A stretch of 64,000 nt of DNA from Roseibium sp. (GTDB lineage Bacteria; Pseudomonadota; Alphaproteobacteria; Rhizobiales; Stappiaceae). The stretch lies in contig JAEPNV010000014.1 of the NCBI GenBank assembly GCA_017643215.1, positions 62,001 through 126,000 on the forward strand. The letters run 5' to 3'. The notes beneath the pieces were generated by a model. It saw only the letters and a program-made list of their open reading frames with translations. It was not told where the DNA came from and did no database searches. Positions within the stretch are counted from its first letter, which is position 1; every line of letters starts with the position of its first letter. The translations under genes were made by a program, and so were the position numbers. Shown piece after piece: positions 1 to 64,000 of the stretch.

Positions 1-567
1 CGGGTTCTTAAACACCTCATCGGGATCAGGCGTTCGGCCGCGCGGACACCAGGTGGCGTGGGATGTCGGCCATTCGGTCTCAAAGAACCCGGCGAGCCCG
101 CCAATGGTGGCGCTGACGCGCGCAAGAAGCGGGTGACCGTGTTCGGCATAGTGGATCGCGGGTTCAAGAATCTCGCGCAGCGGCAGACTGCCATGGTCGC
201 GCAGCATCAGCATCCAGCCGTCAAAGGCCCCTGGAATAACGGTGGCCAGCATTCCGTTGCCGGGAATGAGATCAAGGCCTTGTGTTTTATAGTGGTCGAT
301 CGTCGCACCGGCGGGGGCGGGGCCCTGTCCGCAGACCACCTTCGTCTCGCCGGTTGCGGCCGAATGGAACAGGACCGGCAGATCGCCGCCCGGGCCGTTG
401 AGATGGGGTTCGATCACCTGGAGCACCAAGCCGGTCGCCGTGGCCGCGTCAAACGCATTGCCGCCTTTTTCCAGGATGCTCATTCCGACCGCCGATGCGA
501 TCCAATGGGTGGACGTCACGACACCGAATGTGCCCTTGATTTCCGGCCGGGTGGTGAAGATGGACAT
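1..567 (-). CDS. Gamma-glutamyltransferase family protein (N-terminal part, runs off the window)
   Basis: The first 189 codons of a gamma-glutamyltranspeptidase-like Ntn-hydrolase precursor, which transfers or hydrolyses gamma-glutamyl groups, e.g. from glutathione. Visible family signatures are the early STHWIASAVGM segment, SILEKGGNAFDAA (about residues 30-42) and HLNGPGGDLPVLF, typical of the large-subunit region. The autocatalytic Thr and small subunit lie beyond the window edge, so activity cannot be judged. ATG at 567 is preceded by GGGAGCCCC. It is the last visible gene of a leftward run with peptide-type ABC genes 25 nt upstream, which suggests import and then processing of gamma-glutamyl peptides. 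The family is clear; the substrate is inferred. Confidence 0.88.
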   Translation of the reverse strand, partial: MSIFTTRPEIKGTFGVVTSTHWIASAVGMSILEKGGNAFDAATATGLVLQVIEPHLNGPGGDLPVLFHSAATGETKVVCGQGPAPAGATIDHYKTQGLDLIPGNGMLATVIPGAFDGWMLMLRDHGSLPLREILEPAIHYAEHGHPLLARVSATIGGLAGFFETEWPTSHATWCPRGRTPDPDEVFKNP

Positions 568-592
568 GGGGCTCCCTTTTGGATTTGTTTTA

Positions 593-1468
593 TCAGTCTT
601 CGCGCGGGTCCAGGGCGTCGCGCAAACCGTCGCCGAGCAGATTGAACCCGAGGACGACGAGGAAAATCGCGGCGCCGGGCCACCAGGCCATCCAGGGCGC
701 CTGTTCCATGAAGTTTTTCGCGACGTTCAGCATCGATCCCCAGCTTGGCGCGGGCGGTTGCTGGCCAAGACCCAAAAAGGACAGGCTGGCCTCGGCGATA
801 ATCGCGGTTGCGACTGTAAGTGTCGCTTGAACGAGCACCGGCGCGAAGACATTCGGCAGTACATAGCGGCTCATGATCGCGAAATTGGTCAAACCGATCG
901 CATGGGCGCCTTCGACATAGTCCTCGGTCTTGACGGACAAGACCTGGCCGCGGGTCAGCCGGATGAAGATCGGCATGGCGGACAGACCAATCGCGATCAT
1001 CGCGTTCGTCAGGCTTGGACCCAAGAAGGCGGCCAGGGCGATGGCCAGGATCAGAAATGGTGTCGCCAGAAGAGCATCCGTGATCCGTGAAATGATCTGG
1101 TCGATCCAGCCGCCGAAATAGCCTGAAATCAGCCCGAAGGGTACGCCGATCAGGACCGCGATCAGGACAGATACGACACCGGCCATCAGCGAAGCCTGCG
1201 CCCCCCAGATCATCCGCGACAGGATATCCCGGCCGATCTCGTCGGTCCCCAGCCAGTAGGCCGCCGAGGGCGCCTCGCGAACAGCGGTCCAACTCGTGGC
1301 TGTTGGATCCGCGATCGGAAGGATCGGCGCGGCGATCGCGATCACAATGAAGAACGAAACGATGACCATGCCCAATAGGGCACTCTTGCTCGACCGGAGC
1401 TTCTTCCAGGCCCGGTTTTCAAGTTCGACCGTGTTCTGCGCGGGTGTGAGGTCTGACGCGGCCGTCAT
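593..1468 (-). CDS. Dpp/Opp-type ABC transporter permease, DppC-like
   Basis: Inner-membrane permease (291 aa) of a peptide/opine/nickel-type ABC importer. It starts with the soluble N-terminus usual for DppC subunits, then a first membrane segment (LLGMVIVSFFIVIAIAAPIL) and the conserved LGTDEIGRDILSRMIWG motif. The EAA loop that contacts the ATPase follows (EGAHAIGL), and then the C-terminal LGFNLLGDGLRDALDPR signature. ATG at 1468 overlaps the stop of the upstream permease by one base (TAATG), so translational coupling is likely; a longer frame upstream lies inside that gene and is not used. It pairs with the DppB-like permease next to it. Confidence 0.93.
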   Translation of the reverse strand: MTAASDLTPAQNTVELENRAWKKLRSSKSALLGMVIVSFFIVIAIAAPILPIADPTATSWTAVREAPSAAYWLGTDEIGRDILSRMIWGAQASLMAGVVSVLIAVLIGVPFGLISGYFGGWIDQIISRITDALLATPFLILAIALAAFLGPSLTNAMIAIGLSAMPIFIRLTRGQVLSVKTEDYVEGAHAIGLTNFAIMSRYVLPNVFAPVLVQATLTVATAIIAEASLSFLGLGQQPPAPSWGSMLNVAKNFMEQAPWMAWWPGAAIFLVVLGFNLLGDGLRDALDPRED

Positions 1469-2415
1469 TAGAGGCTGCTCCTCATGCGCGGGTTCAGCAG
1501 GAAGTAGAGAACGTCGGCAATGAGGTTCATCAGGATGAACCCCGCCGCGGTGCACATCACAACACCCTGGACGACCGCGTAATCGCGGGTGAACACGGCG
1601 TCGACAATCAACTTTCCAAAGCCGGGAATTGTGAAAATCTGTTCGGTCAACACCGCTCCGGCAAGGAGCTCACCAAACAAGAGGGCGCTCAAGGTGACGA
1701 TGGGCAGCAAAGCGTTGCGGAAGGCGTGCTTGATGACAACGACCCGCTCATGCAGCCCCTTGGCCCGCGCCGTGCGAACGTAGTCCGCTTTCAAAACGCC
1801 GAGCATGGCCGAGCGTGTATGGCGCATCAAGGTGGCCGCCAATGCGGTTCCCAGCACGAACGCCGGCATGATCATGGTTTCAAACGAGCGAACGGGATCG
1901 ACGAACGGCGACTCGTAACCGGACGCGGGCAACCATCCGAGCTGAACCGATACCAGCATGATCAACATGATGCCGAGCCAGAAATTCGGGATCGACAGGC
2001 CGGACAGGGCGACAAAGTTGGCGGCGTAGTCGACCGGCGTGCCTTTCTTGACGGCCGATAAAATACCAGCCGGAATGCCAATGAGCAGGGCGATGGTCAT
2101 CGCCATGATGGCGAGCTGGATCGTGACTGGCAGCTTGTTGGCGATCAGCTCGATCACCGGCTGATTGGTCCGCAAGGAGATCCCGAAGTCACCTTGCAGC
2201 ATCGCAGTGACCCAATAGAAGTATTGGTAGATGATCGGTTCGTTCAGGCGGTATTTCTCGCGAATATATTCAAGGACTTCAGGATCGCGTTCTTCACCGG
2301 CAAGCACCAGCGCCGGATCGCCCGGCAAGAGCTTTTGCAAGGCGAACACAAACATCGACACCAGGATCAGTGTCGGAATGGCGATGGCCAGCCGGCGGGC
2401 GATGAAGGACAGCAT
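1468..2415 (-). CDS. Dpp/Opp-type ABC transporter permease, DppB-like
   Basis: Inner-membrane permease of about 315 aa. It has the DppB N-terminal helix (FIARRLAIAIPTLILVSMFVFAL), the DPALVLAGEE segment, the EAA loop (DYVRTARAKGL) and the C-terminal LIADVLYFLLNPRMR signature. I chose the ATG at 2415; an in-frame TTG at 2430 is possible, and neither has a strong ribosome site. A GC-rich stem-loop (2437-2464) lies between the binding-protein stop and this start, so expression of the permeases is probably uncoupled from that of the binding protein. Confidence 0.92.
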   Translation of the reverse strand: MLSFIARRLAIAIPTLILVSMFVFALQKLLPGDPALVLAGEERDPEVLEYIREKYRLNEPIIYQYFYWVTAMLQGDFGISLRTNQPVIELIANKLPVTIQLAIMAMTIALLIGIPAGILSAVKKGTPVDYAANFVALSGLSIPNFWLGIMLIMLVSVQLGWLPASGYESPFVDPVRSFETMIMPAFVLGTALAATLMRHTRSAMLGVLKADYVRTARAKGLHERVVVIKHAFRNALLPIVTLSALLFGELLAGAVLTEQIFTIPGFGKLIVDAVFTRDYAVVQGVVMCTAAGFILMNLIADVLYFLLNPRMRSSL

Positions 2416-2436
2416 GTCAGAGCCGATCAAGTTGGG

Positions 2437-2464
2437 CCGGCGCCCCGGAGGTACGGGGCGCCGG
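2437..2464 (-). promoter_or_regulatory. Intercistronic stem-loop after the binding-protein gene
   Basis: A perfect 11-bp inverted repeat: CCGGCGCCCCG (2437-2447), a 6-nt loop and CGGGGCGCCGG (2454-2464). It lies between the binding-protein stop (2480) and the dppB-like start (2415). No U-run follows on the transcribed strand, so it is more likely an mRNA-stabilising or partial attenuating hairpin than a full terminator. The same arrangement recurs at three other binding-protein genes in this window. Confidence 0.7.
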
Positions 2465-2479
2465 TTTGGCGGTCTTGGC

Positions 2480-3985
2480 TTACTTCAGCGTGACGTTTTC
2501 CAGGCGGATCATGCCGTCCGGATAGGGTGTGAATCCTTCCAGGTTGCCGGACAGGGCCCAAATCCACGTCGGGTGGTAGAGGTAGATGATCGGCAGGTCG
2601 TTGATCAAAATATCCCGGGCCGCATCGTAGCTGGCTTTGCGGATCTCAAGATCCGTGTTGCGCCGCGCCTCATCGAGCAGCCGGTCGATTTCCGGATTGC
2701 AGTATTTGGAATCGTTGATGCCGCCGCCACAGGTCATGAACTGGTGAATGTTCCCGTCCGGGTCTACGCGCCCCGACCAGCCGACCTGGCTGCCCTGGTA
2801 GTTTCCGGCGGACTGGTCGGCCAATAGGCTGGCGAATTCCATCGACTTCAGTTTGACGTCGAAGCCGGCTTCGGCGGCCATCGCCTGAACCACCTGCATC
2901 ATCTGCGTTTGAACCGGATTGTTGGTGACCTGGACCTCGACCTCAAGGCGGTCAAACCCGGCTTCTTTTAAGAGTTCTTTGGCCTTGGCGACATTCCTTG
3001 GCTGGATCGGATGGTCGGTGTCATACCAGGGACTGGTCGGCGGGAACGGCTGATTGCCAGGCGCGAATGCCCCTTCAAAGACCACCTGGTTGATGGCATC
3101 GCGGTCGATCGACAAACTGAACGCTTGACGGATTTTTGGATCATTGCCAAACGGATTGTCGCCGCGCTCGCCGTTGTTGACGTTGACGGTGATGCCCTGA
3201 TAACCGAGGCTAACGGCTTCGGCGTAGCCCAGACTGCCATCGCCCTTTACGGACGCGACGTCCGTTGCCGCAAGGCGCTCAAGCATGTCGATGTCACCGG
3301 CGCGCAGGTTGGCAAGCCGCACGGTCGTGTCCGGGATCGGCAGGAACGTCACGCTGTCAAAGTTGATCGCGTCCTTGTTCCAGTAGTCCTCGAATTTTGC
3401 CAGGACGATCCGGTCCTGCTGCACACGCTCAACAAATTTGAACGGTCCAGAACAGATCGGATTGTTGCCGAATTCCACGCCGGCTGCCGCCGTCGCGGCC
3501 GGCGAGAGCATCATGCCCGACCGGTCGGCGAATTGCGCCAGAAGGGTGGCATCAGGCGCGCTGAGATTGACCTTGACTTGCAGCGGGCCGGTGACCTCAA
3601 CACTGTCGATCGACTTCACCTCGCTCTTGCGCCGGCTTTCGGGAAGCGTCTTGGACCGCTCGATGTTGGCCTTGACGGCTTCGGCATTGAACGGTGTGCC
3701 GTCATGGAAGACCACGCCGTCACGCAGATCCATCGTCAGCGCCTTGCCGTCCTCAGACCAGCTCCAGCCGGTCGCAAGCTGCGGAATGATCTCAAGGTCC
3801 GGTGTGATATCGACCAGCTTGTCGCACAGCGATGCGTAGACGATGCGGCCGACAAAGGTCCGGGACTGGTCGGGATCGAGCACATCGGCGTCATCCTGAA
3901 GGGCGATCCTCAAATCGGCGGCATAGGCGGGGGCGGCGAGGGTGCTCACGCCGAGCAATAGCGCGGCGAGCAGGTGGTTACGCAT
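2480..3985 (-). CDS. Periplasmic substrate-binding protein, family 5 (DppA/GsiB-like)
   Basis: An exported 501-aa solute-binding protein of the peptide/nickel/glutathione cluster. A Sec signal peptide ([22 protein letters not shown]) is followed by [19 protein letters not shown]. The class motif is [24 protein letters not shown], seen as two adjacent segments. There is no lipobox, so it should be soluble in the periplasm. ATG at 3985 is preceded by GAGGAGAAC, which decides the start. The start overlaps the end of the upstream ATPase gene by 8 nt. Gene order is unusual: both ATPases come before the binding protein. With the gamma-glutamyltransferase downstream, glutathione or gamma-glutamyl peptides are a plausible but unproven ligand. 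Confidence 0.92.
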
Positions 3986-5114
3986 TTTCAGTTCTCCTCT
4001 GCGGTTGGACGGGTGACGGAGCTTGCGGGTTGGCCGCCTTGTTGTGTTGGCTCCGCTCCCGGAACAAAGCGAACCGTTGTTCCGCCGCGGCGGATTTGGC
4101 CGGTTCGCTCGGCGGTTTTTGAAAAGTCTCAGCGATGCTTTGCCAATGGAAACAGGCGATCTGCCGTCCATCGCCAACGTCGGTCAGGTGCGGCTTTTCC
4201 CGGGCGCATTGCTCTGAAGCGTGGGGGCACCTCGTGTGAAAGCGGCAGCCGCTTGGGGGATTGAGCGGCGAGGGCACATCGCCGGTCAGATCCACGTCCA
4301 TGGTTCGGCCATGCGGCGAGGGAATGGGAATGGCCCGCATCAGCGCCTGCGTGTAGGGGTGCAGCGGGCGGTCATAAAGGGCATCATTGCCGGCAAGCTC
4401 CACGACCTCGCCAAGATACATCACCGCGATGCGGTCGCTCATATGGCGGATGACGGCAAGGTCATGCGCGATGAGAACGAGCGTGAAGTTGAACTCGTCC
4501 TTGAGGTCCTCCAGAAGATTGATTACCTGGGCTTGGACCGAGACGTCCAGCGCGGACACCGGCTCATCTCCAATCACGACCTTCGGCTCGCTCGCCAGAG
4601 CGCGTGCAATGCCAATGCGCTGGCGCTGTCCGCCGGAAAACTCATGCGGATATCGGTTCGCAACGTCCGGACGCAGACCAACTTTTTCAAGCAGCTTGGC
4701 AACATTCCGCCTCCGCTCGGTCTTCAATAGCCGCGTGTGGACCTTCATGGGCTCTTCGATGATCGACCCGACGGTCATGCGCGGATTGAGAGAGGAGAAC
4801 GGATCCTGGAAGATAAACTGCAAGTCTTTGCGCAGACGGCGGATTTCTGCCTCGGACAAGGTGGAGATGTCGTTTCCATCGTATAGGACGGACCCGCCCG
4901 TCGGCTGCAGAAGGCGTACCAGGAGCCGCGCCAAGGTGGATTTGCCGCAGCCGCTTTCACCGACGATCGAAAAGGTCTCCCCGCGCTTGATTGCCAGGGA
5001 AACGTCATTGACCGCCCGCACCACGGAACCGCTTCCGAAGAACCCGGCCTTGGTTACAAAGTGTTTGGCGACCGATTGGGTCTCCAGGATCTTGTCGCCG
5101 GTCCCGAGAGTCAT
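3978..5114 (-). CDS. Peptide-type ABC transporter ATPase, DppF-like
   Basis: Cytoplasmic ATPase of 378 aa. Walker [10 protein letters not shown] is near residues 53-61, followed by [12 protein letters not shown], the signature [15 protein letters not shown] and Walker [15 protein letters not shown]. The C-terminal oligopeptide-transporter domain has its Cys motif ([15 protein letters not shown]), which in this family can hold a 4Fe-4S cluster. ATG at 5114 overlaps the upstream DppD-like stop as ATGA. The C-terminus carries a 40-50 residue low-complexity tail rich in Gln, Arg and Pro beyond the usual end. It should pair with the DppD-like ATPase to drive the 593-3985 permease/binding-protein set. 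Confidence 0.93.
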
Positions 5115-6133
5115 GCACGTCCCCCGGCGAAAGTTTGCTCCAGCGGGGCGTGAATACACGCTGCGTGATGGTCCGGGCCGAGTTGGCGGGGGGCGGGTAC
5201 GGCGCGGGTGCAGTCAGGGTCCGAGAATGGACACCGCGGCGCGAACCGGCAGCCTGGTGGCATGTGATCGATGGTCGGTACCATTCCGCCGATCGTCGCA
5301 AGCTGGCCTTGCCGCGGACCCAGCGAGGGAATCGAGCTCATCAATCCCAGCGTATAGGGATGCTGCGGATCATCGAAAATGGCGTTGACCGGACCTTCCT
5401 CGACGATCTTGCCCGCGTACATGACCGCAACCATGTCCGCGATTTCAGCGACGACGCCGAGATCATGGGTGATCATGATCAAGGCCGTGCCCGTGTCGCG
5501 CTGCAGCTCCTCGATCAGATCAAGAATCTGGGCCTGGATGGTGACGTCGAGCGCCGTCGTCGGTTCGTCCGCGATCAGGACTTGCGGATCGTTCGCCAGC
5601 GCCATGGCAATCATCACCCGCTGGCGCATGCCGCCTGAAAGCTGGTGGGGATAGTCGTCAAGGCGCCGGGCGGCGGCCGGGATCTTGACCCGCTCCAGCA
5701 TGTCCAGGGCTCTGGCGCGGGCCTTTGTTTGGGTGACGGGCTTGTGCCGGAGAACCACTTCCGCGATCTGGTCGCCGATCCGGTACGCCGGGTTGAGCGA
5801 GGTCATGGGCTCCTGGAAGATCATTGCCAGCGTGTTGCCGCGGATATCGGCCATAGTCCGGCTTGGCAATCGCAACAAGTCCTGACCAGCGAACATGGCC
5901 GTTCCGGAGACGATGTCAGCCACGGACGGTGGAATGAGACCCATGAGCGTCAATGCCGTGACCGATTTTCCGCAGCCGCTTTCGCCGACAATGCACAAGG
6001 ACTGTCCGGCATTGACGGAAAACGAAATGCCGTCGACGACGTTGGCTTTCGCGCCCTTGAACCGAAACGCAAGGTCGCTGACCTCAAGGACCGGCTGGGA
6101 CGCGGCCACTGACGTCGCATCACCTGCCGTCAT
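5111..6133 (-). CDS. Peptide-type ABC transporter ATPase, DppD-like
   Basis: Cytoplasmic ATPase of 340 aa. Walker [10 protein letters not shown] is near residues 50-58, with [16 protein letters not shown], signature [15 protein letters not shown] and Walker [14 protein letters not shown]. The C-terminal [15 protein letters not shown] motif is that of oligopeptide/dipeptide ATPases. The ATG at 6133 lies 14 nt inside the end of the GntR gene and has AAAGGTG just before it. This makes regulator and transporter one transcription unit and predicts that the GntR protein controls its own operon. Confidence 0.93.
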
Positions 6134-6830
6134 CACCTTTGCCCTCCACGGTCTCGTGCAGCAGGCGGTCCTGCAGGGACAGGAGATGGGTCCGCATGGC
6201 CCGTTCGGCGGCAAGCGGATCCCTTTGTTCGATCGCCTTAATCAGGTCCACATGCTGTTTGCCGTAAAGACTGATGGCATCGTTCGTGCGCAGGGCTTCG
6301 CGCACATGCCGCCAGATGCTGTCCTGACGGACACGGTCGACCACGTCGAACAAGGCAAGGAAGAGCGTGTTTTGCGCCGCCCGGGCGATCGCCCGGTGAA
6401 GCGCGCTGTCCCACAACTCCCGTCCGTCCATATCATCCGCATTGGAAACGCGTTCAGCCAGGTCCTTCATGGCGGAAATGTCATCGGACGTGGCACGAAG
6501 GGCCGCCAATCGTGCAAGCGCCGGCTCGATCCGGAGCCGAACCTCCATGACCTCCAGCATGTTGCTGACTTCGGGCAACTTGCGGATTTGCTGCTCGGGT
6601 GAGTTCGGCTCGTTGCCGATGAACGTGCCGGCGCCCTGCCGGCGCCAGATCAGCTTTTCGGTCTCCAGGACTTCCAGCGCCCGGCGCACGGCGCGCCGGC
6701 CAACCCCGATCTCCTCTGACAGCTCGCGTTCGGTCGGCAACTGCTCCGCGCCCTCTGCCTTGAGCTGGTCGATAAGGATGCGCAGCCGTTCCAATGCAAG
6801 GCTCGAATTGCGTCGTGTGGGTTTGTCCAT
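6120..6830 (-). CDS. GntR-family transcriptional regulator, FadR (FCD) type
   Basis: A 236-aa DNA-binding repressor or activator. An N-terminal winged helix (QLPTERELSEEIGVGRRAVRRALEVLETEKLI) is followed by the RRQGAGTFIG wing and an all-helical FCD ligand domain (EVRLRIEPALARLAA, FHRAIARA-like segment SALHRAIARAAQN). I chose ATG 6830; an ATG at 6872 in the same frame would lie inside an inverted repeat. It is the first gene of the leftward transporter operon, overlapping the first ATPase gene by 14 nt, and probably responds to the transported compound or a product. Confidence 0.9.
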   Translation of the reverse strand: MDKPTRRNSSLALERLRILIDQLKAEGAEQLPTERELSEEIGVGRRAVRRALEVLETEKLIWRRQGAGTFIGNEPNSPEQQIRKLPEVSNMLEVMEVRLRIEPALARLAALRATSDDISAMKDLAERVSNADDMDGRELWDSALHRAIARAAQNTLFLALFDVVDRVRQDSIWRHVREALRTNDAISLYGKQHVDLIKAIEQRDPLAAERAMRTHLLSLQDRLLHETVEGKGDDGR

Positions 6831-6851
6831 TGCGGTCAATCTGAATACGGG

Positions 6852-6867
6852 ACCAATTCTAATTGGT
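6852..6867. promoter_or_regulatory. Candidate operator upstream of the GntR gene
   Basis: Inverted repeat ACCAATT-CT-AATTGGT with perfect 7-bp arms, 22 bp upstream of the chosen GntR start. Further AATTGG-like words follow at 6872-6895. The position suits autoregulation by the FadR-type protein, but the exact recognition sequence of this regulator is unknown. Confidence 0.45.
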
Positions 6868-7438
6868 GCCATAATTGGCGCGCGGATTCATTTGGTCAAG
6901 TGCAATTCATGAACAGGCGGTAATGACACGAATCGAATATCGGAAAAGGTTTGAGTCAGCTATAACTATTCAAAAACAATAATTTGTTGATGTTTACTAA
7001 TTTCATTTATCAGAAATGGTTCTTGGGAACCTGCCGGCAGAGGCATTGATCAGCCGTGTGTGTCGGTAATTTGTGCAAGGAGACCAAATTTTAATCGGTC
7101 TCGTTATGTCCGGTTTGTGAGGGCGGTTGAAGAGGTTCCCGGCCTCGTATGTTCGTGGGAGAAACGACAAAATCCAAACAAGCGAACCCGCGTCAGACGG
7201 CTGACAAACCGTTTGGTCTTTCAGCGGTCCGGCTCGGCCCTGTCCCGAGCATCCATCACGGTTTGCCTGTATGGATCCTCGGAACCCTGTCCGAGGATGA
7301 CGACGGAAAGATCGAGGATTGTCGTCGACCTACGGCGGAAAAACCACCTTTTCGTTTTGGCCCGACCGCTCCTGTTCAATGAACATCCGCCGGCGGAGCG
7401 GGCGATGACAGCCGGCCCGGTCCGGGCGACAGGTTCAG
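6868..7438. other. Intergenic region with AT-rich stretch and small inverted repeats
   Basis: About 570 bp without a supported gene. The part 6940-7020 is much more AT-rich than the surroundings. An inverted repeat GAGACC-N11-GGTCTC occupies 7080-7102. A palindromic element lies at 7275-7298 (listed separately). Open frames here lack family features and good ribosome sites. I see no recognisable RNA gene. Confidence 0.4.
7275..7298. repeat. Dispersed-type palindromic intergenic element
   Basis: Perfect 9-bp inverted repeat ATCCTCGGA-ACCCTG-TCCGAGGAT, followed by GACGACGG. From memory, alphaproteobacterial genomes carry many intergenic palindromes of the general form GGATCCnCGG...CCGnGGATGACG, and this resembles them. 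Only one copy was seen in the window, so the assignment to a repeat family is inference. Confidence 0.4.
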
Positions 7439-7957
7439 TCAGTCAACATTGCCGGTGTAGTCGGCGGTCGGCCGCTTTGTCCATGTGACGTCCATGGCGA
7501 CCTCGGCGGCGTTCAAAAGGTTCATCACGGGGCAGCGGAACTCGACGTTCTTTTGAAGCAAAGCAAAACGATCATCCGGTTCGTCGCTGTAGACCGTGAT
7601 CTCCAGGCTGGCCGTTTCAAAATAGGGCCGAATGCCCGGAACACCCTTCGGCCCGCGCACGTCGATCTGGCTTTGGCAGGCAAAATCGACGCCGGCATAG
7701 TTGAAGCCGATGGCCTTCGCCACGCCATTGATGATGACACCGTCACATCCCACAAGCGCGACAAGCACGGTCTCCAGGGGGCTCGGCGCAGAGTTCGTAC
7801 CGCCAAGAGAGGCCGGTTCGTCGGTGTAGACCGGATCAAAGTCGCGCACCTGGATTTTCGTTCGGGTACCGGCCGCATTGGTCGCCTTGACGTGCCGGAT
7901 TCCGATCTTCTTGGTCTTGGGGTCAATGCTCGGCTCGATAATGTCCGGATCGATCAT
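7439..7957 (-). CDS. OsmC family protein
   Basis: A 172-aa member of the OsmC/Ohr fold, thiol-dependent peroxidase-like proteins. The two family cysteine motifs are visible: LVALVGCDGVIING (Cys about residue 75) and VEFRCPVMNLLNAAEV (Cys about 145). The N-terminal GGTNSAPSPLETV is the usual OsmC entry to the first Cys helix. ATG at 7957 has AAAAGGACC upstream. It lies 32 nt downstream of the TctAB gene on the same strand and may be cotranscribed. Whether it reduces peroxides or has another role cannot be read from sequence. Confidence 0.88.
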   Translation of the reverse strand: MIDPDIIEPSIDPKTKKIGIRHVKATNAAGTRTKIQVRDFDPVYTDEPASLGGTNSAPSPLETVLVALVGCDGVIINGVAKAIGFNYAGVDFACQSQIDVRGPKGVPGIRPYFETASLEITVYSDEPDDRFALLQKNVEFRCPVMNLLNAAEVAMDVTWTKRPTADYTGNVD

Positions 7958-7989
7958 CGTAAGGTCCTTTTCATCGCGGAAACGGAATG

Positions 7990-9927
7990 TCAGCTCAATG
8001 CCACAAGGGCGCCGACCGGCGGATCACCGCGCAGGGTTTCGAACAAGAGGCGGATCAGGGCGAAGACGATCACGCCGTAGATGGCGCCAGTCCACCAGCG
8101 CATGCGGGCGCGCGAAAACAGCATCCAAACAAGAAGGGCGGCAGTTGGAACGCTGAGGCCGATCGCCCAGACCGCTGTCGCATAAACAATGAGCACAGCA
8201 AGGATTTCCGGTTCCTTGAATGTGCGGAATTCGAACCCGTCGAACTCGCGAAACCCGCGGACCAAAAGCCACAGGCACAGGGGCAGGCCAGGCACGATCG
8301 CAAGAAGCGGCATGAGCCTGGAGGCCGGATTAAAGCTCATCGTTTCAAAGGCGGCATAGGCAAACGCGAGTGTGGCAATCACCGCCATGACCAGCGCCAT
8401 ATCTGGACGGCTTTCAGACGCCGCTGGCTTGTTTTCGTCGCTTTCCGTTTTCGCTTGAGCCGTCTGCCGGCGCCGCAGCCACCGCCACGCGCTGATAAGG
8501 AGCGGGATAACAATCACGGACCCGATGATGAGCACCCCGGGGCGCCCAAGCCAAGACCAGCCATGGATCTGGTTGGTCAGCCAGAAATACTGTTCCATCG
8601 GTCCGGACAGGACAAAGCCGACCAGAGCCGGGGCGCGCGGCCAGCCGCCGTGTTTCATCAGCCATCCGACCGCGCCGAGCGTGAACAGCATGAAGATGTC
8701 GCCCATGGTCCCGGTCGACTGGTAAGCCCCGATGACCATGATCAGGACCAGGGGCGCGGCGATGATGGCAAAGGGAATGCGGGTGAGGCGGGCCAGGAAG
8801 GGCGTTGCGGCAAAACACAGAGCCGCGCCGACAACAGATGTCAGGGCCACGCTCCAGACGATCAGGAACATCAGATCCGGGTTCTGCGTGATCATCCGGG
8901 GCCCAGGATAATATCCGAATGAAAACAGGGCGCCGAGGAAGATCGCGGCCGCCGGTCCGCCGGGCACGCTGAAGAGGAGAGTCGGCACCAGATCGGAAAT
9001 GACGGTGGCGTTGTTGGCGCCCTCGGAAGCCGCAACCCCCCGGATTTCACCGCGCCCGAACCGAGACCGGTCCCGCGTGGAGCGGATGGCGTGGCCATAG
9101 GCAACCCAGGTTGACGCAGATGCGCCGACAGCCGGAACAAAGCCACCGAACACGCCGATGATCGACGCCCTCAGGACGAGAAATTTGTTGACCCAAAAGT
9201 CCCGGAAGCCCTCGCCCCAATGGGTGACCTTGATACGCTCATGGGAGATCCCGCCGCCCTTGGCGAGCATGGAGATGACCTCGGCGACGCCAAAAAGGCC
9301 AAGCGCCACGATGGTCAGCGAAAACCCGTCCAGCAAATAGACCTGACCGAACGTGAACCGGAAGTCGGCCGCCGCCTGGGCCGGCCCGACAACCCCCAAC
9401 AGCACACCAAAACAGGCCGCCGCCAGTCCCTTGGCAAGGTCCCGGCCGATCATCGAACTGGCGAAAAACAGTCCCACCAGCGCAAACATGAACAGTTCCG
9501 GTGTTCCGAGTTTCAAAACGATGGGGCCGGCGACGGGGATCGCAACAAACAAAATTGCCGCGCCGACAAGACCGCCGACCATGGACGCCAGAAACCCGAC
9601 ACCGAGTGCTTGGGCGGCATGGCCCTGTTTGGCAAGCGCGTGACCTTCAATCGCGGTCGGTGCTGAGGCCGGTGATCCTGGCGCGCCAAGCAGGACCGAC
9701 GTGATCGTGTCGGACGTGTAGACAACGGAGACGGCCCCGAGCAGCATGGCAAGGCCGGCATAGTCGTCCATGTAATAAACAAAGGGCAAAAGAATGGAGA
9801 CCGCGGCGACTCCGCCAAGGCCCGGCAACATTCCGAACACCATTCCGACTAGCATGCCTGCGAACAACGCCAGCAGGCGGACGGGATCGAGCAGCGCTTC
9901 TATGGCGATGACGGCGTTTTCCAGCAT
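7990..9927 (-). CDS. Tripartite tricarboxylate transporter permease, TctA-TctB fusion
   Basis: An inner-membrane permease of 645 aa. Residues 1 to about 490 are TctA (large permease): GMVFGMLPGLGGVAA, the TctA-typical SVLLGAPGSPASAPTAIEGH, and the C-terminal half GFVPAVGASASTWVAYGHA with GPMEQYFW. After a charged linker (RRRQTAQAKTESDENK) comes a TctB-like domain of about 140 aa with four hydrophobic segments. The two are normally separate genes, with TctB of about 150 aa. It works with the TctC binding protein upstream to import a carboxylate. Start ATG 9927. Confidence 0.9.
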   Translation of the reverse strand: MLENAVIAIEALLDPVRLLALFAGMLVGMVFGMLPGLGGVAAVSILLPFVYYMDDYAGLAMLLGAVSVVYTSDTITSVLLGAPGSPASAPTAIEGHALAKQGHAAQALGVGFLASMVGGLVGAAILFVAIPVAGPIVLKLGTPELFMFALVGLFFASSMIGRDLAKGLAAACFGVLLGVVGPAQAAADFRFTFGQVYLLDGFSLTIVALGLFGVAEVISMLAKGGGISHERIKVTHWGEGFRDFWVNKFLVLRASIIGVFGGFVPAVGASASTWVAYGHAIRSTRDRSRFGRGEIRGVAASEGANNATVISDLVPTLLFSVPGGPAAAIFLGALFSFGYYPGPRMITQNPDLMFLIVWSVALTSVVGAALCFAATPFLARLTRIPFAIIAAPLVLIMVIGAYQSTGTMGDIFMLFTLGAVGWLMKHGGWPRAPALVGFVLSGPMEQYFWLTNQIHGWSWLGRPGVLIIGSVIVIPLLISAWRWLRRRQTAQAKTESDENKPAASESRPDMALVMAVIATLAFAYAAFETMSFNPASRLMPLLAIVPGLPLCLWLLVRGFREFDGFEFRTFKEPEILAVLIVYATAVWAIGLSVPTAALLVWMLFSRARMRWWTGAIYGVIVFALIRLLFETLRGDPPVGALVALS

Positions 9928-9985
9928 TCGCTCGTATGTCTCTCACCGGTGAGGGTGCGATGGGGCACGTCTTTTTATTATAGAT

Positions 9986-10010
9986 GCGGGCCCGCGTTAT
10001 GCGGACCCGC
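9986..10010 (-). promoter_or_regulatory. Intercistronic stem-loop between tctC and tctAB
   Basis: Arms GCGGGCCCGC (9986-9995) and GCGGACCCGC (10001-10010), with a 5-nt loop and a single G-U pair in the transcript. It lies 11 nt after the tctC stop and 59 nt before the permease start. No U-run follows in the leftward transcript. Like the other binding-protein hairpins, it is placed to raise the amount of binding protein relative to permease. Confidence 0.65.
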
Positions 10011-10021
10011 TTTGTGGGGCT

Positions 10022-11101
10022 CTAGAAATTCACGCCGTATTTATCGGACAGCAGGGTCCTGAGATAGCTGCGCACCTCGTCCGACGGGGACAGAGCGGCC
10101 TTGATCGCGGTTTCAGTTGCCGCGCCGGCGTTCAAACGGGCACCATTTGTGACCTTTTGGCTTTCCGCCTGAAACTCCGGGTCGGCGTTGATGGCGGCCA
10201 CCGTGCTTTCGAAAATGTCAAGCACCTCCTGCGATGTGTCCGGGTGCATGTAGCCGGTCAGACCATAGGCGTAGGTCACCGAAGCAATGGCCTGGAACGC
10301 GTCCCACTCAATGCCGGAGGGATCTGAGCCATTGAGTTTGGTGTAGACTTCGTAAACGGAGGGAAGCTCCGGCGCGATCGGGTCGCGCGCCGTCAAATTG
10401 CCGTCGGCATCCACACTGCCGCCGGTCCACAACGGGACGGCCGTTCCTGCATCGACGGAGGCCACGACCTGGGTCAGATAAACCGGCGTGAACTGGTAGT
10501 CGAGATTGACTTCGCCTTGCTCAAAGGCGAGCCGGACCGGACCGCGGCCGTTGAAGCCAAGGACGGATTTGACATCCAGGTCGAGAACTTCGAACGACAG
10601 GAGACCTGGAAGATCGGAAGCCGCGGCGGCGATTCCGCCATAAATGAGCGGCGTTGACGCGTCCTTGATTTCTGCCGCACTCGTCACGCCGGTTGACGGC
10701 GAGACATAGGCGACTGCGCTGAACGGGTGACTGTAGGCGACACGATAATCCGCCAGGCGATACTCAACACCCTTTTGCCCCAGAACGAAGGGGTTGGCGG
10801 TCGAAGATGTCGTGAACAAGATGGTGGTGCCGTCTGATTTGGCATTTTGCTCGAACCAATTGGCTCCCAGGATCGATCCGCCGCCTGGACGATCGATGAC
10901 ATTGATCTCAGGATTGCCCGGCAGATGCTTCTCGAAATAGGGCTCCAGGAACTTCGCCGAAACGAAGGTGGCCCCGCCGGCGCCAAACGGCACGATCACA
11001 TCGATGGTTTTTCCGGCAAAGTACCCGTCCTGGGCTTGCGCGGACACTGTAAACCCGACGGCGATTGCCATCGCGGCCGTCAATGCGGTTGTGGTTTTCA
11101 T
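10022..11101 (-). CDS. Tripartite tricarboxylate transporter binding protein, TctC-like
   Basis: Exported periplasmic protein of 359 aa: Sec signal MKTTTALTAAMAIAVGFTVSAQAQ, then FAGKTIDVIVPFGAGGATF and the TctC/Bug motif NVIDRPGGGSILGANW. The C-terminal half is less like classical Bug proteins (about 300 aa) and the protein is somewhat long. It captures a carboxylate for the TctAB permease. ATG at 11101 has AGGGAGGAA upstream. It sits between the FAH-family hydrolase (41 nt upstream) and the permease, so the imported compound is probably related to that hydrolase's substrate. Confidence 0.9.
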   Translation of the reverse strand: MKTTTALTAAMAIAVGFTVSAQAQDGYFAGKTIDVIVPFGAGGATFVSAKFLEPYFEKHLPGNPEINVIDRPGGGSILGANWFEQNAKSDGTTILFTTSSTANPFVLGQKGVEYRLADYRVAYSHPFSAVAYVSPSTGVTSAAEIKDASTPLIYGGIAAAASDLPGLLSFEVLDLDVKSVLGFNGRGPVRLAFEQGEVNLDYQFTPVYLTQVVASVDAGTAVPLWTGGSVDADGNLTARDPIAPELPSVYEVYTKLNGSDPSGIEWDAFQAIASVTYAYGLTGYMHPDTSQEVLDIFESTVAAINADPEFQAESQKVTNGARLNAGAATETAIKAALSPSDEVRSYLRTLLSDKYGVNF

Positions 11102-11142
11102 CTTGCATTCCTCCCTGCAATTGAATCGTTGCGGCTGTTGAC

Positions 11143-12018
11143 CTAACCGACCGTGTTTTCCAAAACGCCAAGTGCCGTGATGCTGACCTGCATCTGATCG
11201 CCCGGGTTGAGGTATTTGGGTGGCTCGAACCCAATCCCGACGCCGACGGGCGTACCGGTGGCGATCACATCGCCCGGCAGCAGTGTCATGGTCTGGGACA
11301 TGGTTGCGATCAGGGTCGGGATGTCGAAAATCAGATCGGCCACCTTGACCTTTTGCCGGAGCTCGCCGTTGATCCGCGTTTCCAGCTCCAGAGCGGTGAC
11401 ATCTGCGACCTCATCAGCGGAGACGAGCCAGGGCCCCATCGGGCAGAACGTATCGATGCCTTTGCCGATAACCCATTGGTTGTGCTTGCGCTGAAGCTCG
11501 CGGGACGTAACGTCATTGACGATCACATAGCCAAATACGTGATCAAACGCGTCTTCCTCTGTCACCTGGAAAGCACGCTTGCCGATCACGACGGCCAGTT
11601 CACCCTCGTAGTCCACGGTGTTTGTGGGATCGAGCGACCCCTTAACCACGGCGCCTGGGCCGACCACGGATGTGGTTGCCTTGGTGAAGATGACCGGCGC
11701 GCTTGGCACGGCCTCGCGGGCGCCGGCGTCAAATCCGCTGTTGTGAAACTCGGCCGCATGGGCATGGTAGTTCTTGCCGACACAAAAAATGTCGCGCCGG
11801 GGTTCGGGGATCGGCGCCAACAGCTTGACATCTTTGATCGCAACACGGCGCGCTGTGTCGGCTTTGGCCGCCCACTTTGCCATTGCGGGCGCGCCGCCGA
11901 TAACGACATCAAGCACCGCCCTGCTCGCCTCTTCGCCGTCCGCGCAGACCACGATGGCATCGTTCTGGACGAAGCCGGCGCCAAGCGAGCCATCATGGAT
12001 GAATGTGGTCAATTTCAT
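11143..12018 (-). CDS. Fumarylacetoacetate hydrolase family protein
   Basis: A 291-aa cytoplasmic metal-dependent hydrolase, decarboxylase or isomerase of the FAH fold. Signatures are CVGKNYHAHAAEF, the metal-site segment NTVDYEGELAVVIGK and the late PGDVIATGTPVGVGIGF. Family members act on 2-oxo/1,3-diketo acids from aromatic or sugar-acid breakdown. First gene of the leftward hydrolase-tctC-tctAB unit, divergent from a GntR regulator at 12133. Start ATG 12018; the sequence just upstream contains a TATCGATA palindrome rather than a clear ribosome site. Confidence 0.9.
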   Translation of the reverse strand: MKLTTFIHDGSLGAGFVQNDAIVVCADGEEASRAVLDVVIGGAPAMAKWAAKADTARRVAIKDVKLLAPIPEPRRDIFCVGKNYHAHAAEFHNSGFDAGAREAVPSAPVIFTKATTSVVGPGAVVKGSLDPTNTVDYEGELAVVIGKRAFQVTEEDAFDHVFGYVIVNDVTSRELQRKHNQWVIGKGIDTFCPMGPWLVSADEVADVTALELETRINGELRQKVKVADLIFDIPTLIATMSQTMTLLPGDVIATGTPVGVGIGFEPPKYLNPGDQMQVSITALGVLENTVG

Positions 12019-12020
12019 TT

Positions 12021-12048
12021 TATCGATAGTCCTGCTTTATTATCGACA
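12021..12048. promoter_or_regulatory. Paired TATCGA(T/C)A motifs in a divergent promoter region
   Basis: TATCGATA (12021-12028, itself a palindrome) and TATCGACA (12041-12048) are spaced exactly 20 bp apart, that is, on one DNA face. They lie in the AT-rich gap between the FAH-family gene and the divergent GntR gene, so they are candidate binding sites for that regulator. The first abuts the FAH-family start codon. Confidence 0.4.
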
Positions 12049-12132
12049 AAATTTAAAAACATATATAAAGATAGATGTCAAATAGGGTTTATTCGCAGCG
12101 GCGTCGCGGCTATCACAAGGGTTGGTTGAAAC

Positions 12133-12876
12133 GTGAGAAAGGCGAAGGTCTTGGCCGGAAACCAGCTTTTCGAAATCGATTTTTCGGGTGCTGAAGGGGG
12201 ACGCACCGGTGATGGCGAGACACTAGCGCAGGCGGCCTATCGGGCGCTGCGGGTGGATATCATTCGAGGTGTGCGGCCGCCCGGCGAGCGGCTGCGCATC
12301 GAGAAATTGAAAACGATCTACGGGATCGGCCCGACTCCGCTGCGCGAAGCACTTCAGAAGCTCAGCTCCGACCGGCTGGTCGTCACAGAGGGCAACCGGG
12401 GTTTCACCGTGGCGCCCCTCGATCCAACTGAATTCCACGATCTGAACATGGCGCGGACCGCCGTTGAAAAGGAAACGCTGCGTCTTTCCATCGCCAATGG
12501 CGGCAACGACTGGGAAGCAAAGGTCGTTGCGGTCAGCTACATCATGAAAAAGGAAGATCAGGCGCTGATGGCCGCTCGCGACGGTGTCCCGGACTCCTGG
12601 GAACAGGCCAACGCTGCGTTCCATGCGGCAATGGTCGCGGCCTGTGGCTCGAGGTGGCTTTTGAAAATCCGCACAGACCTGCATGATCTGTGCGAACGCT
12701 ACCGGCGTGCATCGGTCTACCAGAAACTCGGAACCCGCGATCTTCAAAGCGAACACCAGGCGATTTCCGAGGCGGTGCTGGACCGGGACGCAGAAGGCGC
12801 CTGCGTGTTGACCGAACAGCATTTCAAGCTGACCGCAGCCGCGCTTTCCGACCAGACCGCTGATCCGGCCTCCTAA
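12133..12876 (+). CDS. GntR-family transcriptional regulator (FCD type)
   Basis: A 247-aa regulator. The winged helix is at about residues 30-95 (ALRVDIIRGVRPPGERLRIEKLK, TPLREALQKLSSDRLVV, NRGFTVAPL) and an FCD helical domain follows (FHAAMVAACGSRWLLKI, EHQAISEAVLDRDAEGA). The start is the GTG at 12133, with about 30 residues before the conserved domain. No strong ribosome site was seen, so the true start may be further in. Divergent from the FAH-tctC-tctAB unit, which it probably controls. Confidence 0.87.
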   Translation: MRKAKVLAGNQLFEIDFSGAEGGRTGDGETLAQAAYRALRVDIIRGVRPPGERLRIEKLKTIYGIGPTPLREALQKLSSDRLVVTEGNRGFTVAPLDPTEFHDLNMARTAVEKETLRLSIANGGNDWEAKVVAVSYIMKKEDQALMAARDGVPDSWEQANAAFHAAMVAACGSRWLLKIRTDLHDLCERYRRASVYQKLGTRDLQSEHQAISEAVLDRDAEGACVLTEQHFKLTAAALSDQTADPAS

Positions 12877-12909
12877 TCCGGTCGCTCGACCTAAACGCGT
12901 TTCCTGCGA

Positions 12910-13713
12910 TTACCGCTGACCGGAGGCTGCGACCGGCCCTCCAGCGCGTACCGCCTGCAGCCATCCCAGGGTCGCATCCGTATCGCCGCCGGTCTTGTAT
13001 TCCGCGCCGAGCGGTCTTGTGTATCCAAGCGTTGCGATTGCTGAAAACACATCGTCATACGAGAGGTCGCCATGATCGGGCGCGCCGCGATCTGGAACCG
13101 CGGCGAACTGGATATGGCCGATCACCGGCAGCAGGTCGGTGAGGCGGGTGACCGTGTTCCCTTCGGTGCGCTCAACGTGATAGCAATCGAACATCAGTTT
13201 CAAATTGGGCGCGCCAATGTCGTTGATCAGCGCGCAGGCCTGCTCGGTGGTTTTCAGGAAATAGCCCGGCGCGTCATGCCGGTTCAATGGTTCGATCACC
13301 ACGGTCAATTGGTGAGGCCCGGCCCTTTGGCACGCATAGGCCAGATTTGCGCAAAACGTTTCGTGGGCCTGTGCTCCCTCGGCAATCCCGGCCATCACAT
13401 GAATATGTGCCGCGCCGATTTCCGCGGCGTAGCCGATCGCCGGATCGATGGCAGCACGCGCGTCCGCTTCGCGTCCGGGAAGGGCGGACAAACCGTTTTC
13501 TCCCGCCGCGACATCACCGCGCGATGTGTTCAGACCCAGCATCTCCAAACCGGTGTCGCAAAGCGCGGACCGGATCTTGTCCGGATCAACATCATAGGGC
13601 CAGTGGCATTCGACGGCGTCAAATCCGGCGGCTTTCGCGGCGTAAACAGCGTCAGGAAGCGGTCGGTCGGCCCAGAGAAATCCAAGATTTGCCGAAAACA
13701 AGAGGCGCTGCAT
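12910..13713 (-). CDS. Hydroxypyruvate isomerase-like TIM-barrel protein
   Basis: A 267-aa protein of the xylose-isomerase-like TIM barrel, close in length to Hyi/OtnI (about 258 aa). Diagnostic segments are GFDAVECHWPYD, the metal-site strands VVIEPLNRHDAPGYFL and LKLMFDCYHVERTEGN, then GHIQFAAVPDRGAPD and the C-terminal GAEYKTGG. Hyi interconverts hydroxypyruvate and tartronate semialdehyde; OtnI acts on 2-oxo-tetronate. ATG at 13713 fits the family N-terminus (MQRLLFSANLGFLW). It is the last gene of the RpiR-TRAP cluster, so the TRAP substrate may be a small hydroxy acid or aldonate. Confidence 0.85.
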   Translation of the reverse strand: MQRLLFSANLGFLWADRPLPDAVYAAKAAGFDAVECHWPYDVDPDKIRSALCDTGLEMLGLNTSRGDVAAGENGLSALPGREADARAAIDPAIGYAAEIGAAHIHVMAGIAEGAQAHETFCANLAYACQRAGPHQLTVVIEPLNRHDAPGYFLKTTEQACALINDIGAPNLKLMFDCYHVERTEGNTVTRLTDLLPVIGHIQFAAVPDRGAPDHGDLSYDDVFSAIATLGYTRPLGAEYKTGGDTDATLGWLQAVRAGGPVAASGQR

Positions 13714-13779
13714 TTGTTTGCTTCTGCCGTTTGGATTGCCGGTCGGTGCTTCTTCTAGGAAAGCCGAAAGGCGCGATAA

Positions 13780-13799
13780 GGCGGTGGTGCGCCACCGCC
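13780..13799 (-). promoter_or_regulatory. Intercistronic stem-loop between dctM and the isomerase gene
   Basis: GGCGGTGG (13780-13787), 4-nt loop, CCACCGCC (13792-13799). It sits in the 108-bp gap between the dctM-like stop and the isomerase start. No U-run is present. It could reduce or stabilise the downstream message. Confidence 0.55.
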
Positions 13800-13821
13800 G
13801 AATCCCGATTTTCAACCGACC

Positions 13822-15108
13822 CTACAATAAGACGGAGGGAAGCCAGAGCGAGAGCGCGGGAAAGACGTTGACCAGTGTGAGCGCGATCAGCATCGCCCCG
13901 ATGAACCACAGCATGGAGGGCAGGATTGCCGCCAGCGAGATCTTCGCGATCGCACAGGTGATCAGCACAACGGACGCGACCGGCGGTGTCTGCTGGCCGA
14001 TGCCAAGATTGATGGTCACGATCAATCCGAAATGAACCCGGTCAATGCCAAGCTGATCGGCGAGCGGCAGAAAAATGGGCACAAGCATCAAGATCGCGGG
14101 CGTGCCGTGAACAATGGTGCCAGCGATCAGGAAAAACGCGTTGATGGCGAGCAGGATGACCCAGTAATTGTCGGAAATGCCGAGGATGGCTTCGGCGATG
14201 TCCTGAGGAATGCGCTGATTGGTCAAGTACCAGCCGAGCAGCGTGGACGTCGCCACAATGAACATCAGCATGGCGCTGCGCTTTCCCGCGATGCGTAGAA
14301 CGTCAACAAAGCTCTTGACCGTGAGCGTTCTGTAGAGCAATGCGGCCATCACGATCGACCAAAGGGCGGCGACGGCGCCAGCCTCTGTGGCGGTGAAGAT
14401 CCCACCCAAAATGCCGCCCAGGATAAGAACGGGCAGGGTGACCGGAACCAGCGCGTCCTTGCCGGTCGCGGCGATCCTGGACGCGGCGAATCCGTGTTCG
14501 ATTGGATAGCCCCGCCGGACGGCGATGAGATAAGCGGTCATCATCAACAGGAAACACACGAGCAAGCCCGGGAGGATCCCTGCTGCAAAAAGCTGCGCGA
14601 TCGATGCGTCCGCCACGTAGGCGTAAAGGATCAGGTTGAGGCTTGGCGGTACGATGATGGCCATGGTCGCGGAGGTTGACGTAACCGCGGCGGCAAACGC
14701 GACCGGATAACCACGCTTTTTCATTTGTGGAATCATGACCGAGCCGATGGCTGCGGCATCCGAGGTCGCCGTGCCGGAGATCTCCGAAAAGAACAGCGAG
14801 GTCAGGATGTTCACGTGCGCCAATCCACCTCGGATATGGCCCACCAGGGAACTTGCGAAGGCAATGAGCTTTTCCGCGATCCGCCCTTGGTTCATCACCT
14901 CTCCGGCGATCATGAACAACAAAGCGGCAACGAGCAGATAATTGTTGGCGCCGCCAAACGGGATCAGGCCGATGATCAGCGGAACAACGGCAGGGTCGGC
15001 AATGATGAGGATCATCGCGGTTGCCCCCAGGGCGAACGCGATCGGCATCCCCATGCACACAAATGTCACAAGCAGGATGAGGATCAGATAACCCGGCTCG
15101 ATCCACAT
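13822..15108 (-). CDS. TRAP transporter large permease, DctM-like
   Basis: A 428-aa inner-membrane protein with about 12 hydrophobic segments: GYLILILLVTFVCMGMPIAFALG at the N-terminus, FFSEISGTATSDAAAIGSVMIP (the DctM GSSAAT-type loop), GGILGGIFTATEAGAVA and a NLGIGQQTPPVASVV loop. ATG 15108 overlaps the dctQ stop by one base. Together with the DctQ and DctP partners upstream it forms a Na+-coupled TRAP importer. Confidence 0.93.
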   Translation of the reverse strand: MWIEPGYLILILLVTFVCMGMPIAFALGATAMILIIADPAVVPLIIGLIPFGGANNYLLVAALLFMIAGEVMNQGRIAEKLIAFASSLVGHIRGGLAHVNILTSLFFSEISGTATSDAAAIGSVMIPQMKKRGYPVAFAAAVTSTSATMAIIVPPSLNLILYAYVADASIAQLFAAGILPGLLVCFLLMMTAYLIAVRRGYPIEHGFAASRIAATGKDALVPVTLPVLILGGILGGIFTATEAGAVAALWSIVMAALLYRTLTVKSFVDVLRIAGKRSAMLMFIVATSTLLGWYLTNQRIPQDIAEAILGISDNYWVILLAINAFFLIAGTIVHGTPAILMLVPIFLPLADQLGIDRVHFGLIVTINLGIGQQTPPVASVVLITCAIAKISLAAILPSMLWFIGAMLIALTLVNVFPALSLWLPSVLL

Positions 15109-15623
15109 CAGGCGTCGGTCTCTGGCATGAGGTCTTTCAAGGTGATTTGCCTGGTCAACAGCCCGATGAGGCGGGCCAGGCATATCGCTGAAATGAGTGC
15201 GCACCCGAATGGCACCGCGGCGCGGAAAAGAGCCATCGGGATATCAAGCGAAATCAACGGACGGGTCCCAAACGATGCGGCGGCGATCAATCCGTAATAC
15301 GCGAAGACCGCGCCGAACGCTGCCATCACCATCAAGTTGGCCGCGAAGATCAATCTCTGCAGCAGTGGGGGCATCATGCGCACCACCCCGTCAAAGCCGA
15401 TATGTTCGTTTGACCGGGTGAGATAAGCCGCGCCGACAAAGGTCAGCGCGGCCAGAATGTAGGCAGGCAACTCCTCGCCCCATGACACGGATTCGTTGAG
15501 TATGAACCGCGCGAATACGGCATAATTCAAGAGGAGCAAAAGCAGGCCGGCCATGGCGATGATCAGGGCATCGAGGCATCGGATCATGATGCGGTCGAAA
15601 CCTAAAACGAGCCTTTGAACCAT
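15108..15623 (-). CDS. TRAP transporter small permease, DctQ-like
   Basis: A 171-aa protein with four hydrophobic segments and the DctQ signature SVSWGEELPAYILAALTFVGAA, followed by THIGFDG-like SNEHIGFDGVVR. It overlaps dctM by one base (TGATG) and follows the binding-protein gene by 26 nt. Start ATG 15623. Confidence 0.9.
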   Translation of the reverse strand: MVQRLVLGFDRIMIRCLDALIIAMAGLLLLLLNYAVFARFILNESVSWGEELPAYILAALTFVGAAYLTRSNEHIGFDGVVRMMPPLLQRLIFAANLMVMAAFGAVFAYYGLIAAASFGTRPLISLDIPMALFRAAVPFGCALISAICLARLIGLLTRQITLKDLMPETDA

Positions 15624-15649
15624 AACCGCCGCCCTGCTTCGTTGGAACG

Positions 15650-16645
15650 TCAGTTGCTGACTGTTTCCAGTGTGGCCTGGATCATGTCGGCCCCAATCAC
15701 CTCAACAAAAAGCGGATTTTCATAAAGCGGTGCCGCCGCTTCCTGGAACGCGGGAAAGTCGATTTCGTTGATCTCGATCTTACCGTCGAGCTGTTTCAGG
15801 ACATTAGCGTCCGTTTCGTCGCCCCAATCAAAGGTCCAGGACGCCATGTCTTTTGCCACGGCCCGAACCGTATCAGCGACCTCGGGATCCAGACCAGCCA
15901 TGAACGGCTGGCCGAAAACCAGAAAGGTCGGCAGGTAGACGTGGTTGGAGAGGGACATGTACTTTTGAACCTCAAAGAGCTTCGCGCTTTCGGCGACGTG
16001 GGCCGGATTTTCCTGGCCATCAACGACACCTTGATCAAGTGCGGAGTAGACTTCCTTGAACGACAACGGCGTCGCGTTTGCGCCCAGCGTATTGAACATC
16101 TCGACCCGCTGGCGGCTGGTTGGGGTCCGGATCTTCAGACCGTCGAGATCGGCCGGCGTGACGATCGGCCGTATGTTGTTGGTGATAACGCGAAAGCCAT
16201 TGTCCCACATGGCGACCAGTTCCATGCCTGATCCTTCAAAACCGGCGGCGAGCATGTCCCCGGCCGATCCGGCGGCAAACTTTTGCACGTCGGTGCGATT
16301 CTCAAACAGGTAGGGAAGATCGAATACGGCGGCCCGGCTGTTGATTTGCGCGATCGCGGAAGCGGACAGTGACGCCTGGTGGGTGCCCAGACCGAGGCCC
16401 TGAAGCACGTCTTCCTCAGACCCGAGCGTGTTGCCCATGAATATCTGGACATCCACCTGGCCAGGCAGTGCGTCTTCCAGGCGTTTCTCGTATTCGGTTA
16501 GGAAAGTATGCGCGAACGATCCCTCCGGCAAGGAACTGTTGATCTGAATGACTGTGGCGCTGGCCAGCGCTGTGCCGGCTGTAAAAAGTGATGCGGCAAT
16601 CAGAGATAGGGCTTTTACAGCATGGCCCATAAGGCGGGTGGTCAT
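15650..16645 (-). CDS. TRAP transporter substrate-binding protein, DctP-like
   Basis: A periplasmic binding protein of 331 aa with signal peptide MTTRLMGHAVKALSLIAASLFTAG (seen as basic n-region and hydrophobic core, cut near ALASA). Typical DctP features: FDLPYLFENRTDVQKF, the ligand-carboxylate Arg segment GLKIRTPTSRQRVEMFNTLGA, and the EVYSALDQGVVDGQENP motif. AAAGGAGACTGAA upstream decides ATG 16645. A TTTCATG/CATGAAA inverted repeat lies 64-88 bp upstream and may be an RpiR operator. Confidence 0.93.
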   Translation of the reverse strand: MTTRLMGHAVKALSLIAASLFTAGTALASATVIQINSSLPEGSFAHTFLTEYEKRLEDALPGQVDVQIFMGNTLGSEEDVLQGLGLGTHQASLSASAIAQINSRAAVFDLPYLFENRTDVQKFAAGSAGDMLAAGFEGSGMELVAMWDNGFRVITNNIRPIVTPADLDGLKIRTPTSRQRVEMFNTLGANATPLSFKEVYSALDQGVVDGQENPAHVAESAKLFEVQKYMSLSNHVYLPTFLVFGQPFMAGLDPEVADTVRAVAKDMASWTFDWGDETDANVLKQLDGKIEINEIDFPAFQEAAAPLYENPLFVEVIGADMIQATLETVSN

Positions 16646-16708
16646 TTCAGTCTCCTTTGCTACGAATGCGATCACGTGGTGCGGGCGCGATGGCGTGAAG
16701 CAAAGCAG

Positions 16709-16733
16709 TTTTCATGCCAATGAATCATGAAAA
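16709..16733. promoter_or_regulatory. Candidate RpiR-type operator upstream of the TRAP operon
   Basis: Perfect 8-bp arms TTTTCATG (16709-16716) and CATGAAAA (16726-16733) with a 9-bp spacer. The half-site TTTCATG is the one found in the longer inverted repeat at the rpiR start (17684-17717), though there the inner spacing is 14 bp, not 9. Its place 64-88 bp upstream of dctP suits transcriptional control. Confidence 0.5.
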
Positions 16734-16858
16734 GTGAATTTCACAGCCAAAACAATGGATTGAACTCGCTCACGGGGAGCGACGCACCATCGGCTGGCGG
16801 CGTGGTATCTGTATTAGAGCGGAGGCTGCCTATTTTTTTACCGCTGCCTATCGATGTA

Positions 16859-17692
16859 TCACACGTCGTTGAGGGCCTGGTGTGCGGCTTCAACGTCGCG
16901 CATGCGTTTGCGACCCGCCGGCCCGGCAGCCGCGAAAGCGCAACTGGCGAAGAGGTGGCATACGGCCATCACGGCCACATGATTGAACACCGGACCAAGG
17001 GCCGTCGTTTTACACTGTAGGTGCCAGTTCACGTCGGAACGCCGGGCCGTGCCGTCATCGGTAATGTAAATGATGCGCGCGCCTGAACCGCGAACAGCTC
17101 TCACGACTTTTTCAAACTGTTGGCTCGGACGTTTCAGTCTAAAAAGAATGACGCAGTCCTGGCTGCCGAGGGCGGCGAGTGTTTCTCCAAGTGTTTCGCC
17201 GGCCGGCGGCGCGACGCTAACCGTGTCGATGACCTGCACGAGCTGGAAAGCCAGATAATCTGCAAGAGCACGGCCGGCGCGGGATCCTATGAGAAGGACG
17301 CGCCGTGCGCCGACCACCGCGTTGGCTGCCGCTTCGATTTCGGCGTGGCTCAGTTTTGAAAACGTCTGGTCGAGGTTCAACACCGCCTGCCGTTGTTGAG
17401 CGGCCAGTTCTCCGGCCGTTTCACTGGGTGGTTTGACCAGGTAGAGCGCGGCGCCGGATTGCCGGTCCACCCGCACTTGCTGGCGGGCGGCTTCGTAGGA
17501 CCGGTACCCGACACGGCGGATGAAACGCGTGACCGTCGCGTTGGAGACGCCGGCCATATCCGCAAGTTCGGACGCCGTATAACTGGCCAGCTCCCCGGGG
17601 AAATCCAGCAACAGATCCGCAAGGCGGCGTTCGGTGGGGCTCAGGTCCGGCAGGCGGGCACGGACGGTTTCAACGAATGTTTTGGCTTTCAT
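16859..17692 (-). CDS. RpiR/MurR-family transcriptional regulator
   Basis: A 277-aa regulator: N-terminal HTH_6 domain (LSPTERRLADLLLDFPGELASYTASELADMAGVS, read as two segments) with recognition helix SNATVTRFIRRVGYRSYEAARQ, then a SIS domain (VGARRVLLIGSRAGRALADYLAFQL) that usually binds a phosphosugar. I chose ATG 17692; in-frame ATGs at 17701 and 17710 are possible. The start codon lies inside a 34-bp inverted repeat. Upstream of and in the same direction as the TRAP operon. Confidence 0.9.
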   Translation of the reverse strand: MKAKTFVETVRARLPDLSPTERRLADLLLDFPGELASYTASELADMAGVSNATVTRFIRRVGYRSYEAARQQVRVDRQSGAALYLVKPPSETAGELAAQQRQAVLNLDQTFSKLSHAEIEAAANAVVGARRVLLIGSRAGRALADYLAFQLVQVIDTVSVAPPAGETLGETLAALGSQDCVILFRLKRPSQQFEKVVRAVRGSGARIIYITDDGTARRSDVNWHLQCKTTALGPVFNHVAVMAVCHLFASCAFAAAGPAGRKRMRDVEAAHQALNDV

Positions 17693-17717
17693 GGGTGCCA
17701 TTAGACCCATGAAAGCC
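17684..17717. promoter_or_regulatory. 34-bp inverted repeat over the rpiR start codon
   Basis: Perfect 13-bp arms GGCTTTCATGGGT (17684-17696) and ACCCATGAAAGCC (17705-17717), spacer GCCATTAG. Both arms contain an in-frame ATG for the RpiR gene. It could be an autoregulatory operator or an RNA hairpin hiding the start codon. The TTTCATG half-site recurs upstream of dctP. Confidence 0.65.
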
Positions 17718-17859
17718 ATCATTCTCAACGCCAGCGTTTTGCATCTTGCAATAGCAACCGTGTTTCGGCCGGTCCGGCATCGGGCTCGAGCCGGCTGCTG
17801 CGCGGATCGAACCGGCGCCAGTCCTTGATTTTCTGATCAGTTCCCATTGCGGGACACAA

Positions 17860-18282
17860 TCAAGCCGGTATTCCGGGTTGATTTGCGAGTGACCGATTCA
17901 AACCGGCGTGCCGCAGGGTGGCCGCGCAAAGACCGCCAAGCACCAGCTCGATGGCCATGGCGAAGACAATCCCGTCCGAAGGCACCCCGTCAAGCACAAC
18001 GCCCACAAACCGTCCTGCTGCATAGGCCAGGAAGACGACGGCGCCGACGGCGGCCGAAAGCTTCATCATCCGGGATCGGACCGCCCCGGCAAGGATAAGT
18101 GCGCCCAAGACCGCGAGATTGGCACCGGGCGCTCTCAACTCGCTCAACAGGTCCGGACCGGTGCCAAACGCAATGCCGTACGCGGCGTAAAACGCTGCCG
18201 GTGCCACCGCGATCGCCGTACCGATGCCAAGCGCGGTGATGCCGGCGGCGCCAAGGACAAGTCTCTGGAACCAGATCGACAT
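17860..18282 (-). CDS. Small membrane protein, DUF4345-like
   Basis: A 140-aa hydrophobic protein with four predicted membrane segments (GAAGITALGIGTAIAVAP, ANLAVLGALILAGAV, LSAAVGAVVFLAYAAGRFVG, VFAMAIELVLGGLCAATL). The pattern AAFYAAYGIAFGTGPDLLSELRAPG is that of DUF4345 proteins, whose role is unknown. GAGAGGACTT-type ribosome site before ATG 18282. It follows the NmrA-type reductase by 24 nt and is probably cotranscribed. Confidence 0.75.
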   Translation of the reverse strand: MSIWFQRLVLGAAGITALGIGTAIAVAPAAFYAAYGIAFGTGPDLLSELRAPGANLAVLGALILAGAVRSRMMKLSAAVGAVVFLAYAAGRFVGVVLDGVPSDGIVFAMAIELVLGGLCAATLRHAGLNRSLANQPGIPA

Positions 18283-18306
18283 TTGGAAGTCCTCTCATTT
18301 GACGGG

Positions 18307-19134
18307 TCAGGCCGCGTCGGACCAGACGCCGGCCCGGGCTGCGTCCGCGGCGAATGTCGAGAAATCACGGGGTTTCCGGCCAATGGCGCGTTCGACACCG
18401 TCGGTCACATGCGCGTTCCGGCCGTCGAGCGTTTCGCGCGCGATTGCCTCGAAGATGTCGGCGATGAAGGGTCCGGCGGCCTCGGCGACGCTGGCGCGGA
18501 AATCCTCGAAACGGATCGGGACATGGCGCACCGGCCTGCCAATGGCCGTACCAAGATCCTCGGCCATTTGCGCGAAGGTCATCAGGCGCGGTCCGGTCAC
18601 TTCATAGAGTTCGCCCGAGTGACCGTCCTCGGTCAGGGCTGCGGCTGCGACATCCGCAATGTCGTCGATATCGATGATCGGCTCCAGCACATCGCCACCC
18701 GGCATCGGCAGGACACCGGCCAAGATCGGATCGCGCAAATATCCTTCAGAGAAGTTCTGGGCGAACCAGGCTGCGCGGATCAGCGTGAAATCAACACCGG
18801 AGGCGCGCACCACGTCTTCGCCGCGCCGGGCATGGTGCTCGCCGCGGCCAGTCAGCATCACCAGGCGTTCGATGCCGGCGCCCTTGGCCGCGGCGCACAG
18901 CGCCTCGACCTTTTCAACGGCGCCGGGCATCGCAATGTCGGGAAAATACGTGACATAGGCCTTGCTGACGCCGTCCAGCGCCCTGGACCAGGTTTCCGGC
19001 TTGTCCCAGTCGAACGGGATTGCCGCTCCGCGTGAGCCGCGCCGCACGGCATAGCCCTTTTGGGTCAGAATGTTGGCCACACGCAATCCGGTCTTGCCGG
19101 TGGCGCCGATGACGAGGATTGGTTCGGTCTGCAT
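18307..19134 (-). CDS. NmrA/NAD(P)-binding atypical SDR
   Basis: A 275-aa Rossmann-fold protein. The N-terminal ILVIGATGKTGLRVANIL carries the atypical-SDR GxxGxxG. Further on: FPDIAMPGAVEKVEALCAAAKGAGIERLVMLTG (two segments) and IIDIDDIADVAAAALTED. It lacks a clear YxxxK, as in NmrA-like NAD(P)H:quinone reductases or redox sensors. AAGGGAGACAT precedes ATG 19134. It lies downstream of an AraC regulator on the same strand. Confidence 0.85.
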   Translation of the reverse strand: MQTEPILVIGATGKTGLRVANILTQKGYAVRRGSRGAAIPFDWDKPETWSRALDGVSKAYVTYFPDIAMPGAVEKVEALCAAAKGAGIERLVMLTGRGEHHARRGEDVVRASGVDFTLIRAAWFAQNFSEGYLRDPILAGVLPMPGGDVLEPIIDIDDIADVAAAALTEDGHSGELYEVTGPRLMTFAQMAEDLGTAIGRPVRHVPIRFEDFRASVAEAAGPFIADIFEAIARETLDGRNAHVTDGVERAIGRKPRDFSTFAADAARAGVWSDAA

Positions 19135-19144
19135 AGGATGTCTC

Positions 19145-19168
19145 CCTTGGCTAAAACGATGGCCAAGG
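19145..19168. promoter_or_regulatory. Inverted repeat next to the NmrA-gene ribosome site
   Basis: CCTTGGC (19145-19151), N10, GCCAAGG (19162-19168), 11 bp upstream of the ATG and touching the GGGAGA ribosome site. It may be an operator or a translational hairpin; no second copy was seen. Confidence 0.35.
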
Positions 19169-19308
19169 AATAGGGGAGGCGGGCGCCCGCGGTATTGACC
19201 GCACATGCCAGAGTTTTGGCTCACCGTGCCAAACATCCGGTCCGGGCTGAATCAGGGAGTGCGTCATTCACGGCGCAAACGCCAGGGAGCGTTCTGCGCC
19301 GACACCGG

Positions 19309-20322
19309 CTACACGGTGCGCCGGAACGAGGCGGGGGTCTCGCCGCGCCACCGTTTGAAGGCGCGTGTGAACGTGCTTTGTTCGGAAAATCCCGTCAAAA
19401 ACGCGACCTCGGCCAGCGCATAGTCGGTCCGGCGCAATAGGGTCTCGGCCAGTTCCTGGCGCGCATCGTCGACAAGATCTTGAAAAGCGTGGCCCTGCTC
19501 GGCCAAACGCCGCTGCAAGGTCCGGCCGCTGAGGCCCAGACGGGCGGCAACATCTGCGACCGTCGGGACGCCTTCGCTCAACGCATTCGAGACTTGAATG
19601 CGGACCCGCCGGTTCAGTGCATTGTCGTCGGGCAAGTCCGCCAGCTCCCGCTCCATATGGGCTTCGAAAAAGGCCGCAATGCTTTGATCCCCCAGCCGGT
19701 TCGGCGCGGCGAGATGCTCCTTGGAAACCTGCAGCGCATCGCGGTCAGCGCCATAATGGACCGGGCAGTTGAAATAGGTCTCGTGCGCCGAGATATCTTC
19801 CGGGGCCGCGTGCTTGAAATAGACAGCCTCAGGCGAGAACGGGTGCGAGCAGACCTCCCGGCTGATTTGGGTCACCGCGACGATGGTCTGTTCGTTGGAG
19901 AGCCGCAATCCGAGGCGCCGCTCTCCGGCGCGATGCAGGACCATAAAGCGTCGACTGCCCTCCTCAACGATTTGGTAGGTTGAGACGCTGGTCAAAATCC
20001 TGCCGTAGCGTTCGGCGCGCTGGTAGGACCTGTGCAGATCAACCGCGGATTTCCAGGCCAGCCCAAAGGCGCCGTAATCGTCGCAGCGCATGGACGACCC
20101 GACACGGATCGGCAGGGAAGCGCCATGCGGGTCTTCGCGCGCGACCCGTTCGCACAATGCATAGTAGTCGGTGTCCGGGATCATCCGTTTGGGATCAACG
20201 GGCGCGTGTGGATCGACGCCGACCGACCGGTACAAGGCACCGCGGCGGGCGGCCTGCCGCGGGTTCTTTGCGGTCGCCGCATCCACGACCTTTTTCACAA
20301 ACAATGCCGAAATCTGTCCCAT
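19309..20322 (-). CDS. AraC-family transcriptional regulator
   Basis: A 337-aa regulator of the subgroup with an N-terminal Arabinose_bd-type domain of about 200 residues (AFGLAWKSAVDLHRSYQRAERYGRIL) and a C-terminal double HTH. First HTH: PTVADVAARLGLSGRTLQRRLAEQG; second: YALAEVAFLTGFSEQSTFTRAFKRW, with the closing RWRGETPASFRR. Such proteins include OruR and ArgR-like regulators. Likely controls the NmrA/DUF4345 pair 174 nt downstream. Start ATG 20322. Confidence 0.9.
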   Translation of the reverse strand: MGQISALFVKKVVDAATAKNPRQAARRGALYRSVGVDPHAPVDPKRMIPDTDYYALCERVAREDPHGASLPIRVGSSMRCDDYGAFGLAWKSAVDLHRSYQRAERYGRILTSVSTYQIVEEGSRRFMVLHRAGERRLGLRLSNEQTIVAVTQISREVCSHPFSPEAVYFKHAAPEDISAHETYFNCPVHYGADRDALQVSKEHLAAPNRLGDQSIAAFFEAHMERELADLPDDNALNRRVRIQVSNALSEGVPTVADVAARLGLSGRTLQRRLAEQGHAFQDLVDDARQELAETLLRRTDYALAEVAFLTGFSEQSTFTRAFKRWRGETPASFRRTV

Positions 20323-20544
20323 GCCGGTACCTTACGGATTCCCGGAAACGTTCGACAGGTTGAAGCCGCAATACATCGTCCAACCCGCGTTTCTGCTCCC
20401 GTTGCCGGCCCGTCGGTGCGTGGTCATCTTGGCATTCTATCGGACCCGGCTTTAAACGCATGCCAGCCGATGTGAGTGGATCGAAGCCGGGCGTTGCAGG
20501 GACTTGGATGAAGCGCCATCATGGCGGACACAAACGTCCATCAA

Positions 20545-21432
20545 TCACGCGCTGCCCTCCAAGGTGCGATCGACCGTTAACGAAAGCGCTGCAGTGTCTT
20601 TGGCGAGCTTGGACAGGGCGCGGGTGAGGACGGCCAAATTCCTTTCCAAGTCCAGAAATCCTTCGACCTTGGAGAGCGTGGCTTCTTCCATGTAGAGCCT
20701 GCGATTGATCTCGATTTGAATGCTGTGACGCCCTTCATCTGGACGTCCATGGCGCCGAACCAGTTCAAATCCCTTGTAAGGGTCGTTGACCGCAACCGAA
20801 TAGCCAAGACCGCGCAAGGTCTCAACGATAGTTGCGGTCAATGCCGGCGCGCAGGTTTGCCCATCCCGGTCGCCGATGACAAAATCCGGGCGCGGGACCT
20901 CGCCATCCTCCGTCGTCCGGTCGCCCATGCTCGCCATCGAATGGCAGTTCACATGCAATACCCGTCCGTGTTCTTGGTGGAGCCTGTCGAGGGCGCCTTG
21001 GAGCGCATCGTGATAGGGCGACCAACAGGTGTTGATCCGGTGCCAGATGTCGGACACGGTCAGTTTCCCGTTATAGATTGGACCGAACGCTTTCATGTCT
21101 TTCCAGATCAGGCCGACCCCGCGCTGGAGCGTCTTGAAGGACGGATTGACCGGTTCCGTCCAAACTCCATCGATCATGGACAGGTCGAGATCGTCGCGGT
21201 TCCGGTTCGGATCGATGTAGCAGCGCGGAAACAGGGCGTGCACCAGCACCGCGCCCTCTTGAACCGCGTGGGCGAAAAGCTCGTCGACATGGGCGTCCTC
21301 GGACCGCCGCAGCGTCATCCGGTCGATCGCATGCCGGAAGTCCTCCGGATAGATTGACCCTGAATGGGGACTGTCGAAAACAAGCGGGACCGGATCGGCG
21401 GCTGGATAGACGGTGCGGACGGCGGCAGTCAT
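20545..21432 (-). CDS. N-formylglutamate amidohydrolase family protein
   Basis: A 295-aa zinc hydrolase-like protein: PLVFDSPHSGSIYPEDF, FPRCYIDPNRNRDDLD, HVNCHSMASMG, the DFVIGDRDGQTC segment and RHSIQIEINRRLYMEE, all typical of the HutG/FGase family. ATG 21432 overlaps the upstream ATPase stop as ATGA, so it belongs to the Opp-type operon and may process the imported N-acylated compound. The exact substrate is not readable. Confidence 0.88.
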   Translation of the reverse strand: MTAAVRTVYPAADPVPLVFDSPHSGSIYPEDFRHAIDRMTLRRSEDAHVDELFAHAVQEGAVLVHALFPRCYIDPNRNRDDLDLSMIDGVWTEPVNPSFKTLQRGVGLIWKDMKAFGPIYNGKLTVSDIWHRINTCWSPYHDALQGALDRLHQEHGRVLHVNCHSMASMGDRTTEDGEVPRPDFVIGDRDGQTCAPALTATIVETLRGLGYSVAVNDPYKGFELVRRHGRPDEGRHSIQIEINRRLYMEEATLSKVEGFLDLERNLAVLTRALSKLAKDTAALSLTVDRTLEGSA

Positions 21433-22427
21433 AGGTCCTTCCAGAAGTGGCAGGCAACGGAGTGGGCGTTGCCGAAGGTCTCCAGGTGGGGTTGGTCCTT
21501 TCGGCAAAGGTCCCGCGCATGCGGGCAGCGCGGGTTGAAGTGACATCCCTCCGGCGGCGCCAAGGGCGATGGAATCTCGCCCTCGATGGGGGCAAAGTCG
21601 CGTTTCCGCTGGTCCAGTCGGGGCGCCTCCGCCAGAAGCGCCCGGGTGTAGGGATGGCGCGGCGCGCTGAAAATCTCATCCGTCGACGTGCTTTCCACGA
21701 TCCGGCCGAGATACATGATGGCCACGCGGTCGGCGATATGCTCGACGACGCTCAGGTCGTGGCTGATGAACAGGTAGGTCAATCCAAACTCTTCCCGCAG
21801 GTCCATAAATAGGTTGATCACCTGGGCCTGGATCGACACGTCCAGCGCGGCGATGGCCTCGTCGCAGACAAGAAACCGCGGTTTCACCGCGAGCGCCCGC
21901 GCAATGCCGATGCGTTGCCGCTGGCCGCCGGAAAACTGGTGCGCGTAGCGCCGCTTCAGCGACGGATCGAGCCCAACCTTTTGCATGATGTCATCGACGT
22001 AATCCGATACCTCGGACCGTGTCACAATGCCGTGGACTTTCGGGGCTTCGCCGATGATGTCCTCGACCCGCATTCTGGGATTCAGGCTGGCGAACGGGTC
22101 TTGAAAGATCATTTGAATGGCGAGCGTTGCCGCCCGCCTGCCGGCGCCCGACATGGCCGAAACGTCATCTCCGCGGTAGAGCAACTGTCCGGTGGTAGGC
22201 GCGTGGATGCCGGCCACGACGCGGCCAAGGGTCGATTTCCCGCAGCCCGATTCTCCGACAAGACCCAGGACCTCGCCCTCGTGGATCGAAAGGCTGACAT
22301 TGTCCACCGCGTGAACGGTCTCCTCGCGGACACCAGCGCCCATTTTCTGGGCGATCTTCCCCGCAACATCGAGCCGTTTGGTGAAGCGTTTGGAGACGCC
22401 GCGGATTTCAACAAGCGGCGCCGTCAT
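21429..22427 (-). CDS. Opp-type ABC transporter ATPase, OppF-like
   Basis: A 332-aa ATPase. Walker [10 protein letters not shown] near residues 58-66, IFQDPFASLNPRMRVED, signature [15 protein letters not shown] and Walker B LVCDEAIAALDVS (DEAIAALD instead of the commoner DEPVSALD). C-terminal Cys motif GCHFNPRCPHARDLC. ATGA overlaps at both ends tie it tightly into the operon. Confidence 0.93.
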   Translation of the reverse strand: MTAPLVEIRGVSKRFTKRLDVAGKIAQKMGAGVREETVHAVDNVSLSIHEGEVLGLVGESGCGKSTLGRVVAGIHAPTTGQLLYRGDDVSAMSGAGRRAATLAIQMIFQDPFASLNPRMRVEDIIGEAPKVHGIVTRSEVSDYVDDIMQKVGLDPSLKRRYAHQFSGGQRQRIGIARALAVKPRFLVCDEAIAALDVSIQAQVINLFMDLREEFGLTYLFISHDLSVVEHIADRVAIMYLGRIVESTSTDEIFSAPRHPYTRALLAEAPRLDQRKRDFAPIEGEIPSPLAPPEGCHFNPRCPHARDLCRKDQPHLETFGNAHSVACHFWKDL

Positions 22428-23398
22428 TGCGCGGCAGCCTGTGACTGCGGGTGATGGCAGCGCAATTCCCGGTTCGCGACATGTTCGACGGGCGGTGCAA
22501 TCCTGCAGGCCGCGCTGGCGAATGCGCACCGCGGCGAGAAGGCGCATCCCTCGGGCAGGGCCAGCATGTTCGGGGTCATGCCTTCAATCTGATACAGGCG
22601 CTCGCCCCGTTTGTGGGCCGTGGGGACCGATCCCAGCAGACCGACCGTGTAAGGATGAAGCGGGCGATCAATGATGTCGTCCGTCAGTCCCTGTTCGACA
22701 ATGCGGCCCGCGTACATCACCGAGATCCGGTCGGCGAGGCCGGCGACGACGGCAAGATCGTGCGTGATCCAGATCATCGCGGTACCTGTCTGCCGGGTGA
22801 GTTTCTGCGCTTCGTGAATGATTTGTGCCTGGATGGTGACGTCGAGCGCGGTCGTCGGCTCATCGGCGATGATCAGATCCGGCTTGTTCAAAAAGGCAAT
22901 GGCAATCGAAACGCGTTGGCGCATGCCGCCGGACAATTGGTGGGGATAGGCGCGCAGCCGTTCTTCAGGAGAGGGAATACCGACAAGGGCAAGAGCATCC
23001 CGGCAGCGCTCCCATGCCACCTGCTTTGACACCGCTTCATGGGCCAGGATCGCTTCCATCATTTGCGTGTCGATGCGCAAGACCGGGTTCAGCGTCATCA
23101 TCGGATCCTGGAAAATCATCGAAATCCGGTTTCCGCGAACGGACTTCAGCCTTTCCTCCGGCGCGTTGGCGATGTCTTCGCCGTTAAACCGGATGGTGCC
23201 TTCGACGATCCGCCCCGGCGGGTCGATGAGACCGATGATCGAGAAGCCGGTGATGGATTTGCCTGATCCCGATTCACCGACAAGGCCCATGACCTCGCCC
23301 TTTTGCACAGTGAAATCAACGCCGTCCACGGCTTTGACAACACCGGCATGGGTGAAAAAATGCGTCTTCAACCCGCTCACATCCAGGACCGCGGTCAT
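22424..23398 (-). CDS. Opp-type ABC transporter ATPase, OppD-like
   Basis: A 324-aa ATPase: Walker [10 protein letters not shown] near residues 41-49, [16 protein letters not shown], signature [15 protein letters not shown], Walker [15 protein letters not shown], and C-terminal [15 protein letters not shown]. Start ATG 23398 overlaps the permease stop (ATGA). A much longer frame upstream lies inside the permease gene and is not used. Confidence 0.93.
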
Positions 23399-24300
23399 TT
23401 TTTCAGCCTCGGATTGAGAACATCGCGCAGTTGATCCCCGACCAGGTTGATCGACGCCACGGTGAGAAGCAGCGCGATGCCGGGAAAGACCGAGATCCAG
23501 TACCGGCCGGACAGCATGTATTCGAACCCGTTGGCGATCAGGACGCCAAGCGACGGCTCTGTTTGCGGCAATCCGACGCCAAGGAACGAAAGCGTCGCTT
23601 CCAGGGACACCGCGTGCGCGGTCTGGACCGTGCCGACCACGATCAGGGGGGCCAGGCAATTGGGCAGGATGTGCCGGAAGACGATCCGCATCCGGGAAAG
23701 CCCGAGACATTGTGCCGCCTCGACATACTCCTTGCGGCGTTCAACCAACGCCGTCGCTCGAACGGTGCGGGCATAATACGCCCATTGGGCCACGACCAGC
23801 GCAAGGATGATCTTGTCAACGCCCTTGCCGAGTGCGGCCACGAGCATCAGGGCGACCAATGATGCGGGAAAGGAGAGCTGCAGATCGACGACCCGCATGA
23901 TGACGGCTTCGGTCCGGCCGCCCACATAGGCCGCGATCAGACCGATGGCCATCCCGATGGCCAGGGCGATGACGCCCGACGCCAGCCCGACGGAAATCGA
24001 AATTCTGAGCCCGTAAAGGATCGCCGAGTAAAGGTCCCGCCCGGCACCGTCCGAACCAAGCCACATGGTGTATCCGGCAAACGCCTCCGAACCGGGCGGC
24101 AATCGCCCGTCAAGGACGTCCACTTGCGCCAGGTCGTAGGGATTTTGCGGCGTGATCCACGGGGCAAGGACCGCCAGCAGAACGATGACTGTGAAAACAA
24201 CGAAGGCCGTCGCGGCGATACGGCTTTCAAAAAACTCCGCCCGCAAACGCTGAAAAGGCGTTTCCACCTTCACCTCGGCCTGTACCGTTGAGACGCTCAT
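23395..24300 (-). CDS. Opp-type ABC transporter permease, OppC-like
   Basis: A 301-aa inner-membrane permease: N-terminal soluble stretch, LGSDGAGRDLYSAILYGLR, EAA loop (EYVEAAQCLGLSRMRI), and C-terminal ASINLVGDQLRDVLNPRLK. ATG 24300 overlaps the OppB-like stop (ATGA). Confidence 0.93.
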   Translation of the reverse strand: MSVSTVQAEVKVETPFQRLRAEFFESRIAATAFVVFTVIVLLAVLAPWITPQNPYDLAQVDVLDGRLPPGSEAFAGYTMWLGSDGAGRDLYSAILYGLRISISVGLASGVIALAIGMAIGLIAAYVGGRTEAVIMRVVDLQLSFPASLVALMLVAALGKGVDKIILALVVAQWAYYARTVRATALVERRKEYVEAAQCLGLSRMRIVFRHILPNCLAPLIVVGTVQTAHAVSLEATLSFLGVGLPQTEPSLGVLIANGFEYMLSGRYWISVFPGIALLLTVASINLVGDQLRDVLNPRLKK

Positions 24301-25274
24301 GCGCCCTGATCCTGAAGGCGGACGCGCGGGTCCAGGATTGAGTAGAGAATGTCAACGACCAGATTGATCAGGACAAAGAACAGAACCATGATCATGAGGT
24401 AGGCCACGACCACCGGACGATCGAGTTGCAAGATGGCGTCGATGAGAAGCTTGCCCATGCCCGGCCAGGCAAAAATCGTCTCGGTGACGACCGAAAATCC
24501 GATAAGGCTGCCGAACTCCAGCCCCATCACGGTAACGACGGGGATCATTATGTTTTTCATGACATGGACGAAGATGATGCGTTTGGTCGATATACCCTTG
24601 GCCCGGGCGTATTTGACATAGTCCTGGCCCATGGCCTCGCGAACACCGGCCCGTGTGAGGCGGATCGCCAGGGAGATTTTCAAAAGCGCAAGGTTCAGCG
24701 CCGGCAGGAATATGTGGCTCAGGCCGTCCCACGTTGCCAGACTGGTCTCAATCCCGAAGACGGATGCCGTATCGCCGCGTCCGGTGGAGGGCAGCCAGCC
24801 GAGTTCGACCGCGAACACCAGAATGAGCATCAGACCGACCCAGAAGGTCGGCAGCGAAAAGCCGAGAATGGATCCGGCCATGATGCCTTTCGACACCATG
24901 TGGTCCGGGTAAAGACCGGAATAAAGCCCGAGCGGGATCCCAAGCACGATAGCAAGAACCAAAGCGCTGAAGGCGAGTTCAAGCGTTGCCGGCATGTGAT
25001 GGAGGATCAGTTTCAGCGCCGGTTCGCCGAAAATGAAGGAGTCGCCCAGGTTGCCCTGAGCAGCCCCTTTCAGGAACAAGACATACTGGTCCCATATCGG
25101 TCGATCGAGCCCGAGACGGCGGATCGCCGCCTCGATGTCCGCCTGATCCGCGTCGGGACTGACCAGCATGTAGACCGGATCGCCAACGATGTTCACGCCG
25201 AAAAAGACGATGACCGACATCAAAAAGACGACGAAGAACGCCTGCAGCAGCCGGCGGATGACGAAAACGGTCAT
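24297..25274 (-). CDS. Opp-type ABC transporter permease, OppB-like
   Basis: A 325-aa inner-membrane permease starting VFVIRRLLQAFFVVFLMSVIVFF-like (MTVFVIRRLLQAFFVV), with DQADIEAAIRRLGLDRPIW, the EAA loop DYVKYARAKGISTKRI and C-terminal VDILYSILDPRVR. Start ATG 25274. A near-perfect hairpin (25300-25325) separates it from the binding-protein gene. Confidence 0.93.
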   Translation of the reverse strand: MTVFVIRRLLQAFFVVFLMSVIVFFGVNIVGDPVYMLVSPDADQADIEAAIRRLGLDRPIWDQYVLFLKGAAQGNLGDSFIFGEPALKLILHHMPATLELAFSALVLAIVLGIPLGLYSGLYPDHMVSKGIMAGSILGFSLPTFWVGLMLILVFAVELGWLPSTGRGDTASVFGIETSLATWDGLSHIFLPALNLALLKISLAIRLTRAGVREAMGQDYVKYARAKGISTKRIIFVHVMKNIMIPVVTVMGLEFGSLIGFSVVTETIFAWPGMGKLLIDAILQLDRPVVVAYLMIMVLFFVLINLVVDILYSILDPRVRLQDQGA

Positions 25275-25299
25275 GAGGTTGTCTCAGCCCAAGGAAAGG

Positions 25300-25325
25300 C
25301 CGGGCCGCTGGTGTCAGCGGGCCGG
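25300..25325 (-). promoter_or_regulatory. Intercistronic stem-loop between binding protein and OppB-like permease
   Basis: Arms CCGGGCCGCTG (25300-25310) and CAGCGGGCCGG (25315-25325) pair at 10 of 11 positions around a 4-nt loop, 12 nt beyond the binding-protein stop. The leftward transcript continues GCCUUUCCUU, a weak U-rich tail, so partial termination is possible. Confidence 0.65.
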
Positions 25326-25336
25326 AGACGTTTCGG

Positions 25337-26920
25337 TCATTCCTTCACGACGCCCATGGCCAGCGTGTACTCGTCGGTCCGGGCAATATACGTCAAGCCC
25401 TTCCTGGCCGCCCAGGTATTGACCTGGAAATGGGTCGGGATGATCGCGACGTTCTCAATGGCCATTTCCGTCGATTTCGCCAAAAGATCCTGCCGCTTTT
25501 CATCGTCCACCGTCCGCAGCGCTTCCTCGATCATCGCATCGATCTCGGTATCGGAGTGACGGCCGCGGTTCGAGGAGCCGAACCCCCTGTCCTTGTCATA
25601 GGTGTGGATCAGGGACTTAAGGGGAGATGATGCTTCTCCGGACCCGGCGCCCCAGCCAACAAGGATAAAGCTGAACTCTGGAAGACCGTCCGGGCTGCCG
25701 CGGGAGGCCCGTCCGAAATAAACGGATCGCGGCATCGTTTCGACCGCCGTCCTGATACCGACCCTGGTCAGCATCTGGCCGATGGCTTCAGCGATCTTGG
25801 CGTCGTTGATGTAGCGGTCGTTCGGGCCGTGGATGGTCAACTGGAATCCATCCGCATATCCGGCCTCCGCCAGCAGCGCTTTGGCCGCTTCCGGATCATA
25901 GGCTTCGGGTTGCAAATTATCCGACACGCCGAAGAATCCTTCCGGAAGCAGCTGGCCGGCCGGTAGCGCCACACCTTCCATGACCCTGTCGACGATGGCG
26001 TCGCGGTTGATGGCTTTTGAAATCGCCAAGCGGACGCGGCGATCCAGCAACGGATTCTTGATTTCGCTGCCGTCATTGCCTTTCACAAAAGGCGAGTTCT
26101 CCCGGAACTGGTCCATGTGGAGATAAATGACACGGTTTGAGACGCCCTGGCTGAGCTGGATGCCGTCATTGCCTTTTAGGGTCTCAATATCGGTCGTCGG
26201 GACCCCGGCAATCATGTCGACGTCACCGGCCAGCAATGCCGCGACCCGGCTCGGACCCGACTTGATGGGGCGGAATTCCACCTCGCTCCAGCCCGGTGCA
26301 TCACCCCAGTAGTCATCGTTTCGAACGAGGGTAATGCTTTCGCCTGGCTTGTAGCTGGAGAATTTGAACGGGCCGGTGCCAACGGCCGCTGTGCCGGCAT
26401 TGAAATCCTCGGTCGCCGCATCACAGCCGGCGCTATCGGAGATGATCGGGATCGTGGAGATGTCGTTTGCCATCAGCGGGTAGGGCGACCCAGTGACGGC
26501 ATGGACCGTAAAATCATCAATCTTCTTGAAGGTCTTGCCCTTCAAATAAGTGCCATAACCGGAAGGAGAATTCGGCACTTCGGGCGCGCGCGCCATCGTG
26601 CAGATGACGTCATCGGCGTTGAAATCGCTGCCGTCATGGAACTTGACGCCTTCACGCAGTTTGAACTCCCATGTCAGGTCGTCGATGGGCTTCCAGGAGA
26701 CGGCCAGACCGGGCGACAAGCGCTGCTTTTCATCTTGCGCGATCAGCCGGTCGAACAGATGGACCGACATGGCGTTGTTCGGTCCGAGATTGTGAAAATG
26801 GGGATCCATTGACGTCGGTTCAGATGCCAGACCGATCGTCAGTTTTTCTGCGGAAGCCGCCCCGGTGAACAATACCAGTGCGCCGACCGCAGCCGCGGTA
26901 GCGGCTGTGAGTTTTGTCAT
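25337..26920 (-). CDS. Peptide-type ABC transporter substrate-binding protein (family 5)
   Basis: A 527-aa exported binding protein. The Sec signal MTKLTAATAAAVGALVLFTG is followed by AASAEKLTIGLASEPTSMDPHFHNLG. Core motif KLREGVKFHDGSDFNADDV and the later RVRLAISKAINRDAIVDRVM are of the SBP_bac_5 type. No lipobox, so soluble in the periplasm. GAGGGAGTTAG-like site before ATG 26920. First gene of the SBP-oppBCDF-amidohydrolase operon, divergent from a LysR regulator. Confidence 0.92.
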   Translation of the reverse strand: MTKLTAATAAAVGALVLFTGAASAEKLTIGLASEPTSMDPHFHNLGPNNAMSVHLFDRLIAQDEKQRLSPGLAVSWKPIDDLTWEFKLREGVKFHDGSDFNADDVICTMARAPEVPNSPSGYGTYLKGKTFKKIDDFTVHAVTGSPYPLMANDISTIPIISDSAGCDAATEDFNAGTAAVGTGPFKFSSYKPGESITLVRNDDYWGDAPGWSEVEFRPIKSGPSRVAALLAGDVDMIAGVPTTDIETLKGNDGIQLSQGVSNRVIYLHMDQFRENSPFVKGNDGSEIKNPLLDRRVRLAISKAINRDAIVDRVMEGVALPAGQLLPEGFFGVSDNLQPEAYDPEAAKALLAEAGYADGFQLTIHGPNDRYINDAKIAEAIGQMLTRVGIRTAVETMPRSVYFGRASRGSPDGLPEFSFILVGWGAGSGEASSPLKSLIHTYDKDRGFGSSNRGRHSDTEIDAMIEEALRTVDDEKRQDLLAKSTEMAIENVAIIPTHFQVNTWAARKGLTYIARTDEYTLAMGVVKE

Positions 26921-27005
26921 GACTGTCTAACTCCCTCGGAAGTGCAGTGTCCTTATCCGGACGTTTTGCCGCACGATAAAAAGGATGTTAGCTTGCAGAA
27001 AATTC

Positions 27006-27030
27006 ATTGCAACTGTGAAGTTAATGCAAT
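27006..27030. promoter_or_regulatory. Candidate LysR-type binding site in divergent region
   Basis: Inverted repeat ATTGCA (27006-27011), N13, TGCAAT (27025-27030), in the AT-rich gap between the binding-protein gene and the divergent LysR gene. AATTCAT also occurs twice, at 27001-27007 and 27043-27049. The layout is usual for LysR-type control of a divergent target; the site itself is unproven. Confidence 0.4.
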
Positions 27031-27089
27031 TTTACATAGACTAATTCATCAACAAGGGCGCCGCCTTCCCCGGCGGACTACGTCAAGTC

Positions 27090-28001
27090 ATGGCAGAACA
27101 CCGTCACAGGCTGAGAGAAATGGAAGCGCTTCGCGCCTTGGTGACAACCGGAACCACGATCGGAGCCGCGCGCAGACTGGGCGTCTCGCAGTCGTCCATC
27201 AGCCGGGCGCTGGCGCAATTGGAAGCACGCGTCGGGCGCAATCTGTTTCTGCGCAATTCCGGACGGATCGAGCCGACACCGGCCGCGCTAAGGTTGAATG
27301 ATCAACTGGACCCCTTGTTCGAGACGCTTGCGTTGATCGAAGGCGCCGAATGGGCAGCAGCGGACGAAGAACCGTTGCGGTTGATCGTTCCGCCGACCCT
27401 GGCGCACAACTTCGTCATTTCGCGGGTCGCCACTTTTTTGAAACAGAATACAGGCAAGAGCCTGCGCCTGGACATCCAGGCGACGGACGTCCTCGTGTCC
27501 GGCATTCTTGACCTGCGCTACGATCTCGGTCTGACCAGCGCAATGATCCAGCGCTCCGGCGTCAAGCTCGTGCCCTGGCGGCGATCGCATGTGGTGTGCG
27601 CCATGCCGCGCGGCCACCCCCTTGAACAGAAAGATATCATTGCACCTTCCGACCTTGAGGGTGTCGAGATGATCGAGTTCTTGCGGCGTCTTGGCACCCG
27701 GGCGATCACCGAACAGCTGTTTGCCCGCTCCGGGGTCCGCCCGCGTACGGTCGCCGAAACAGCGACCAATATGGCCGCGCTAGAGCTCGTCCGGGAAGGC
27801 CTCGGCGTCACGCTGATCAATCCCTTTCCCGTTCTGTCCGGGGGGATGTCGGACATCACGGTCCGGCCGTTCGACGCCCCGATCACCTATGACACCAGCT
27901 TTGTGCTGCCAACCGGACGCCAACCGTCCGAGCTTGCCCGGCAATTCATGCATTTTGTGACCCGCACCACGCCGCCCGATGAATACTCGGAGGCCGTCTA
28001 G
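27090..28001 (+). CDS. LysR-family transcriptional regulator
   Basis: A 303-aa regulator. N-terminal HTH: MEALRALVTTGTTIGAARRLGVSQSSISRALAQLEARVG with FLRNSGRIEPTPAALRL, then a substrate-binding type effector domain (LIVPPTLAHNFVI, GLGVTLINPFPVL). Start ATG 27090, divergent from the Opp-type operon, which is its likely target. Its stop shares the tetranucleotide CTAG with the stop of the convergent M81 gene. Confidence 0.92.
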   Translation: MAEHRHRLREMEALRALVTTGTTIGAARRLGVSQSSISRALAQLEARVGRNLFLRNSGRIEPTPAALRLNDQLDPLFETLALIEGAEWAAADEEPLRLIVPPTLAHNFVISRVATFLKQNTGKSLRLDIQATDVLVSGILDLRYDLGLTSAMIQRSGVKLVPWRRSHVVCAMPRGHPLEQKDIIAPSDLEGVEMIEFLRRLGTRAITEQLFARSGVRPRTVAETATNMAALELVREGLGVTLINPFPVLSGGMSDITVRPFDAPITYDTSFVLPTGRQPSELARQFMHFVTRTTPPDEYSEAV

Positions 28002-29536
28002 CCGTGGTCAGCGTCACTCCATGTTGTCTCCGGATCCAGCGGAAGACAGGGGCGGGGAAGGAACTCAAACGGCCACCGGTCGAGGACAGGGCTCGTCAGC
28101 CCGGCCGTGTCCACCTCGTATACCTGATCGGGTGCGAACCACGCGGCGAACCCGGCGCGGAAATGGCCACGGGACTTCACGACGACGCACGTGGCGGTGC
28201 CGACGTCCAGTCCGAGCATATGAAAAAAGACGGGATCGGCGGTTTGCGACCGGTCGGAGATGACGACCACACGGATCCCGTCAAGGTCCAGCGCCGCGCA
28301 GGGACCGAGACTGAGTTGGCGCCCTTTGGTGATTCCGCGCTCTCCAACGACGGCTCCGTCGTGCAGGGCAAGAACCTTTGCGGCGGCCTGGAACGGCTGA
28401 TCCCATTTCTCCCACCTTTCATCGCCAGAATTCCGGTTGAATTTCGCCGTGAAACGGCCGCCGGCGCCGATCTGATGGGCCTCTATAGCCAGATCAGGAT
28501 CGCAAAACGATCCATAGAGGATGTTTTTGGCGCCGATGGCATGCAGCGCCGCAAGCAATTCCGTCGTTCGCCCGGAACCGCCTCCGCCCGGATTGTCGCC
28601 CGCGTCCGAAAAGATAACCGGCGGTCTCTCCGGATCACAGGCAAGCGCCACGGCTTTCTCAACCGATGTCAGGTTGCGCACAAAGCCCTCCAGCATCGAC
28701 CAGGCCTTGTCCGCGATTTCAGACGCCAATGCCTCCGCAACATCCGGATCGTCACGCGCGGTCACGACCACGCTAAGTCCGTTGTTAGGGGTATCGGAAA
28801 ACACGAAGTTGCCAAAGTCCGAGACATTCAGGATCGCTCCGCCAAGTTCTGCCTGCCGTTGTTGCCCGAAGTTGATCAGATCGCCATAGGGCGCTTCCGC
28901 GGTCAGAAGCGTGACCGACGCCGGAACGATCGGAAGCTTTTTGAAGGCAATCTTCGGCCGCCGGCCGCTGGCAAGGCAGCGTCTCAGCGAGAACGCGGCG
29001 TCCTCGCCCCGTTCGAACATGTCGACATGCGGATTTGTCCGGTATCCGACGATCACATCGCACGCTTTGACCATTTGGTCCGACATGTTGGCGTGAAGAT
29101 CAAGCGTGCTGACAATGATCGGCCCGGCGCCGATCGCTGCCCGCACGCGCTGCATCAGCTCGCCGTCGGGGTCATGGGAGTGTTCGGCGACCATGGCGCC
29201 GTGATTGCAGATGTAAACGGCATCAAACGGTCCGTGGGCGATGAGCTGATCGGTGATGCGGCCGGAGATCTGGTCAAAGACATCCCGCGCAACCGGTCCC
29301 GCCGGGTGGCTGGCCGCCAATGTGCAAGGCACGGGATGCCATGGACCCGTGGCGTCCATTGCCCGGACAAAAGCCGCGAATTCTGCAGCCAGGGCAGGCG
29401 TCGCGGACCGGGCCCCGTCAAGCAGGGCGGCGCCTTCAAGCCAAGTCAGCGACCGGAAATCTTCTTCCGTCGCCGGGCGGGCGAAGCGGTTCGATTCCAA
29501 AATCATGCCCAGCAACGCAACCTTGGGCGCGGTCAC
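27998..29536 (-). CDS. M81 family metallopeptidase (MlrC-like)
   Basis: A 512-aa protein of the MlrC family, named for the enzyme that cleaves linearised microcystin; most members have unknown peptide-like substrates. Visible segments: LGMILESNRFARP near the N-terminus, ICNHGAMVAEHSHDPDGE, the zinc-site segments STLDLHANMSDQM and GYRTNPHVDMFERG, then SDAGDNPGGGGSGRTTELL starting the C-terminal domain. The start is GTG at 29536 with GGGAGAGAG before it. Convergent with LysR and divergent, over 50 bp, from an aspartoacylase-like gene. It may digest material brought in by the neighbouring Opp system. Confidence 0.9.
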   Translation of the reverse strand: MTAPKVALLGMILESNRFARPATEEDFRSLTWLEGAALLDGARSATPALAAEFAAFVRAMDATGPWHPVPCTLAASHPAGPVARDVFDQISGRITDQLIAHGPFDAVYICNHGAMVAEHSHDPDGELMQRVRAAIGAGPIIVSTLDLHANMSDQMVKACDVIVGYRTNPHVDMFERGEDAAFSLRRCLASGRRPKIAFKKLPIVPASVTLLTAEAPYGDLINFGQQRQAELGGAILNVSDFGNFVFSDTPNNGLSVVVTARDDPDVAEALASEIADKAWSMLEGFVRNLTSVEKAVALACDPERPPVIFSDAGDNPGGGGSGRTTELLAALHAIGAKNILYGSFCDPDLAIEAHQIGAGGRFTAKFNRNSGDERWEKWDQPFQAAAKVLALHDGAVVGERGITKGRQLSLGPCAALDLDGIRVVVISDRSQTADPVFFHMLGLDVGTATCVVVKSRGHFRAGFAAWFAPDQVYEVDTAGLTSPVLDRWPFEFLPRPCLPLDPETTWSDADHG

Positions 29537-29586
29537 AAAACTCTCTCCCGTGCGGCCGATCGTTTCGAAAAAAGGAACACGACCTG

Positions 29587-30546
29587 ATGACCAAAATCAA
29601 CATTCCAAATGAGTACCCGGTCGAACTCACGGCGCCCGATCTATCGCCTTACGAAAAGGGGAACACCGGCATTCCCTATGTTTGGCGTTTTGACAGCGGC
29701 AAGGCGGGCCCAAACGTCATGATCAGCGCGGTGGTTCACGGCAATGAACCGTGTGGCGCCATTGCGCTTGACTGGTTGCTGCAACGACACACACGTCCAA
29801 CGGCCGGCACCTTGACCTTGGGTTTCATGAACATAGCCGCCTATGATGCCTTCGATCCGTCCGATCCCAACGCAACCCGGTGGATCGATGAAGATTTCAA
29901 CCGGGTCTGGGACATCGAGACACTGGACGGCGATCGCGACAGCGTTGAATTGCGCCGGGCACGCGAGGTCCGTCCAGCCCTGGCGGATATTGATTACCTT
30001 TTGGACATTCACAGCATGCAGCACCTGGCGCCGCCGTTGATGATGACAGGCCGGCACGCGCGGGCCAAGGCTCTTGCGGCCGTGGTCGGCGTGCCGGACC
30101 GGGCCGTGGGAGATGCCGGCCACGCCGCCGGCCGGCGCATGCGCGATTATGGCGCCTTCGATGACCCTGGCGCCAAGCAGACCGCACTGTTGATCGAGTG
30201 CGGTCAGCACTGGGAAGCGTCCGCAGGGGATCTCGCCAAGGAATCCGCGGCCCGCTTTCTGGTCGCGACAGGTGCCCTCTCGCCCGAAATCCTGGAGGAA
30301 TTCGACGGCACAGTGCAGCCGCAAACCGCATATACCGTTGTGGAGGCCGTCACCATACAATCCGACCGGTTTGTTTTTGCCGAACCGTTTCACGGCGGGG
30401 AGATCATCGCAAAGAAGGGAACCCTACTGGGCCATGATGGGGACGAGCCGGTCGTCACGCCCGAAGATGACATCATGCTCGTGATGCCGTCGAAGCGCCT
30501 TTGGTGCGGACAGACCGCGGTGAGATTGGCACTACGCGACACTTGA
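29587..30546 (+). CDS. Succinylglutamate desuccinylase/aspartoacylase family protein
   Basis: A 319-aa M14-like zinc deacylase. Zinc motif AVVHGNEPCGAIAL (His and Glu near residues 53-56), the second ligand in DYLLDIHSMQHLAPP, and LLIECGQHWEAS near residue 205. The C-terminal beta domain (VFAEPFHGGEIIAKKG) is present. AAAAAAGGAAC precedes ATG 29587. It should remove an acyl group from an N-acyl amino acid; it lies near the amidohydrolase and M81 peptidase, so this region may handle acylated peptides. Confidence 0.88.
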   Translation: MTKINIPNEYPVELTAPDLSPYEKGNTGIPYVWRFDSGKAGPNVMISAVVHGNEPCGAIALDWLLQRHTRPTAGTLTLGFMNIAAYDAFDPSDPNATRWIDEDFNRVWDIETLDGDRDSVELRRAREVRPALADIDYLLDIHSMQHLAPPLMMTGRHARAKALAAVVGVPDRAVGDAGHAAGRRMRDYGAFDDPGAKQTALLIECGQHWEASAGDLAKESAARFLVATGALSPEILEEFDGTVQPQTAYTVVEAVTIQSDRFVFAEPFHGGEIIAKKGTLLGHDGDEPVVTPEDDIMLVMPSKRLWCGQTAVRLALRDT

Positions 30547-30582
30547 TCGGGCACTGCGCCGTCCTCCAATGCCGATAGGTGC

Positions 30583-32031
30583 TCACAGACCACCGATGCA
30601 GGTGTATTTTGTCTCCAGATAGTCATCTATGCCCTGCCAAGAGCCTTCCTTGCCAAGGCCAGACTCTTTGAGGCCGCCGAACGGGATTTCCGGGGCAACG
30701 ATCAGCACCTCGTTGATCCCGATCAGACCATATTCCAGCCGGTCCTGGAGACGGAAGGCGCGGCCGAGGTCGGTCGTGAAGGCGTAGGATGCCAGACCGT
30801 AGTTGGTGTCGTTCGCCGCTTGGATGGCCTCGTCCTCGCTGTCAAAGCGATAGACCGGCGCGATGGGACCAAAGATCTCTTCATCGGTCACACGCATGGA
30901 CACCGTGGCATTGCCGATCACCGTCGGCTGATAAAACAGGCCGCCGCGATCGTGCCGGCTTCCGCCAGTGACCAGATCGCCGCCTTTTGCCAGTGCATCG
31001 GCGACCAGCTCCTCGATTTTTGAAAGCGCGGCGTCATCAACCAGCGGGCCTTGCTCTGACCCTTCTTCGGCCCCGGGCGCAACCTTGAGCGATGCCACGC
31101 GGTCGGCGAACGCGGCCACGAAGCGGTCGTAAATCCCGGCCTGGACGAACAGGCGGTTGGTGCAAATACAAGTCTGTCCGGCGTTGCGGAACTTGGCGAT
31201 GATGGCGCCATCAACGGCCTTGTCGAGATCGGCATCGTCAAAGACGATAAACGGCGCGTTGCCGCCGAGTTCCATCGACATGCGTTTGACGGTTCCGGCC
31301 GCTTCGGCCAGCAACTGCTTGCCGATCTCCGTTGAGCCGGTAAACGTGATTTTGCGCACTTTTGGATTGGATGTGATCTCGCCGCCAATGGCCCGGGCGC
31401 TGCCGGTCAGCACATTCACGACGCCGCTTGGAAATCCGCATTCCTCGGCAAGATGGCCCCACACCAGTCCCGACAGCGGGGTTGCGGTGGCCGGTTTCAC
31501 CACGGCCGTGCATCCGGCCGCCAATGCCGGGCCCAATTTGCGGGCAAGCATGGAGGAGGGGAAATTCCAGGGTGTGATTGCCGCGACCACGCCAACCGGA
31601 TGGCGGGTCGTCATGAGTTTGCGGCCGGCGATCGGGGAGGGAATGGTCGCGCCGTTGGTGCGGCGGGCTTCTTCGGCAAACCACAGCACATAGGCCGCCG
31701 ACGAGCCCACCTCGGCCCGCGCTTCGGCGAGCGGCTTGCCCTGTTCGGCGGTCAGCATCTGGGCCATCGGCTCCAGATTGTCCTGGATGGCATCATGCAG
31801 CTTGCGCATCAGCGCGACACGTTCGCTAAGGGTCAATCCGGCATAGGCGGGAAAGGCTTCGTGGGCAGCCTCGATGGCGCGCTTCGTTTCGGCCTGGCCC
31901 GCATTGGGCACCGTTGCGATGGTTGTGCCGCTGGCTGGATCGGTCACATCGATGGTCTCGCCGCTGTCGGCGGCCACCCATTGTCCATTGATGAGATTTG
32001 CCTCGCGCACGAGGGATGCAAAGCTGGTCAT
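30583..32031 (-). CDS. NAD(P)-dependent aldehyde dehydrogenase, GabD-like
   Basis: A 482-aa aldehyde dehydrogenase near the succinate-semialdehyde dehydrogenase group. Asn motif AITPWNFPSSMLARK, cofactor segment ITFTGSTEIGKQLL, active-site Glu in RMSMELGGNAPFIVFDDAD, catalytic Cys in FRNAGQTCICTNRLFVQ, and C-terminal EEIFGPIAPVYRF with PFGGLKESGLGKEGS. Start ATG 32031, 10 nt after the aminotransferase stop. Last gene of a ten-gene leftward operon; it probably oxidises the semialdehyde made by the aminotransferase. Confidence 0.93.
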   Translation of the reverse strand: MTSFASLVREANLINGQWVAADSGETIDVTDPASGTTIATVPNAGQAETKRAIEAAHEAFPAYAGLTLSERVALMRKLHDAIQDNLEPMAQMLTAEQGKPLAEARAEVGSSAAYVLWFAEEARRTNGATIPSPIAGRKLMTTRHPVGVVAAITPWNFPSSMLARKLGPALAAGCTAVVKPATATPLSGLVWGHLAEECGFPSGVVNVLTGSARAIGGEITSNPKVRKITFTGSTEIGKQLLAEAAGTVKRMSMELGGNAPFIVFDDADLDKAVDGAIIAKFRNAGQTCICTNRLFVQAGIYDRFVAAFADRVASLKVAPGAEEGSEQGPLVDDAALSKIEELVADALAKGGDLVTGGSRHDRGGLFYQPTVIGNATVSMRVTDEEIFGPIAPVYRFDSEDEAIQAANDTNYGLASYAFTTDLGRAFRLQDRLEYGLIGINEVLIVAPEIPFGGLKESGLGKEGSWQGIDDYLETKYTCIGGL

Positions 32032-32041
32032 GGCGCAAGCC

Positions 32042-33424
32042 TTAGTTCGGGAGGATTTCGTCGGCCGCCGCGCGGAGCGTTCTGGCGGCAATGGTGATTT
32101 CTTCGGCGTTGATGCAAAGCGGCGGGGCAAAACCGATCGTGTTGGCCTCCGGCATTGCGCGCGCGATCACACCGCGCCGGGCCATGGCCTCGGCGATCTT
32201 CGGGCCCACGGTCATGGGCGGGAACCAGTCACGGGCGGCCGGATCGGCGGCAAACTCCACGGCCGCCATCAGGCCGACGCCGCGGACCTCGGCGACATTC
32301 GGGTGGCCGTCCATCGCCTCGTTGAGCGCTTGCAGGAACACCGGGCCCATGTCGCGTGCGTTGGCGATAAGGCTCATGTCATCGATCAGGTCGAGCGTTG
32401 CGATCCCCGCGGCCGCGCTCACCGGATGCGCGGAGTAGGTCCAGCCATGGGCGAGCGGACCAAAATCGTCCGTTCCCTGCATCAAGACGTCAAAGACGTC
32501 CTTGGAGATGATCGAGCCGGAGAGCGGCGCATAGGCCGAGGTCAGGCCTTTTGCGATGGTCATGAAATCGGGCTTCAACCCGTAGAACTCGGACCCGAAC
32601 ATGTCTCCGGTCCGACCAAAACCGGTCACCACTTCATCGGCGATTAACAAGATGTCATGGCGGGCCAAAATGTCCTGAACGCCCGCCCAATAGCCCTCCG
32701 GCGGCGGCATGATCCCGCCGGTGCCCATGGCCGGCTCACCGATCAAAGCGCAGATCGTCTCGGGGCCTTCCCGTTCGATGAGCGCCTCCAGTTCGGCCAG
32801 CAGATAGGCAACGAAGTCCGCTTCGCCCATATCGGCGTCGGGCCGGCGCAGATACTGCGGGCAGGCGGTGTGCAGGAAACCGTCAAGTGGCAGATGAAAC
32901 CGCGCGTGATAGGCCTGAAGACCGGTCATGGATCCGGACACAAGGCCTGACCCGTGATAGGCGCGCCAGCGGCTGATGATCTTTCTCTTTTCCGGGTTGC
33001 CGCGCAAAATGTTGTAATGCCAGGCGAGTTTGACGTTCGTCTCGTTCGCGTCCGAGCCTGACAAACCGAAATACACTCGGGACATATGGTCCGGCGCACG
33101 GTCCATGATCATTTTGGCGAGCCGGATCGCCGGTTCGTTGCCCTGGCCGGCAAAGGAATGGAAGAAGGCCAGCTTTTGGGCCTGCGCGGACATTGCGTCC
33201 GCGATTTCGCTCCGGCCATAACCGGCGTTCACGCAATAGAGGGCCGCAAATGCATCGAGCATGCGGTTGCCATCGCGATCTTGAATGAACACCCCGTCGC
33301 CGCCCGTCACGATGCGCCCGGGCACATCGCCGCGCGCATGCTTGGCCGCGTGCGTCGTCGGATGCAGCAGGAAATCCCGGTCCCAGGCGGCCAACTCGTC
33401 ATTGATGCGCGGCTCGAGATTCAT
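32042..33424 (-). CDS. Class III aminotransferase
   Basis: A 460-aa PLP enzyme (fold type I, omega-transaminase group). Motifs: [36 protein letters not shown], the [16 protein letters not shown] segment, Asp in [15 protein letters not shown], and PLP Lys in [21 protein letters not shown] 33424 overlaps the SDR stop (ATGA). Members transfer amino groups from beta-alanine, taurine, gamma-aminobutyrate or polyamine-like donors; the following aldehyde dehydrogenase fits such a route. Confidence 0.93.
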
Positions 33425-34128
33425 ATCAGGCTCTCCAGGCGGGTATTGGCTATGAGTTCGGGCACGCTTGCCTGGTTGGGCAGGGCAAGAACCATGGCGA
33501 CGAGGCCGGCGACGGTCTCTGGCGTCATCCGGTCCGCCTTCGGGGTCACGCCCGGCAGGTCGGCGATCAGTTCGGTATCGATGGCGCCGGGGCAAAGGGC
33601 CGTGGCGCGCACGCCGTCCTCCCAGGCGGCGTGGCGGACAGCCTGTGTCATGGCAAGCAGCGCGTGCTTGGTCATTGCATACCCAACGGATGTGCCCGTC
33701 CGGTAACGTTTGGCATCGGTGGAAGCGATGTTCACGACACGGCCGCGGCCGCTCGCACGAAGATGCGGCAGGGCCTCCTTGATCAGCCGGAACGGCGCCT
33801 TGACATTGATCGACCAGAGCGCGTCGAGATCATCTTCATCGCCTTGCTCAAAGTCGACCATGCGCAGGATGCCGGCATTGTTGACAAGGGCGTCGATCCG
33901 CCCGTGCTCAGCAAGCGCCGCCTCGACCCAAGCGGGCGCCGTGGCCGGGTCGGATGCGTCAAACGGGTGTGCCGAAACAGCGCCGGATAAGGCGGCGGCC
34001 TGCGAAAGGTCCCGCAGGCCAAGCGACACCGTCCAGCCGTCCTCCAGCAGTTTTCGGGTGATCGCCGCCCCAAGGCCGCGCCCGCCGCCTGAGATCATCA
34101 CGACCTTCGCTGGATGGTCTTCCGTCAT
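33421..34128 (-). CDS. Short-chain dehydrogenase/reductase
   Basis: A 235-aa classical [19 protein letters not shown] (cofactor glycines), [12 protein letters not shown], catalytic Ser in [10 protein letters not shown] and YxxxK in [12 protein letters not shown], then [15 protein letters not shown] 34128 overlaps the preceding SDR stop by one base (TGATG). The TTG one codon upstream is less likely. The substrate is unknown; it belongs to the IclR-controlled transporter operon. Confidence 0.92.
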
Positions 34129-34913
34129 CAAAACAGGCCCTGATAGACGCCGCCATCATTGACGATGTTCTGTCCGGACATGAAGCCGGCCTGGGCCGAA
34201 CACAGATAGGCGATGAGGTCGCCGCACTCAGACGGGTCGGCGAACCGTCCGGCGGGACAATTGTCTTTCCGGTCCTTGACGATCGCCTCGTAGGTGGTGT
34301 TGCCGCGTTTGGCGTGGCCGTGAAGGTTGGTATGGAGGGCGTCCGTATCGAAAAGACCGGGGCACACGGTGTTGATCGTGACATTGTGCCCGATCAGCTC
34401 GCGGACCATCGCCGCGGACGCGCCCGACAAGGCCAGGCGGGCGGCATGGCTGTGCGCAAAGCCCACTTGGGGGAACTTGATGAAACTGACCGACATGTTG
34501 ACGATGCGGCCAAAGCCTTGCGCCTTCATCGCCGGCGCGACGGCCTGCATCATCTGAACCGATGACAGGAAATGCACTTCGAGCCAGTAGCGCCAGTGAT
34601 CCGGGGCGATCTCGTCATAGGGTGTCGGCACCTGCCGCACGCCCGGATTGTTGACCAGAATGTCCGTGGATCCACCCGCCGCGTCGAGGATGGCCTTGCG
34701 GCCCTCTTCGCTGTTGAAGTCAGCGGCGACCGGCGTCGCAGCAACACCAAACTCGTCCGCGATGGCCTTGGCGGCCTCGGCCAGCGGACCTTCGCTGCGC
34801 GCGTTCATGACCACGGACACGCCTTCGCGGGCCAACGACCGCGCGGTCGCCAAACCCAGGCCCCTGCTGGCCGCGGTCACGATGGCGCGACGGCCTTTCA
34901 AACCGAGATCCAT
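34128..34913 (-). CDS. SDR-family oxidoreductase with atypical active site
   Basis: A 261-aa protein with an intact SDR cofactor motif (TAASRGLGLATARSL) but NNPGVRQ in place of NNAG. At the catalytic position the sequence reads AHSHAARLALSG, so the usual YxxxK is SxxxR. SDRs lacking Tyr/Lys form a known subgroup of 3-oxoacyl-reductase-like proteins whose chemistry is not settled. The C-terminus (SGQNIVNDGGVYQGLF) is normal. Cofactor binding is likely; dehydrogenase activity is doubtful. Confidence 0.9.
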   Translation of the reverse strand: MDLGLKGRRAIVTAASRGLGLATARSLAREGVSVVMNARSEGPLAEAAKAIADEFGVAATPVAADFNSEEGRKAILDAAGGSTDILVNNPGVRQVPTPYDEIAPDHWRYWLEVHFLSSVQMMQAVAPAMKAQGFGRIVNMSVSFIKFPQVGFAHSHAARLALSGASAAMVRELIGHNVTINTVCPGLFDTDALHTNLHGHAKRGNTTYEAIVKDRKDNCPAGRFADPSECGDLIAYLCSAQAGFMSGQNIVNDGGVYQGLF

Positions 34914-34946
34914 ATTCGTTACTCCTGTGCAGTGATCAGCGGGCGC

Positions 34947-35864
34947 TCAGGCGACTTTCTTGTCCTGTCCCACCAGACTTTCCATGCCCGCTTGAAGCCC
35001 CTTCAATGCCGCGCCCGACAACGGTCGCAGCGGTGGCCGCGGCATGCCGCCGCCCGGCCGGTGAAGAAAGTCCATGGCAGCTTTCGTTGCCGGGTAAAGC
35101 GTACGGCCTTCGGAGGTAAATAGCTCCGTCATTGCCTGGCCGGTTGCCTGCAACGCCCAGGCGTCTTGCATCTGCCCGGCCTTGGTTTTGTGCCAGAGCT
35201 GCATGCAGTCGTGCCAGACATTGGGAAAACAGTCGATATGGCCGTCCGCGCCGGCCAAAGCGGCGGCAACGCCGATGGTCGATGAGGGGCCGCAGAACAC
35301 CCGGATTCTATCGCGCACCCGGTTCAGGGTCTGATGAAAGTTGTCCCATTGCCCGCTGCTTTCCTTTATGGCGACCACATGATCAAGGTCCGCCAGTTTG
35401 TCGGCGATTGCCGGCGTGATGGCGTTTCCGGCGTTTCGGGGGATGTTGTAGAGCACGATCGGCAGGTTCGCCTTGGCGTCGATGGCGGCGAAATGCTCGA
35501 TGATTTCACTGTCTGAAAGGTGGACGAAATAGGCGGACATCACCAGAACCGCATCGGCTCCGGCCGACTTGGCCGCGTCGATCTGTTCAATGACCTCGCT
35601 CTCGCGGATCGCGCCGGTGCCGACGATTGCCGGACCTCGGCCCTTGCATGCATCGACCGTCAATTGGGCCAAACGCTCGCGCTCTTTCAGCGTAAGCGAC
35701 CAGAATTCACCCGTGCACCCGGCGGCGACGATCCCGGTTGCGCCTGCTGAAAAGAGTTCGTCGATATTGGCGCGAAAACCGTCCTCATCAAGCGATAGGT
35801 CCGCGTGAAACGGGGTGGTCACGGCGGGCATCGGCCCGGCCCAATCGACACTGTCTCTGTTCAT
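34947..35864 (-). CDS. DapA/N-acetylneuraminate lyase family protein (copy 1)
   Basis: A 305-aa class I aldolase or dehydratase. GCTGEFWSLTLKERERL matches the GTTGE loop, Tyr in IVLYNIPRNAGNAIT, and Schiff-base Lys in VVAIKESSGQWDN. Start ATG 35864 overlaps the ATPase stop (ATGA). Family members cleave or form 2-oxo acids, or deaminate/dehydrate 4-hydroxy-pyrroline-carboxylate and keto-deoxy sugar acids. A second family member lies at 48971-49921 in the same regulon. Confidence 0.92.
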   Translation of the reverse strand: MNRDSVDWAGPMPAVTTPFHADLSLDEDGFRANIDELFSAGATGIVAAGCTGEFWSLTLKERERLAQLTVDACKGRGPAIVGTGAIRESEVIEQIDAAKSAGADAVLVMSAYFVHLSDSEIIEHFAAIDAKANLPIVLYNIPRNAGNAITPAIADKLADLDHVVAIKESSGQWDNFHQTLNRVRDRIRVFCGPSSTIGVAAALAGADGHIDCFPNVWHDCMQLWHKTKAGQMQDAWALQATGQAMTELFTSEGRTLYPATKAAMDFLHRPGGGMPRPPLRPLSGAALKGLQAGMESLVGQDKKVA

Positions 35865-37033
35865 GACGCTGCCTTTTCAGCCTTTGGATCGGCCTTGGTG
35901 TTTTTTGACGCGATGATTTGTGGCGTGGCTTTGGCGGAGGACGGCGCGGCAGATTGCGCCGGCCGGTTCCACCGGTCACCGCGCGGCCCGGATCCAAAAA
36001 TGTGCACATGGCTGGCATCCAGCACCACCTTCACCTGTTCGCCGGGCTGCCAGCTTTGCATGGCCGGGGCGCGGGCAGTCAGACGATGACCGCCGGGAAG
36101 CTGCATGAAGACGATGTTCTCATGGCCGGTTTTTTCAACGACCTGGACGACTGCGCCGATCGGTCCTTCCCCAACGGACACATTCTCCGGCCGCACGCCC
36201 AAACAGGCGGGCCCGGATTTCGCCTGACCGGAAAGGGGCCCGACCGTCATCGACAAGCCTTCGGCATTGAACGTCCAGGCGCCGGCATCTTCGGTCAATT
36301 CCCCATCGATCATCGTCATGGCCGGTGTGCCGATGAAACTGGCAACGAAGCGGTTGGCCGGCTCTGCATAAACATCCGTGGGTGGCGCGAATTGCTGGAG
36401 TTTGCCGCCGTCCATGACGGCGATGCGGTCGGACATCGTCATCGCCTCCAGCTGGTCGTGGGTGACGTAGACCATCGTCCGGCCCAGCCGCCGATGCAGT
36501 TCGACCAGTTCCACGCGCATATAGCCGCGGAGCTTGGCGTCGAGGTTCGACAGCGGCTCGTCCAGCAAAAAGACCTTTGGATCGCGGACCAAAGCGCGCC
36601 CGAGCGCAACCCGTTGCTGCTGCCCGCCCGAAAGCTGGCGCGGCTTTCGATCCAACAGCTCTGTGAGCTGCAGCAGGCTTGCGGTGGCCGCGACGCTCTT
36701 TTCCCGTTCCGCGGCCGGGACGCCGCGTTTCTTGAGCGGATAGGCAATGTTCTGCGCGACCGACATATGCGGATAGAGCGCGTAGGACTGGAACACCATC
36801 GCGATGTCGCGTTGTCCCGGCGCCAGATCGTTCACAATGCGGTCGCCGATCCGGATTTCGCCCGAGTTCGGAAATTCCAATCCCGCCAGCATCCGCAGCG
36901 TCGTGGTTTTGCCGCAGCCGGACGGTCCGAGCAAAGACACGAACTCGCCTTCTTCGATGTTCAGGTCCAGGCCGTGAACGGCGGTAAAACTGCCGAATTC
37001 CTTTCGGACGTTGGAGAACACAACAGCGGCCAT
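35861..37033 (-). CDS. Sugar-type ABC transporter ATPase, UgpC/MalK-like
   Basis: A 390-aa ATPase: Walker [10 protein letters not shown] (36-44), Q-loop [14 protein letters not shown], signature [16 protein letters not shown], Walker [17 protein letters not shown]-loop [15 protein letters not shown], and a TOBE domain ([17 protein letters not shown]). A C-terminal tail of about 30 residues rich in Ala, Lys and Pro goes beyond the usual end. AAAGGGCC precedes ATG 37033, supplied by the end of the putative inserted element just upstream. It powers the permeases at 37306-39032. Confidence 0.93.
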
Positions 37034-37037
37034 GGAC

Positions 37038-37308
37038 TAGGCCCTTTGGACGAATTGGAGATGCATTTCGCCGGGAAACGCATCGTCCAAGATCAAGGCA
37101 ATCCGGCGCAGGTGATGCGCGCCCATCATCAAGACGGATTTGCGCCGGGTTTGGGCGATGCGGGTCCGGCCCTTCGGGTGAGACGAGAGACGTCGATCTG
37201 GCATGAAACGCCCCTTGACCGTATCGCCGATACGCTCTGCGGGTCTTTTCCCGCCACCTCTTGCCTCTTGTCTCACGACATGCGTCTCCAATTCGTCCAC
37301 AGGACCTA
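37038..37308. mobile_element. Putative MITE-type element with terminal inverted repeats, inserted at TA
   Basis: A 271-bp segment between the permease stop and the ATPase start. Its ends form a 33-nt inverted repeat (37038-37070 against 37276-37308) identical at 29 positions, both beginning TAGG and containing TGGACGAATTGGAGA. The terminal TA on each side fits a TA target duplication, as for IS630/Tc1-mariner relatives. Removing one TA plus the body leaves AAAGGT-TAG-TCC-ATG: the permease stop is kept, three bases precede the ATPase ATG and an AAAGG site is well placed. Further internal pairing: 37178-37189 with 37265-37276 (11 of 12) and the hairpin CGTATC-GCC-GATACG (37220-37234). An 87-codon frame spans it on the minus strand without known features. 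Confidence 0.6.
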
Positions 37309-38133
37309 ACCTTTCACACCGCCAGCGCCGAAGCCGCGGGTCAAATAGCTTTGCAGGAAAGCGAAGATGATGATCAAAGGCACGCTCATCATGACCGAGG
37401 CGGCCATCAGCAAGGACCATTCGATGTTGAAGGACGACACGAGCATATTCATCACGCCCGTGGTGAGCGGACGCGCATCATCGGAGTTCACCAGGACAAG
37501 GGCGTAAAGATACTCGTTCCAACTCAAGATGAACGTGAACAGCGCGGTCGAGATGATGCCTGGAAGCAGTTGCGGCAGGATCACATCCACGAAAGCGCCC
37601 ATTCTGCTGGCGCCGTCGACAAGGGCGGCGCTTTCCAAATCTTCTGGAATGCCGGCCATGAACGAGCGCAACAGCCACAGCGCGTAAGGCAGCGCAAAGG
37701 TGGTGTAGGCAATGACCAGGCTGAAGATGTTGTTGGCCAGGCCGATCTGCACCAAGAGCAGATAAAGCGGGATGATCAACACCACGGACGGCAACAAGTA
37801 GGTGAACAACACCATGAAAGCCAGGCTCTCGCGGCCGCGAAACCGGAACCGGACCAGGCTATAGGCCCCCAGCGTTCCAATGGCGACGACCACAAATGTC
37901 GTGGTGGTCGACAAGATGACCGAGTTCCGGAAATAGGTGAGGAAGTTGGTGCGCTCGATCAGATGGAGATAATGCTCGAATGTCCACGTCTCCGGCAGCA
38001 TGGTGGGCGGACGGCGAAACAGCTCGAAGGCGGGTTTGACGGAGGTCACCAGCATCCAAAACAGCGGGAAGGCGACCGCCAACACGATGCCCCAGGCAAA
38101 GAGGTTGAAGGCGAGTTTTTTGACAAACGCCAT
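37306..38133 (-). CDS. Sugar-type ABC transporter permease, MalG/UgpE-like
   Basis: A 275-aa inner-membrane permease with six hydrophobic segments: FNLFAWGIVLAVAFPLFWML near the start, then the EAA loop (IPEDLESAALVDGASRMGAF) and C-terminal LQSYLTRGFGAGGVKG. Start ATG 38133 overlaps the partner permease stop by one base. Its TAG stop falls on the edge of the putative inserted element. Confidence 0.93.
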   Translation of the reverse strand: MAFVKKLAFNLFAWGIVLAVAFPLFWMLVTSVKPAFELFRRPPTMLPETWTFEHYLHLIERTNFLTYFRNSVILSTTTTFVVVAIGTLGAYSLVRFRFRGRESLAFMVLFTYLLPSVVLIIPLYLLLVQIGLANNIFSLVIAYTTFALPYALWLLRSFMAGIPEDLESAALVDGASRMGAFVDVILPQLLPGIISTALFTFILSWNEYLYALVLVNSDDARPLTTGVMNMLVSSFNIEWSLLMAASVMMSVPLIIIFAFLQSYLTRGFGAGGVKG

Positions 38134-39032
38134 CAGGTTTCCTCCTCGCTGCGGGTTCGCCGGATATAGACGAGCATGAAGACCAGCATGATCAGCATCA
38201 TCATGACCGCATAGGCGGACGCATTGCCCATATCGTTCAGCGCAAAGGCCTCCTGATAAACCAGCAATGGCAGGGTTTGCGTGTCGTTGAGCGGCCCGCC
38301 GCCCGTCAGCAGGAAGATGAGGTCAAACTCCTTGAAGTCCCAGATCGCGCGCAACAGGATGATCACGACGAGCACGTCGCGCAGCTGGGGAAGCGTGACA
38401 TCAAAGAAGCGGGCGATCGGACCGGCGCCGTCGATCTTGGCCGCCTCATAAAGCTGATCGGGAATTGTCTGCAGCCGTGCCAGCACGGCGATCACGACAA
38501 AGGGAAAATACTTCCATGCACCGACCAGAATAACCGAGATCATGGCATTGGGCATGGTGCCCAGATAGTCCATCGGGAAACTGATGATGCCGAGGCTGAT
38601 CAGGAAATGGTTCATGATCCCGTAAAGATCATTAAACAGCCATTTCCAAACCAGCACCGCCACAACGGTCGAAATGAAATAGGGAAACAGGATCAGCGAG
38701 CGCGCAAGGCTGCGAAACCACATGTTCTGGTGAAGCACCAGAGCCATGCCGACACCGAACAGGATCTGAAGGCTGAGGGTGCCAACGGTCCAGATGAGCG
38801 TTGTGCCGAGCGAGGACCAGAACGTGCCGGTGGACAGCAATTCGGCATAGTTGTTCAGGCCGACGAAATCGCCTTGAAGCGTCGGCGTGAATATGGAGAA
38901 GAACGACAGGTAGATCGCCGACAGAAGCGGGTAGACGATCACCGCGCAGAACACGACGACCGTCGGCGCGATCAACATCACGCCGAGCATCGCGTAGCGC
39001 CGTTCGAGCAGTGTTCCGGTATTACGGGCCAT
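38133..39032 (-). CDS. Sugar-type ABC transporter permease, MalF/UgpA-like
   Basis: A 299-aa inner-membrane permease: VYPLLSAIYLSFFSIF near the first membrane segment, EAA loop (IPDQLYEAAKIDGAGPIARF) and LLTGGGPLNDTQTLPLLVYQEAF, typical of MalF-type subunits. I chose ATG 39032 with GAAGGCACCTT upstream. Preceded by a hairpin (39051-39081) after the binding-protein gene. Confidence 0.93.
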   Translation of the reverse strand: MARNTGTLLERRYAMLGVMLIAPTVVVFCAVIVYPLLSAIYLSFFSIFTPTLQGDFVGLNNYAELLSTGTFWSSLGTTLIWTVGTLSLQILFGVGMALVLHQNMWFRSLARSLILFPYFISTVVAVLVWKWLFNDLYGIMNHFLISLGIISFPMDYLGTMPNAMISVILVGAWKYFPFVVIAVLARLQTIPDQLYEAAKIDGAGPIARFFDVTLPQLRDVLVVIILLRAIWDFKEFDLIFLLTGGGPLNDTQTLPLLVYQEAFALNDMGNASAYAVMMMLIMLVFMLVYIRRTRSEEET

Positions 39033-39050
39033 AAGGTGCCTTCGATGACT

Positions 39051-39081
39051 GACCGCCTCCTGCGCGTTGCGGGAGGCGGTC
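39051..39081 (-). promoter_or_regulatory. Intercistronic stem-loop between binding protein and permease
   Basis: Perfect 10-bp arms GACCGCCTCC (39051-39060) and GGAGGCGGTC (39072-39081) with an 11-nt loop, between the binding-protein stop (39109) and the permease start (39032). No U-run follows in the leftward transcript. This is the fourth such hairpin after a binding-protein gene in the window. Confidence 0.68.
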
Positions 39082-39108
39082 ATGATCGTTGGGGTCCGTG
39101 GATTATTG

Positions 39109-40446
39109 TTAGCCTTTTACGATCGCCTCAATGGCCATCGACGCATCGCTCAATGCCGTATCGGCATTATCGCCGTTGATCACCACTTTCTGCACCAGTT
39201 CGGAGATCACATTGGATCCGATGATCTCCCCGGCCTTTTCATTGGACTTGTGGGCCGCACTTTCATAGCCAAGATTGAAACCGCCCGCCGCTGACTCGGC
39301 CATCAGCTCCACTTCGGCGGAGTAACGCTGGATGATATCGTTGTCCTGATACATCGGGTTGTTGTTGATGGACTGAAGAACCGGCAACACGTGGCCGGGA
39401 GCGGCGTGCAACTGCTTGATGTAGCCTTCAGGATCGAACAGGAAAGCGCCAAACTGCTTCGCCGCTTCAATGTTCTTGGACTGGGCCGGGATGAACACCG
39501 ACGGGAAGTCGTTGAAGGTCCACGGCGCCACATCGGTCGAAATGCGCGGGTACCTCACACAGGTTACATGTTCAGCAATACCGGGGTTCTGATTGTTGAC
39601 GTTTGCCAGGACACGTCCGGTGTAGATGCCGGTTGCTGTCGCTCCGGAGACGAACGCCGTCAGGCTTTCGCCCCAGGAATAGTTCGTGGCGCCGGGCGGG
39701 CAGAACTCGCGCATTTCGCGGTAGAACTCGAGCGCGTTGCGGGTGCCTTCATTGTCGATCGCAACATCCAAATCGGGCGTGAAGACCTGGCCGCCAGCCT
39801 GGTGGATGAAGCCGATGAAGATCAGCGATGTCATGGAGTTGCGGCCATAGGGCAACGGTGCGCCAAAGAGGCCGCCCGTTTGCATGGCCGACACGGCCGC
39901 GCGCAGCTCGTCCCAGGTCTCGGGCGCTTTGTCGATACCGGCGGCTGCCATGAGGTCCCGGCGCAGCCACAGCATGTTGGCGGCCGAGTTGCCGATGCCC
40001 GTGCCGCAATAGTTGCCATCGGCGGCGCGGAACACGTCATTGGCGCCGGGGAAATAGTCGTCCGCCCCGATGGCGTCGATCACGTCGTTGAACGGCTCAA
40101 TCAACCCGTTCGCATAGTAGGACTGCACGGCGAAGGAGGGCAGGTGGGTGACAATGTCCGGGACTTCGCCGGACGAAAAGGCCGCGGCGAGCTGCGGCGC
40201 ATAGCCCTCGTCGGACGTGGTTTCGAATTGAACATCGATGCCGGTGGCGGCCTTAAAGTTTGCGATCTGTAACTGATAGGCTTCGACCTGTGCCGGCGCC
40301 GCTTGCGGCGACCACCAGCGCAAGGTGACATCGCTTTGAGCGCGCGCAATGCTAAAAGGGGTGGCAGCCAGTGCGGTTGAAGCTGCGAGGCCCTTGAGGG
40401 CCGTTCTGCGCGAAATACCCTTCGCGGAGGTCTTGCCATTGATCAT
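39109..40446 (-). CDS. Sugar-type ABC transporter substrate-binding protein with Tat-like signal
   Basis: A 445-aa family-1 binding protein. The N-terminus carries a twin-arginine-like motif (SRRTALKGLAAS) before a hydrophobic stretch ending AATPFSIARAQ, so export may be by Tat. Mature part: VTLRWWSPQAAPAQVEAYQ, FKAATGIDVQFETTSDEG, and late VFIPAQSKNIEAAKQFGAFLF. CGGGAGATGTCAAT before ATG 40446. First gene of the ten-gene operon running to 30583, with an IclR operator array 27-79 bp upstream. Ligand unknown; sugar-type transporters also carry opines, polyols and glycosylated compounds. Confidence 0.92.
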   Translation of the reverse strand: MINGKTSAKGISRRTALKGLAASTALAATPFSIARAQSDVTLRWWSPQAAPAQVEAYQLQIANFKAATGIDVQFETTSDEGYAPQLAAAFSSGEVPDIVTHLPSFAVQSYYANGLIEPFNDVIDAIGADDYFPGANDVFRAADGNYCGTGIGNSAANMLWLRRDLMAAAGIDKAPETWDELRAAVSAMQTGGLFGAPLPYGRNSMTSLIFIGFIHQAGGQVFTPDLDVAIDNEGTRNALEFYREMREFCPPGATNYSWGESLTAFVSGATATGIYTGRVLANVNNQNPGIAEHVTCVRYPRISTDVAPWTFNDFPSVFIPAQSKNIEAAKQFGAFLFDPEGYIKQLHAAPGHVLPVLQSINNNPMYQDNDIIQRYSAEVELMAESAAGGFNLGYESAAHKSNEKAGEIIGSNVISELVQKVVINGDNADTALSDASMAIEAIVKG

Positions 40447-40472
40447 ATTGACATCTCCCGTTTTTGCCAAAA

Positions 40473-40525
40473 GTTCACATAGCGAACGCTTGTGCGATAA
40501 TTCACCTTCAGTGCAAAATGCGCAA
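40473..40525. promoter_or_regulatory. IclR operator array A (three 15-mers, 19-bp period)
   Basis: GTTCACATAGCGAAC (40473-40487) is a full match to GTKCR-N5-YGMAC. GTGCGATAATTCACC (40492-40506) and GTGCAAAATGCGCAA (40511-40525) are weaker copies exactly 19 bp apart. The array lies between the binding-protein gene and the divergent iclR gene. Rightward, TTCACA (40474-40479), 16 bp and GATAAT (40496-40501) form a good promoter embedded in the array, pointing to autoregulation of iclR. Confidence 0.68.
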
Positions 40526-40637
40526 GTGGTTTTCCGCATTTCTTCTTCTGTCTGTGGGTTATGCGGTGTGGTACGGAATGGTGGACGCGATGACGTGATG
40601 TTGGGTTTTGGCAACGCAACGTAGAAAGGAGGGCATC

Positions 40638-41528
40638 ATGGCCACGAGGTCGAAAGCGAAGGACGCTGCCGAAACTGGCGGCGCATCTGACCACGTTGCA
40701 AAACCTGCCGAGTCGCCGATCGGCCTGATGACGGCTGCACCCGACGACCTTGACGAGGCCAGCAGTGGCGTGAATTCACGCGATTATGTCAGTTCGCTTG
40801 CGCGGGGCCTCGATGTCCTGCGTGCGTTCAACCAAACCCGCCGAAAGATGACGCTTTCGGAAGTCGCCGCTGAAACCGGCAACACCCGCGCAGGCGCGCG
40901 CCGCATTTTGCTGACGCTGGTCCGTGAGGGCTACGCAGTGGCGGACGGACGCTTGTTCGACCTGACGCCAAAAGTCCTTGAACTCGGATTTTCCGTCCTC
41001 TCCTCCAAGGGAACATGGGATATCGCACGGCCCTTTATCGAGCACCTTTCCGAAGAAACCCGGGAGAGTGTCTCGGCCGCCATTCTCGACAAATACGATG
41101 TGGTCTATGTCTGCGGCACACAGGCCCATCGCGTGATCAGCGTGGGGATCACCGTGGGCCGGCGCTTCCCGGCCCATGTGACCGCGACCGGCCGCGTGCT
41201 GTTGGCCGGGTTGCCGGAAGAGCAGTGGCCGGACATGATCCGCGGCATCCCGTTGGAGCCCATCAACGAGCGCACGGTGACGGACCGCGCCAAGTTCCGC
41301 AAAATCCTTGAAAAGGTGCGTGACCAGGGCTGGTCGCTGGTCGATCAGGAGCTTGAAACCGGGCTTATGTCGATCGCGGTCCCGCTCTATCTTTCGTCCG
41401 GCGTGATGGCGGGGGCGGTGAATGTCGGTGTTCCGACATTGCGCATGTCGTCCGACGACATGGTCAATGACTTGCTGCCGAAGCTGCAAGAAACCGTCAC
41501 CAACATAAGCCTGGCCCTACGACGTTAG
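40638..41528 (+). CDS. IclR-family transcriptional regulator
   Basis: A 296-aa regulator. A charged N-terminal extension of about 50 residues precedes the winged helix (YVSSLARGLDVLRAFNQTRRKMTLSEVAAETG, then RAGARRILLTLVREGY) and an effector domain with the IclR signature (VGRRFPAHVTATGRVLLAGL, SLVDQELETGLMSIAVPLY). This is close to the PcaR/PobR/CatR subgroup. GAAAGGAGGGCATC decides ATG 40638. Divergent from the ABC operon. Six intergenic regions between 40.4 and 57.2 kb carry sites resembling the 15-bp PcaR operator, so this protein probably controls the whole island. Confidence 0.93.
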   Translation: MATRSKAKDAAETGGASDHVAKPAESPIGLMTAAPDDLDEASSGVNSRDYVSSLARGLDVLRAFNQTRRKMTLSEVAAETGNTRAGARRILLTLVREGYAVADGRLFDLTPKVLELGFSVLSSKGTWDIARPFIEHLSEETRESVSAAILDKYDVVYVCGTQAHRVISVGITVGRRFPAHVTATGRVLLAGLPEEQWPDMIRGIPLEPINERTVTDRAKFRKILEKVRDQGWSLVDQELETGLMSIAVPLYLSSGVMAGAVNVGVPTLRMSSDDMVNDLLPKLQETVTNISLALRR

Positions 41529-41532
41529 TGCC

Positions 41533-42660
41533 TTAGGTGGTAAACCTGCCGGGCGAAAAACGCTCGATATCGGTATTGGGGACCTGGCCCAGTGCAATGT
41601 CCGCGGCCAAGCGCCCAACCAGCGGCCCGAGCGTGTAGCCAGCGTCGCCAGGAACGGCCATGACAACGCGCTTACATGCGGGCAGACGGCCGATAATCGA
41701 CGCGCCGTCGGTGGTCGTGTTCATCCCCGCCCACGTCCGGATCACACTGAGGTTGCCAATCGCCGGGACAAGCTCGGCCGCAAGTGCGACGTTGCCCAAC
41801 AGCGAGGTTACTTCGACCTCTGGTGGACGATGGGGACCGCAATCCTTTGCGGCCCAGCCGCCGCCGATGACGATCTGGCCAGAACCGAACTGTTTTAAAG
41901 TGATGGACCGCTCCGCGTGCTGAACCAGGTGCGAGAGGGCGATCGACGCCGGCTCCGTAATGTTCATGTGCAGCGGTTCGGCTTGGGAGGGAATGGCAAC
42001 ACCGAACGGCCTGGTCAATTCGCCGCTGCCCCAGGCCGCAGCGACAATGACCTGATCTGCCCGGTGGTCTCCATTTGCCGTATGCACGGTAATGCCGTTG
42101 GCGGCCTCGGTGAGCGCTTCCACAAACACGGTTTCGCGTCTGGCGCCCGCCGCCTCCGCCCGTGCGCGTAAACGCTTGTTGGCGATCAGCGGATTGAGTT
42201 TTCCCTCATCGCGGCACAGCTCCGCGCCGACAATATGAGCGCCCAGCCACGGCGCGATGTTTTCAAGGTCCTGCCGCTGGAGAATGTCGACCGTCAGGCC
42301 TTGGGCGGCCTCCCGCTCCGCTTTCTTTTCCAGAAAGGCCAACTGTTCATCGCTTTCGGCGAGCATCAACCCGCCGTTTCGCACCAGGTCGACGCCGCCC
42401 AGCTGCTCATCGAGCTCGACCCAGGTCTCCGCTGCCTGCCGATAAAACGGGAGTGAGGCCTCCACCGCCGGCACTTGGTTTGGGTATAAGCGCATGAACC
42501 GGCTTTGCATCTGGACATGCAAGGATCCGGCATTGGCGTCTGAGCCCGCGTTCCGGGCAGCGTCCAAGATGGTAACCCGCGCGCCGTTTTCGGCAAGGTG
42601 GATCGCCGCCATCGTGCCGGTGACGCCGCCGCCGACGACCAGCACATCAGCCGCCGGCAT
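41533..42660 (-). CDS. FAD-dependent oxidoreductase, DAO family (dehydrogenase subunit)
   Basis: A 375-aa flavoprotein of the D-amino-acid oxidase/SoxB/HcnC type. N-terminal VLVVGGGVTGTMAAIHLAENG binds FAD; ANAGSLHVQMQSRF follows, and the C-terminus has RTWAGMNTTTDGASIIGR and VPGDAGYTLGPLVGR. ATG 42660 overlaps the upstream 2Fe-2S/FAD gene by 14 nt, so the two should form one complex, as in D-hydroxyproline dehydrogenase, opine oxidase or HCN synthase. It oxidises a C-N bond of an amino-acid-like compound; which one is unknown. A paralogue lies at 49963-51102. Confidence 0.9.
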   Translation of the reverse strand: MPAADVLVVGGGVTGTMAAIHLAENGARVTILDAARNAGSDANAGSLHVQMQSRFMRLYPNQVPAVEASLPFYRQAAETWVELDEQLGGVDLVRNGGLMLAESDEQLAFLEKKAEREAAQGLTVDILQRQDLENIAPWLGAHIVGAELCRDEGKLNPLIANKRLRARAEAAGARRETVFVEALTEAANGITVHTANGDHRADQVIVAAAWGSGELTRPFGVAIPSQAEPLHMNITEPASIALSHLVQHAERSITLKQFGSGQIVIGGGWAAKDCGPHRPPEVEVTSLLGNVALAAELVPAIGNLSVIRTWAGMNTTTDGASIIGRLPACKRVVMAVPGDAGYTLGPLVGRLAADIALGQVPNTDIERFSPGRFTT

Positions 42661-44347
42661 CGCATGTCTCGATCTTGGCCACCTCTTCGCAGTCGCGCGC
42701 GGCCTTTTCGGCCGCGAGAATTGTTGAAATGGCCACCGGTTTGATCGGCACACGCGGCGCAAAAAAGCTCAAATCGTCAATGGCCTGACCGGTGGCTTGA
42801 GACACGATTTGCGCCGCGAGCGGGCCGCAATAGCGCCCCTGACAGCGTCCCATGCCCACCCGGGTCGCGCGCTTGAGCGTCCCGATATGGCCTGGCTTTG
42901 TTGACAAGCCTGCGCGCACGTCGCCAACGGTCAATTCCTCGCAGCGGCACAGAATCGTGTCGTCCGCCAAAGCCGCAGTGTCCTTTGGAGCGATGTCGTA
43001 GAGCCTCCACAGATTCTTTTGGAACAAGCGGTGTTTCGCCAGTTTTCGGCGTTTCTGCGATAAGTCCGCAGCGTTACCGTGGCCAGTTGCTGCGGCCGCG
43101 CTCGCGCCGGCAATCTCGCCTTCAATCCGCGCGGCCGGCGCACCGCCGAGCCCCGTGCAATCGCCAATCGCATAAACGCCGGTGACGCTTGTTTCCATCG
43201 ACGCGTTTTTCTCGCACCGCAAATGCCCCATCGCTGTGTCGTAGTGCATTTGCGCGCCGAGCAGGCGCAGGATTTCATTTTGGGGCTCAAAGCCGCCATT
43301 CATGCACAGCGCATCGATCTGAACCGTCTCTTCGCGCCCGGACGCGCCGCGAAACGTCGCCGCGAGCCCATTACTTTCCCTAGTGACCCTGATCAGTTCG
43401 GTGCCAGTATGAACCTTGATCCCGTGCCGGCGAAGGCCTGCGAGCATCCCCAAACCTTGCAGGGTCAGCTTCGGATCAGAAGCGGCCATGGAAAGGGCGG
43501 CGAGGGGTCTTGTCAAAGCCGATTTCGCGCGTTCGGCAATGTAGACGATTTCAGCGCCGCCTTTTCCAAGTTCCAGAGCCACCTGCACATTGAGCGGCCC
43601 CGACCCGCAAACGGCAATACGCATTCCGGGAAGTGTTTGATAGCTCCGCCAAAGGGTCTGCGCCGCTCCTGTCGTCATCACGCCCGGCATCGTCCATCCC
43701 GGAACTGGGACCGGCCGTTCGTAGGCGCCGGTCGCGATGATCGCCGTTTTCGGTGTGGCGATCACGGGCACGCCATCGCGATGGCCAAAGAATCGGAGAC
43801 CGTCAAAAGCGCCCCAGAGTTCCACACCCGCGATCACTTGCGCGCCGGATGCCCGCGTCCTTTCAACCAGCCGTGCACCCTCAGCCTGCTGCTGGTCGAG
43901 GATCGTCTTGTCGGCTGCCTGTTTGTAATATTGGCCTCCGGCCACCTTGCGCTCGTCGATCAGAACCACATTGGCGCCAGCTTCAGCGGCCGTACTGGCC
44001 GCCGACAAACCTCCAGCCCCACCGCCAATCACCAATACGTCCGGGGAGAGCCGAAGCGCTTCTGCCGACGGTGGTTCCACGGCGGCTCCGAATTCCGGAA
44101 GGGCCACCTGACGGGCCACCTCCATGCCATCTTCGACCGGCGTCATGCACGCCCGGCGGTTGGGAACACCGTCAATGGTGACCAGGCAGTCCTGGCAGAC
44201 GCCCATACCGCAGAAGATACCGCGCTCGGCGTCTTTCGCGGTGTCCCGAAAGGCGCGAACGCCGGCTTCAGTGAGAGCCGCCGCGAGGCTTTGTCCGTCT
44301 CGCGCGGTGATGTCTTTTCCGTTGAACCGAAAGGTCTTCGCACCCAT
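42647..44347 (-). CDS. Fused 2Fe-2S/FAD-NAD/BFD-like dehydrogenase subunit (HcnAB/OoxA/LhpE-F type)
   Basis: A 566-aa protein joining parts that are often separate genes. Residues 1-90 form a ferredoxin-like 2Fe-2S domain with Cys46, Cys51, Cys54 and Cys67 (FCGMGVCQDC). Residues 100-425 are a pyridine-nucleotide-disulfide-type FAD domain (VLVIGGGAGGLSAAS, IAVCGSGPLNVQVALEL, GVYAIGDCTGLGG). Residues 465-510 have Cys467, Cys469, Cys502 and Cys507, a BFD-like second 2Fe-2S site (LCRCEEL, GRCQGRYCG). Start ATG 44347, 5 nt after the lambda-crystallin-like gene stop. It passes electrons from the DAO-type partner. Confidence 0.92.
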   Translation of the reverse strand: MGAKTFRFNGKDITARDGQSLAAALTEAGVRAFRDTAKDAERGIFCGMGVCQDCLVTIDGVPNRRACMTPVEDGMEVARQVALPEFGAAVEPPSAEALRLSPDVLVIGGGAGGLSAASTAAEAGANVVLIDERKVAGGQYYKQAADKTILDQQQAEGARLVERTRASGAQVIAGVELWGAFDGLRFFGHRDGVPVIATPKTAIIATGAYERPVPVPGWTMPGVMTTGAAQTLWRSYQTLPGMRIAVCGSGPLNVQVALELGKGGAEIVYIAERAKSALTRPLAALSMAASDPKLTLQGLGMLAGLRRHGIKVHTGTELIRVTRESNGLAATFRGASGREETVQIDALCMNGGFEPQNEILRLLGAQMHYDTAMGHLRCEKNASMETSVTGVYAIGDCTGLGGAPAARIEGEIAGASAAAATGHGNAADLSQKRRKLAKHRLFQKNLWRLYDIAPKDTAALADDTILCRCEELTVGDVRAGLSTKPGHIGTLKRATRVGMGRCQGRYCGPLAAQIVSQATGQAIDDLSFFAPRVPIKPVAISTILAAEKAARDCEEVAKIETCDAGG

Positions 44348-44352
44348 TGGCG

Positions 44353-45297
44353 TCAGTCCTGCATCAGCTTATCGCGTTCCGCCACGAGCCGGGCCACGGC
44401 CGAGGAGCGCCAGGCAACCCGTTTGGGAAGCGCGCCGGCCGGCAGCACACTCCGCCGCTGCGCATCAACCTTTGCAACCAAATCCGAATTCCAATCAACC
44501 GTTTCTCCGCGATCTTCGCCGATGCGCTTGTATGCCGGGCCCATGCGGGCCGCGTGTGCCTTGATCCCGCCAGGGGTGTTGAGTTCAGCCGTTTCAAAGG
44601 GGCCCGACAGCGCCCAGCGCGGTCCAAGCCCCATGCGCATGACCGTATCGATCCCGGCCGCGTCGGTCACGCCTTCATCAACAAGGCGGTAGGCTTCGCG
44701 CAGCACCGCGCTTTGCAGACGGTTCAGCACGAACCCTTCAATTTCATGGCCGAGTTGGACCGCTTCAAACCCGACCGCCCGAAACACATCCGAGGCGGTT
44801 TTGGTCGCGTCGGGATCGGTGCCCGGCGCTGGAACCAGTTCGATGATCCGCAGGACCGACGGGGGATTGACCGGGTGCGCCACAAGACAGCGGCGCTGAC
44901 GTTCTGGCTCGGGCACGATCTGGGAGATGGTGATGGCGGAGGATGCGGTCGCAACAACAGCCTCGCGGCTCACATGCGACAGGATGTCGGCAAAGATCGC
45001 TTGTTTGGCCGTCACATCTTCGGGACCGCACTCCAGAATCAGATCGGCATCAGCAATGGACGTTCCGGCTTGATCCAAGACATTGATCACGCCGGCGCCG
45101 CCACGCGTGAGACCCGCAGCCCCGATGGCCGCCTGGTGAACCGCAATTTCTAGATCGGCGGCCGCGCGGCGCGCAATGTCGGGATCGACCAGGCGAACAT
45201 GCGCGCCGGAATCGGCAAAAACCGCGGCGAAGGAGAGACCGATCGAGCCCGCACCAAGGATCGTGATCTTGCGGGGTGTTGGTGTTTTGTCTTGCAT
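44353..45297 (-). CDS. 3-hydroxyacyl-CoA dehydrogenase-fold protein, lambda-crystallin/carnitine dehydrogenase-like
   Basis: A 314-aa NAD-dependent dehydrogenase: ITILGAGSIGLSFAAVFADSG cofactor motif, ECGPEDVTAKQAIF, ATASSAITISQI, the catalytic-His segment VAHPVNPPSVLRIIELVP and GFVLNRLQSAVLREAYRLV. Length and motifs fit the L-gulonate 3-dehydrogenase/L-carnitine dehydrogenase group more than fatty-acid enzymes. ATG 45297 has no ribosome site; the IclR operator ends two bases upstream, so a leaderless message is possible. First gene of a three-gene operon with the FAD dehydrogenase. Confidence 0.88.
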   Translation of the reverse strand: MQDKTPTPRKITILGAGSIGLSFAAVFADSGAHVRLVDPDIARRAAADLEIAVHQAAIGAAGLTRGGAGVINVLDQAGTSIADADLILECGPEDVTAKQAIFADILSHVSREAVVATASSAITISQIVPEPERQRRCLVAHPVNPPSVLRIIELVPAPGTDPDATKTASDVFRAVGFEAVQLGHEIEGFVLNRLQSAVLREAYRLVDEGVTDAAGIDTVMRMGLGPRWALSGPFETAELNTPGGIKAHAARMGPAYKRIGEDRGETVDWNSDLVAKVDAQRRSVLPAGALPKRVAWRSSAVARLVAERDKLMQD

Positions 45298-45299
45298 GC

Positions 45300-45333
45300 G
45301 TTCACATAACGCACAAATGTGCGGCCTAAGCAA
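45300..45333. promoter_or_regulatory. IclR operator array B
   Basis: GTTCACATAACGCAC (45300-45314) is a full match and identical to the site at 54169. GTGCGGCCTAAGCAA (45319-45333) is a half-conserved copy at +19 bp. It lies between the leftward dehydrogenase gene, whose ATG ends two bases from it, and the rightward SDR. In the leftward direction TTATGT is placed as a -10 for a transcript starting at the ATG. Confidence 0.66.
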
Positions 45334-45391
45334 ATGAGAAATGGGCCCATTTGGTTTGCGCTTTCAAACACCAGTCCTGGAGGTTTCGGCC

Positions 45392-46150
45392 ATGGTAGAA
45401 AATCTGTCCTTGAGGGGCCGCCGCGCTGTGGTCACCGGCGCGGCCAGGGGGCTCGGCCGCGCCATCGCCGCGCGGCTGGCCGAGGCGGGCACCGAGATCA
45501 TCGCGGTGGATCTGCCTGACATCGCGAACGACCTGCCGGCCGGTTTCCAGACGGAGGCGATCGATCTGGCCGACGACCAGGCTCTGGATCAACTCGCCGA
45601 GCTCGCGGATCGCCTCGAAACAGTGGACATTTTGATCGCCAATGCCGGCCTTGTCCCGCCCTGGCGCGGGATCGACCAGTTGGACCTTGAAGAATGGGAC
45701 CGTGTCATGCGCGTCAACGTCTTCGGCGTCGCGGCCACGATCGGGGCCTTTGCCGGTGCATTGGAGCGATCCGGGCGAGGCGCGGTCGTGGCGATGGCGT
45801 CCATCAATGGCTACAAGGCTCATCCAAAACAGGTGCTTTACACGGCCTCCAAACACGCTGTGATTGGCGTCGTTCGGGCCGCGGCCCTCGACCTTGGGGC
45901 CCGCAACATTCGCGTCAACGCGCTCGCACCGGGACCCATCGCCACGGAGGCACTGATCGGCAGGGTTCAGAACCGCCACGAAGCGGGCGGTCCGCCGCCG
46001 GATGAGGCGTTTTCCGGCCTTGCCGCAGAGACCGCTCTCGGACGCCTTGCAACGGAGACCGATGTGGCCAATGCCGCCGTCTTCCTCGCCTGCGAAGCAT
46101 CCGGCGGGATGACCGGCGTTGTCCTGCCCGTGGAAGCGGGCTTGGCCTAG
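45392..46150 (+). CDS. Short-chain dehydrogenase/reductase
   Basis: A 252-aa classical SDR: VTGAARGLGRAIAARL, DILIANAGLVPPW, catalytic Ser in MASINGYKAHPKQ, YxxxK in LYTASKHAVIGV, then VNALAPGPIATEAL. CTGGAGGTTTC before ATG 45392. Divergent from the lambda-crystallin-like gene over operator array B. Its stop shares CTAG (46147-46150) with the convergent isomerase-like gene. Confidence 0.92.
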   Translation: MVENLSLRGRRAVVTGAARGLGRAIAARLAEAGTEIIAVDLPDIANDLPAGFQTEAIDLADDQALDQLAELADRLETVDILIANAGLVPPWRGIDQLDLEEWDRVMRVNVFGVAATIGAFAGALERSGRGAVVAMASINGYKAHPKQVLYTASKHAVIGVVRAAALDLGARNIRVNALAPGPIATEALIGRVQNRHEAGGPPPDEAFSGLAAETALGRLATETDVANAAVFLACEASGGMTGVVLPVEAGLA

Positions 46151-46986
46151 CCGCGCGGAGCCCAGCCGTTGGCGGCAAGAATGTCGTGGCTGGCCCTGAT
46201 GTCGCCATCGGGGTCCGCGCCGTCCGCAAGTGCATCCGCGATGATCTCCAGCACGGTCACGCCCTGGTAGCCAATATCCCTCAGCGCCTTCGCGGTGGGG
46301 CCTGGTTCGACAATCCCAGTCCCTAGTTTCGCGTGTTTAAAGTCGTCGTAGCCGGAATCGGAGATATGCACGTTCTTCACCAGGCTGCCGAGCATACGAA
46401 TGGCCTCGGCCGGGTCTTCCTTGATGAAAGCGCTGTTGCAGACGTCAAAATTCACGCCGATCTCGGGACCGATCAATGCGGCCGTATCAGCCATGTCCTT
46501 CGCCGTCGGGAGGTAAGTGAACGGCACGTTTTCAAGGAGAAGCTGCACGCCGGTGCCCTTGGCATAGGCGATGAGGTCCTTCATGCCTTCAACGAACCAG
46601 TCGAGCATCCATTGGTGCGGCGGATTGATGAGGCTGTTGACCGGTCCGGGTATGGCAACCACATACGGGCATTCCAATTCGGCCGCAAAATCGATCGCTT
46701 CCTTGTAGCGGTCCAAGGTGTAGGCGCGCATCAGCCGATCCACCCCATTGGGGTTGTTGTCCAGCAACGGATAACAGAAGCTGCTCACATGACCGCCTTC
46801 GCCGTTGAGCCATGCCTTGTAATCCCGCCGGTCGGCGACCGTCAGCTCGCGCGGCCAGCAGTGCGGCGGAAAGATCATCAACTCATACGTGTCGTAGCCG
46901 AGCGTTTTCAGGTGTTTCAGTGCATCCAGGCCGCCATGGGAATAGAGGAAGGGGAAGGTACTGGCGGCAACACGGAGCGGGGACAT
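46147..46986 (-). CDS. Xylose-isomerase-like TIM-barrel sugar phosphate isomerase/epimerase
   Basis: A 279-aa protein of the AP_endonuc_2/IolE-like fold: LKTLGYDTYELMIFPP, QLLLENVPFTYLPTAKDM (metal-site Glu), GVNFDVCNSAFIKEDP, NVHISDSGYDDFKHAKLGTG (metal-site His) and LEIIADALADGADPD. The family includes isomerases, epimerases and dehydratases, so the reaction is not known. ATG 46986, with operator array C upstream. Confidence 0.88.
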   Translation of the reverse strand: MSPLRVAASTFPFLYSHGGLDALKHLKTLGYDTYELMIFPPHCWPRELTVADRRDYKAWLNGEGGHVSSFCYPLLDNNPNGVDRLMRAYTLDRYKEAIDFAAELECPYVVAIPGPVNSLINPPHQWMLDWFVEGMKDLIAYAKGTGVQLLLENVPFTYLPTAKDMADTAALIGPEIGVNFDVCNSAFIKEDPAEAIRMLGSLVKNVHISDSGYDDFKHAKLGTGIVEPGPTAKALRDIGYQGVTVLEIIADALADGADPDGDIRASHDILAANGWAPRG

Positions 46987-47023
46987 GGACGGACCTTTCT
47001 GCTTGTCTGAGCTTCCGCGCCAT

Positions 47024-47057
47024 GTTCAAATAGCGCACATAAGTTACTATAACGCAC
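47024..47057. promoter_or_regulatory. IclR operator array C with embedded promoter
   Basis: GTTCAAATAGCGCAC (47024-47038) is a full match. GTTACTATAACGCAC (47043-47057) is a second copy exactly 19 bp on. For the rightward OYE gene, TTCAAA (47025-47030), 17 bp and TATAAC (47048-47053) make a promoter whose two hexamers lie in successive operator units. Leftward it faces the isomerase-like gene. Confidence 0.7.
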
Positions 47058-47103
47058 GACTCGCGACGATCAATCGCAATTTCCCAAAGGTCCAAGGTCT
47101 TCC

Positions 47104-48204
47104 ATGTCTGCTCAATTGTTCACGCCCTTTCAGTTGGGAGGGCTTACCGTCCCCAATCGTGTCGTTGTCTCGCCGATGTGCCAGTATGCGGCCACGGACG
47201 GGGTGCCGGGCGACTGGCATCTTGTACATCTGGGCCAGTTTGCAATGTCAGGGCCGGGCACCGTGTTCGTCGAGGCGACGGGTGTCGAACCGAACGGGCG
47301 AATCACGCACGGCTGCACCGGTCTTTACGACGATGCGTGCGAACAGGCCTTTTCAAGAATCATAAGCTTCATGAAGTCCGTCAGTGACGTGCGAGTCGGC
47401 ATTCAGCTCAGCCACGCAGGGCGAAAGGGAAGTACGGTTGCACCGTGGGAAGGCGGCGGCCTGATTGAGGGCGACGGCGCGTGGGTCACGGATGCCCCCT
47501 CGGCCGTTCCTTATCTGCCGGGCTGGCCGGAGCCCCGTGCCATGGATGATGCGGCGCTGAAACGGGTCCGCGACGCGTTCGTTGACGCCGCCAGACGGGC
47601 GGACCGGGCCGGATTCGACCTGATCGAATTGCACGTCGCCCACGGATACCTGCTGCACCAATTCTTGTCGCCGATCACCAACCGGCGGCAGGACCAGTAC
47701 GGCGGTTCACTTGAAAACCGCATGCGCTATCCGCTTGAGGTCTTTAAGGCCGTGCGCGATGCGTTTTCCTCCGATAAACCGGTGGCCGTGCGTCTTTCGG
47801 CCACCGATTGGATCGACGGGGGATGGGATGTGACCGGGTCCCTGGCGTTTTCACAAGCGCTGAAAGACGCCGGCTGCGCAATGATCGACGTCACCTCCGG
47901 CGGGCTGGATCAGCGCCAGGAGATCACCACCGGGCCCGGCTATCAGGTGGGTTTCGCCGAGACAATCCGGCGCGAGGTTGGCATGCCGGTCATGGCGGTT
48001 GGCCAAATCACCGACCCGATTCAGGCCGAAACGATCGTCGCGACCGGTCAGGCGGATCTGGTGGCCCTGGCGCGTGGCATGCTCTGGGACCCGCGCTGGA
48101 CCTGGAAGGCGGCCGTGGCGCTGCGGGCGGAAATCGCGCTCCCGGCGCCTTACGCGCGCTGCAATCCGGCCCTTGCGGCGACGCCGTTCGTGAAGCGGAG
48201 CTAG
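47104..48204 (+). CDS. Old yellow enzyme family FMN oxidoreductase, YqjM-like
   Basis: A 366-aa TIM-barrel flavoenzyme. FMN-tuning Cys26 and Tyr28 in SPMCQYAA mark the YqjM class. Other motifs: QLSHAGRKGS (residues 101-110), the substrate His pair in IELHVAHGYLLHQFLSP, NRRQDQYGGSLENRMR and the phosphate-site VGQITDP with ALARGMLWDPRW. Members reduce activated C=C bonds; relatives also demethylate N-methyl-prolines. Start ATG 47104. It precedes an SDR gene by 2 nt in one operon. Confidence 0.92.
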   Translation: MSAQLFTPFQLGGLTVPNRVVVSPMCQYAATDGVPGDWHLVHLGQFAMSGPGTVFVEATGVEPNGRITHGCTGLYDDACEQAFSRIISFMKSVSDVRVGIQLSHAGRKGSTVAPWEGGGLIEGDGAWVTDAPSAVPYLPGWPEPRAMDDAALKRVRDAFVDAARRADRAGFDLIELHVAHGYLLHQFLSPITNRRQDQYGGSLENRMRYPLEVFKAVRDAFSSDKPVAVRLSATDWIDGGWDVTGSLAFSQALKDAGCAMIDVTSGGLDQRQEITTGPGYQVGFAETIRREVGMPVMAVGQITDPIQAETIVATGQADLVALARGMLWDPRWTWKAAVALRAEIALPAPYARCNPALAATPFVKRS

Positions 48205-48206
48205 TT

Positions 48207-48968
48207 ATGGGCGAACTGACGGGCAAGACCATCATTGTCACCGGAGCGTCGAAAGGCATTGGCGCCGCAACCGCGCGGTTGATGATCAAAGCCGGTGCAA
48301 AAGTCATCGCGCACTATGGCGGAGACCGCGCGGGTGCCGAGAACGCGGCGCAAGGCAATGCTCATCTGATGCAAGCCGATTTTGCCGATATGCATGCCGT
48401 CGACCGCTTCTGGGAGGAGGCGATCGAGGTCGCGAACGGCCGGGTGGATGTTCTGGTCAACAATGCCGGCATCATGCGCCAGACCGGCGGCATACACGAC
48501 CCGATCGACGACTGGGATACGGTCTGGGCCGAGGCGATGGCCATCAACGTGCACGCACCGGCCCGTCTGATGCGCCATGCCGTCCGGCGCTGGCTGGACG
48601 CTGGCGAAACCGGGTCGATCATTGGAATTGGAAGCTGGGTAACGACCCGCGGGACATCACATCCTGGCGCGATCGCCTATGCGGCCTCCAAGGCCGCGAT
48701 ATCGGCGGCCACCAAGACGGTTGCGCGCAACTACGCGGCGCAGGGCATCCTTGCGTATGTCATTTCACCCGGCGTTGTGCGCACACGGATGTCGGTTGAG
48801 ACGGCCGCCAAGGTTGGCGGCGAGGACGCGGTGACGGCCACATTGCCCATGGGCGAATGGGTCCCGCCGGAAGACATTGCCGAAACCGCTGTATTCCTGG
48901 CCACCGGCCGCGCCCGCCATTTGACCGGCGCGACCATTGATCTCAACGGCGCGGCTTATATCCGCTGA
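48207..48968 (+). CDS. Short-chain dehydrogenase/reductase
   Basis: A 253-aa SDR: VTGASKGIGAATARLM, DVLVNNAGIMRQTGG, catalytic Ser in IIGIGSWVTTRG and YxxxK in AYAASKAAISAATK, then ISPGVVRTRMS. It starts two bases after the OYE stop (TAGTTATG), so it is expressed with it from array C. Convergent, 2 nt apart, with the second DapA-family gene. Confidence 0.92.
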   Translation: MGELTGKTIIVTGASKGIGAATARLMIKAGAKVIAHYGGDRAGAENAAQGNAHLMQADFADMHAVDRFWEEAIEVANGRVDVLVNNAGIMRQTGGIHDPIDDWDTVWAEAMAINVHAPARLMRHAVRRWLDAGETGSIIGIGSWVTTRGTSHPGAIAYAASKAAISAATKTVARNYAAQGILAYVISPGVVRTRMSVETAAKVGGEDAVTATLPMGEWVPPEDIAETAVFLATGRARHLTGATIDLNGAAYIR

Positions 48969-48970
48969 TG

Positions 48971-49921
48971 TTATTCGGCCGCCAATTGCCTGGCTTCGAT
49001 CGCGTCAACGATCCGATCCAGCTCCTCCATCAACGGCACCATGCGGGCGACGCGGTCCCGGCCTTCCGCGCCGAGGCTTTCAAACGTGGTGATGGGCGCG
49101 CGGACATCCCCGACGGGGTATCCGGCAGCGGCGGCCAAGGCCTTGGAATAACACTGGTGACCATAAAGCGGGTGGCCTTCGGTGATGATGGCATCGAATT
49201 TCGAAATCACCGCCTGGACGGCCTGCACGTCATCCCAGCGGCCCTGTTCGGCCCATTCCACAAACTTCACCGAAGCCCGCGGAATATAGTTGCCATAAGG
49301 GTTCACGTAGCCCTTGGCCCCCATCTTGTAGCTTTCAAGGACCCGCTGCCCGGCCCAGACGTTCATCAGACCGTCGCTCTCGACGATGATATCGTGGACG
49401 CGCTCGATACGCTGGCTCGCTTCCTTGATGTACCGGATCTGATCGAAGCTCTTCGTAAGGTGCCCCACGAGCTTGGCGCTCATATCGACATTCGACGTGA
49501 ACGGGTTGTTGTAGAGCATGATCGGCAAATTGCAGCCGTCGCAGATCGCCTGATAGTAGTTGAAGATCTCGTCTTCGGTGGGCGTGTAGTAATAGGGCGG
49601 GATGATCATCAGCCCGTCCGCGCCCAGATCCTCGGCCTGTTTGGAATAGCGCACTGCGTTCGGTGTGTAGGCGTTCATCGTACCGACCCAGACGGTGATC
49701 CGACCGCTGATGTATTTGACCGTGTGATCGACGAACTGCTCGCGTTCGTCATCCGTCACGGTCAGGAACTCCCCGGTCGTTCCCAGAATAATGACCCCTG
49801 GAACGTCATTGGCCATCTGCCAGTCGAGGAAGCGTTCCCAAGCGGGATAGTCGATGGCCCGGCCGCCCTCGGTGAACGGGGTGATGGTGACAGTGTGACT
49901 GCCGGAAAAACTCTTGCTCAT
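48971..49921 (-). CDS. DapA/N-acetylneuraminate lyase family protein (copy 2)
   Basis: A 316-aa aldolase or dehydratase family protein: ILGTTGEFLTVTDDERE, PPYYYTPTEDEIFNYY, Tyr in IMLYNNPFTSNVDMS, Schiff-base Lys in IRYIKEASQRIERVHD. Clearly different from the copy at 34947, so the two probably act on different intermediates. ATG 49921 is chosen; the gap to the divergent FAD gene is only 41 bp and no consensus IclR site was seen there. Confidence 0.9.
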   Translation of the reverse strand: MSKSFSGSHTVTITPFTEGGRAIDYPAWERFLDWQMANDVPGVIILGTTGEFLTVTDDEREQFVDHTVKYISGRITVWVGTMNAYTPNAVRYSKQAEDLGADGLMIIPPYYYTPTEDEIFNYYQAICDGCNLPIMLYNNPFTSNVDMSAKLVGHLTKSFDQIRYIKEASQRIERVHDIIVESDGLMNVWAGQRVLESYKMGAKGYVNPYGNYIPRASVKFVEWAEQGRWDDVQAVQAVISKFDAIITEGHPLYGHQCYSKALAAAAGYPVGDVRAPITTFESLGAEGRDRVARMVPLMEELDRIVDAIEARQLAAE

Positions 49922-49962
49922 GCTGTTCTCACGGGTTGGACGCCGAAGGAAGTGTACCACTG

Positions 49963-51102
49963 ATGGCCGGCGGTTTTGATGTTGTGGTGATTGGTGGCGG
50001 TATCACGGGCTTGATGACCGCCTGGAACCTGGCGGACGGCGGGGCGAGGGTTGCACTTGTCGAAGCGGGTGACTTGGGGGCCGAAGCGTCCGGCGCCAAT
50101 GCCGGGTCGCTGCATCTGCAAATCCAATATCCAGAATTTGCGCTTTACGGCGAAGACTGGGCGCGAGCCTATGGTCCGTGCCTGGGATTTTTGAAGGCGT
50201 CGCTCGATCTTTGGCAGGCGTTGTCTGAACGGGTCGGAGAGGACTTGGACGTCAAACTGGGCGGCGGTATCATCGTTGCTCAAAACGATGAACAGATGCG
50301 GTTGATTGCGCGAAAAGCGCGGATCGAAGCCGCGCATGGCGTCGAAACCACGCTGCTGGACGGCGGTCAGTTGCGCGCTTTGGCGCCTTATTTGACCAAC
50401 ACGGCGGTCGGTGGTGGCTTTTGCGCGTTGGAGGGCAAAGCCAATCCGCTGCGCGCAACGCCGGCGGTTGCGCTGGCCGCGCAGCGGGCCGGTGTCACGA
50501 TCATGCGAAAGACCACCGTCACGGGCATTTCGGCGGAGACGGGCGGTTTTCAAATCGCGACCTCGAACGGGTTGCTGGAGGCGCAGCGCGTGGTCAATGC
50601 GGCCGGCGCGCGGGCAGGGGAGATCGCGGCGATGCTGGGCGTTGCGATTGAGATCGACGGCTTTCCGTTGCAAGTCACCGTCACAGAGCCGGTCGCCCCG
50701 CTCATTCCCCATCTTGTTTACTCGGCGGCCGGAAAGTTGTCGCTGAAGCAGGCCGCAAATGGCGGCTGCATCATCGGCGGCGGATGGCCGGCGGCGTTGC
50801 GTGCGAACGGCACGCTCTTCATCGATCCGGCCAGCCTGACCGGCAATATGGGCGTGGCCGCGGGTGTCGTGCCCAAGCTTGGACAGATGCGCGCGATCCG
50901 GAGCTGGACGGCATGGGTGAACGGGACCCCGGACTGGCGCCCCATCCTGGGTGAGGTGCCGAATAGACCCGGCTTTTTTTTGGCGCTTTTCCCCTGGGTC
51001 GGTTTCAGCGCCGCGCCGATGACCGCGAAGGTGATCGCCGAACTCGTGCTCGGCCGGCGGCCAAGCACAGACCTGAAAGGCGTTTCGGTCCTGGCGGACT
51101 GA
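49963..51102 (+). CDS. FAD-dependent oxidoreductase, DAO family (second copy)
   Basis: A 379-aa flavoprotein, paralogous to 41533-42660: both carry the ANAGSLH(L/V)Q(I/M)Q segment. FAD motif FDVVVIGGGITGLMTAWNLAD; C-terminal RSWTAWVNGTPDWRPILGE and LFPWVGFSAAPMTAK. AAGGAAGTG precedes ATG 49963. It stands alone between the divergent DapA-type gene and the convergent gcvPB-like gene; it may use the fused 2Fe-2S/FAD subunit or act as a separate oxidase. Confidence 0.88.
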   Translation: MAGGFDVVVIGGGITGLMTAWNLADGGARVALVEAGDLGAEASGANAGSLHLQIQYPEFALYGEDWARAYGPCLGFLKASLDLWQALSERVGEDLDVKLGGGIIVAQNDEQMRLIARKARIEAAHGVETTLLDGGQLRALAPYLTNTAVGGGFCALEGKANPLRATPAVALAAQRAGVTIMRKTTVTGISAETGGFQIATSNGLLEAQRVVNAAGARAGEIAAMLGVAIEIDGFPLQVTVTEPVAPLIPHLVYSAAGKLSLKQAANGGCIIGGGWPAALRANGTLFIDPASLTGNMGVAAGVVPKLGQMRAIRSWTAWVNGTPDWRPILGEVPNRPGFFLALFPWVGFSAAPMTAKVIAELVLGRRPSTDLKGVSVLAD

Positions 51103-51125
51103 CGGTCGTGCAGCGGCCACGGCGG

Positions 51126-52688
51126 TTAGGCTGCCCCCCGTTCGGTCTTGCCGCTGCCCACGATTTTGCGCTGGTAAGCGCGCCAGGTCATCGCCCATTT
51201 GGACGGGTCTTCAAAAACGTCCCCCTTGACCTGGGCGACCGCCTGATTGTGCGGGGCGGTTTTGACCGTCTCCGGGTCCGTTCGCGCCTCTTCCGCGATT
51301 TTCGCGATAACGTCGATCCAAAGATCGATGTCTTCCTTCGACCAGAGCTCGCCGGCTTCCGGGGTGAACGGCTCCGGCACAATCCAGGGCTCGTGGCTCA
51401 TCCACCACGGATCAATGCCGTAATCGGCCATCCGGTTGGCGAAATCGACGGTTCCAATGCCGGTTTCTTCCGCCAGGGGCCCCAGCGACCAGCGCGTCAT
51501 TTCCATCCGGTGGGCTTTGACGTCCGGATTGGAGATCGCCAGCCCCGGGATTTCGGAGAGGCGCTTGTCCATATAGTTGTTGGCGACCACCGAGATATCC
51601 GAGGCGAGCTGAATGCCCTCCGCGCCCATGCCCCGGGCCCAGGCATAAGCCTTCACGACCTGGGGAACATTGCCCCAATACTCGCGGACCTTGCCGGCCG
51701 ACTTCGGACGGTCTTCATCCAGCCGGTAACGGCCACCATCCTTCACCACCACGGGCGTTGGAAGATACGGTGCCAGGTCGTTGGAACAGCCAAAGGCGCC
51801 GACGGCCGGACCGCCGCCCGCCTTTGGCGCGCCGAAGGTCTTGTGCAGCATGAACATGCAGGCGTCGAACCCCAGCTCGCGCGCCGACAGCTTGCCCATC
51901 ACGCCATTAAAGTTGGCGTGATCATAAAAGCAGAGCGCACCGGCCTCCTTCGCCACCCGCACCCATTCCTTGATCTCCGGATTGTAGATGCCCATATCGT
52001 CCGGATTGTTCAGCATGATGAGCGCTGTCTTGTCGCTCACCGCGGCTTTCAACGCATCCAGCGACGGGTAGCCGTTTTCCTCCAGCGGCAGGTTGATCAC
52101 CTTAAAGCCTGCCGCCGCGGCCGTCGCCGGATTGCAAGGATGCGATTGGGCCGACGTCACCATTTCCGTCCGTTGGCCGAGCATGCCCCTGTCCCGCCAA
52201 TAGGCGCGGGCCAGCGCCGTCATGGTGTAGGCGGCATCCGCGCCGCCGCCAGCCTGGAAGATGAATTGATCCATCCCGGACAAGGAGCGCAGAATGCCAT
52301 CGAACTCATGCATGATGCCAAGTACGCCCTGCAGGGTGTCTTCGTGCTGATAGGGATGCACTTCAGATAGTTCAGGACGCAAGGTGGCAAATTCGGACGT
52401 CTTGGAATTGTATTTCATGGTGCAGGTGCCGAAAAGGCTGATGCCCATCATGCCAAGCGTCATCTGGCTCAAATGAAGATAGTGCCGCTGCGCTTCGAAC
52501 TCGGTGATTTCGGGCAGTTTTGGCCGGTCCTTGCGTGCCATGGCGGCTGGAATCAGATCGTCGCCGACGCTGTCGATCACCTCGTTTTCAGGTGCGGGGA
52601 AGATCTGCCCGCGGCCGCCGGGGCGACCCATTTCCATGATGACCGGCTCGTCCCATTTCGCGGCATGGAAATCTGGCACGCGGCTCAT
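51126..52688 (-). CDS. Glycine dehydrogenase (decarboxylating) subunit 2-like, GcvPB-like
   Basis: A 520-aa PLP protein of the GcvPB family: SLFGTCTMKYNSKTSEF, QAGGGADAAYTMTALARAYW and PLP Lys283 in MLHKTFGAPKAGGGPAVG. Several pocket segments differ from those I recall for true GcvP: the HGTNPASA loop reads SHPCNPATA, YDGANLN reads YDHANFN, and PHGGGGPG reads PKAGGGPA. Overlaps gcvPA as ATGA. No gcvT or gcvH gene is nearby. It may be a decarboxylase acting on another amino acid, or may use the host's lipoyl H-protein. Confidence 0.88.
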   Translation of the reverse strand: MSRVPDFHAAKWDEPVIMEMGRPGGRGQIFPAPENEVIDSVGDDLIPAAMARKDRPKLPEITEFEAQRHYLHLSQMTLGMMGISLFGTCTMKYNSKTSEFATLRPELSEVHPYQHEDTLQGVLGIMHEFDGILRSLSGMDQFIFQAGGGADAAYTMTALARAYWRDRGMLGQRTEMVTSAQSHPCNPATAAAAGFKVINLPLEENGYPSLDALKAAVSDKTALIMLNNPDDMGIYNPEIKEWVRVAKEAGALCFYDHANFNGVMGKLSARELGFDACMFMLHKTFGAPKAGGGPAVGAFGCSNDLAPYLPTPVVVKDGGRYRLDEDRPKSAGKVREYWGNVPQVVKAYAWARGMGAEGIQLASDISVVANNYMDKRLSEIPGLAISNPDVKAHRMEMTRWSLGPLAEETGIGTVDFANRMADYGIDPWWMSHEPWIVPEPFTPEAGELWSKEDIDLWIDVIAKIAEEARTDPETVKTAPHNQAVAQVKGDVFEDPSKWAMTWRAYQRKIVGSGKTERGAA

Positions 52689-54106
52689 GACAGCACCTCC
52701 TTCAGGGTGTCGGCCAGGCGCCTGATATCGGCGGCCGAATGCACTTCTGTAACGCAGTAGAGGGCCGATTGCCCAAGCCCCAATCCTTCGCCGGAGATGT
52801 CCTTGCCGCCAAATATGCCGTGGGCCCGCAGGGCATCGTTGATCTCCGCAACCCTCTTGCCGGTGTCATCGAAGTTGACAACGAACTCCTTGAACTGGGT
52901 GTTCGGCCAGACGATACGCACACCTGGAACCTCGCCCAAGAGCTTGCTGGCATACCGCGCCCGCGAAACGATCAGGCGGCCGACTTCGGCAAAACCGTCC
53001 GGACCGAGCAGGCTCATGTACACCGCCCCGGCAATCGCCCAAAGGTACGTGGAGTTGCCGGTCCAGTCATTGCCGTCTTCCCGCATGCCGTAGGAGTTTT
53101 GATGCGGGCAGGCGAGCCCGAAGGCGTGTTGACCGGGCTCGCGCGTTTCGGCGATGGACACCAGGAAGCCGTTATAGCTGCGCACGTAGGTTTCTTCATC
53201 GCGGGAGGCGATAAAGCCGCCGGCGCCGCCACCGCAATGCATATGGACACCCAGCGGCTGCACCGGTCCCGTCACAATATCGGCGCCATAGTCTCCAGGC
53301 GCGGTCATCACGCCAAGACTGATCGGGTCGACACCCACAATGGTTTCGGCGCCCGCGGCGCGGGCCCGTTTGGCAATATCCGCAGCATCTGTTTCAATTG
53401 TGCCGAGATAGGCCGGGTTTTCGAGGTAGACCGCGGCGACATCCGGCCCGAGTTTGGCGTTGAGGTCGTTGAGGTCCAGCCGTCCCGACGTCGGGTCCGC
53501 GGCGACCAGAACCACCTCAATGGCGCTGTCCATCTCCTGCGGCTGGCAGTAGGTGCGGATCACCGAAAGGCGTTCCGGATCAGAAAACTGCGGGACCAGG
53601 ACTTTCCTTCGGCCGGTGATCTTGGCCGCCATGCGGATGGCATGGCCGCTCGCACAGCCCCAGGAATAAACGGGCAGTTGAACCACATCGAGGTTCAAAA
53701 GCGCGCCAAGCTGAGACGAGAACTCAAACCAGGTCTGGTTGCGGCCATGGTCCGACTGATAGCTGCCCCAAACGTTGGTCGCGAACTCCGTGCGGCCGAC
53801 GATTTCGTCGACGATCGCCGGCACATGATGTTGCCAGACGCCGGCGCCGAGGAAACTGAGATTGTCTTCGCAGTTTTCGTTTTTCTTCAGCCGGGTCACC
53901 AGATCGCGTTTCAGCTCCATCTCGCTGGTCAGCGCGGGCGGGAGGGTGAGGGGGGTCTTGCGGCGGTGATCCGCCGGGATCTGCTCAAACAGCGCCTCGA
54001 CGGACGACACGCCGATATAATCAAGCATGTCATCGATCACACCCGGCGCCGAAAGCGCCATCCAGGGGTGCGACCGCGGCGAGGCCAGCCTCGATTCAGT
54101 GGACAT
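52685..54106 (-). CDS. Glycine dehydrogenase (decarboxylating) subunit 1-like, GcvPA-like
   Basis: A 473-aa GcvPA-family protein: HPWMALSAPGVIDDMLDYIG, LSFLGAGVWQHHVPAIVDEI, TWFEFSSQLGALLNLDVVQLP, IVGVDPISLGVMTAPGDYGADIV (two segments) and GGGAGGFIASRDEETYVR. Fold type I without the PLP lysine, which is in subunit 2. Start ATG 54106. Operator array D lies 44-77 bp upstream, putting this pair in the IclR regulon. Confidence 0.88.
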   Translation of the reverse strand: MSTESRLASPRSHPWMALSAPGVIDDMLDYIGVSSVEALFEQIPADHRRKTPLTLPPALTSEMELKRDLVTRLKKNENCEDNLSFLGAGVWQHHVPAIVDEIVGRTEFATNVWGSYQSDHGRNQTWFEFSSQLGALLNLDVVQLPVYSWGCASGHAIRMAAKITGRRKVLVPQFSDPERLSVIRTYCQPQEMDSAIEVVLVAADPTSGRLDLNDLNAKLGPDVAAVYLENPAYLGTIETDAADIAKRARAAGAETIVGVDPISLGVMTAPGDYGADIVTGPVQPLGVHMHCGGGAGGFIASRDEETYVRSYNGFLVSIAETREPGQHAFGLACPHQNSYGMREDGNDWTGNSTYLWAIAGAVYMSLLGPDGFAEVGRLIVSRARYASKLLGEVPGVRIVWPNTQFKEFVVNFDDTGKRVAEINDALRAHGIFGGKDISGEGLGLGQSALYCVTEVHSAADIRRLADTLKEVLS

Positions 54107-54149
54107 ACGTCACTCCTCAGATCATGCGCGGATGCCGGAAACAGCGGCA

Positions 54150-54183
54150 TGCGTAAAAGTGCACAAAAGTTCACATAACGCAC
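54150..54183. promoter_or_regulatory. IclR operator D upstream of gcvPA-like gene
   Basis: GTTCACATAACGCAC (54169-54183) is a full match and identical to the one at 45300; the identity extends to 17 bases with AA following in both. A poor copy, TGCGTAAAAGTGCAC (54150-54164), is at -19 bp. It is the only strong regulatory sequence in the 107-bp gap between the NAD-kinase-like and gcvPA-like genes, suggesting a separate promoter. Confidence 0.64.
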
Positions 54184-54213
54184 AACCGAAATCAAGCCAG
54201 TTCTCGGGCGGTT

Positions 54214-55326
54214 TCAACCGGCAGATAGCCGCATCATCGTCGCGCGGCCCGGGGCTGTGCGCACCCTCACGAAGCCCTCTAGCTTGGCGTCCAGGCCGGG
54301 ATCACCGCTGTCCACCCACAAACGCGGTTGAGCAAGACCCAGGAGCTTGTCTTCGGCCGCCAGAACAATGAGACCCTCGCGGCCTGCCTTCGCCAGTACT
54401 TTCGGGCTGATTTGCTGATTGCCGCGGCCGATCAAAAAACCCTGCTGGCCGGTGACGCCGAGCACGACGCGGATCGGTCTGTCTCCAGCTAGTCGCTCAA
54501 GTTCCGCCGCGCCGATGTCCCCTGCGAGCAGATTGCCGCCGAGCATGGCATCGATCCCGAGCACGGTTGGCGTGTGGCCGGCAGCGTGCATTACTGCGCC
54601 GGCACTGGTGCCCGGACCGATCACGTAAAGCGTTTCAGGGTCCATCTCGGCAACGAGTTCGGCGGCAGCGCCCTCCAACAACGCGCTCCAGTTCCGGCGC
54701 GGTCCGCCTTTGGAGGCCTGCATGCGGCCGCGGGCGATGGGGACACGCGCATGCCCGTAAAGCTCCGGGGCAATGTGACCTTCGCGCAAGGCGGCCTCAT
54801 CGATGTCCATGACTTCGGCATCGTTGGTCCAGGTGATGCGATCCGGGGCATCAAGGATATCTGCCAGCAAGGCACCGGCCGCCTCCGGCGAGACCGCAAA
54901 AACACCGGAGTGCATTTTTACACCGCACGGAATACCAAGGATCGGCTGGCTTGTCGCGATGGCCGCACAGACATCGCGCGCGGTCCCGTCTCCGCCGGCA
55001 AAAAGGATCAGATCAAGGTCCGCCATGGCTTCGACGGCCAGCCGAGTGTCGCGGGCGGTTTGCGTGTCGGTGTCGGGATCGCGGAGGGTGACAGCCAGGT
55101 TTAGTCCCTCGATCCATTCAGCACCAAGCCGTCCCGGTGCGGCGAACAGGTGCGCGCCCGGCAAACGCTCTGCAAGCCGCGCCAAGGCACGCCGCGTGCG
55201 GGGGCCAGCGTCAGGTTCGGCCCCACGCGCCAGCGCCGCCGCGACGGTTCCCGGCCCGTCGGTGCCTTTCAGTCCGACCCGGCCGCCCAAACCGGCAATG
55301 GGATTTACGATAAGTCCAATCCGCAC
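54214..55326 (-). CDS. ATP-NAD kinase family protein (AcoX-like)
   Basis: A 370-aa protein with the NAD-kinase-type start MRIGLIVNPIAGLGGRVGLKG and the phosphate-binding GGDGTARDV motif near residue 111, then PILGIPCGVKMHSGVFA and GPGTSAGAVMHAAG. These belong to the AcoX-type branch, whose substrate is often unclear. The start is GTG 55326. A weak site-like 15-mer (TCGAACATAACGACC, 55348-55362) is upstream, but it does not match the consensus. In the same direction as the gcvPA/PB pair. Confidence 0.85.
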   Translation of the reverse strand: MRIGLIVNPIAGLGGRVGLKGTDGPGTVAAALARGAEPDAGPRTRRALARLAERLPGAHLFAAPGRLGAEWIEGLNLAVTLRDPDTDTQTARDTRLAVEAMADLDLILFAGGDGTARDVCAAIATSQPILGIPCGVKMHSGVFAVSPEAAGALLADILDAPDRITWTNDAEVMDIDEAALREGHIAPELYGHARVPIARGRMQASKGGPRRNWSALLEGAAAELVAEMDPETLYVIGPGTSAGAVMHAAGHTPTVLGIDAMLGGNLLAGDIGAAELERLAGDRPIRVVLGVTGQQGFLIGRGNQQISPKVLAKAGREGLIVLAAEDKLLGLAQPRLWVDSGDPGLDAKLEGFVRVRTAPGRATMMRLSAG

Positions 55327-55410
55327 TGTTCTGCACCGCTTAGATCATCGAACATAACGACCACAGCTCAAAACGTCGGGCGTTTCCGGCGCCGCGTTCC
55401 GACAAGCAAC

Positions 55411-56103
55411 CTAAACCGGATCCGGGGCAAAAATCTGCGGATACATGTGCCGCATGGCTTCCTCATCGAACTCCTGCTTGAAGGTGTGTTGCGTCGGCAA
55501 GGCTTTAGCGCGCTGCGCAGCGGGCCGGGCGTCGATGTCGCGCATCAAACGATCAAGGTTGGGGTACTTTTCCATGATGGTGTCATCGGCGAGCATGTAG
55601 GTGAGCCGGTCACCCCAGCCCCAGACCGCCATGTCCAAAATCGTATAGGCATCGCCCATCATGTAGCGCCCCTTGGACAGCCGGTCATCGATGATCTGCC
55701 AGTGCCGGCGCGCTTCAAAGTCATAGCGCTTCACGGCATAGGGAATGTGTTCGGGCGCGAACTTCCGAAAGTGCACGGCCTGGCCGGAATAGGGCCCGAC
55801 TCCTGACGCGATGAACATGAGCCAGGAAAGCAGACTGCCACGGGCGCCTGGTGCGCCGGGCGGCAGGAACCGGCCGGTCTTTTCCGCCAGATAGAGCAGG
55901 ATCGCGTTGCTGTCGAACACCGGGACATCGCCGTCAATGATGGCGGGAACCTTCGCATTCGGGTTGATTTGCTTGAAGGTGTCGGTGTGCTGCTGGCCGC
56001 GTTTGGAATCAATCGGGACCGGCTCGTAAGCAATCCCGCTTTCTTCCAAGAACAGGGCGACCTTCATCGGATTTGGTGCGGCATTGTAGAAGAATTTGAT
56101 CAT
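55411..56103 (-). CDS. Glutathione S-transferase family protein, YghU/YfcG-like
   Basis: A 230-aa GST: thioredoxin-fold N-terminus (FFYNAAPNPMKVALFLEESG), cis-Pro in NPNAKVPAIIDGDVPVFDSNAILLYLAEKTG (two segments) and a helical C-terminal domain (YTILDMAVWGWGDRL). This matches the nu-class/YfcG-type branch, which has disulfide-reductase or thiol-transfer activity. ATG 56103, 16 bp from operator array F. Confidence 0.9.
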   Translation of the reverse strand: MIKFFYNAAPNPMKVALFLEESGIAYEPVPIDSKRGQQHTDTFKQINPNAKVPAIIDGDVPVFDSNAILLYLAEKTGRFLPPGAPGARGSLLSWLMFIASGVGPYSGQAVHFRKFAPEHIPYAVKRYDFEARRHWQIIDDRLSKGRYMMGDAYTILDMAVWGWGDRLTYMLADDTIMEKYPNLDRLMRDIDARPAAQRAKALPTQHTFKQEFDEEAMRHMYPQIFAPDPV

Positions 56104-56118
56104 TCTTGCCCCTCAGGC

Positions 56119-56171
56119 GTTCGATATCGTAACAATTGTGCGCCAATTGAACACGAGTGCGCCCGGCGGGC
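56119..56171. promoter_or_regulatory. IclR operator array F (three 15-mers, 19-bp period)
   Basis: GTTCGATATCGTAAC (56119-56133), GTGCGCCAATTGAAC (56138-56152, the full match) and GTGCGCCCGGCGGGC (56157-56171, half match) follow each other at exact 19-bp steps. For the leftward GST gene, TTCAAT (56151-56146) and GATATC (56128-56123) are 17 bp apart and could be the -35 and -10. The rightward neighbour is the deacetylase gene. Confidence 0.66.
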
Positions 56172-56210
56172 AAGCCGCCCGCGTACCCGGCACCGAAATG
56201 AGGGCGGCAA

Positions 56211-57110
56211 ATGGACAGCGGGATCAACCATCTAAGGCCCTGGGAGACCGAGGAAGCCGTTTGGCGCCGTTTGGTCAACCGCGTGCGCGCGGGCCGCGAA
56301 CTGGCCCCGGCGTCCTGGCCGAACGGTGCCCAATGCGCGATGGCCCTGTCGTTTGACTGCGACCATGAGACGTTTGAACTGGGAATGGGAAAGTCCGCCA
56401 TTGGGCGCCTTGGTTGGGGTGAGTTCGGGCGCCGCCGCGGCGTGCCGCGAATCCTTGCCGTTTTGGCCCGTCATGACGTTAAAGCCAGTTTTTTTGTACC
56501 TGCGGTTTCGGCATTGATTGATCCCGGCGCATTGGAGCCGATCATCGGTGATGGCCACGAAATCGGCGTTCATGGCTGGATCCACGAGAACACCAGCCTG
56601 CTGGACCAGGACACGGAGCGCGAACTGCTCTTGCGATCCCGGGACACGCTCGAGCGGCTGACCGGCACACCGCCCATCGGGCACCGCGCCGCCCATTGGG
56701 ACCTCAGCGAGAACACGATCGCATTGGTCGCCGAAGCCGGGTTTTCCTACGACAGCAGCATGATGGCCGATGACGGCTGTTATGAGCTGTTGAGTGACGG
56801 AAATCCGACCGGGCTGGTGGAAATCCCGGTCGATTGGGTCAGGGACGATGCGGTCTACCTTCTGTTCAACCGGGACCCGGCCACCCGGCCCTGGACGCCA
56901 CCGGCCGACGTGTTCGACATCTTCAAGCGCGAGTTCGACATGGCCTTCGAGGAAGGCGGTGTCTGCCAGCTCGTTTTCCACCCATTTGTTATCGGCTACC
57001 GGTCGCGCATTTGGATCCTCGACCACCTGATCGAACACGCGAAAACCCGCGGCAATGTGTGGTTTGCCACCCATGCCGAGCTGGCAGATTGGGTCCGGGC
57101 CAACGGATAG
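56211..57110 (+). CDS. Polysaccharide deacetylase family protein (NodB-like, PuuE-like)
   Basis: A 299-aa cytoplasmic NodB-homology protein. The metal Asp pair is in LSFDCDHETF (near residues 49-51), the His pair in GHEIGVHGWIHENTSL, followed by IGHRAAHWDLSENT and FSYDSSMMADDG. No signal peptide, so a cytoplasmic amidase/deacetylase is more likely than a cell-wall enzyme. Start ATG 56211 after GAGGGCGGCAA. Divergent from the GST over array F. Confidence 0.88.
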   Translation: MDSGINHLRPWETEEAVWRRLVNRVRAGRELAPASWPNGAQCAMALSFDCDHETFELGMGKSAIGRLGWGEFGRRRGVPRILAVLARHDVKASFFVPAVSALIDPGALEPIIGDGHEIGVHGWIHENTSLLDQDTERELLLRSRDTLERLTGTPPIGHRAAHWDLSENTIALVAEAGFSYDSSMMADDGCYELLSDGNPTGLVEIPVDWVRDDAVYLLFNRDPATRPWTPPADVFDIFKREFDMAFEEGGVCQLVFHPFVIGYRSRIWILDHLIEHAKTRGNVWFATHAELADWVRANG

Positions 57111-57134
57111 CTGGCGGGAGGTCGCCTCAATATT

Positions 57135-57168
57135 GTGCGCATCACGAACAAAAATTTATCTTGCGCAC
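57135..57168. promoter_or_regulatory. IclR operator array E upstream of the TRAP operon
   Basis: GTGCGCATCACGAAC (57135-57149) is a full match to GTKCR-N5-YGMAC. ATTTATCTTGCGCAC (57154-57168), conserved on its right arm, is exactly 19 bp on. Together they lie 75-108 bp upstream of the dctQ-like start, just after the deacetylase stop. Confidence 0.62.
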
Positions 57169-57242
57169 TTTTTAAAAGTACCCCATCATTCCGTAGTTGT
57201 ACGCAGGTTGACCTCTGCGGCGGTTCGGGTCGGGAGGCTTGC

Positions 57243-57770
57243 GTGCGATTTTTCGTGACGACTATGGATCGGGTGAATAGCCTTGCCTCGGTCCTGGTTG
57301 CCGCCTTGTTGGCGGCCGTTGCCGTCGCCGTCATGGGGCAGGTGACCGTTCGGTTTATTCTGACGGCTTTCGGCATCAATATTTCGGCGCCCTGGACCGA
57401 AGAGGTCGCCCGTTACACGCTGATCTGGATGGTGTTTTTGGGCGCGGCCATCGGTGTGCGCCATGCCCGCATGATCGCCCTTGAGTTTGGTGTGCGCAAG
57501 CTCCCGCCGGGCATCGGCGTGCCGATCCGCTACGCCGTCATGATCATGAGCATCGCGTTTTTCGGCCTGCTGTTTTGGGTCGGCCTGGATTTTCTGGAGC
57601 TCGGGCGGTCAGAGCGCAGCCCCGTTCTCGGCATCACCCGGGACTATGTCTATTGGGCGATGCCGGTCGGCATGGTGCTCATGATCCTGAACTCATTCGC
57701 CTTGATCGCCGAAACAGTCCTGGAAGGCCGCGATATCCGCTTCGTCTCCGATTTTGCGCCGGAGGACTGA
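57243..57770 (+). CDS. TRAP transporter small permease, DctQ-like
   Basis: A 175-aa protein with four hydrophobic segments and the signature ISAPWTEEVARYTLIWMVFLGAAIG. The GTG at 57243 has a well-placed GGGAGG (57232-57237), which makes it a better start than the ATG at 57264. Order here is dctQ-dctM-dctP, unlike the dctP-first order at 15-16 kb. Controlled by array E, so it may import a second form of the island's substrate. Confidence 0.9.
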   Translation: MRFFVTTMDRVNSLASVLVAALLAAVAVAVMGQVTVRFILTAFGINISAPWTEEVARYTLIWMVFLGAAIGVRHARMIALEFGVRKLPPGIGVPIRYAVMIMSIAFFGLLFWVGLDFLELGRSERSPVLGITRDYVYWAMPVGMVLMILNSFALIAETVLEGRDIRFVSDFAPED

Positions 57771-57775
57771 TTAGC

Positions 57776-59044
57776 GTGGTTCTGCTGGTCGTCGTCCTCC
57801 TTGTGCTGTTCATTGCGAGCGTTCCGATTGCGATGGCCCTCGGCATGGCCGCGATCCCGACCTTGGTGGATCGCGGCATTCCATTCATCGCCATCCCGCA
57901 AGTCATCTTCGAGGCCCTCGACAGTTTCGCGCTGATGGCGCTCCCGCTCTACATCCTGGCCGGGCGCCTGATGCAGCATGGCGGCATTGCCGGGCGTCTT
58001 GTCGAATTCGCGATGGCCCTGGTGAGCTGGGTCCGGGGCGGGCTCGCGGCGGCCGTCGTCATGACGTCGATGCTGTTTGCGACCATCTCCGGATCGTCTG
58101 CCGCGACGGCCGCGGCCATTGGCTCCATGCTCATTCCGGAAATGGAAAAGCAGAAATACCCGCGCCCGTTCAGCGCGGCGGTGACGGCCTCATCCGGCGA
58201 ACTCGGTGTGATCATCCCGCCATCGGTGGCGATGGTGATCTACGGGGTCATCACCGGTGTTTCGATCACGGATCTGTTTATCGCGGGTTTCCTGCCGGGC
58301 CTGATGATCGCGGCTTCGCTGATGGCGACCGCGATCCTGATCGCCTGGATCAAAGGCTATGGCGAACTCGAACCGTTTCACGCCGGGCAATGGGCGCGTG
58401 ACGTCGGACGCGCCTTCTGGCGGGCGTCGCTGTCGCTTGTCATGCCGGTGATCATTCTGGGCGGCATTTTTGGCGGCATTTTTACCGCGACCGAAGCGGC
58501 GGTCGTGGCGGTCTTTTATGCGCTGTTCCTGGCCCTCGTGATCTACCGCGAGATTGCCGTACGCGACTTGCCCCGCATCTTTGCAAGCGCGGCCATCACC
58601 TCGTCGGTCGTCATGATTATCGTTGCATTTGCGGCCATGTTCGCCTTCGCGCTCCACTTGCTCCGTGCGCCGCAGCAGCTCGGCATGCTGCTCACCACCA
58701 TCACTGAAGATCCAATCCTCTTCTTGTTGCTCGTGAACCTCTTCCTGTTGGTCGTGGGCATGTTCATGGAAACCTTCGCGGCGATCGTCATTCTGGGATC
58801 GATCCTGTCCCCGATCGCCGTCAGCTACGGCATCGATCCGGTGCATTTCGGACTGATCATGATCGTCAATCTGGCGGTCGGCATGGTGACGCCGCCCGTC
58901 GGGGTCAATCTGTTCATCGCCTGTGGGATAGCGCGCATCAGCATGGAGCAACTGATGCGTCCGCTGGCGATCTTCCTAGGTGTGCTCATCATCAACCTGC
59001 TGATCATCACCTACGTTCCAGGCATCTCGCTTGCCTTGCTCTAG
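57776..59044 (+). CDS. TRAP transporter large permease, DctM-like
   Basis: A 422-aa multi-pass protein: VPIAMALGMAAIPTLVDRG, FATISGSSAATAAAIGSMLIP, GGIFGGIFTATEAAVVAVFYA and NLAVGMVTPPVGVNLFIACGIA. The start is GTG 57776, ten bases after GGAGG. A longer frame upstream lies in dctQ and is not used. Forms the ion-coupled importer with DctQ and DctP on either side. Confidence 0.92.
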   Translation: MVLLVVVLLVLFIASVPIAMALGMAAIPTLVDRGIPFIAIPQVIFEALDSFALMALPLYILAGRLMQHGGIAGRLVEFAMALVSWVRGGLAAAVVMTSMLFATISGSSAATAAAIGSMLIPEMEKQKYPRPFSAAVTASSGELGVIIPPSVAMVIYGVITGVSITDLFIAGFLPGLMIAASLMATAILIAWIKGYGELEPFHAGQWARDVGRAFWRASLSLVMPVIILGGIFGGIFTATEAAVVAVFYALFLALVIYREIAVRDLPRIFASAAITSSVVMIIVAFAAMFAFALHLLRAPQQLGMLLTTITEDPILFLLLVNLFLLVVGMFMETFAAIVILGSILSPIAVSYGIDPVHFGLIMIVNLAVGMVTPPVGVNLFIACGIARISMEQLMRPLAIFLGVLIINLLIITYVPGISLALL

Positions 59045-59072
59045 TGCTTTACCAACAGGGAGAACAGACCGC

Positions 59073-60062
59073 ATGACCATCACAAAAACACTGACCGGCG
59101 CCGCCGTCGCGCTGGCGCTTGCCGCAGGCGGCGCGCATGCACAGACCTACACGATGACGCTGGCGCACGTGCTCAGCGACACAAGCCCCTATCAGGTCAT
59201 CTTGAATGAGTTCAAAAGCCTGATTGAGGAACGCTCAGGCGGCGACATCGCCGTTGAAATTCAGTGCTGCGGCCAGGCCGGCAACGAAACGCGCGCCATC
59301 CAGTCGATGCGCACGGGCATTTTGACCGGTGGCTTCGTGGGCGGCTCGACGCTGGAAAACGTGGTGCCGGCCTATCGCGTCCTTTCGCTGCCATACCTGT
59401 TTGAGGACAAGGCCCAGGCCTACGAGATCCTGCAGAGCGATATGGGCCGGGAAATGCTCGATCTTCTGGGCGAGTACGAGATGTACGGCCTTGGGTTTGG
59501 CTCCATCTATGAGCGCTCGGTGGCCGCCAAGGCGCCCGCACGGGTCGCAACGATCGACGACATGCAGGGGCTCAAGATCCGGGTACTGCCGACCCCGGGT
59601 TTCGTCGAGGCCTACAATGCGATGGGCACACAGCCAACGCCTATGTCCTATGGCGAGCTGTTCATGGCCATCCAGAACAATGTCGTTGATGCGCTCGAAA
59701 TCTCGCCAGATGCCATTGTCGCCGACGGCTTTTATGAGACGGTCAACAGCTACACGATGACCCGCGCGCACCAGTCGACAACCGTGTTCGTGCTCTCGGA
59801 AAGCTGGTGGAATGGCCTGCCGGCCGATGTTCAGGAGATGATCCAGAGCGCCGCCGATGAAGCGATCGCGGTTGGCATCAAAGCCCATGACAAGCTCGCA
59901 GATGACGGTCTGGAAACAGCGCGTGCCTCGGGCGTGGAGATCATTGAGCCGGATCTCGGTCCATTCATGGAAGCCGCCCGCAAGAGCTGGGACGTGATCC
60001 TGACGGATCAGCCCGAAGCGACCGAATACAAGAACCGCTTCGAAGCGTTCATGGCGCAGTAA
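59073..60062 (+). CDS. TRAP transporter substrate-binding protein, DctP-like
   Basis: A 329-aa binding protein: signal MTITKTLTGAAVALALAAGG cut near AHAQT; LSLPYLFEDKAQAYEIL, GLKIRVLPTPGFVEAYNAMG (ligand Arg segment) and FMAIQNNVVDALEISPD in the mature protein. AGGGAGAACAG precedes ATG 59073. Last gene of the operon, ended by a strong terminator. Confidence 0.93.
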   Translation: MTITKTLTGAAVALALAAGGAHAQTYTMTLAHVLSDTSPYQVILNEFKSLIEERSGGDIAVEIQCCGQAGNETRAIQSMRTGILTGGFVGGSTLENVVPAYRVLSLPYLFEDKAQAYEILQSDMGREMLDLLGEYEMYGLGFGSIYERSVAAKAPARVATIDDMQGLKIRVLPTPGFVEAYNAMGTQPTPMSYGELFMAIQNNVVDALEISPDAIVADGFYETVNSYTMTRAHQSTTVFVLSESWWNGLPADVQEMIQSAADEAIAVGIKAHDKLADDGLETARASGVEIIEPDLGPFMEAARKSWDVILTDQPEATEYKNRFEAFMAQ

Positions 60063-60090
60063 GTCCGTCACTACAAAAAAGACAGTTGAA

Positions 60091-60119
60091 GGGCGGCCGT
60101 TGGTGGCCGCCCTTTTTTT
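60091..60119 (+). terminator. Rho-independent terminator after the TRAP operon
   Basis: GGGCGGCC (60091-60098), 6-nt loop, GGCCGCCC (60105-60112) followed by seven T (60113-60119). It ends the dctQ-dctM-dctP transcript and marks the right edge of the IclR-linked island. Confidence 0.92.
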
Positions 60120-60466
60120 GCATGTGGATCGACAGAGATCGGAAGTGTTCGCGGTTGGGGCGCTTCGCCGCCGGGCGCCCGCACGTTTGGGGTCAATAGG
60201 TCGCCTCCGACCGGCACACGGAGGCAAAAGCCACCTCGACACATCGCATTGAAATGCACCAGACACCACGCCAGCGTTGGTTGCAGTTTTGGCGAAGATT
60301 TTTTCTTCAAACAGATCAAATTGAATTGTTCAATACCGGTAGAAAGACTGTTTCCCGGAAACAATACATTAGCTTCAAGAATGCGTCCGTCTTTGTGTTG
60401 TAATCGTCGCGTATTTTACCATGTCTAGGTGAGTTGCCCTTCACACCTCCGCCAAAGGAATGGCCT
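60120..60466. other. Intergenic region before the ior genes
   Basis: About 345 bp. The first half is GC-rich and the second half (60290-60420) is AT-rich, which would suit a promoter for the iorA-like gene. I see no consensus IclR site, convincing reading frame or RNA gene. Confidence 0.35.
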
Positions 60467-60919
60467 ATGACGAAGTTTGTTTTGAACGGACAACCCGTGG
60501 AATACGCCAACTCGCCCGACGAAATGTTGCTTTTGGTTATTCGCGATACAGCGGATCTGAAGGGCACGAAGTATGGTTGCGGCGCGGCTATGTGCGGCGC
60601 CTGCACCGTGCATGTCGATGGACAGGCCATGTTTTCCTGCCAGATGTCGCTTGGCGATGTCGAAGGCGCCGAGGTCACAACGATTGAAGGTCTTTCCGAT
60701 GACGGTTCTCACCCGGTTCAAAAAGCCTGGGTCGCAGAGCAGGTGCCGCAATGCGGCTACTGCCAATCCGGCCAGATCATGCGCGCGGCAGCCCTTTTAT
60801 CCGAAAACCCGGATCCGAGCCGGGAGGAAATTGTCGATTACATGAGTGCGAACCTGTGCCGATGCGGCACCTACAACCGCATCTTCAAGGCCGTCGAACG
60901 CGCCGCGAAGGAGGTATGA
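60467..60919 (+). CDS. 2Fe-2S small subunit of a molybdenum hydroxylase, IorA-like
   Basis: A 150-aa two-cluster ferredoxin subunit. First cluster CGAAMCGACTVHVDG plus FSCQMS; second cluster QCGYCQSGQIM and ANLCRCGTYNRI, typical of the xanthine-dehydrogenase small subunit family. CCAAAGGAATGGCCT precedes ATG 60467. Passes electrons from the molybdenum subunit encoded next, one base after its stop. Confidence 0.94.
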   Translation: MTKFVLNGQPVEYANSPDEMLLLVIRDTADLKGTKYGCGAAMCGACTVHVDGQAMFSCQMSLGDVEGAEVTTIEGLSDDGSHPVQKAWVAEQVPQCGYCQSGQIMRAAALLSENPDPSREEIVDYMSANLCRCGTYNRIFKAVERAAKEV

Positions 60920-60920
60920 C

Positions 60921-63119
60921 ATGACCAAAGCTCTTGACGTACATGGCATTTCGCGGCGCGGTTTTGTCCAAATGGCATCCGGGCTCACATTCGTGCTCGG
61001 GGTAGGCGGCGTGACCGCTGTTCGTGCCAGCGCGCTGAACGATGCGCCCCTTGAGGTCAGCCATTGGCTTTCGATCCGGCCGGATGGAGTGATTTCAATC
61101 GTGTTTCCGGCAACCGAAATGGGTCAGGGCAGCTATTCCACACTGCCGCAGATCCTCGCCGAGGAACTCGATGCCAATTGGGACGATGTCGAGATTGAGC
61201 AGCTCAACGCGGACGACCGCCGGTTCGGCAATCCGCTTTTTGGCGGTGTGCTTTACACGGCCGGTAGCACTGCGGTTCAGGCCTTTTTTGAGCCGATGCG
61301 CCGGGCCGGTGCCCAGGCCCGTGATGTGCTTTTGCAAGTAGCTGCCCGTGAGCTTGGCGTTGCGAAGGAAGAATTGCGCACCGAACCAAGCGTCGTCATC
61401 GCACCGGACGGCTCACGGATGTCCTATGGTGAACTTGTGGCGCTTGGGGCTGACGGGGTGACGGTGCCGGACGCGGAAAGGGTCAACCTGAAAGACAAGT
61501 CCGAATTCCGCATCATCGGGAAAGACCTGCCAAGACGGGATGTTTTCGCCAAGTCCACCGGAATGGCAGAGTACGCCATCGACGTCGACCTGCCAAACAT
61601 GGCGTATGCCACGGTCTTGCGCGCACCGGTTGAGGGCGAGCGCCCTGTTTCGATCAACGACGCGGCGGCACGGGCCGTTCCAGGTGTCCTCGATGTTGTG
61701 TCTTTGCCGGACGGCGTGGCGATCGTGGCCGAAAGCCTTTGGAGCGCTTTGGGTGCCCGGTCGGAGCTTGAGGTTGAATGGAGCGAAGATGCACCGGCGC
61801 GGCAATTCAACAGCGAGGATACGCTGAGGCAATATGCACAAGCCGCCGACGACCCGGACGCCGAGCACGCCGTTTGGGCCGAAAAAGGCGATGCGCGTGC
61901 TGCCATCGCGGCGGCGGATAGGACCTATGGCCAGATGTATCTGTCGGACTATGCTTATCACGCGCAAATCGAGCCGATGGCGGCAGTGGCGAGCGTCGAT
62001 GCCGATGGCCAGGGGGCCGAGGTCTGGGCCGGGACCCAGACACAGTCCTGGACCACGCGCACGGTGATGGATGTGCTTGGCATTCCTGAAGAAAATGTTC
62101 GACTCAATATGATGACCATGGGGGGAAGCTTCGGCCGCCGCACCGCGTTTGCGCAGGACTATGTCCGCGATGCGCTGCTGAGCTCCAAGGCCGTCGGCCG
62201 CCCGGTCAAGGTGATCTGGACCCGCGAGGATGACGTCAAGCACGGGACATTCCGGCCGGCGGCGGCTCAAAAACTGGAGGCCGGGCTGACGGCGGACGGA
62301 AAGCTCGATGGCTGGCACCACAAGGTGGCAACACCGACGGTAATCGGATTCTTCAACCCGGTCCGATGGGCAAGTGTGCGCCCGAATGACGTGATCTCGA
62401 TGCGCGGGGCTGAAAGTAAGTTCTACGGGATCACTGATTTTCGGGCCGATCACATCATCACACCGCGGCAGGCCCGGCTGGCCCCGTACCGGGGGATCGG
62501 CGCGGCCTATACCAGCTTTGCCGCCGAAGCGTTCATGGACGAACTGGCCGAGCAGGCCGGCCGCGATCCGCTGGATTTCCGCCTCGATCTGGTCGAGGAC
62601 AATCCGCGCGGGCGCCATATTCTGGAGAAAGTGGCCGAAATGTCGGGTTGGCGCAACCGCGGCGACCGGGCTCTCGGGCTGTCCTTTGCGGGCTACAGCT
62701 CGTCGATGGCCGCCGGCGTGGCGGAGATCGAGGTCGATGCGGACAGCGGAGACATTGCGGTCAAACACTTCTGGGCCGCTGTTGATGCCGGCCTGATCGT
62801 GTCACCGGACAACACGATGAACCAGATCGAAGGCGGGATTGTCTTCGGCATTTCCATGGCTTTACGCGAGAAGATCGATATCGAGAATGGCGAGGTTCTG
62901 CAGAACAATTACTGGGACTATGAGATCGCTCGTGCCAACCAGATCCCCCAGATCGAGATCTATGTGGCGGATGTCGATGCTCCTCCGGTCGGTATCGGGG
63001 AGGTCGGCACACCCATGGTCTCCGCTGCAATCGCAAATGCCTTCCACGCGACCACCGGGCGGCGTCTGCGCCATATGCCGTTCACGCCGGATCGGGTGTT
63101 GGGCGTGATGGCCAGCTGA
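60921..63119 (+). CDS. Molybdopterin-binding subunit, isoquinoline 1-oxidoreductase beta (IorB)-like
   Basis: A 732-aa large subunit. The N-terminus has a twin-arginine motif (SRRGFVQMASGLTF) and hydrophobic stretch, so the complex may be exported by Tat. Molybdenum-cofactor motifs: FPATEMGQGSYSTLPQ, MTMGGSFGRRTAF, APYRGIGAAYTSFAAEAFMDEL and the catalytic Glu segment GIGEVGTPMVSAAIANAF. Usual length for IorB-type proteins, which oxidise aldehydes or N-heterocycles. No cofactor-insertion (XdhC-like) gene is seen in the window. Confidence 0.93.
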   Translation: MTKALDVHGISRRGFVQMASGLTFVLGVGGVTAVRASALNDAPLEVSHWLSIRPDGVISIVFPATEMGQGSYSTLPQILAEELDANWDDVEIEQLNADDRRFGNPLFGGVLYTAGSTAVQAFFEPMRRAGAQARDVLLQVAARELGVAKEELRTEPSVVIAPDGSRMSYGELVALGADGVTVPDAERVNLKDKSEFRIIGKDLPRRDVFAKSTGMAEYAIDVDLPNMAYATVLRAPVEGERPVSINDAAARAVPGVLDVVSLPDGVAIVAESLWSALGARSELEVEWSEDAPARQFNSEDTLRQYAQAADDPDAEHAVWAEKGDARAAIAAADRTYGQMYLSDYAYHAQIEPMAAVASVDADGQGAEVWAGTQTQSWTTRTVMDVLGIPEENVRLNMMTMGGSFGRRTAFAQDYVRDALLSSKAVGRPVKVIWTREDDVKHGTFRPAAAQKLEAGLTADGKLDGWHHKVATPTVIGFFNPVRWASVRPNDVISMRGAESKFYGITDFRADHIITPRQARLAPYRGIGAAYTSFAAEAFMDELAEQAGRDPLDFRLDLVEDNPRGRHILEKVAEMSGWRNRGDRALGLSFAGYSSSMAAGVAEIEVDADSGDIAVKHFWAAVDAGLIVSPDNTMNQIEGGIVFGISMALREKIDIENGEVLQNNYWDYEIARANQIPQIEIYVADVDAPPVGIGEVGTPMVSAAIANAFHATTGRRLRHMPFTPDRVLGVMAS

Positions 63120-63161
63120 TCCGGTTGAGCGTCGCCTCTGCAGACTGCCTCAAAGAGGAAG

Positions 63162-63187
63162 GGGCACGCCATCAAGGTGTGCCCTTT
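63162..63187 (+). terminator. Probable terminator after the iorB-like gene
   Basis: GGGCACGCC (63162-63170), loop ATCAA, GGTGTGCCC (63176-63184), with one G-U pair, followed by TTTGATT. About 45 bp after the iorB-like stop. The short T-run makes it weaker than the one at 60091. Confidence 0.6.
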
Positions 63188-63763
63188 GATTGGACGTGTT
63201 TTACGTCATTGGCTCCACGCCACGTGTCTTTAAAGCGCAGGGTATCCTTTTGCTGGTCTGTCTCCGCCGCGCTATCCTGTTTGCGCCGAAATGGTTTGGC
63301 CAAGCCGGCAAAACACCAGGGACTTCCAGCCTGTCTGTCCCGCGATCCGCCGACTTCGTGTGCCTTGGCAGAGGGAATCGGTGACGTTTTGGCTGACGCA
63401 GACACTACAGAGAACTGTCACAAAACCGAAATCCTGTTCCACTCCCCGGAGCGGTTGTTGACATCTGCCAGCAGCGTAACAGGTGGAATGGCCACGTCAC
63501 TGTTTGCATCCCTTGGTTTTGATCGAAGGAAAACCACAGTTTTAAGGGTGATCCTGCTCATGCGCAAATACGAGAAAAAGACAAGGACTGCGCCGAACTT
63601 AAACATATAACCGAAACTCAAAGACATACGGATTCCTCTGTTTGTCTGCGTCAATAAAACGGTTCTTTTGAATTCGATCCAATCGGCAGACGCCGGGTAG
63701 AAGTCGAGCAATGCGCTCGAGTGTGACAGTCTAAAGACAGTCAGACCTTTGGAGGACGACTGA
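63188..63763. other. Gene-poor region between iorB-like and CNB-domain genes
   Basis: About 575 bp with lower GC than most of the window. Apart from a possible 69-codon frame on the minus strand, no frame shows family features. No tRNA or structured RNA was recognised. The 3' end should hold the promoter of the CNB-domain gene. Confidence 0.35.
63418..63627 (-). CDS. Hypothetical small protein (69 aa), doubtful
   Basis: ATG 63627 is preceded by AGAGGAATCCGT, a reasonable ribosome site. The N-terminal 20 residues are hydrophobic (LSFGYMFKFGAVLVFFSYL), followed by a basic stretch, so it could be a one-span membrane peptide. No homologue is recognised; the base composition is unlike the neighbours. 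It may be a chance frame. Confidence 0.25.
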   Translation of the reverse strand: MSLSFGYMFKFGAVLVFFSYLRMSRITLKTVVFLRSKPRDANSDVAIPPVTLLADVNNRSGEWNRISVL

Positions 63764-64000
63764 ATGGAAAGTTTTGCGGCCAACCTTCGCGAAATGACAC
63801 GGACGCCGCTTCATGAGAGTCACGTGGAAGCCATTCGTGACCTTGGCAATGAGGTGCGGTTTGATGCCGGCAAGATTATTGCGGAAGTCGGCGATCCAAT
63901 GGACACGTTTTTTTACATCCTTGAAGGGCGCGTCGAAGTCATAGACCCGTATTCAAGGCAAGCCTATTTGCCGACGTCTCTCGGCCCGACACAGTTCATG
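63764..64000 (+). CDS. Cyclic-nucleotide-binding domain protein (N-terminal part, runs off the window)
   Basis: The first 79 codons. ATG 63764 has GGAGGACGAC upstream. The visible part is the start of a CNB/CAP-like beta-roll (FDAGKIIAEVGDPMDTFFYILEGRVEVIDP, two segments) ending LGPTQFM. From memory, this wording is typical of proteins with a CNB domain fused to a thioredoxin-reductase-like FAD domain, but the rest lies beyond the window, so a Crp-type regulator or channel cannot be excluded. Confidence 0.75.
   Translation, partial: MESFAANLREMTRTPLHESHVEAIRDLGNEVRFDAGKIIAEVGDPMDTFFYILEGRVEVIDPYSRQAYLPTSLGPTQFM

Follow-up and report, generated by a model that had tools for sequence, protein, structure and literature searches.

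Genes and Putative Operators of the Island

The window, that is, the whole stretch of 64,000 nucleotides from Roseibium sp. that was analysed, contains an island of catabolic and transport genes around a gene for an IclR-family regulator (40638..41528, + strand, 296 aa). The protein carries the HTH_IclR (PF09339, 54.6 bits) and IclR_C (PF01614, 129 bits) domains, both above the Pfam cut-offs. It also exceeds, by a narrow margin, the cut-off of the NCBIfam subfamily PcaR/PcaU/PobR (TIGR02431, 292.8 bits against 284.75), in agreement with the IclR gene that an earlier note on this DNA had placed at 40638.

Six intergenic regions of the island contain putative operators, named here A to F. Operator A (40473..40525, +) lies between an ABC-transporter operon and iclR. 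It consists of a palindrome (40473-40487), a third box GTGCG at 40492 and an additional near-palindrome at 40511 with the box GTGCA. Its putative target is the gene of a solute-binding protein (SBP; 39109..40446, -; Pfam), whose start codon is 27 bp away; the gene order is common to most relatives. The SBP gene is the first of a leftward group that reaches to about 33421 and includes permeases, an ATPase, a DHDPS-like protein and two SDRs (Pfam).

Operator B (45300..45323, +; palindrome 45300-45314, box GTGCG 45319-45323) is located between genes for a 3-hydroxyacyl-CoA-dehydrogenase-like (3HCDH) protein and an SDR dehydrogenase (45392..46150, +; Pfam), the latter being a putative target. On the other side, it abuts the likely start of the 3HCDH-like gene (44353-45297, -), which opens a putative target operon (41533..45297, -; Pfam and gene order) with a SoxA-like FAD/2Fe-2S protein (42647-44347, -) and a DAO (41533-42762 as scanned, -).

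In operator C (47024..47057, +), the palindrome (47024-47038) is followed by GTTAC-N5-CGCAC (47043-47057), a second unit in which box 4 is perfect and box 3 reads GTTAC. Its putative targets are a xylose-isomerase-like TIM barrel protein (46147..46986, -; Pfam) and an operon of the opposite direction (47104..51102, +; Pfam, NCBIfam and gene order), which starts with an OYE-family flavoprotein and an SDR and continues with an ORF without family (48968-49963, +) and a DAO oxidoreductase (49936-51102, +).

Operator D (54160..54183, +; box TGCAC at 54160, palindrome 54169-54183) is found upstream of its putative targets (51126..54106, -), the GcvPA-like (52685-54106) and GcvPB-like (51126-52688) genes, both above the NCBIfam cut-offs. 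Operator E (56119..56161, -) has a palindrome (56138-56152) with a box on each side (GTTCG at 56119 and GTGCG at 56157), and is flanked by divergent genes for a GST-like (55411-56103, -) and a polysaccharide-deacetylase-like protein (56211-57110, +; both Pfam). Operator F (57135..57168, +; palindrome 57135-57149, box CGCAC 57164-57168) precedes its putative targets, the TRAP-transporter genes DctQ-DctM-DctP (57243..60062, +; Pfam). The longest ORF of DctQ opens at 57135, but the DctQ domain begins only at residue 63, and the true start is therefore probably near 57243-57264.

A scan for sigma-70 promoters gave four promoter-like sites against 4.2 expected from shuffles; promoter positions are thus without statistical weight and serve as suggestions only. 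Within 40000-58000, no Rfam element reached the gathering score. The clustering of GcvPA/GcvPB, SoxA/SoxB-like and OYE proteins led us to consider glycine-bearing compounds (such as mycosporines) as the substrate; among the literature titles listed, none was found that names a mycosporine-type or glycine-bearing-compound cluster of such genes.

The 19-bp Register

The six perfect matches to GTKCR-N5-YGMAC reported in the earlier note were all recovered (40473, 45300, 47024, 54169, 56138 and 57135), and the two sites described as identical over 17 bases are those at 45300 and 54169. The weaker 15-mers listed with them, at 40492, 40511, 45319, 47043, 56119, 56157 and 57154, score 8, 9, 8, 8, 8, 8 and 8 of 10, and each holds one perfect 5-bp half. 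The one at 54150, dismissed as poor, has in fact a perfect right half (0+5), so that in all six sites an additional perfect half-site falls in the 19-bp register.

When all shifts from 15 to 45 bp were tried, a perfect extra half-site appeared at shift 19 in 6/6 sites, at shift 38 (2 x 19) in one of the six, and at every remaining shift in none. When the flanks were simulated 20,000 times from a first-order model of the intergenic regions concerned, never more than three of the six sites obtained such a box, and three did so in seven trials. After dereplication, 29 of 44 promoters have the extra box at +19 (forward), nine at +29 (reverse) and two at -9 (reverse), and no other offset is found in more than three. 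The 19-bp register is real. The extra box was also seen to switch side between promoters of one orthologous group.

Beyond the island, a box in this register was found in one of 16 palindromes (15 loci), and in only 4/16 palindromes of 28 loci with lower-identity paralogues. Tandems with 19-bp spacing adjoin IclR paralogues in G051 (43%) and G060 (37%), and one lies near a paralogue in G019.

Conservation in Related Genomes

Conservation of the sites in relatives had been set beforehand as a test, and it was found across genera at promoters A, B and C. When each promoter region was represented by its best-scoring 15-mer, and with the window included, a perfect palindrome is present at 22/23 orthologous promoters of A, 19/21 of B and 17/19 of C, and the remaining five score 9 of 10. 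From the 24 sources, one was dropped for A, three for B and five for C because of a contig end or a downstream gene that was not located, and the paralogue found at the beginning of L064 was excluded by hand. A perfect extra half-site in the register (+19, -9 or +29) accompanies 54 of the 58 perfect palindromes; the other four have GTACG at that place.

The core of the regulon is conserved in Rhodobacteraceae, Microvirga and one Cohaesibacteraceae genome. At the junction of the polysaccharide-deacetylase-like and DctQ genes in L057, L060 and L063, where operator F would be expected, palindromes score 9 or 10 of 10 and have a register box; for E, no orthologous site was seen. Upstream of iclR, all 23 examinable sources have a site that scores 9 or 10 of 10. 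The SBP gene was not found in the fetched stretches of L053, L062, L064 and L065, where iclR is nevertheless preceded by its operator (9 of 10 in L053, perfect in the other three); this fits autoregulation.

Specificity of the Motif

In the window, the bare 15-mer occurs nine times against a shuffle mean of 2.24 (0/100 shuffles reach nine), and three of these matches lie outside the island (6900, 8222 and 60592). Genome-wide, it was rejected as a marker for being too common, with 104 places against 56 for a reversed-letter control. From the genome-wide density, 0.35 matches are expected per 16.7 kb, where six were seen (Poisson, ~2e-6). The 104 matches would be a reason to regard the sites as chance occurrences of a degenerate 15-mer. 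The palindromes and the 19-bp register conserved at orthologous promoters across genera, the register in 6/6 sites and a profile confined to the island speak against it and leave this explanation a negligible probability.

This profile was built from 42 sites of relatives, with the window and G057 excluded. In the genome under study it recovers, at E<=1, five places, all inside the island; two of them (D and E) are promoter types absent from the training set. Operator E scores 22.5 bits (- strand) and D 16.0 bits, while F, the weakest, scores 9.4 bits and was missed in the genome scan. Across 61 genomes, matches at E<0.01 were restricted to G000 (four) and G057 (three). In ten genomes with the regulator, nine of which supplied training sites, 62 of the 66 matches at E<=0.5 are on the regulator's contig. 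One match in G057 is on a different contig (C3:234416, E 0.027), and eight genomes without an orthologue gave nine weak matches (E 0.01-0.1).

The sites could belong to a different DNA-binding protein, with the adjacent iclR being incidental, as the genome has four further IclR-type matches besides the regulator. Against this, strong sites (E<0.01) track the orthologue, being present in 2/2 genomes with it and 0/59 without it, the 23 sources all keep the site upstream of iclR, and the motif belongs to the PcaR type. This alternative is considered very improbable. Regulator matches of at least 80% were found only in G000 and G057 of the 61 genomes, other matches listed being at most 44%. An order-wide search (E<=1e-70) gave four of 199 genomes, i.e., G000, G057, G170 (82%) and G073 (51%), and a class-wide search (E<=1e-90) gave, among the matches listed and with at most six candidates scored per genome, one of 385, which is the genome under study.

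Structure of the Putative Operators

Information per box was calculated after omission of near-identical rows and, for C, of rows with a box at -9 (n = 17, 18 and 11 for A, B and C). The boxes hold 1.4-1.8 bits per column, compared with 0.03-0.37 in most of the blocks that flank them in A and B. Box 3 reaches 1.61 bits in A and 1.78 in B, against 0.32 and 0.10 for box 4. In promoter C, box 4 is conserved (1.72 bits) and box 3 is altered to GTTAC; its flanks also show conservation (as much as 0.93 bits per block), which makes this promoter weaker evidence than A and B.

The description of repeated 15-mer units therefore needs correction: the repeat is mostly not a second palindrome, and since A and B conserve a single further half-site, "three-box operator" is the better term. 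The predicted operators are three-box, some of them four-box. Promoter D of G057 has all four boxes, as two perfect palindromes at a distance of exactly 19 bp, while the second palindrome of A and B is half degenerate.

The lack of conservation in box 4 of A and B means that the sequence does not demand a symmetric second dimer. It is possible, if not the reading we prefer, that within the same regulon a palindrome-bound dimer is joined by an alternative, group-2-like dimer that spans boxes 2 and 3, an arrangement suggested for three-box sites of the PcaU type; these boxes (YGMAC-N4-GTKCR) form the pair read as a second consensus type in the family survey (PMC8222616). Two dimers at 19 bp fit better with promoter C, where box 4 is kept next to GTTAC, and with the four boxes of promoter D in G057. 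The stacking of dimers on one DNA face, put forward earlier, was an inference; at 10.5 bp/turn, 19 bp is less than two turns by about 69 degrees.

Relation to Known IclR Systems

According to this survey, IclR-family sites are palindromes GTNCG-N5-6-CGNAC; in 94 orthologous groups tandem sites have a center-to-center distance of 18-22 nt, mainly 19-21, and in 32 groups three boxes alternate in direction (Suvorova & Gelfand 2021, PMC8222616). The island palindromes, tested as GTKCR-N5-YGMAC, follow the group-1 form, with A instead of G as the fifth base in many sites. Palindrome type and alternating third box are the same as in the survey, and the 19-bp step lies within its range of tandem distances; in the island, the side on which the extra box lies differs from promoter to promoter. 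Because the survey already describes such tandem distances and three-box sites for the family (PMC8222616), the arrangement does not amount to a new code. The island holds a real, conserved regulon of known kind and reveals no new mechanism.

The likeness to the Pseudomonas putida PcaR site pointed out in the earlier note holds, since the PcaR motif KTCGATWATCGSAY, as given in the survey, resembles the island palindrome (PMC8222616). The same source describes PcaU binding as requiring a direct half-site repeat. The island regulator falls in one subfamily with PcaR of P. putida and PcaU/PobR of Acinetobacter but differs in its putative targets, which are ABC and TRAP transporters, flavin oxidoreductases, SDRs and GcvPA/GcvPB. 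No beta-ketoadipate or 4-hydroxybenzoate genes were found among the scanned island proteins, and at E<=1 the profile gave no site elsewhere in the genome; for these reasons the protein is not classed as PcaR, PcaU or PobR.

PheR of Sphingobium is described as an IclR repressor whose footprint covers 44 bp across the start site and whose Hill coefficient is 1.95 (PMC13273656); such values agree with cooperative binding to an operator of tandem size. It differs from the island regulator in its core motif (GCAACG) and its target, the phenanthrene operon (PMC13273656).

Proposed Regulon

The same signature at a 19-letter step in six control sites, at least three of which are retained by distant relatives, is an indication that one regulator very probably switches the cluster. 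We estimate at roughly 85% the probability that the IclR protein of 40638-41528 governs the island as a regulon for catabolism and transport, with a predicted lattice-operator mechanism. The earlier suggestion of an IclR regulon uniting the island is strengthened by the subfamily assignment, the three promoters conserved together with the regulator and the confinement of the profile (E<=1). The regulon would span at least three and probably six promoters. Defined from sequence alone, it marks which island genes work together.

The regulator would recognise the half-site GTKCR (reverse complement YGMAC), and its operators would be three or four alternating half-sites on a fixed lattice, with offsets 0, 10, 19 and 29, or -9, 0 and 10. 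A first dimer would occupy the full palindrome and a second would be anchored by the half-site 19 bp from its counterpart, placing two dimers (a tetramer) side by side on one operator. Bound regulator would repress the promoters until released by an inducer from the catabolised substrate, and through operator A it may control its own gene.

Proteins of the PcaR/PcaU/PobR subfamily, the closest in NCBIfam, are also known as activators, and the sign of regulation is accordingly uncertain. An inducer-dependent activator of the PcaU/PcaR kind seems rather unlikely here, because operators A and B lie so close to the start codons, as occlusion predicts.

A broader and doubtful idea, which we would not favour at present, is that a regulator of this subfamily left aromatic pathways and runs a mobile catabolic island for a nitrogen-containing substrate through a positional half-site code. 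If so, a third half-site to the left or right, or GTTAC in C, would superimpose the operator on a different promoter element, and each promoter would be tuned separately. Apart from this idea, one orthologous group shows an extra box on the right, an extra box on the left and four full boxes, and such natural variation offers a direct test of whether IclR three-box sites involve one or two modes of dimerisation.

Operators and Their Register

The catabolic and transport island around the IclR-family gene (40638-41528) carries palindromic operators in a 19-bp register, conserved at three promoters and restricted to the island. Full matches to GTKCR-N5-YGMAC, claimed in the earlier note for six intergenic regions, are present in all six, designated operators A (40473), B (45300), C (47024), D (54169), E (56138), and F (57135), and base comparison confirmed two copies as identical over 17 bases. 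The 64-kb window contains nine matches, against a shuffle mean of 2.24, and none of the three beyond the island (6900, 8222, and 60592) has an extra half-site in the 19-bp register. Genome-wide (4.99 Mb), the pattern occurs 104 times and its reversed form 56 times, and a register box, that is, a perfect extra half-site (GTKCR or YGMAC) at +19, +29, or −9, accompanies one of 16 palindromes from 15 loci outside the island. The signal is carried by the composite of palindrome and register box, not by the bare 15-mer.

A perfect half-site was sought in the unit shifted by 15 to 45 bp on either side of each window site. It was found at 19 bp in 6/6 sites, at 38 bp in 1/6, and at no other distance. 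The proposed 19-bp step holds, for all six sites and not five: 54169 has a perfect TGCAC at −9. Among 20,000 simulated flank sets, the best result was three of six sites with a register box (seven sets). After removal of near-identical rows, the extra box in 44 promoters was located at +19 in 29, at +29 in nine, and at −9 in two, with at most three at any other offset.

With boxes 1-4 at offsets 0, 10, 19, and 29, conservation in A and B, respectively, extends to box 3 (1.61 and 1.78 bits) and stops short of box 4 (0.32 and 0.10 bits). At promoter C, computed without the loci having a left box, box 4 is conserved (1.72 bits) and box 3 reads GTTAC (1.37 bits). Those five loci, from Pseudotabrizicola (L049, L050, and L055), Pseudorhodobacter (L051), and Cypionkella (L056), have the extra box to the left, at −9, and promoter D of G057, a genome of the same order but another family, shows two perfect palindromes spaced exactly 19 bp. 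These arrangements indicate that the operator is built from three or four half-sites sharing a common lattice, and not from repeated 15-mer units as originally proposed.

Conservation among Relatives

The gene order from approximately 33 to 52 kb is largely common to the relatives within the extent of the fetched stretches, and that of G057 matches up to an NAD-kinase-like gene; the SBP gene was not found in the fetched stretches of L053, L062, L064, and L065. Taking the best-scoring 15-mer per promoter region and counting the window itself at each promoter, a perfect palindrome is found in 22/23 cases at A (SBP/iclR), 19/21 at B (3HCDH/SDR), and 17/19 at C (isomerase/OYE), and the five imperfect ones all score 9/10. 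A perfect register box lies beside 54 of the 58 perfect palindromes, the other four having GTACG at that position (A of L066 and L067, B of L064 and L066). The flanks of A and B show 15-column means of 0.03-0.37 bits (one B block 0.54), against 1.6-1.8 bits for the boxes. The C flanks are more conserved (0.12-0.93 bits), and C is therefore less discriminating.

Site D has counterparts in G057 and in the genome that L062 comes from, in the latter preceding GcvP1 (locus L130). Deacetylase and DctQ genes were both located in three loci (L057, L060, and L063), and the junction between them holds a palindrome of 9, 10, and 9 of 10, respectively, each with a register box; in L057 and L060, as in the window, it falls inside a long DctQ reading frame. 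Operator E is a candidate from its sequence match in the window. In five of 30 fetched loci (L124, L126, L127, L128, and L131), a profile match precedes a gene 33-48% identical to the SBP_bac_5 protein of the window (25337-26920). Two more palindromes with register boxes are located just upstream of the NAD-kinase-like gene of G057 (L075, ~4615-4790); the window has none at the corresponding place.

Specificity of the Profile

A sequence-only profile was built from 42 A, B, and C sites of relatives, with the window and G057 excluded. At E ≤ 1 (150 of 523 first-look candidates scored), it recovered five places in the own genome, namely operators B, C, A, E, and D; F (9.4 bits in the window) was missed. 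Across 61 genomes, searched with stricter filters and at most 108 candidates scored per genome, matches at E < 0.01 occur solely in the own genome (four) and G057 (three). Twelve more fall at E 0.01-0.1: operator D of the own genome, two matches in G057, of which C3:234416 lies outside the island, and nine spread over eight further genomes. Among these nine, the one of G051 and the two of G060 immediately precede IclR paralogues (43% and 37%), those of G019 and G027 have one no more than 3 kb away (33% and 30%), and those of G001, G021, G049, and G052 have no IclR neighbor among the matches listed. The G051, G060, and G019 loci each show two palindromes (perfect or one off) spaced 19 bp when the third half-site base is left free; with the strict motif, a register box accompanies 4/16 palindromes in 28 paralogue loci (L018-L045). 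In ten regulator-holding genomes, 62 of 66 matches at E ≤ 0.5 are on the regulator's contig, and one of the other four (G170:C49) is promoter C on a separate contig of a fragmented assembly. Nine of these genomes gave training sites, so their A-C matches are expected.

The conserved A-C sites and the island-restricted matches support the earlier idea of an IclR regulon uniting the island: very probably, this is a true regulon, strongly conserved, whose three-box operators keep a 19-bp register. It is a further example of an already known operator type. In PMC8222616, tandem IclR-family sites at 18-22 nt are given for 94 orthologous groups, three-box sites for 32, and a GTNCG-N5-6-CGNAC type for PcaR, PcaU, PobR, and others. 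PMC13273656 gives the IclR repressor PheR a 44-bp footprint and a Hill coefficient of 1.95. The PobR of PMC12285266 is of the AraC type and irrelevant as a comparison. The regulon is not named in the literature titles or abstract openings listed, and may be in the supplementary regulon tables of PMC8222616.

The Regulator and Its Possible Origin

The product of 40638-41528 contains IclR HTH and C-terminal domains (Pfam) and exceeds the NCBIfam PcaR/PcaU/PobR subfamily cut-off by 8 bits. The regulator scan gave 29 loci. In 22 of them (L046-L067), the encoded protein shows 67-79% identity over its best segment; the other seven, Streptomyces proteins of 25-26% identity, were dropped. Most of the 22 records carry the name Rhodobacteraceae or that of one of its genera; the rest are Microvirga and MAGs labeled Cohaesibacteraceae (one), "Alphaproteobacteria" (two), and "Gammaproteobacteria" (one). 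L064 also contains a partial second copy (1-740; 75% identity over 245 aa), placed approximately 5 kb upstream of the main gene.

G057 has a regulator match at 80%, and among 36 same-genus genomes the best match, in G022, reaches 42%. The island proteins (33421-57110) show roughly 45-93% identity to Rhodobacteraceae and other families. This sharing, compared with the low same-genus match, suggests that the island was acquired horizontally.

Putative Mechanism and Gene Context

The encoded regulator would bind the operators, two dimers may occupy each cooperatively, and a metabolite may act as inducer. Operator A starts 27 bp from the start codon of the SBP gene, and B lies directly against the probable 3HCDH start; from these positions, repression by occupancy over the promoters is inferred. 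Of the promoter-like sites from the promoter scan, TTCACA-16-GATAAT falls within operator A and TTGATC-16-TATAGT spans operator C, but the scan found no more sites overall than chance would give, and these placements alone support nothing. The single DNA face envisaged before for stacked dimers would be approximate, because 19 bp falls arithmetically ~69 degrees short of two turns.

Operator B and the likely ATG of the 3HCDH-like gene (45297) are 2 bp apart, no ribosome-binding site is visible, and the distance is identical in G057, L046, L047, and L067; the mRNA of this gene is possibly leaderless. An ORF of 331 aa (48968-49963), 44-58% conserved in relatives, has no Pfam or NCBIfam match. 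The two-subunit GcvPA/GcvPB pair (51126-54106), both above the NCBIfam equivalog cut-offs, adjoins SoxA/SoxB-like flavoproteins within the island.
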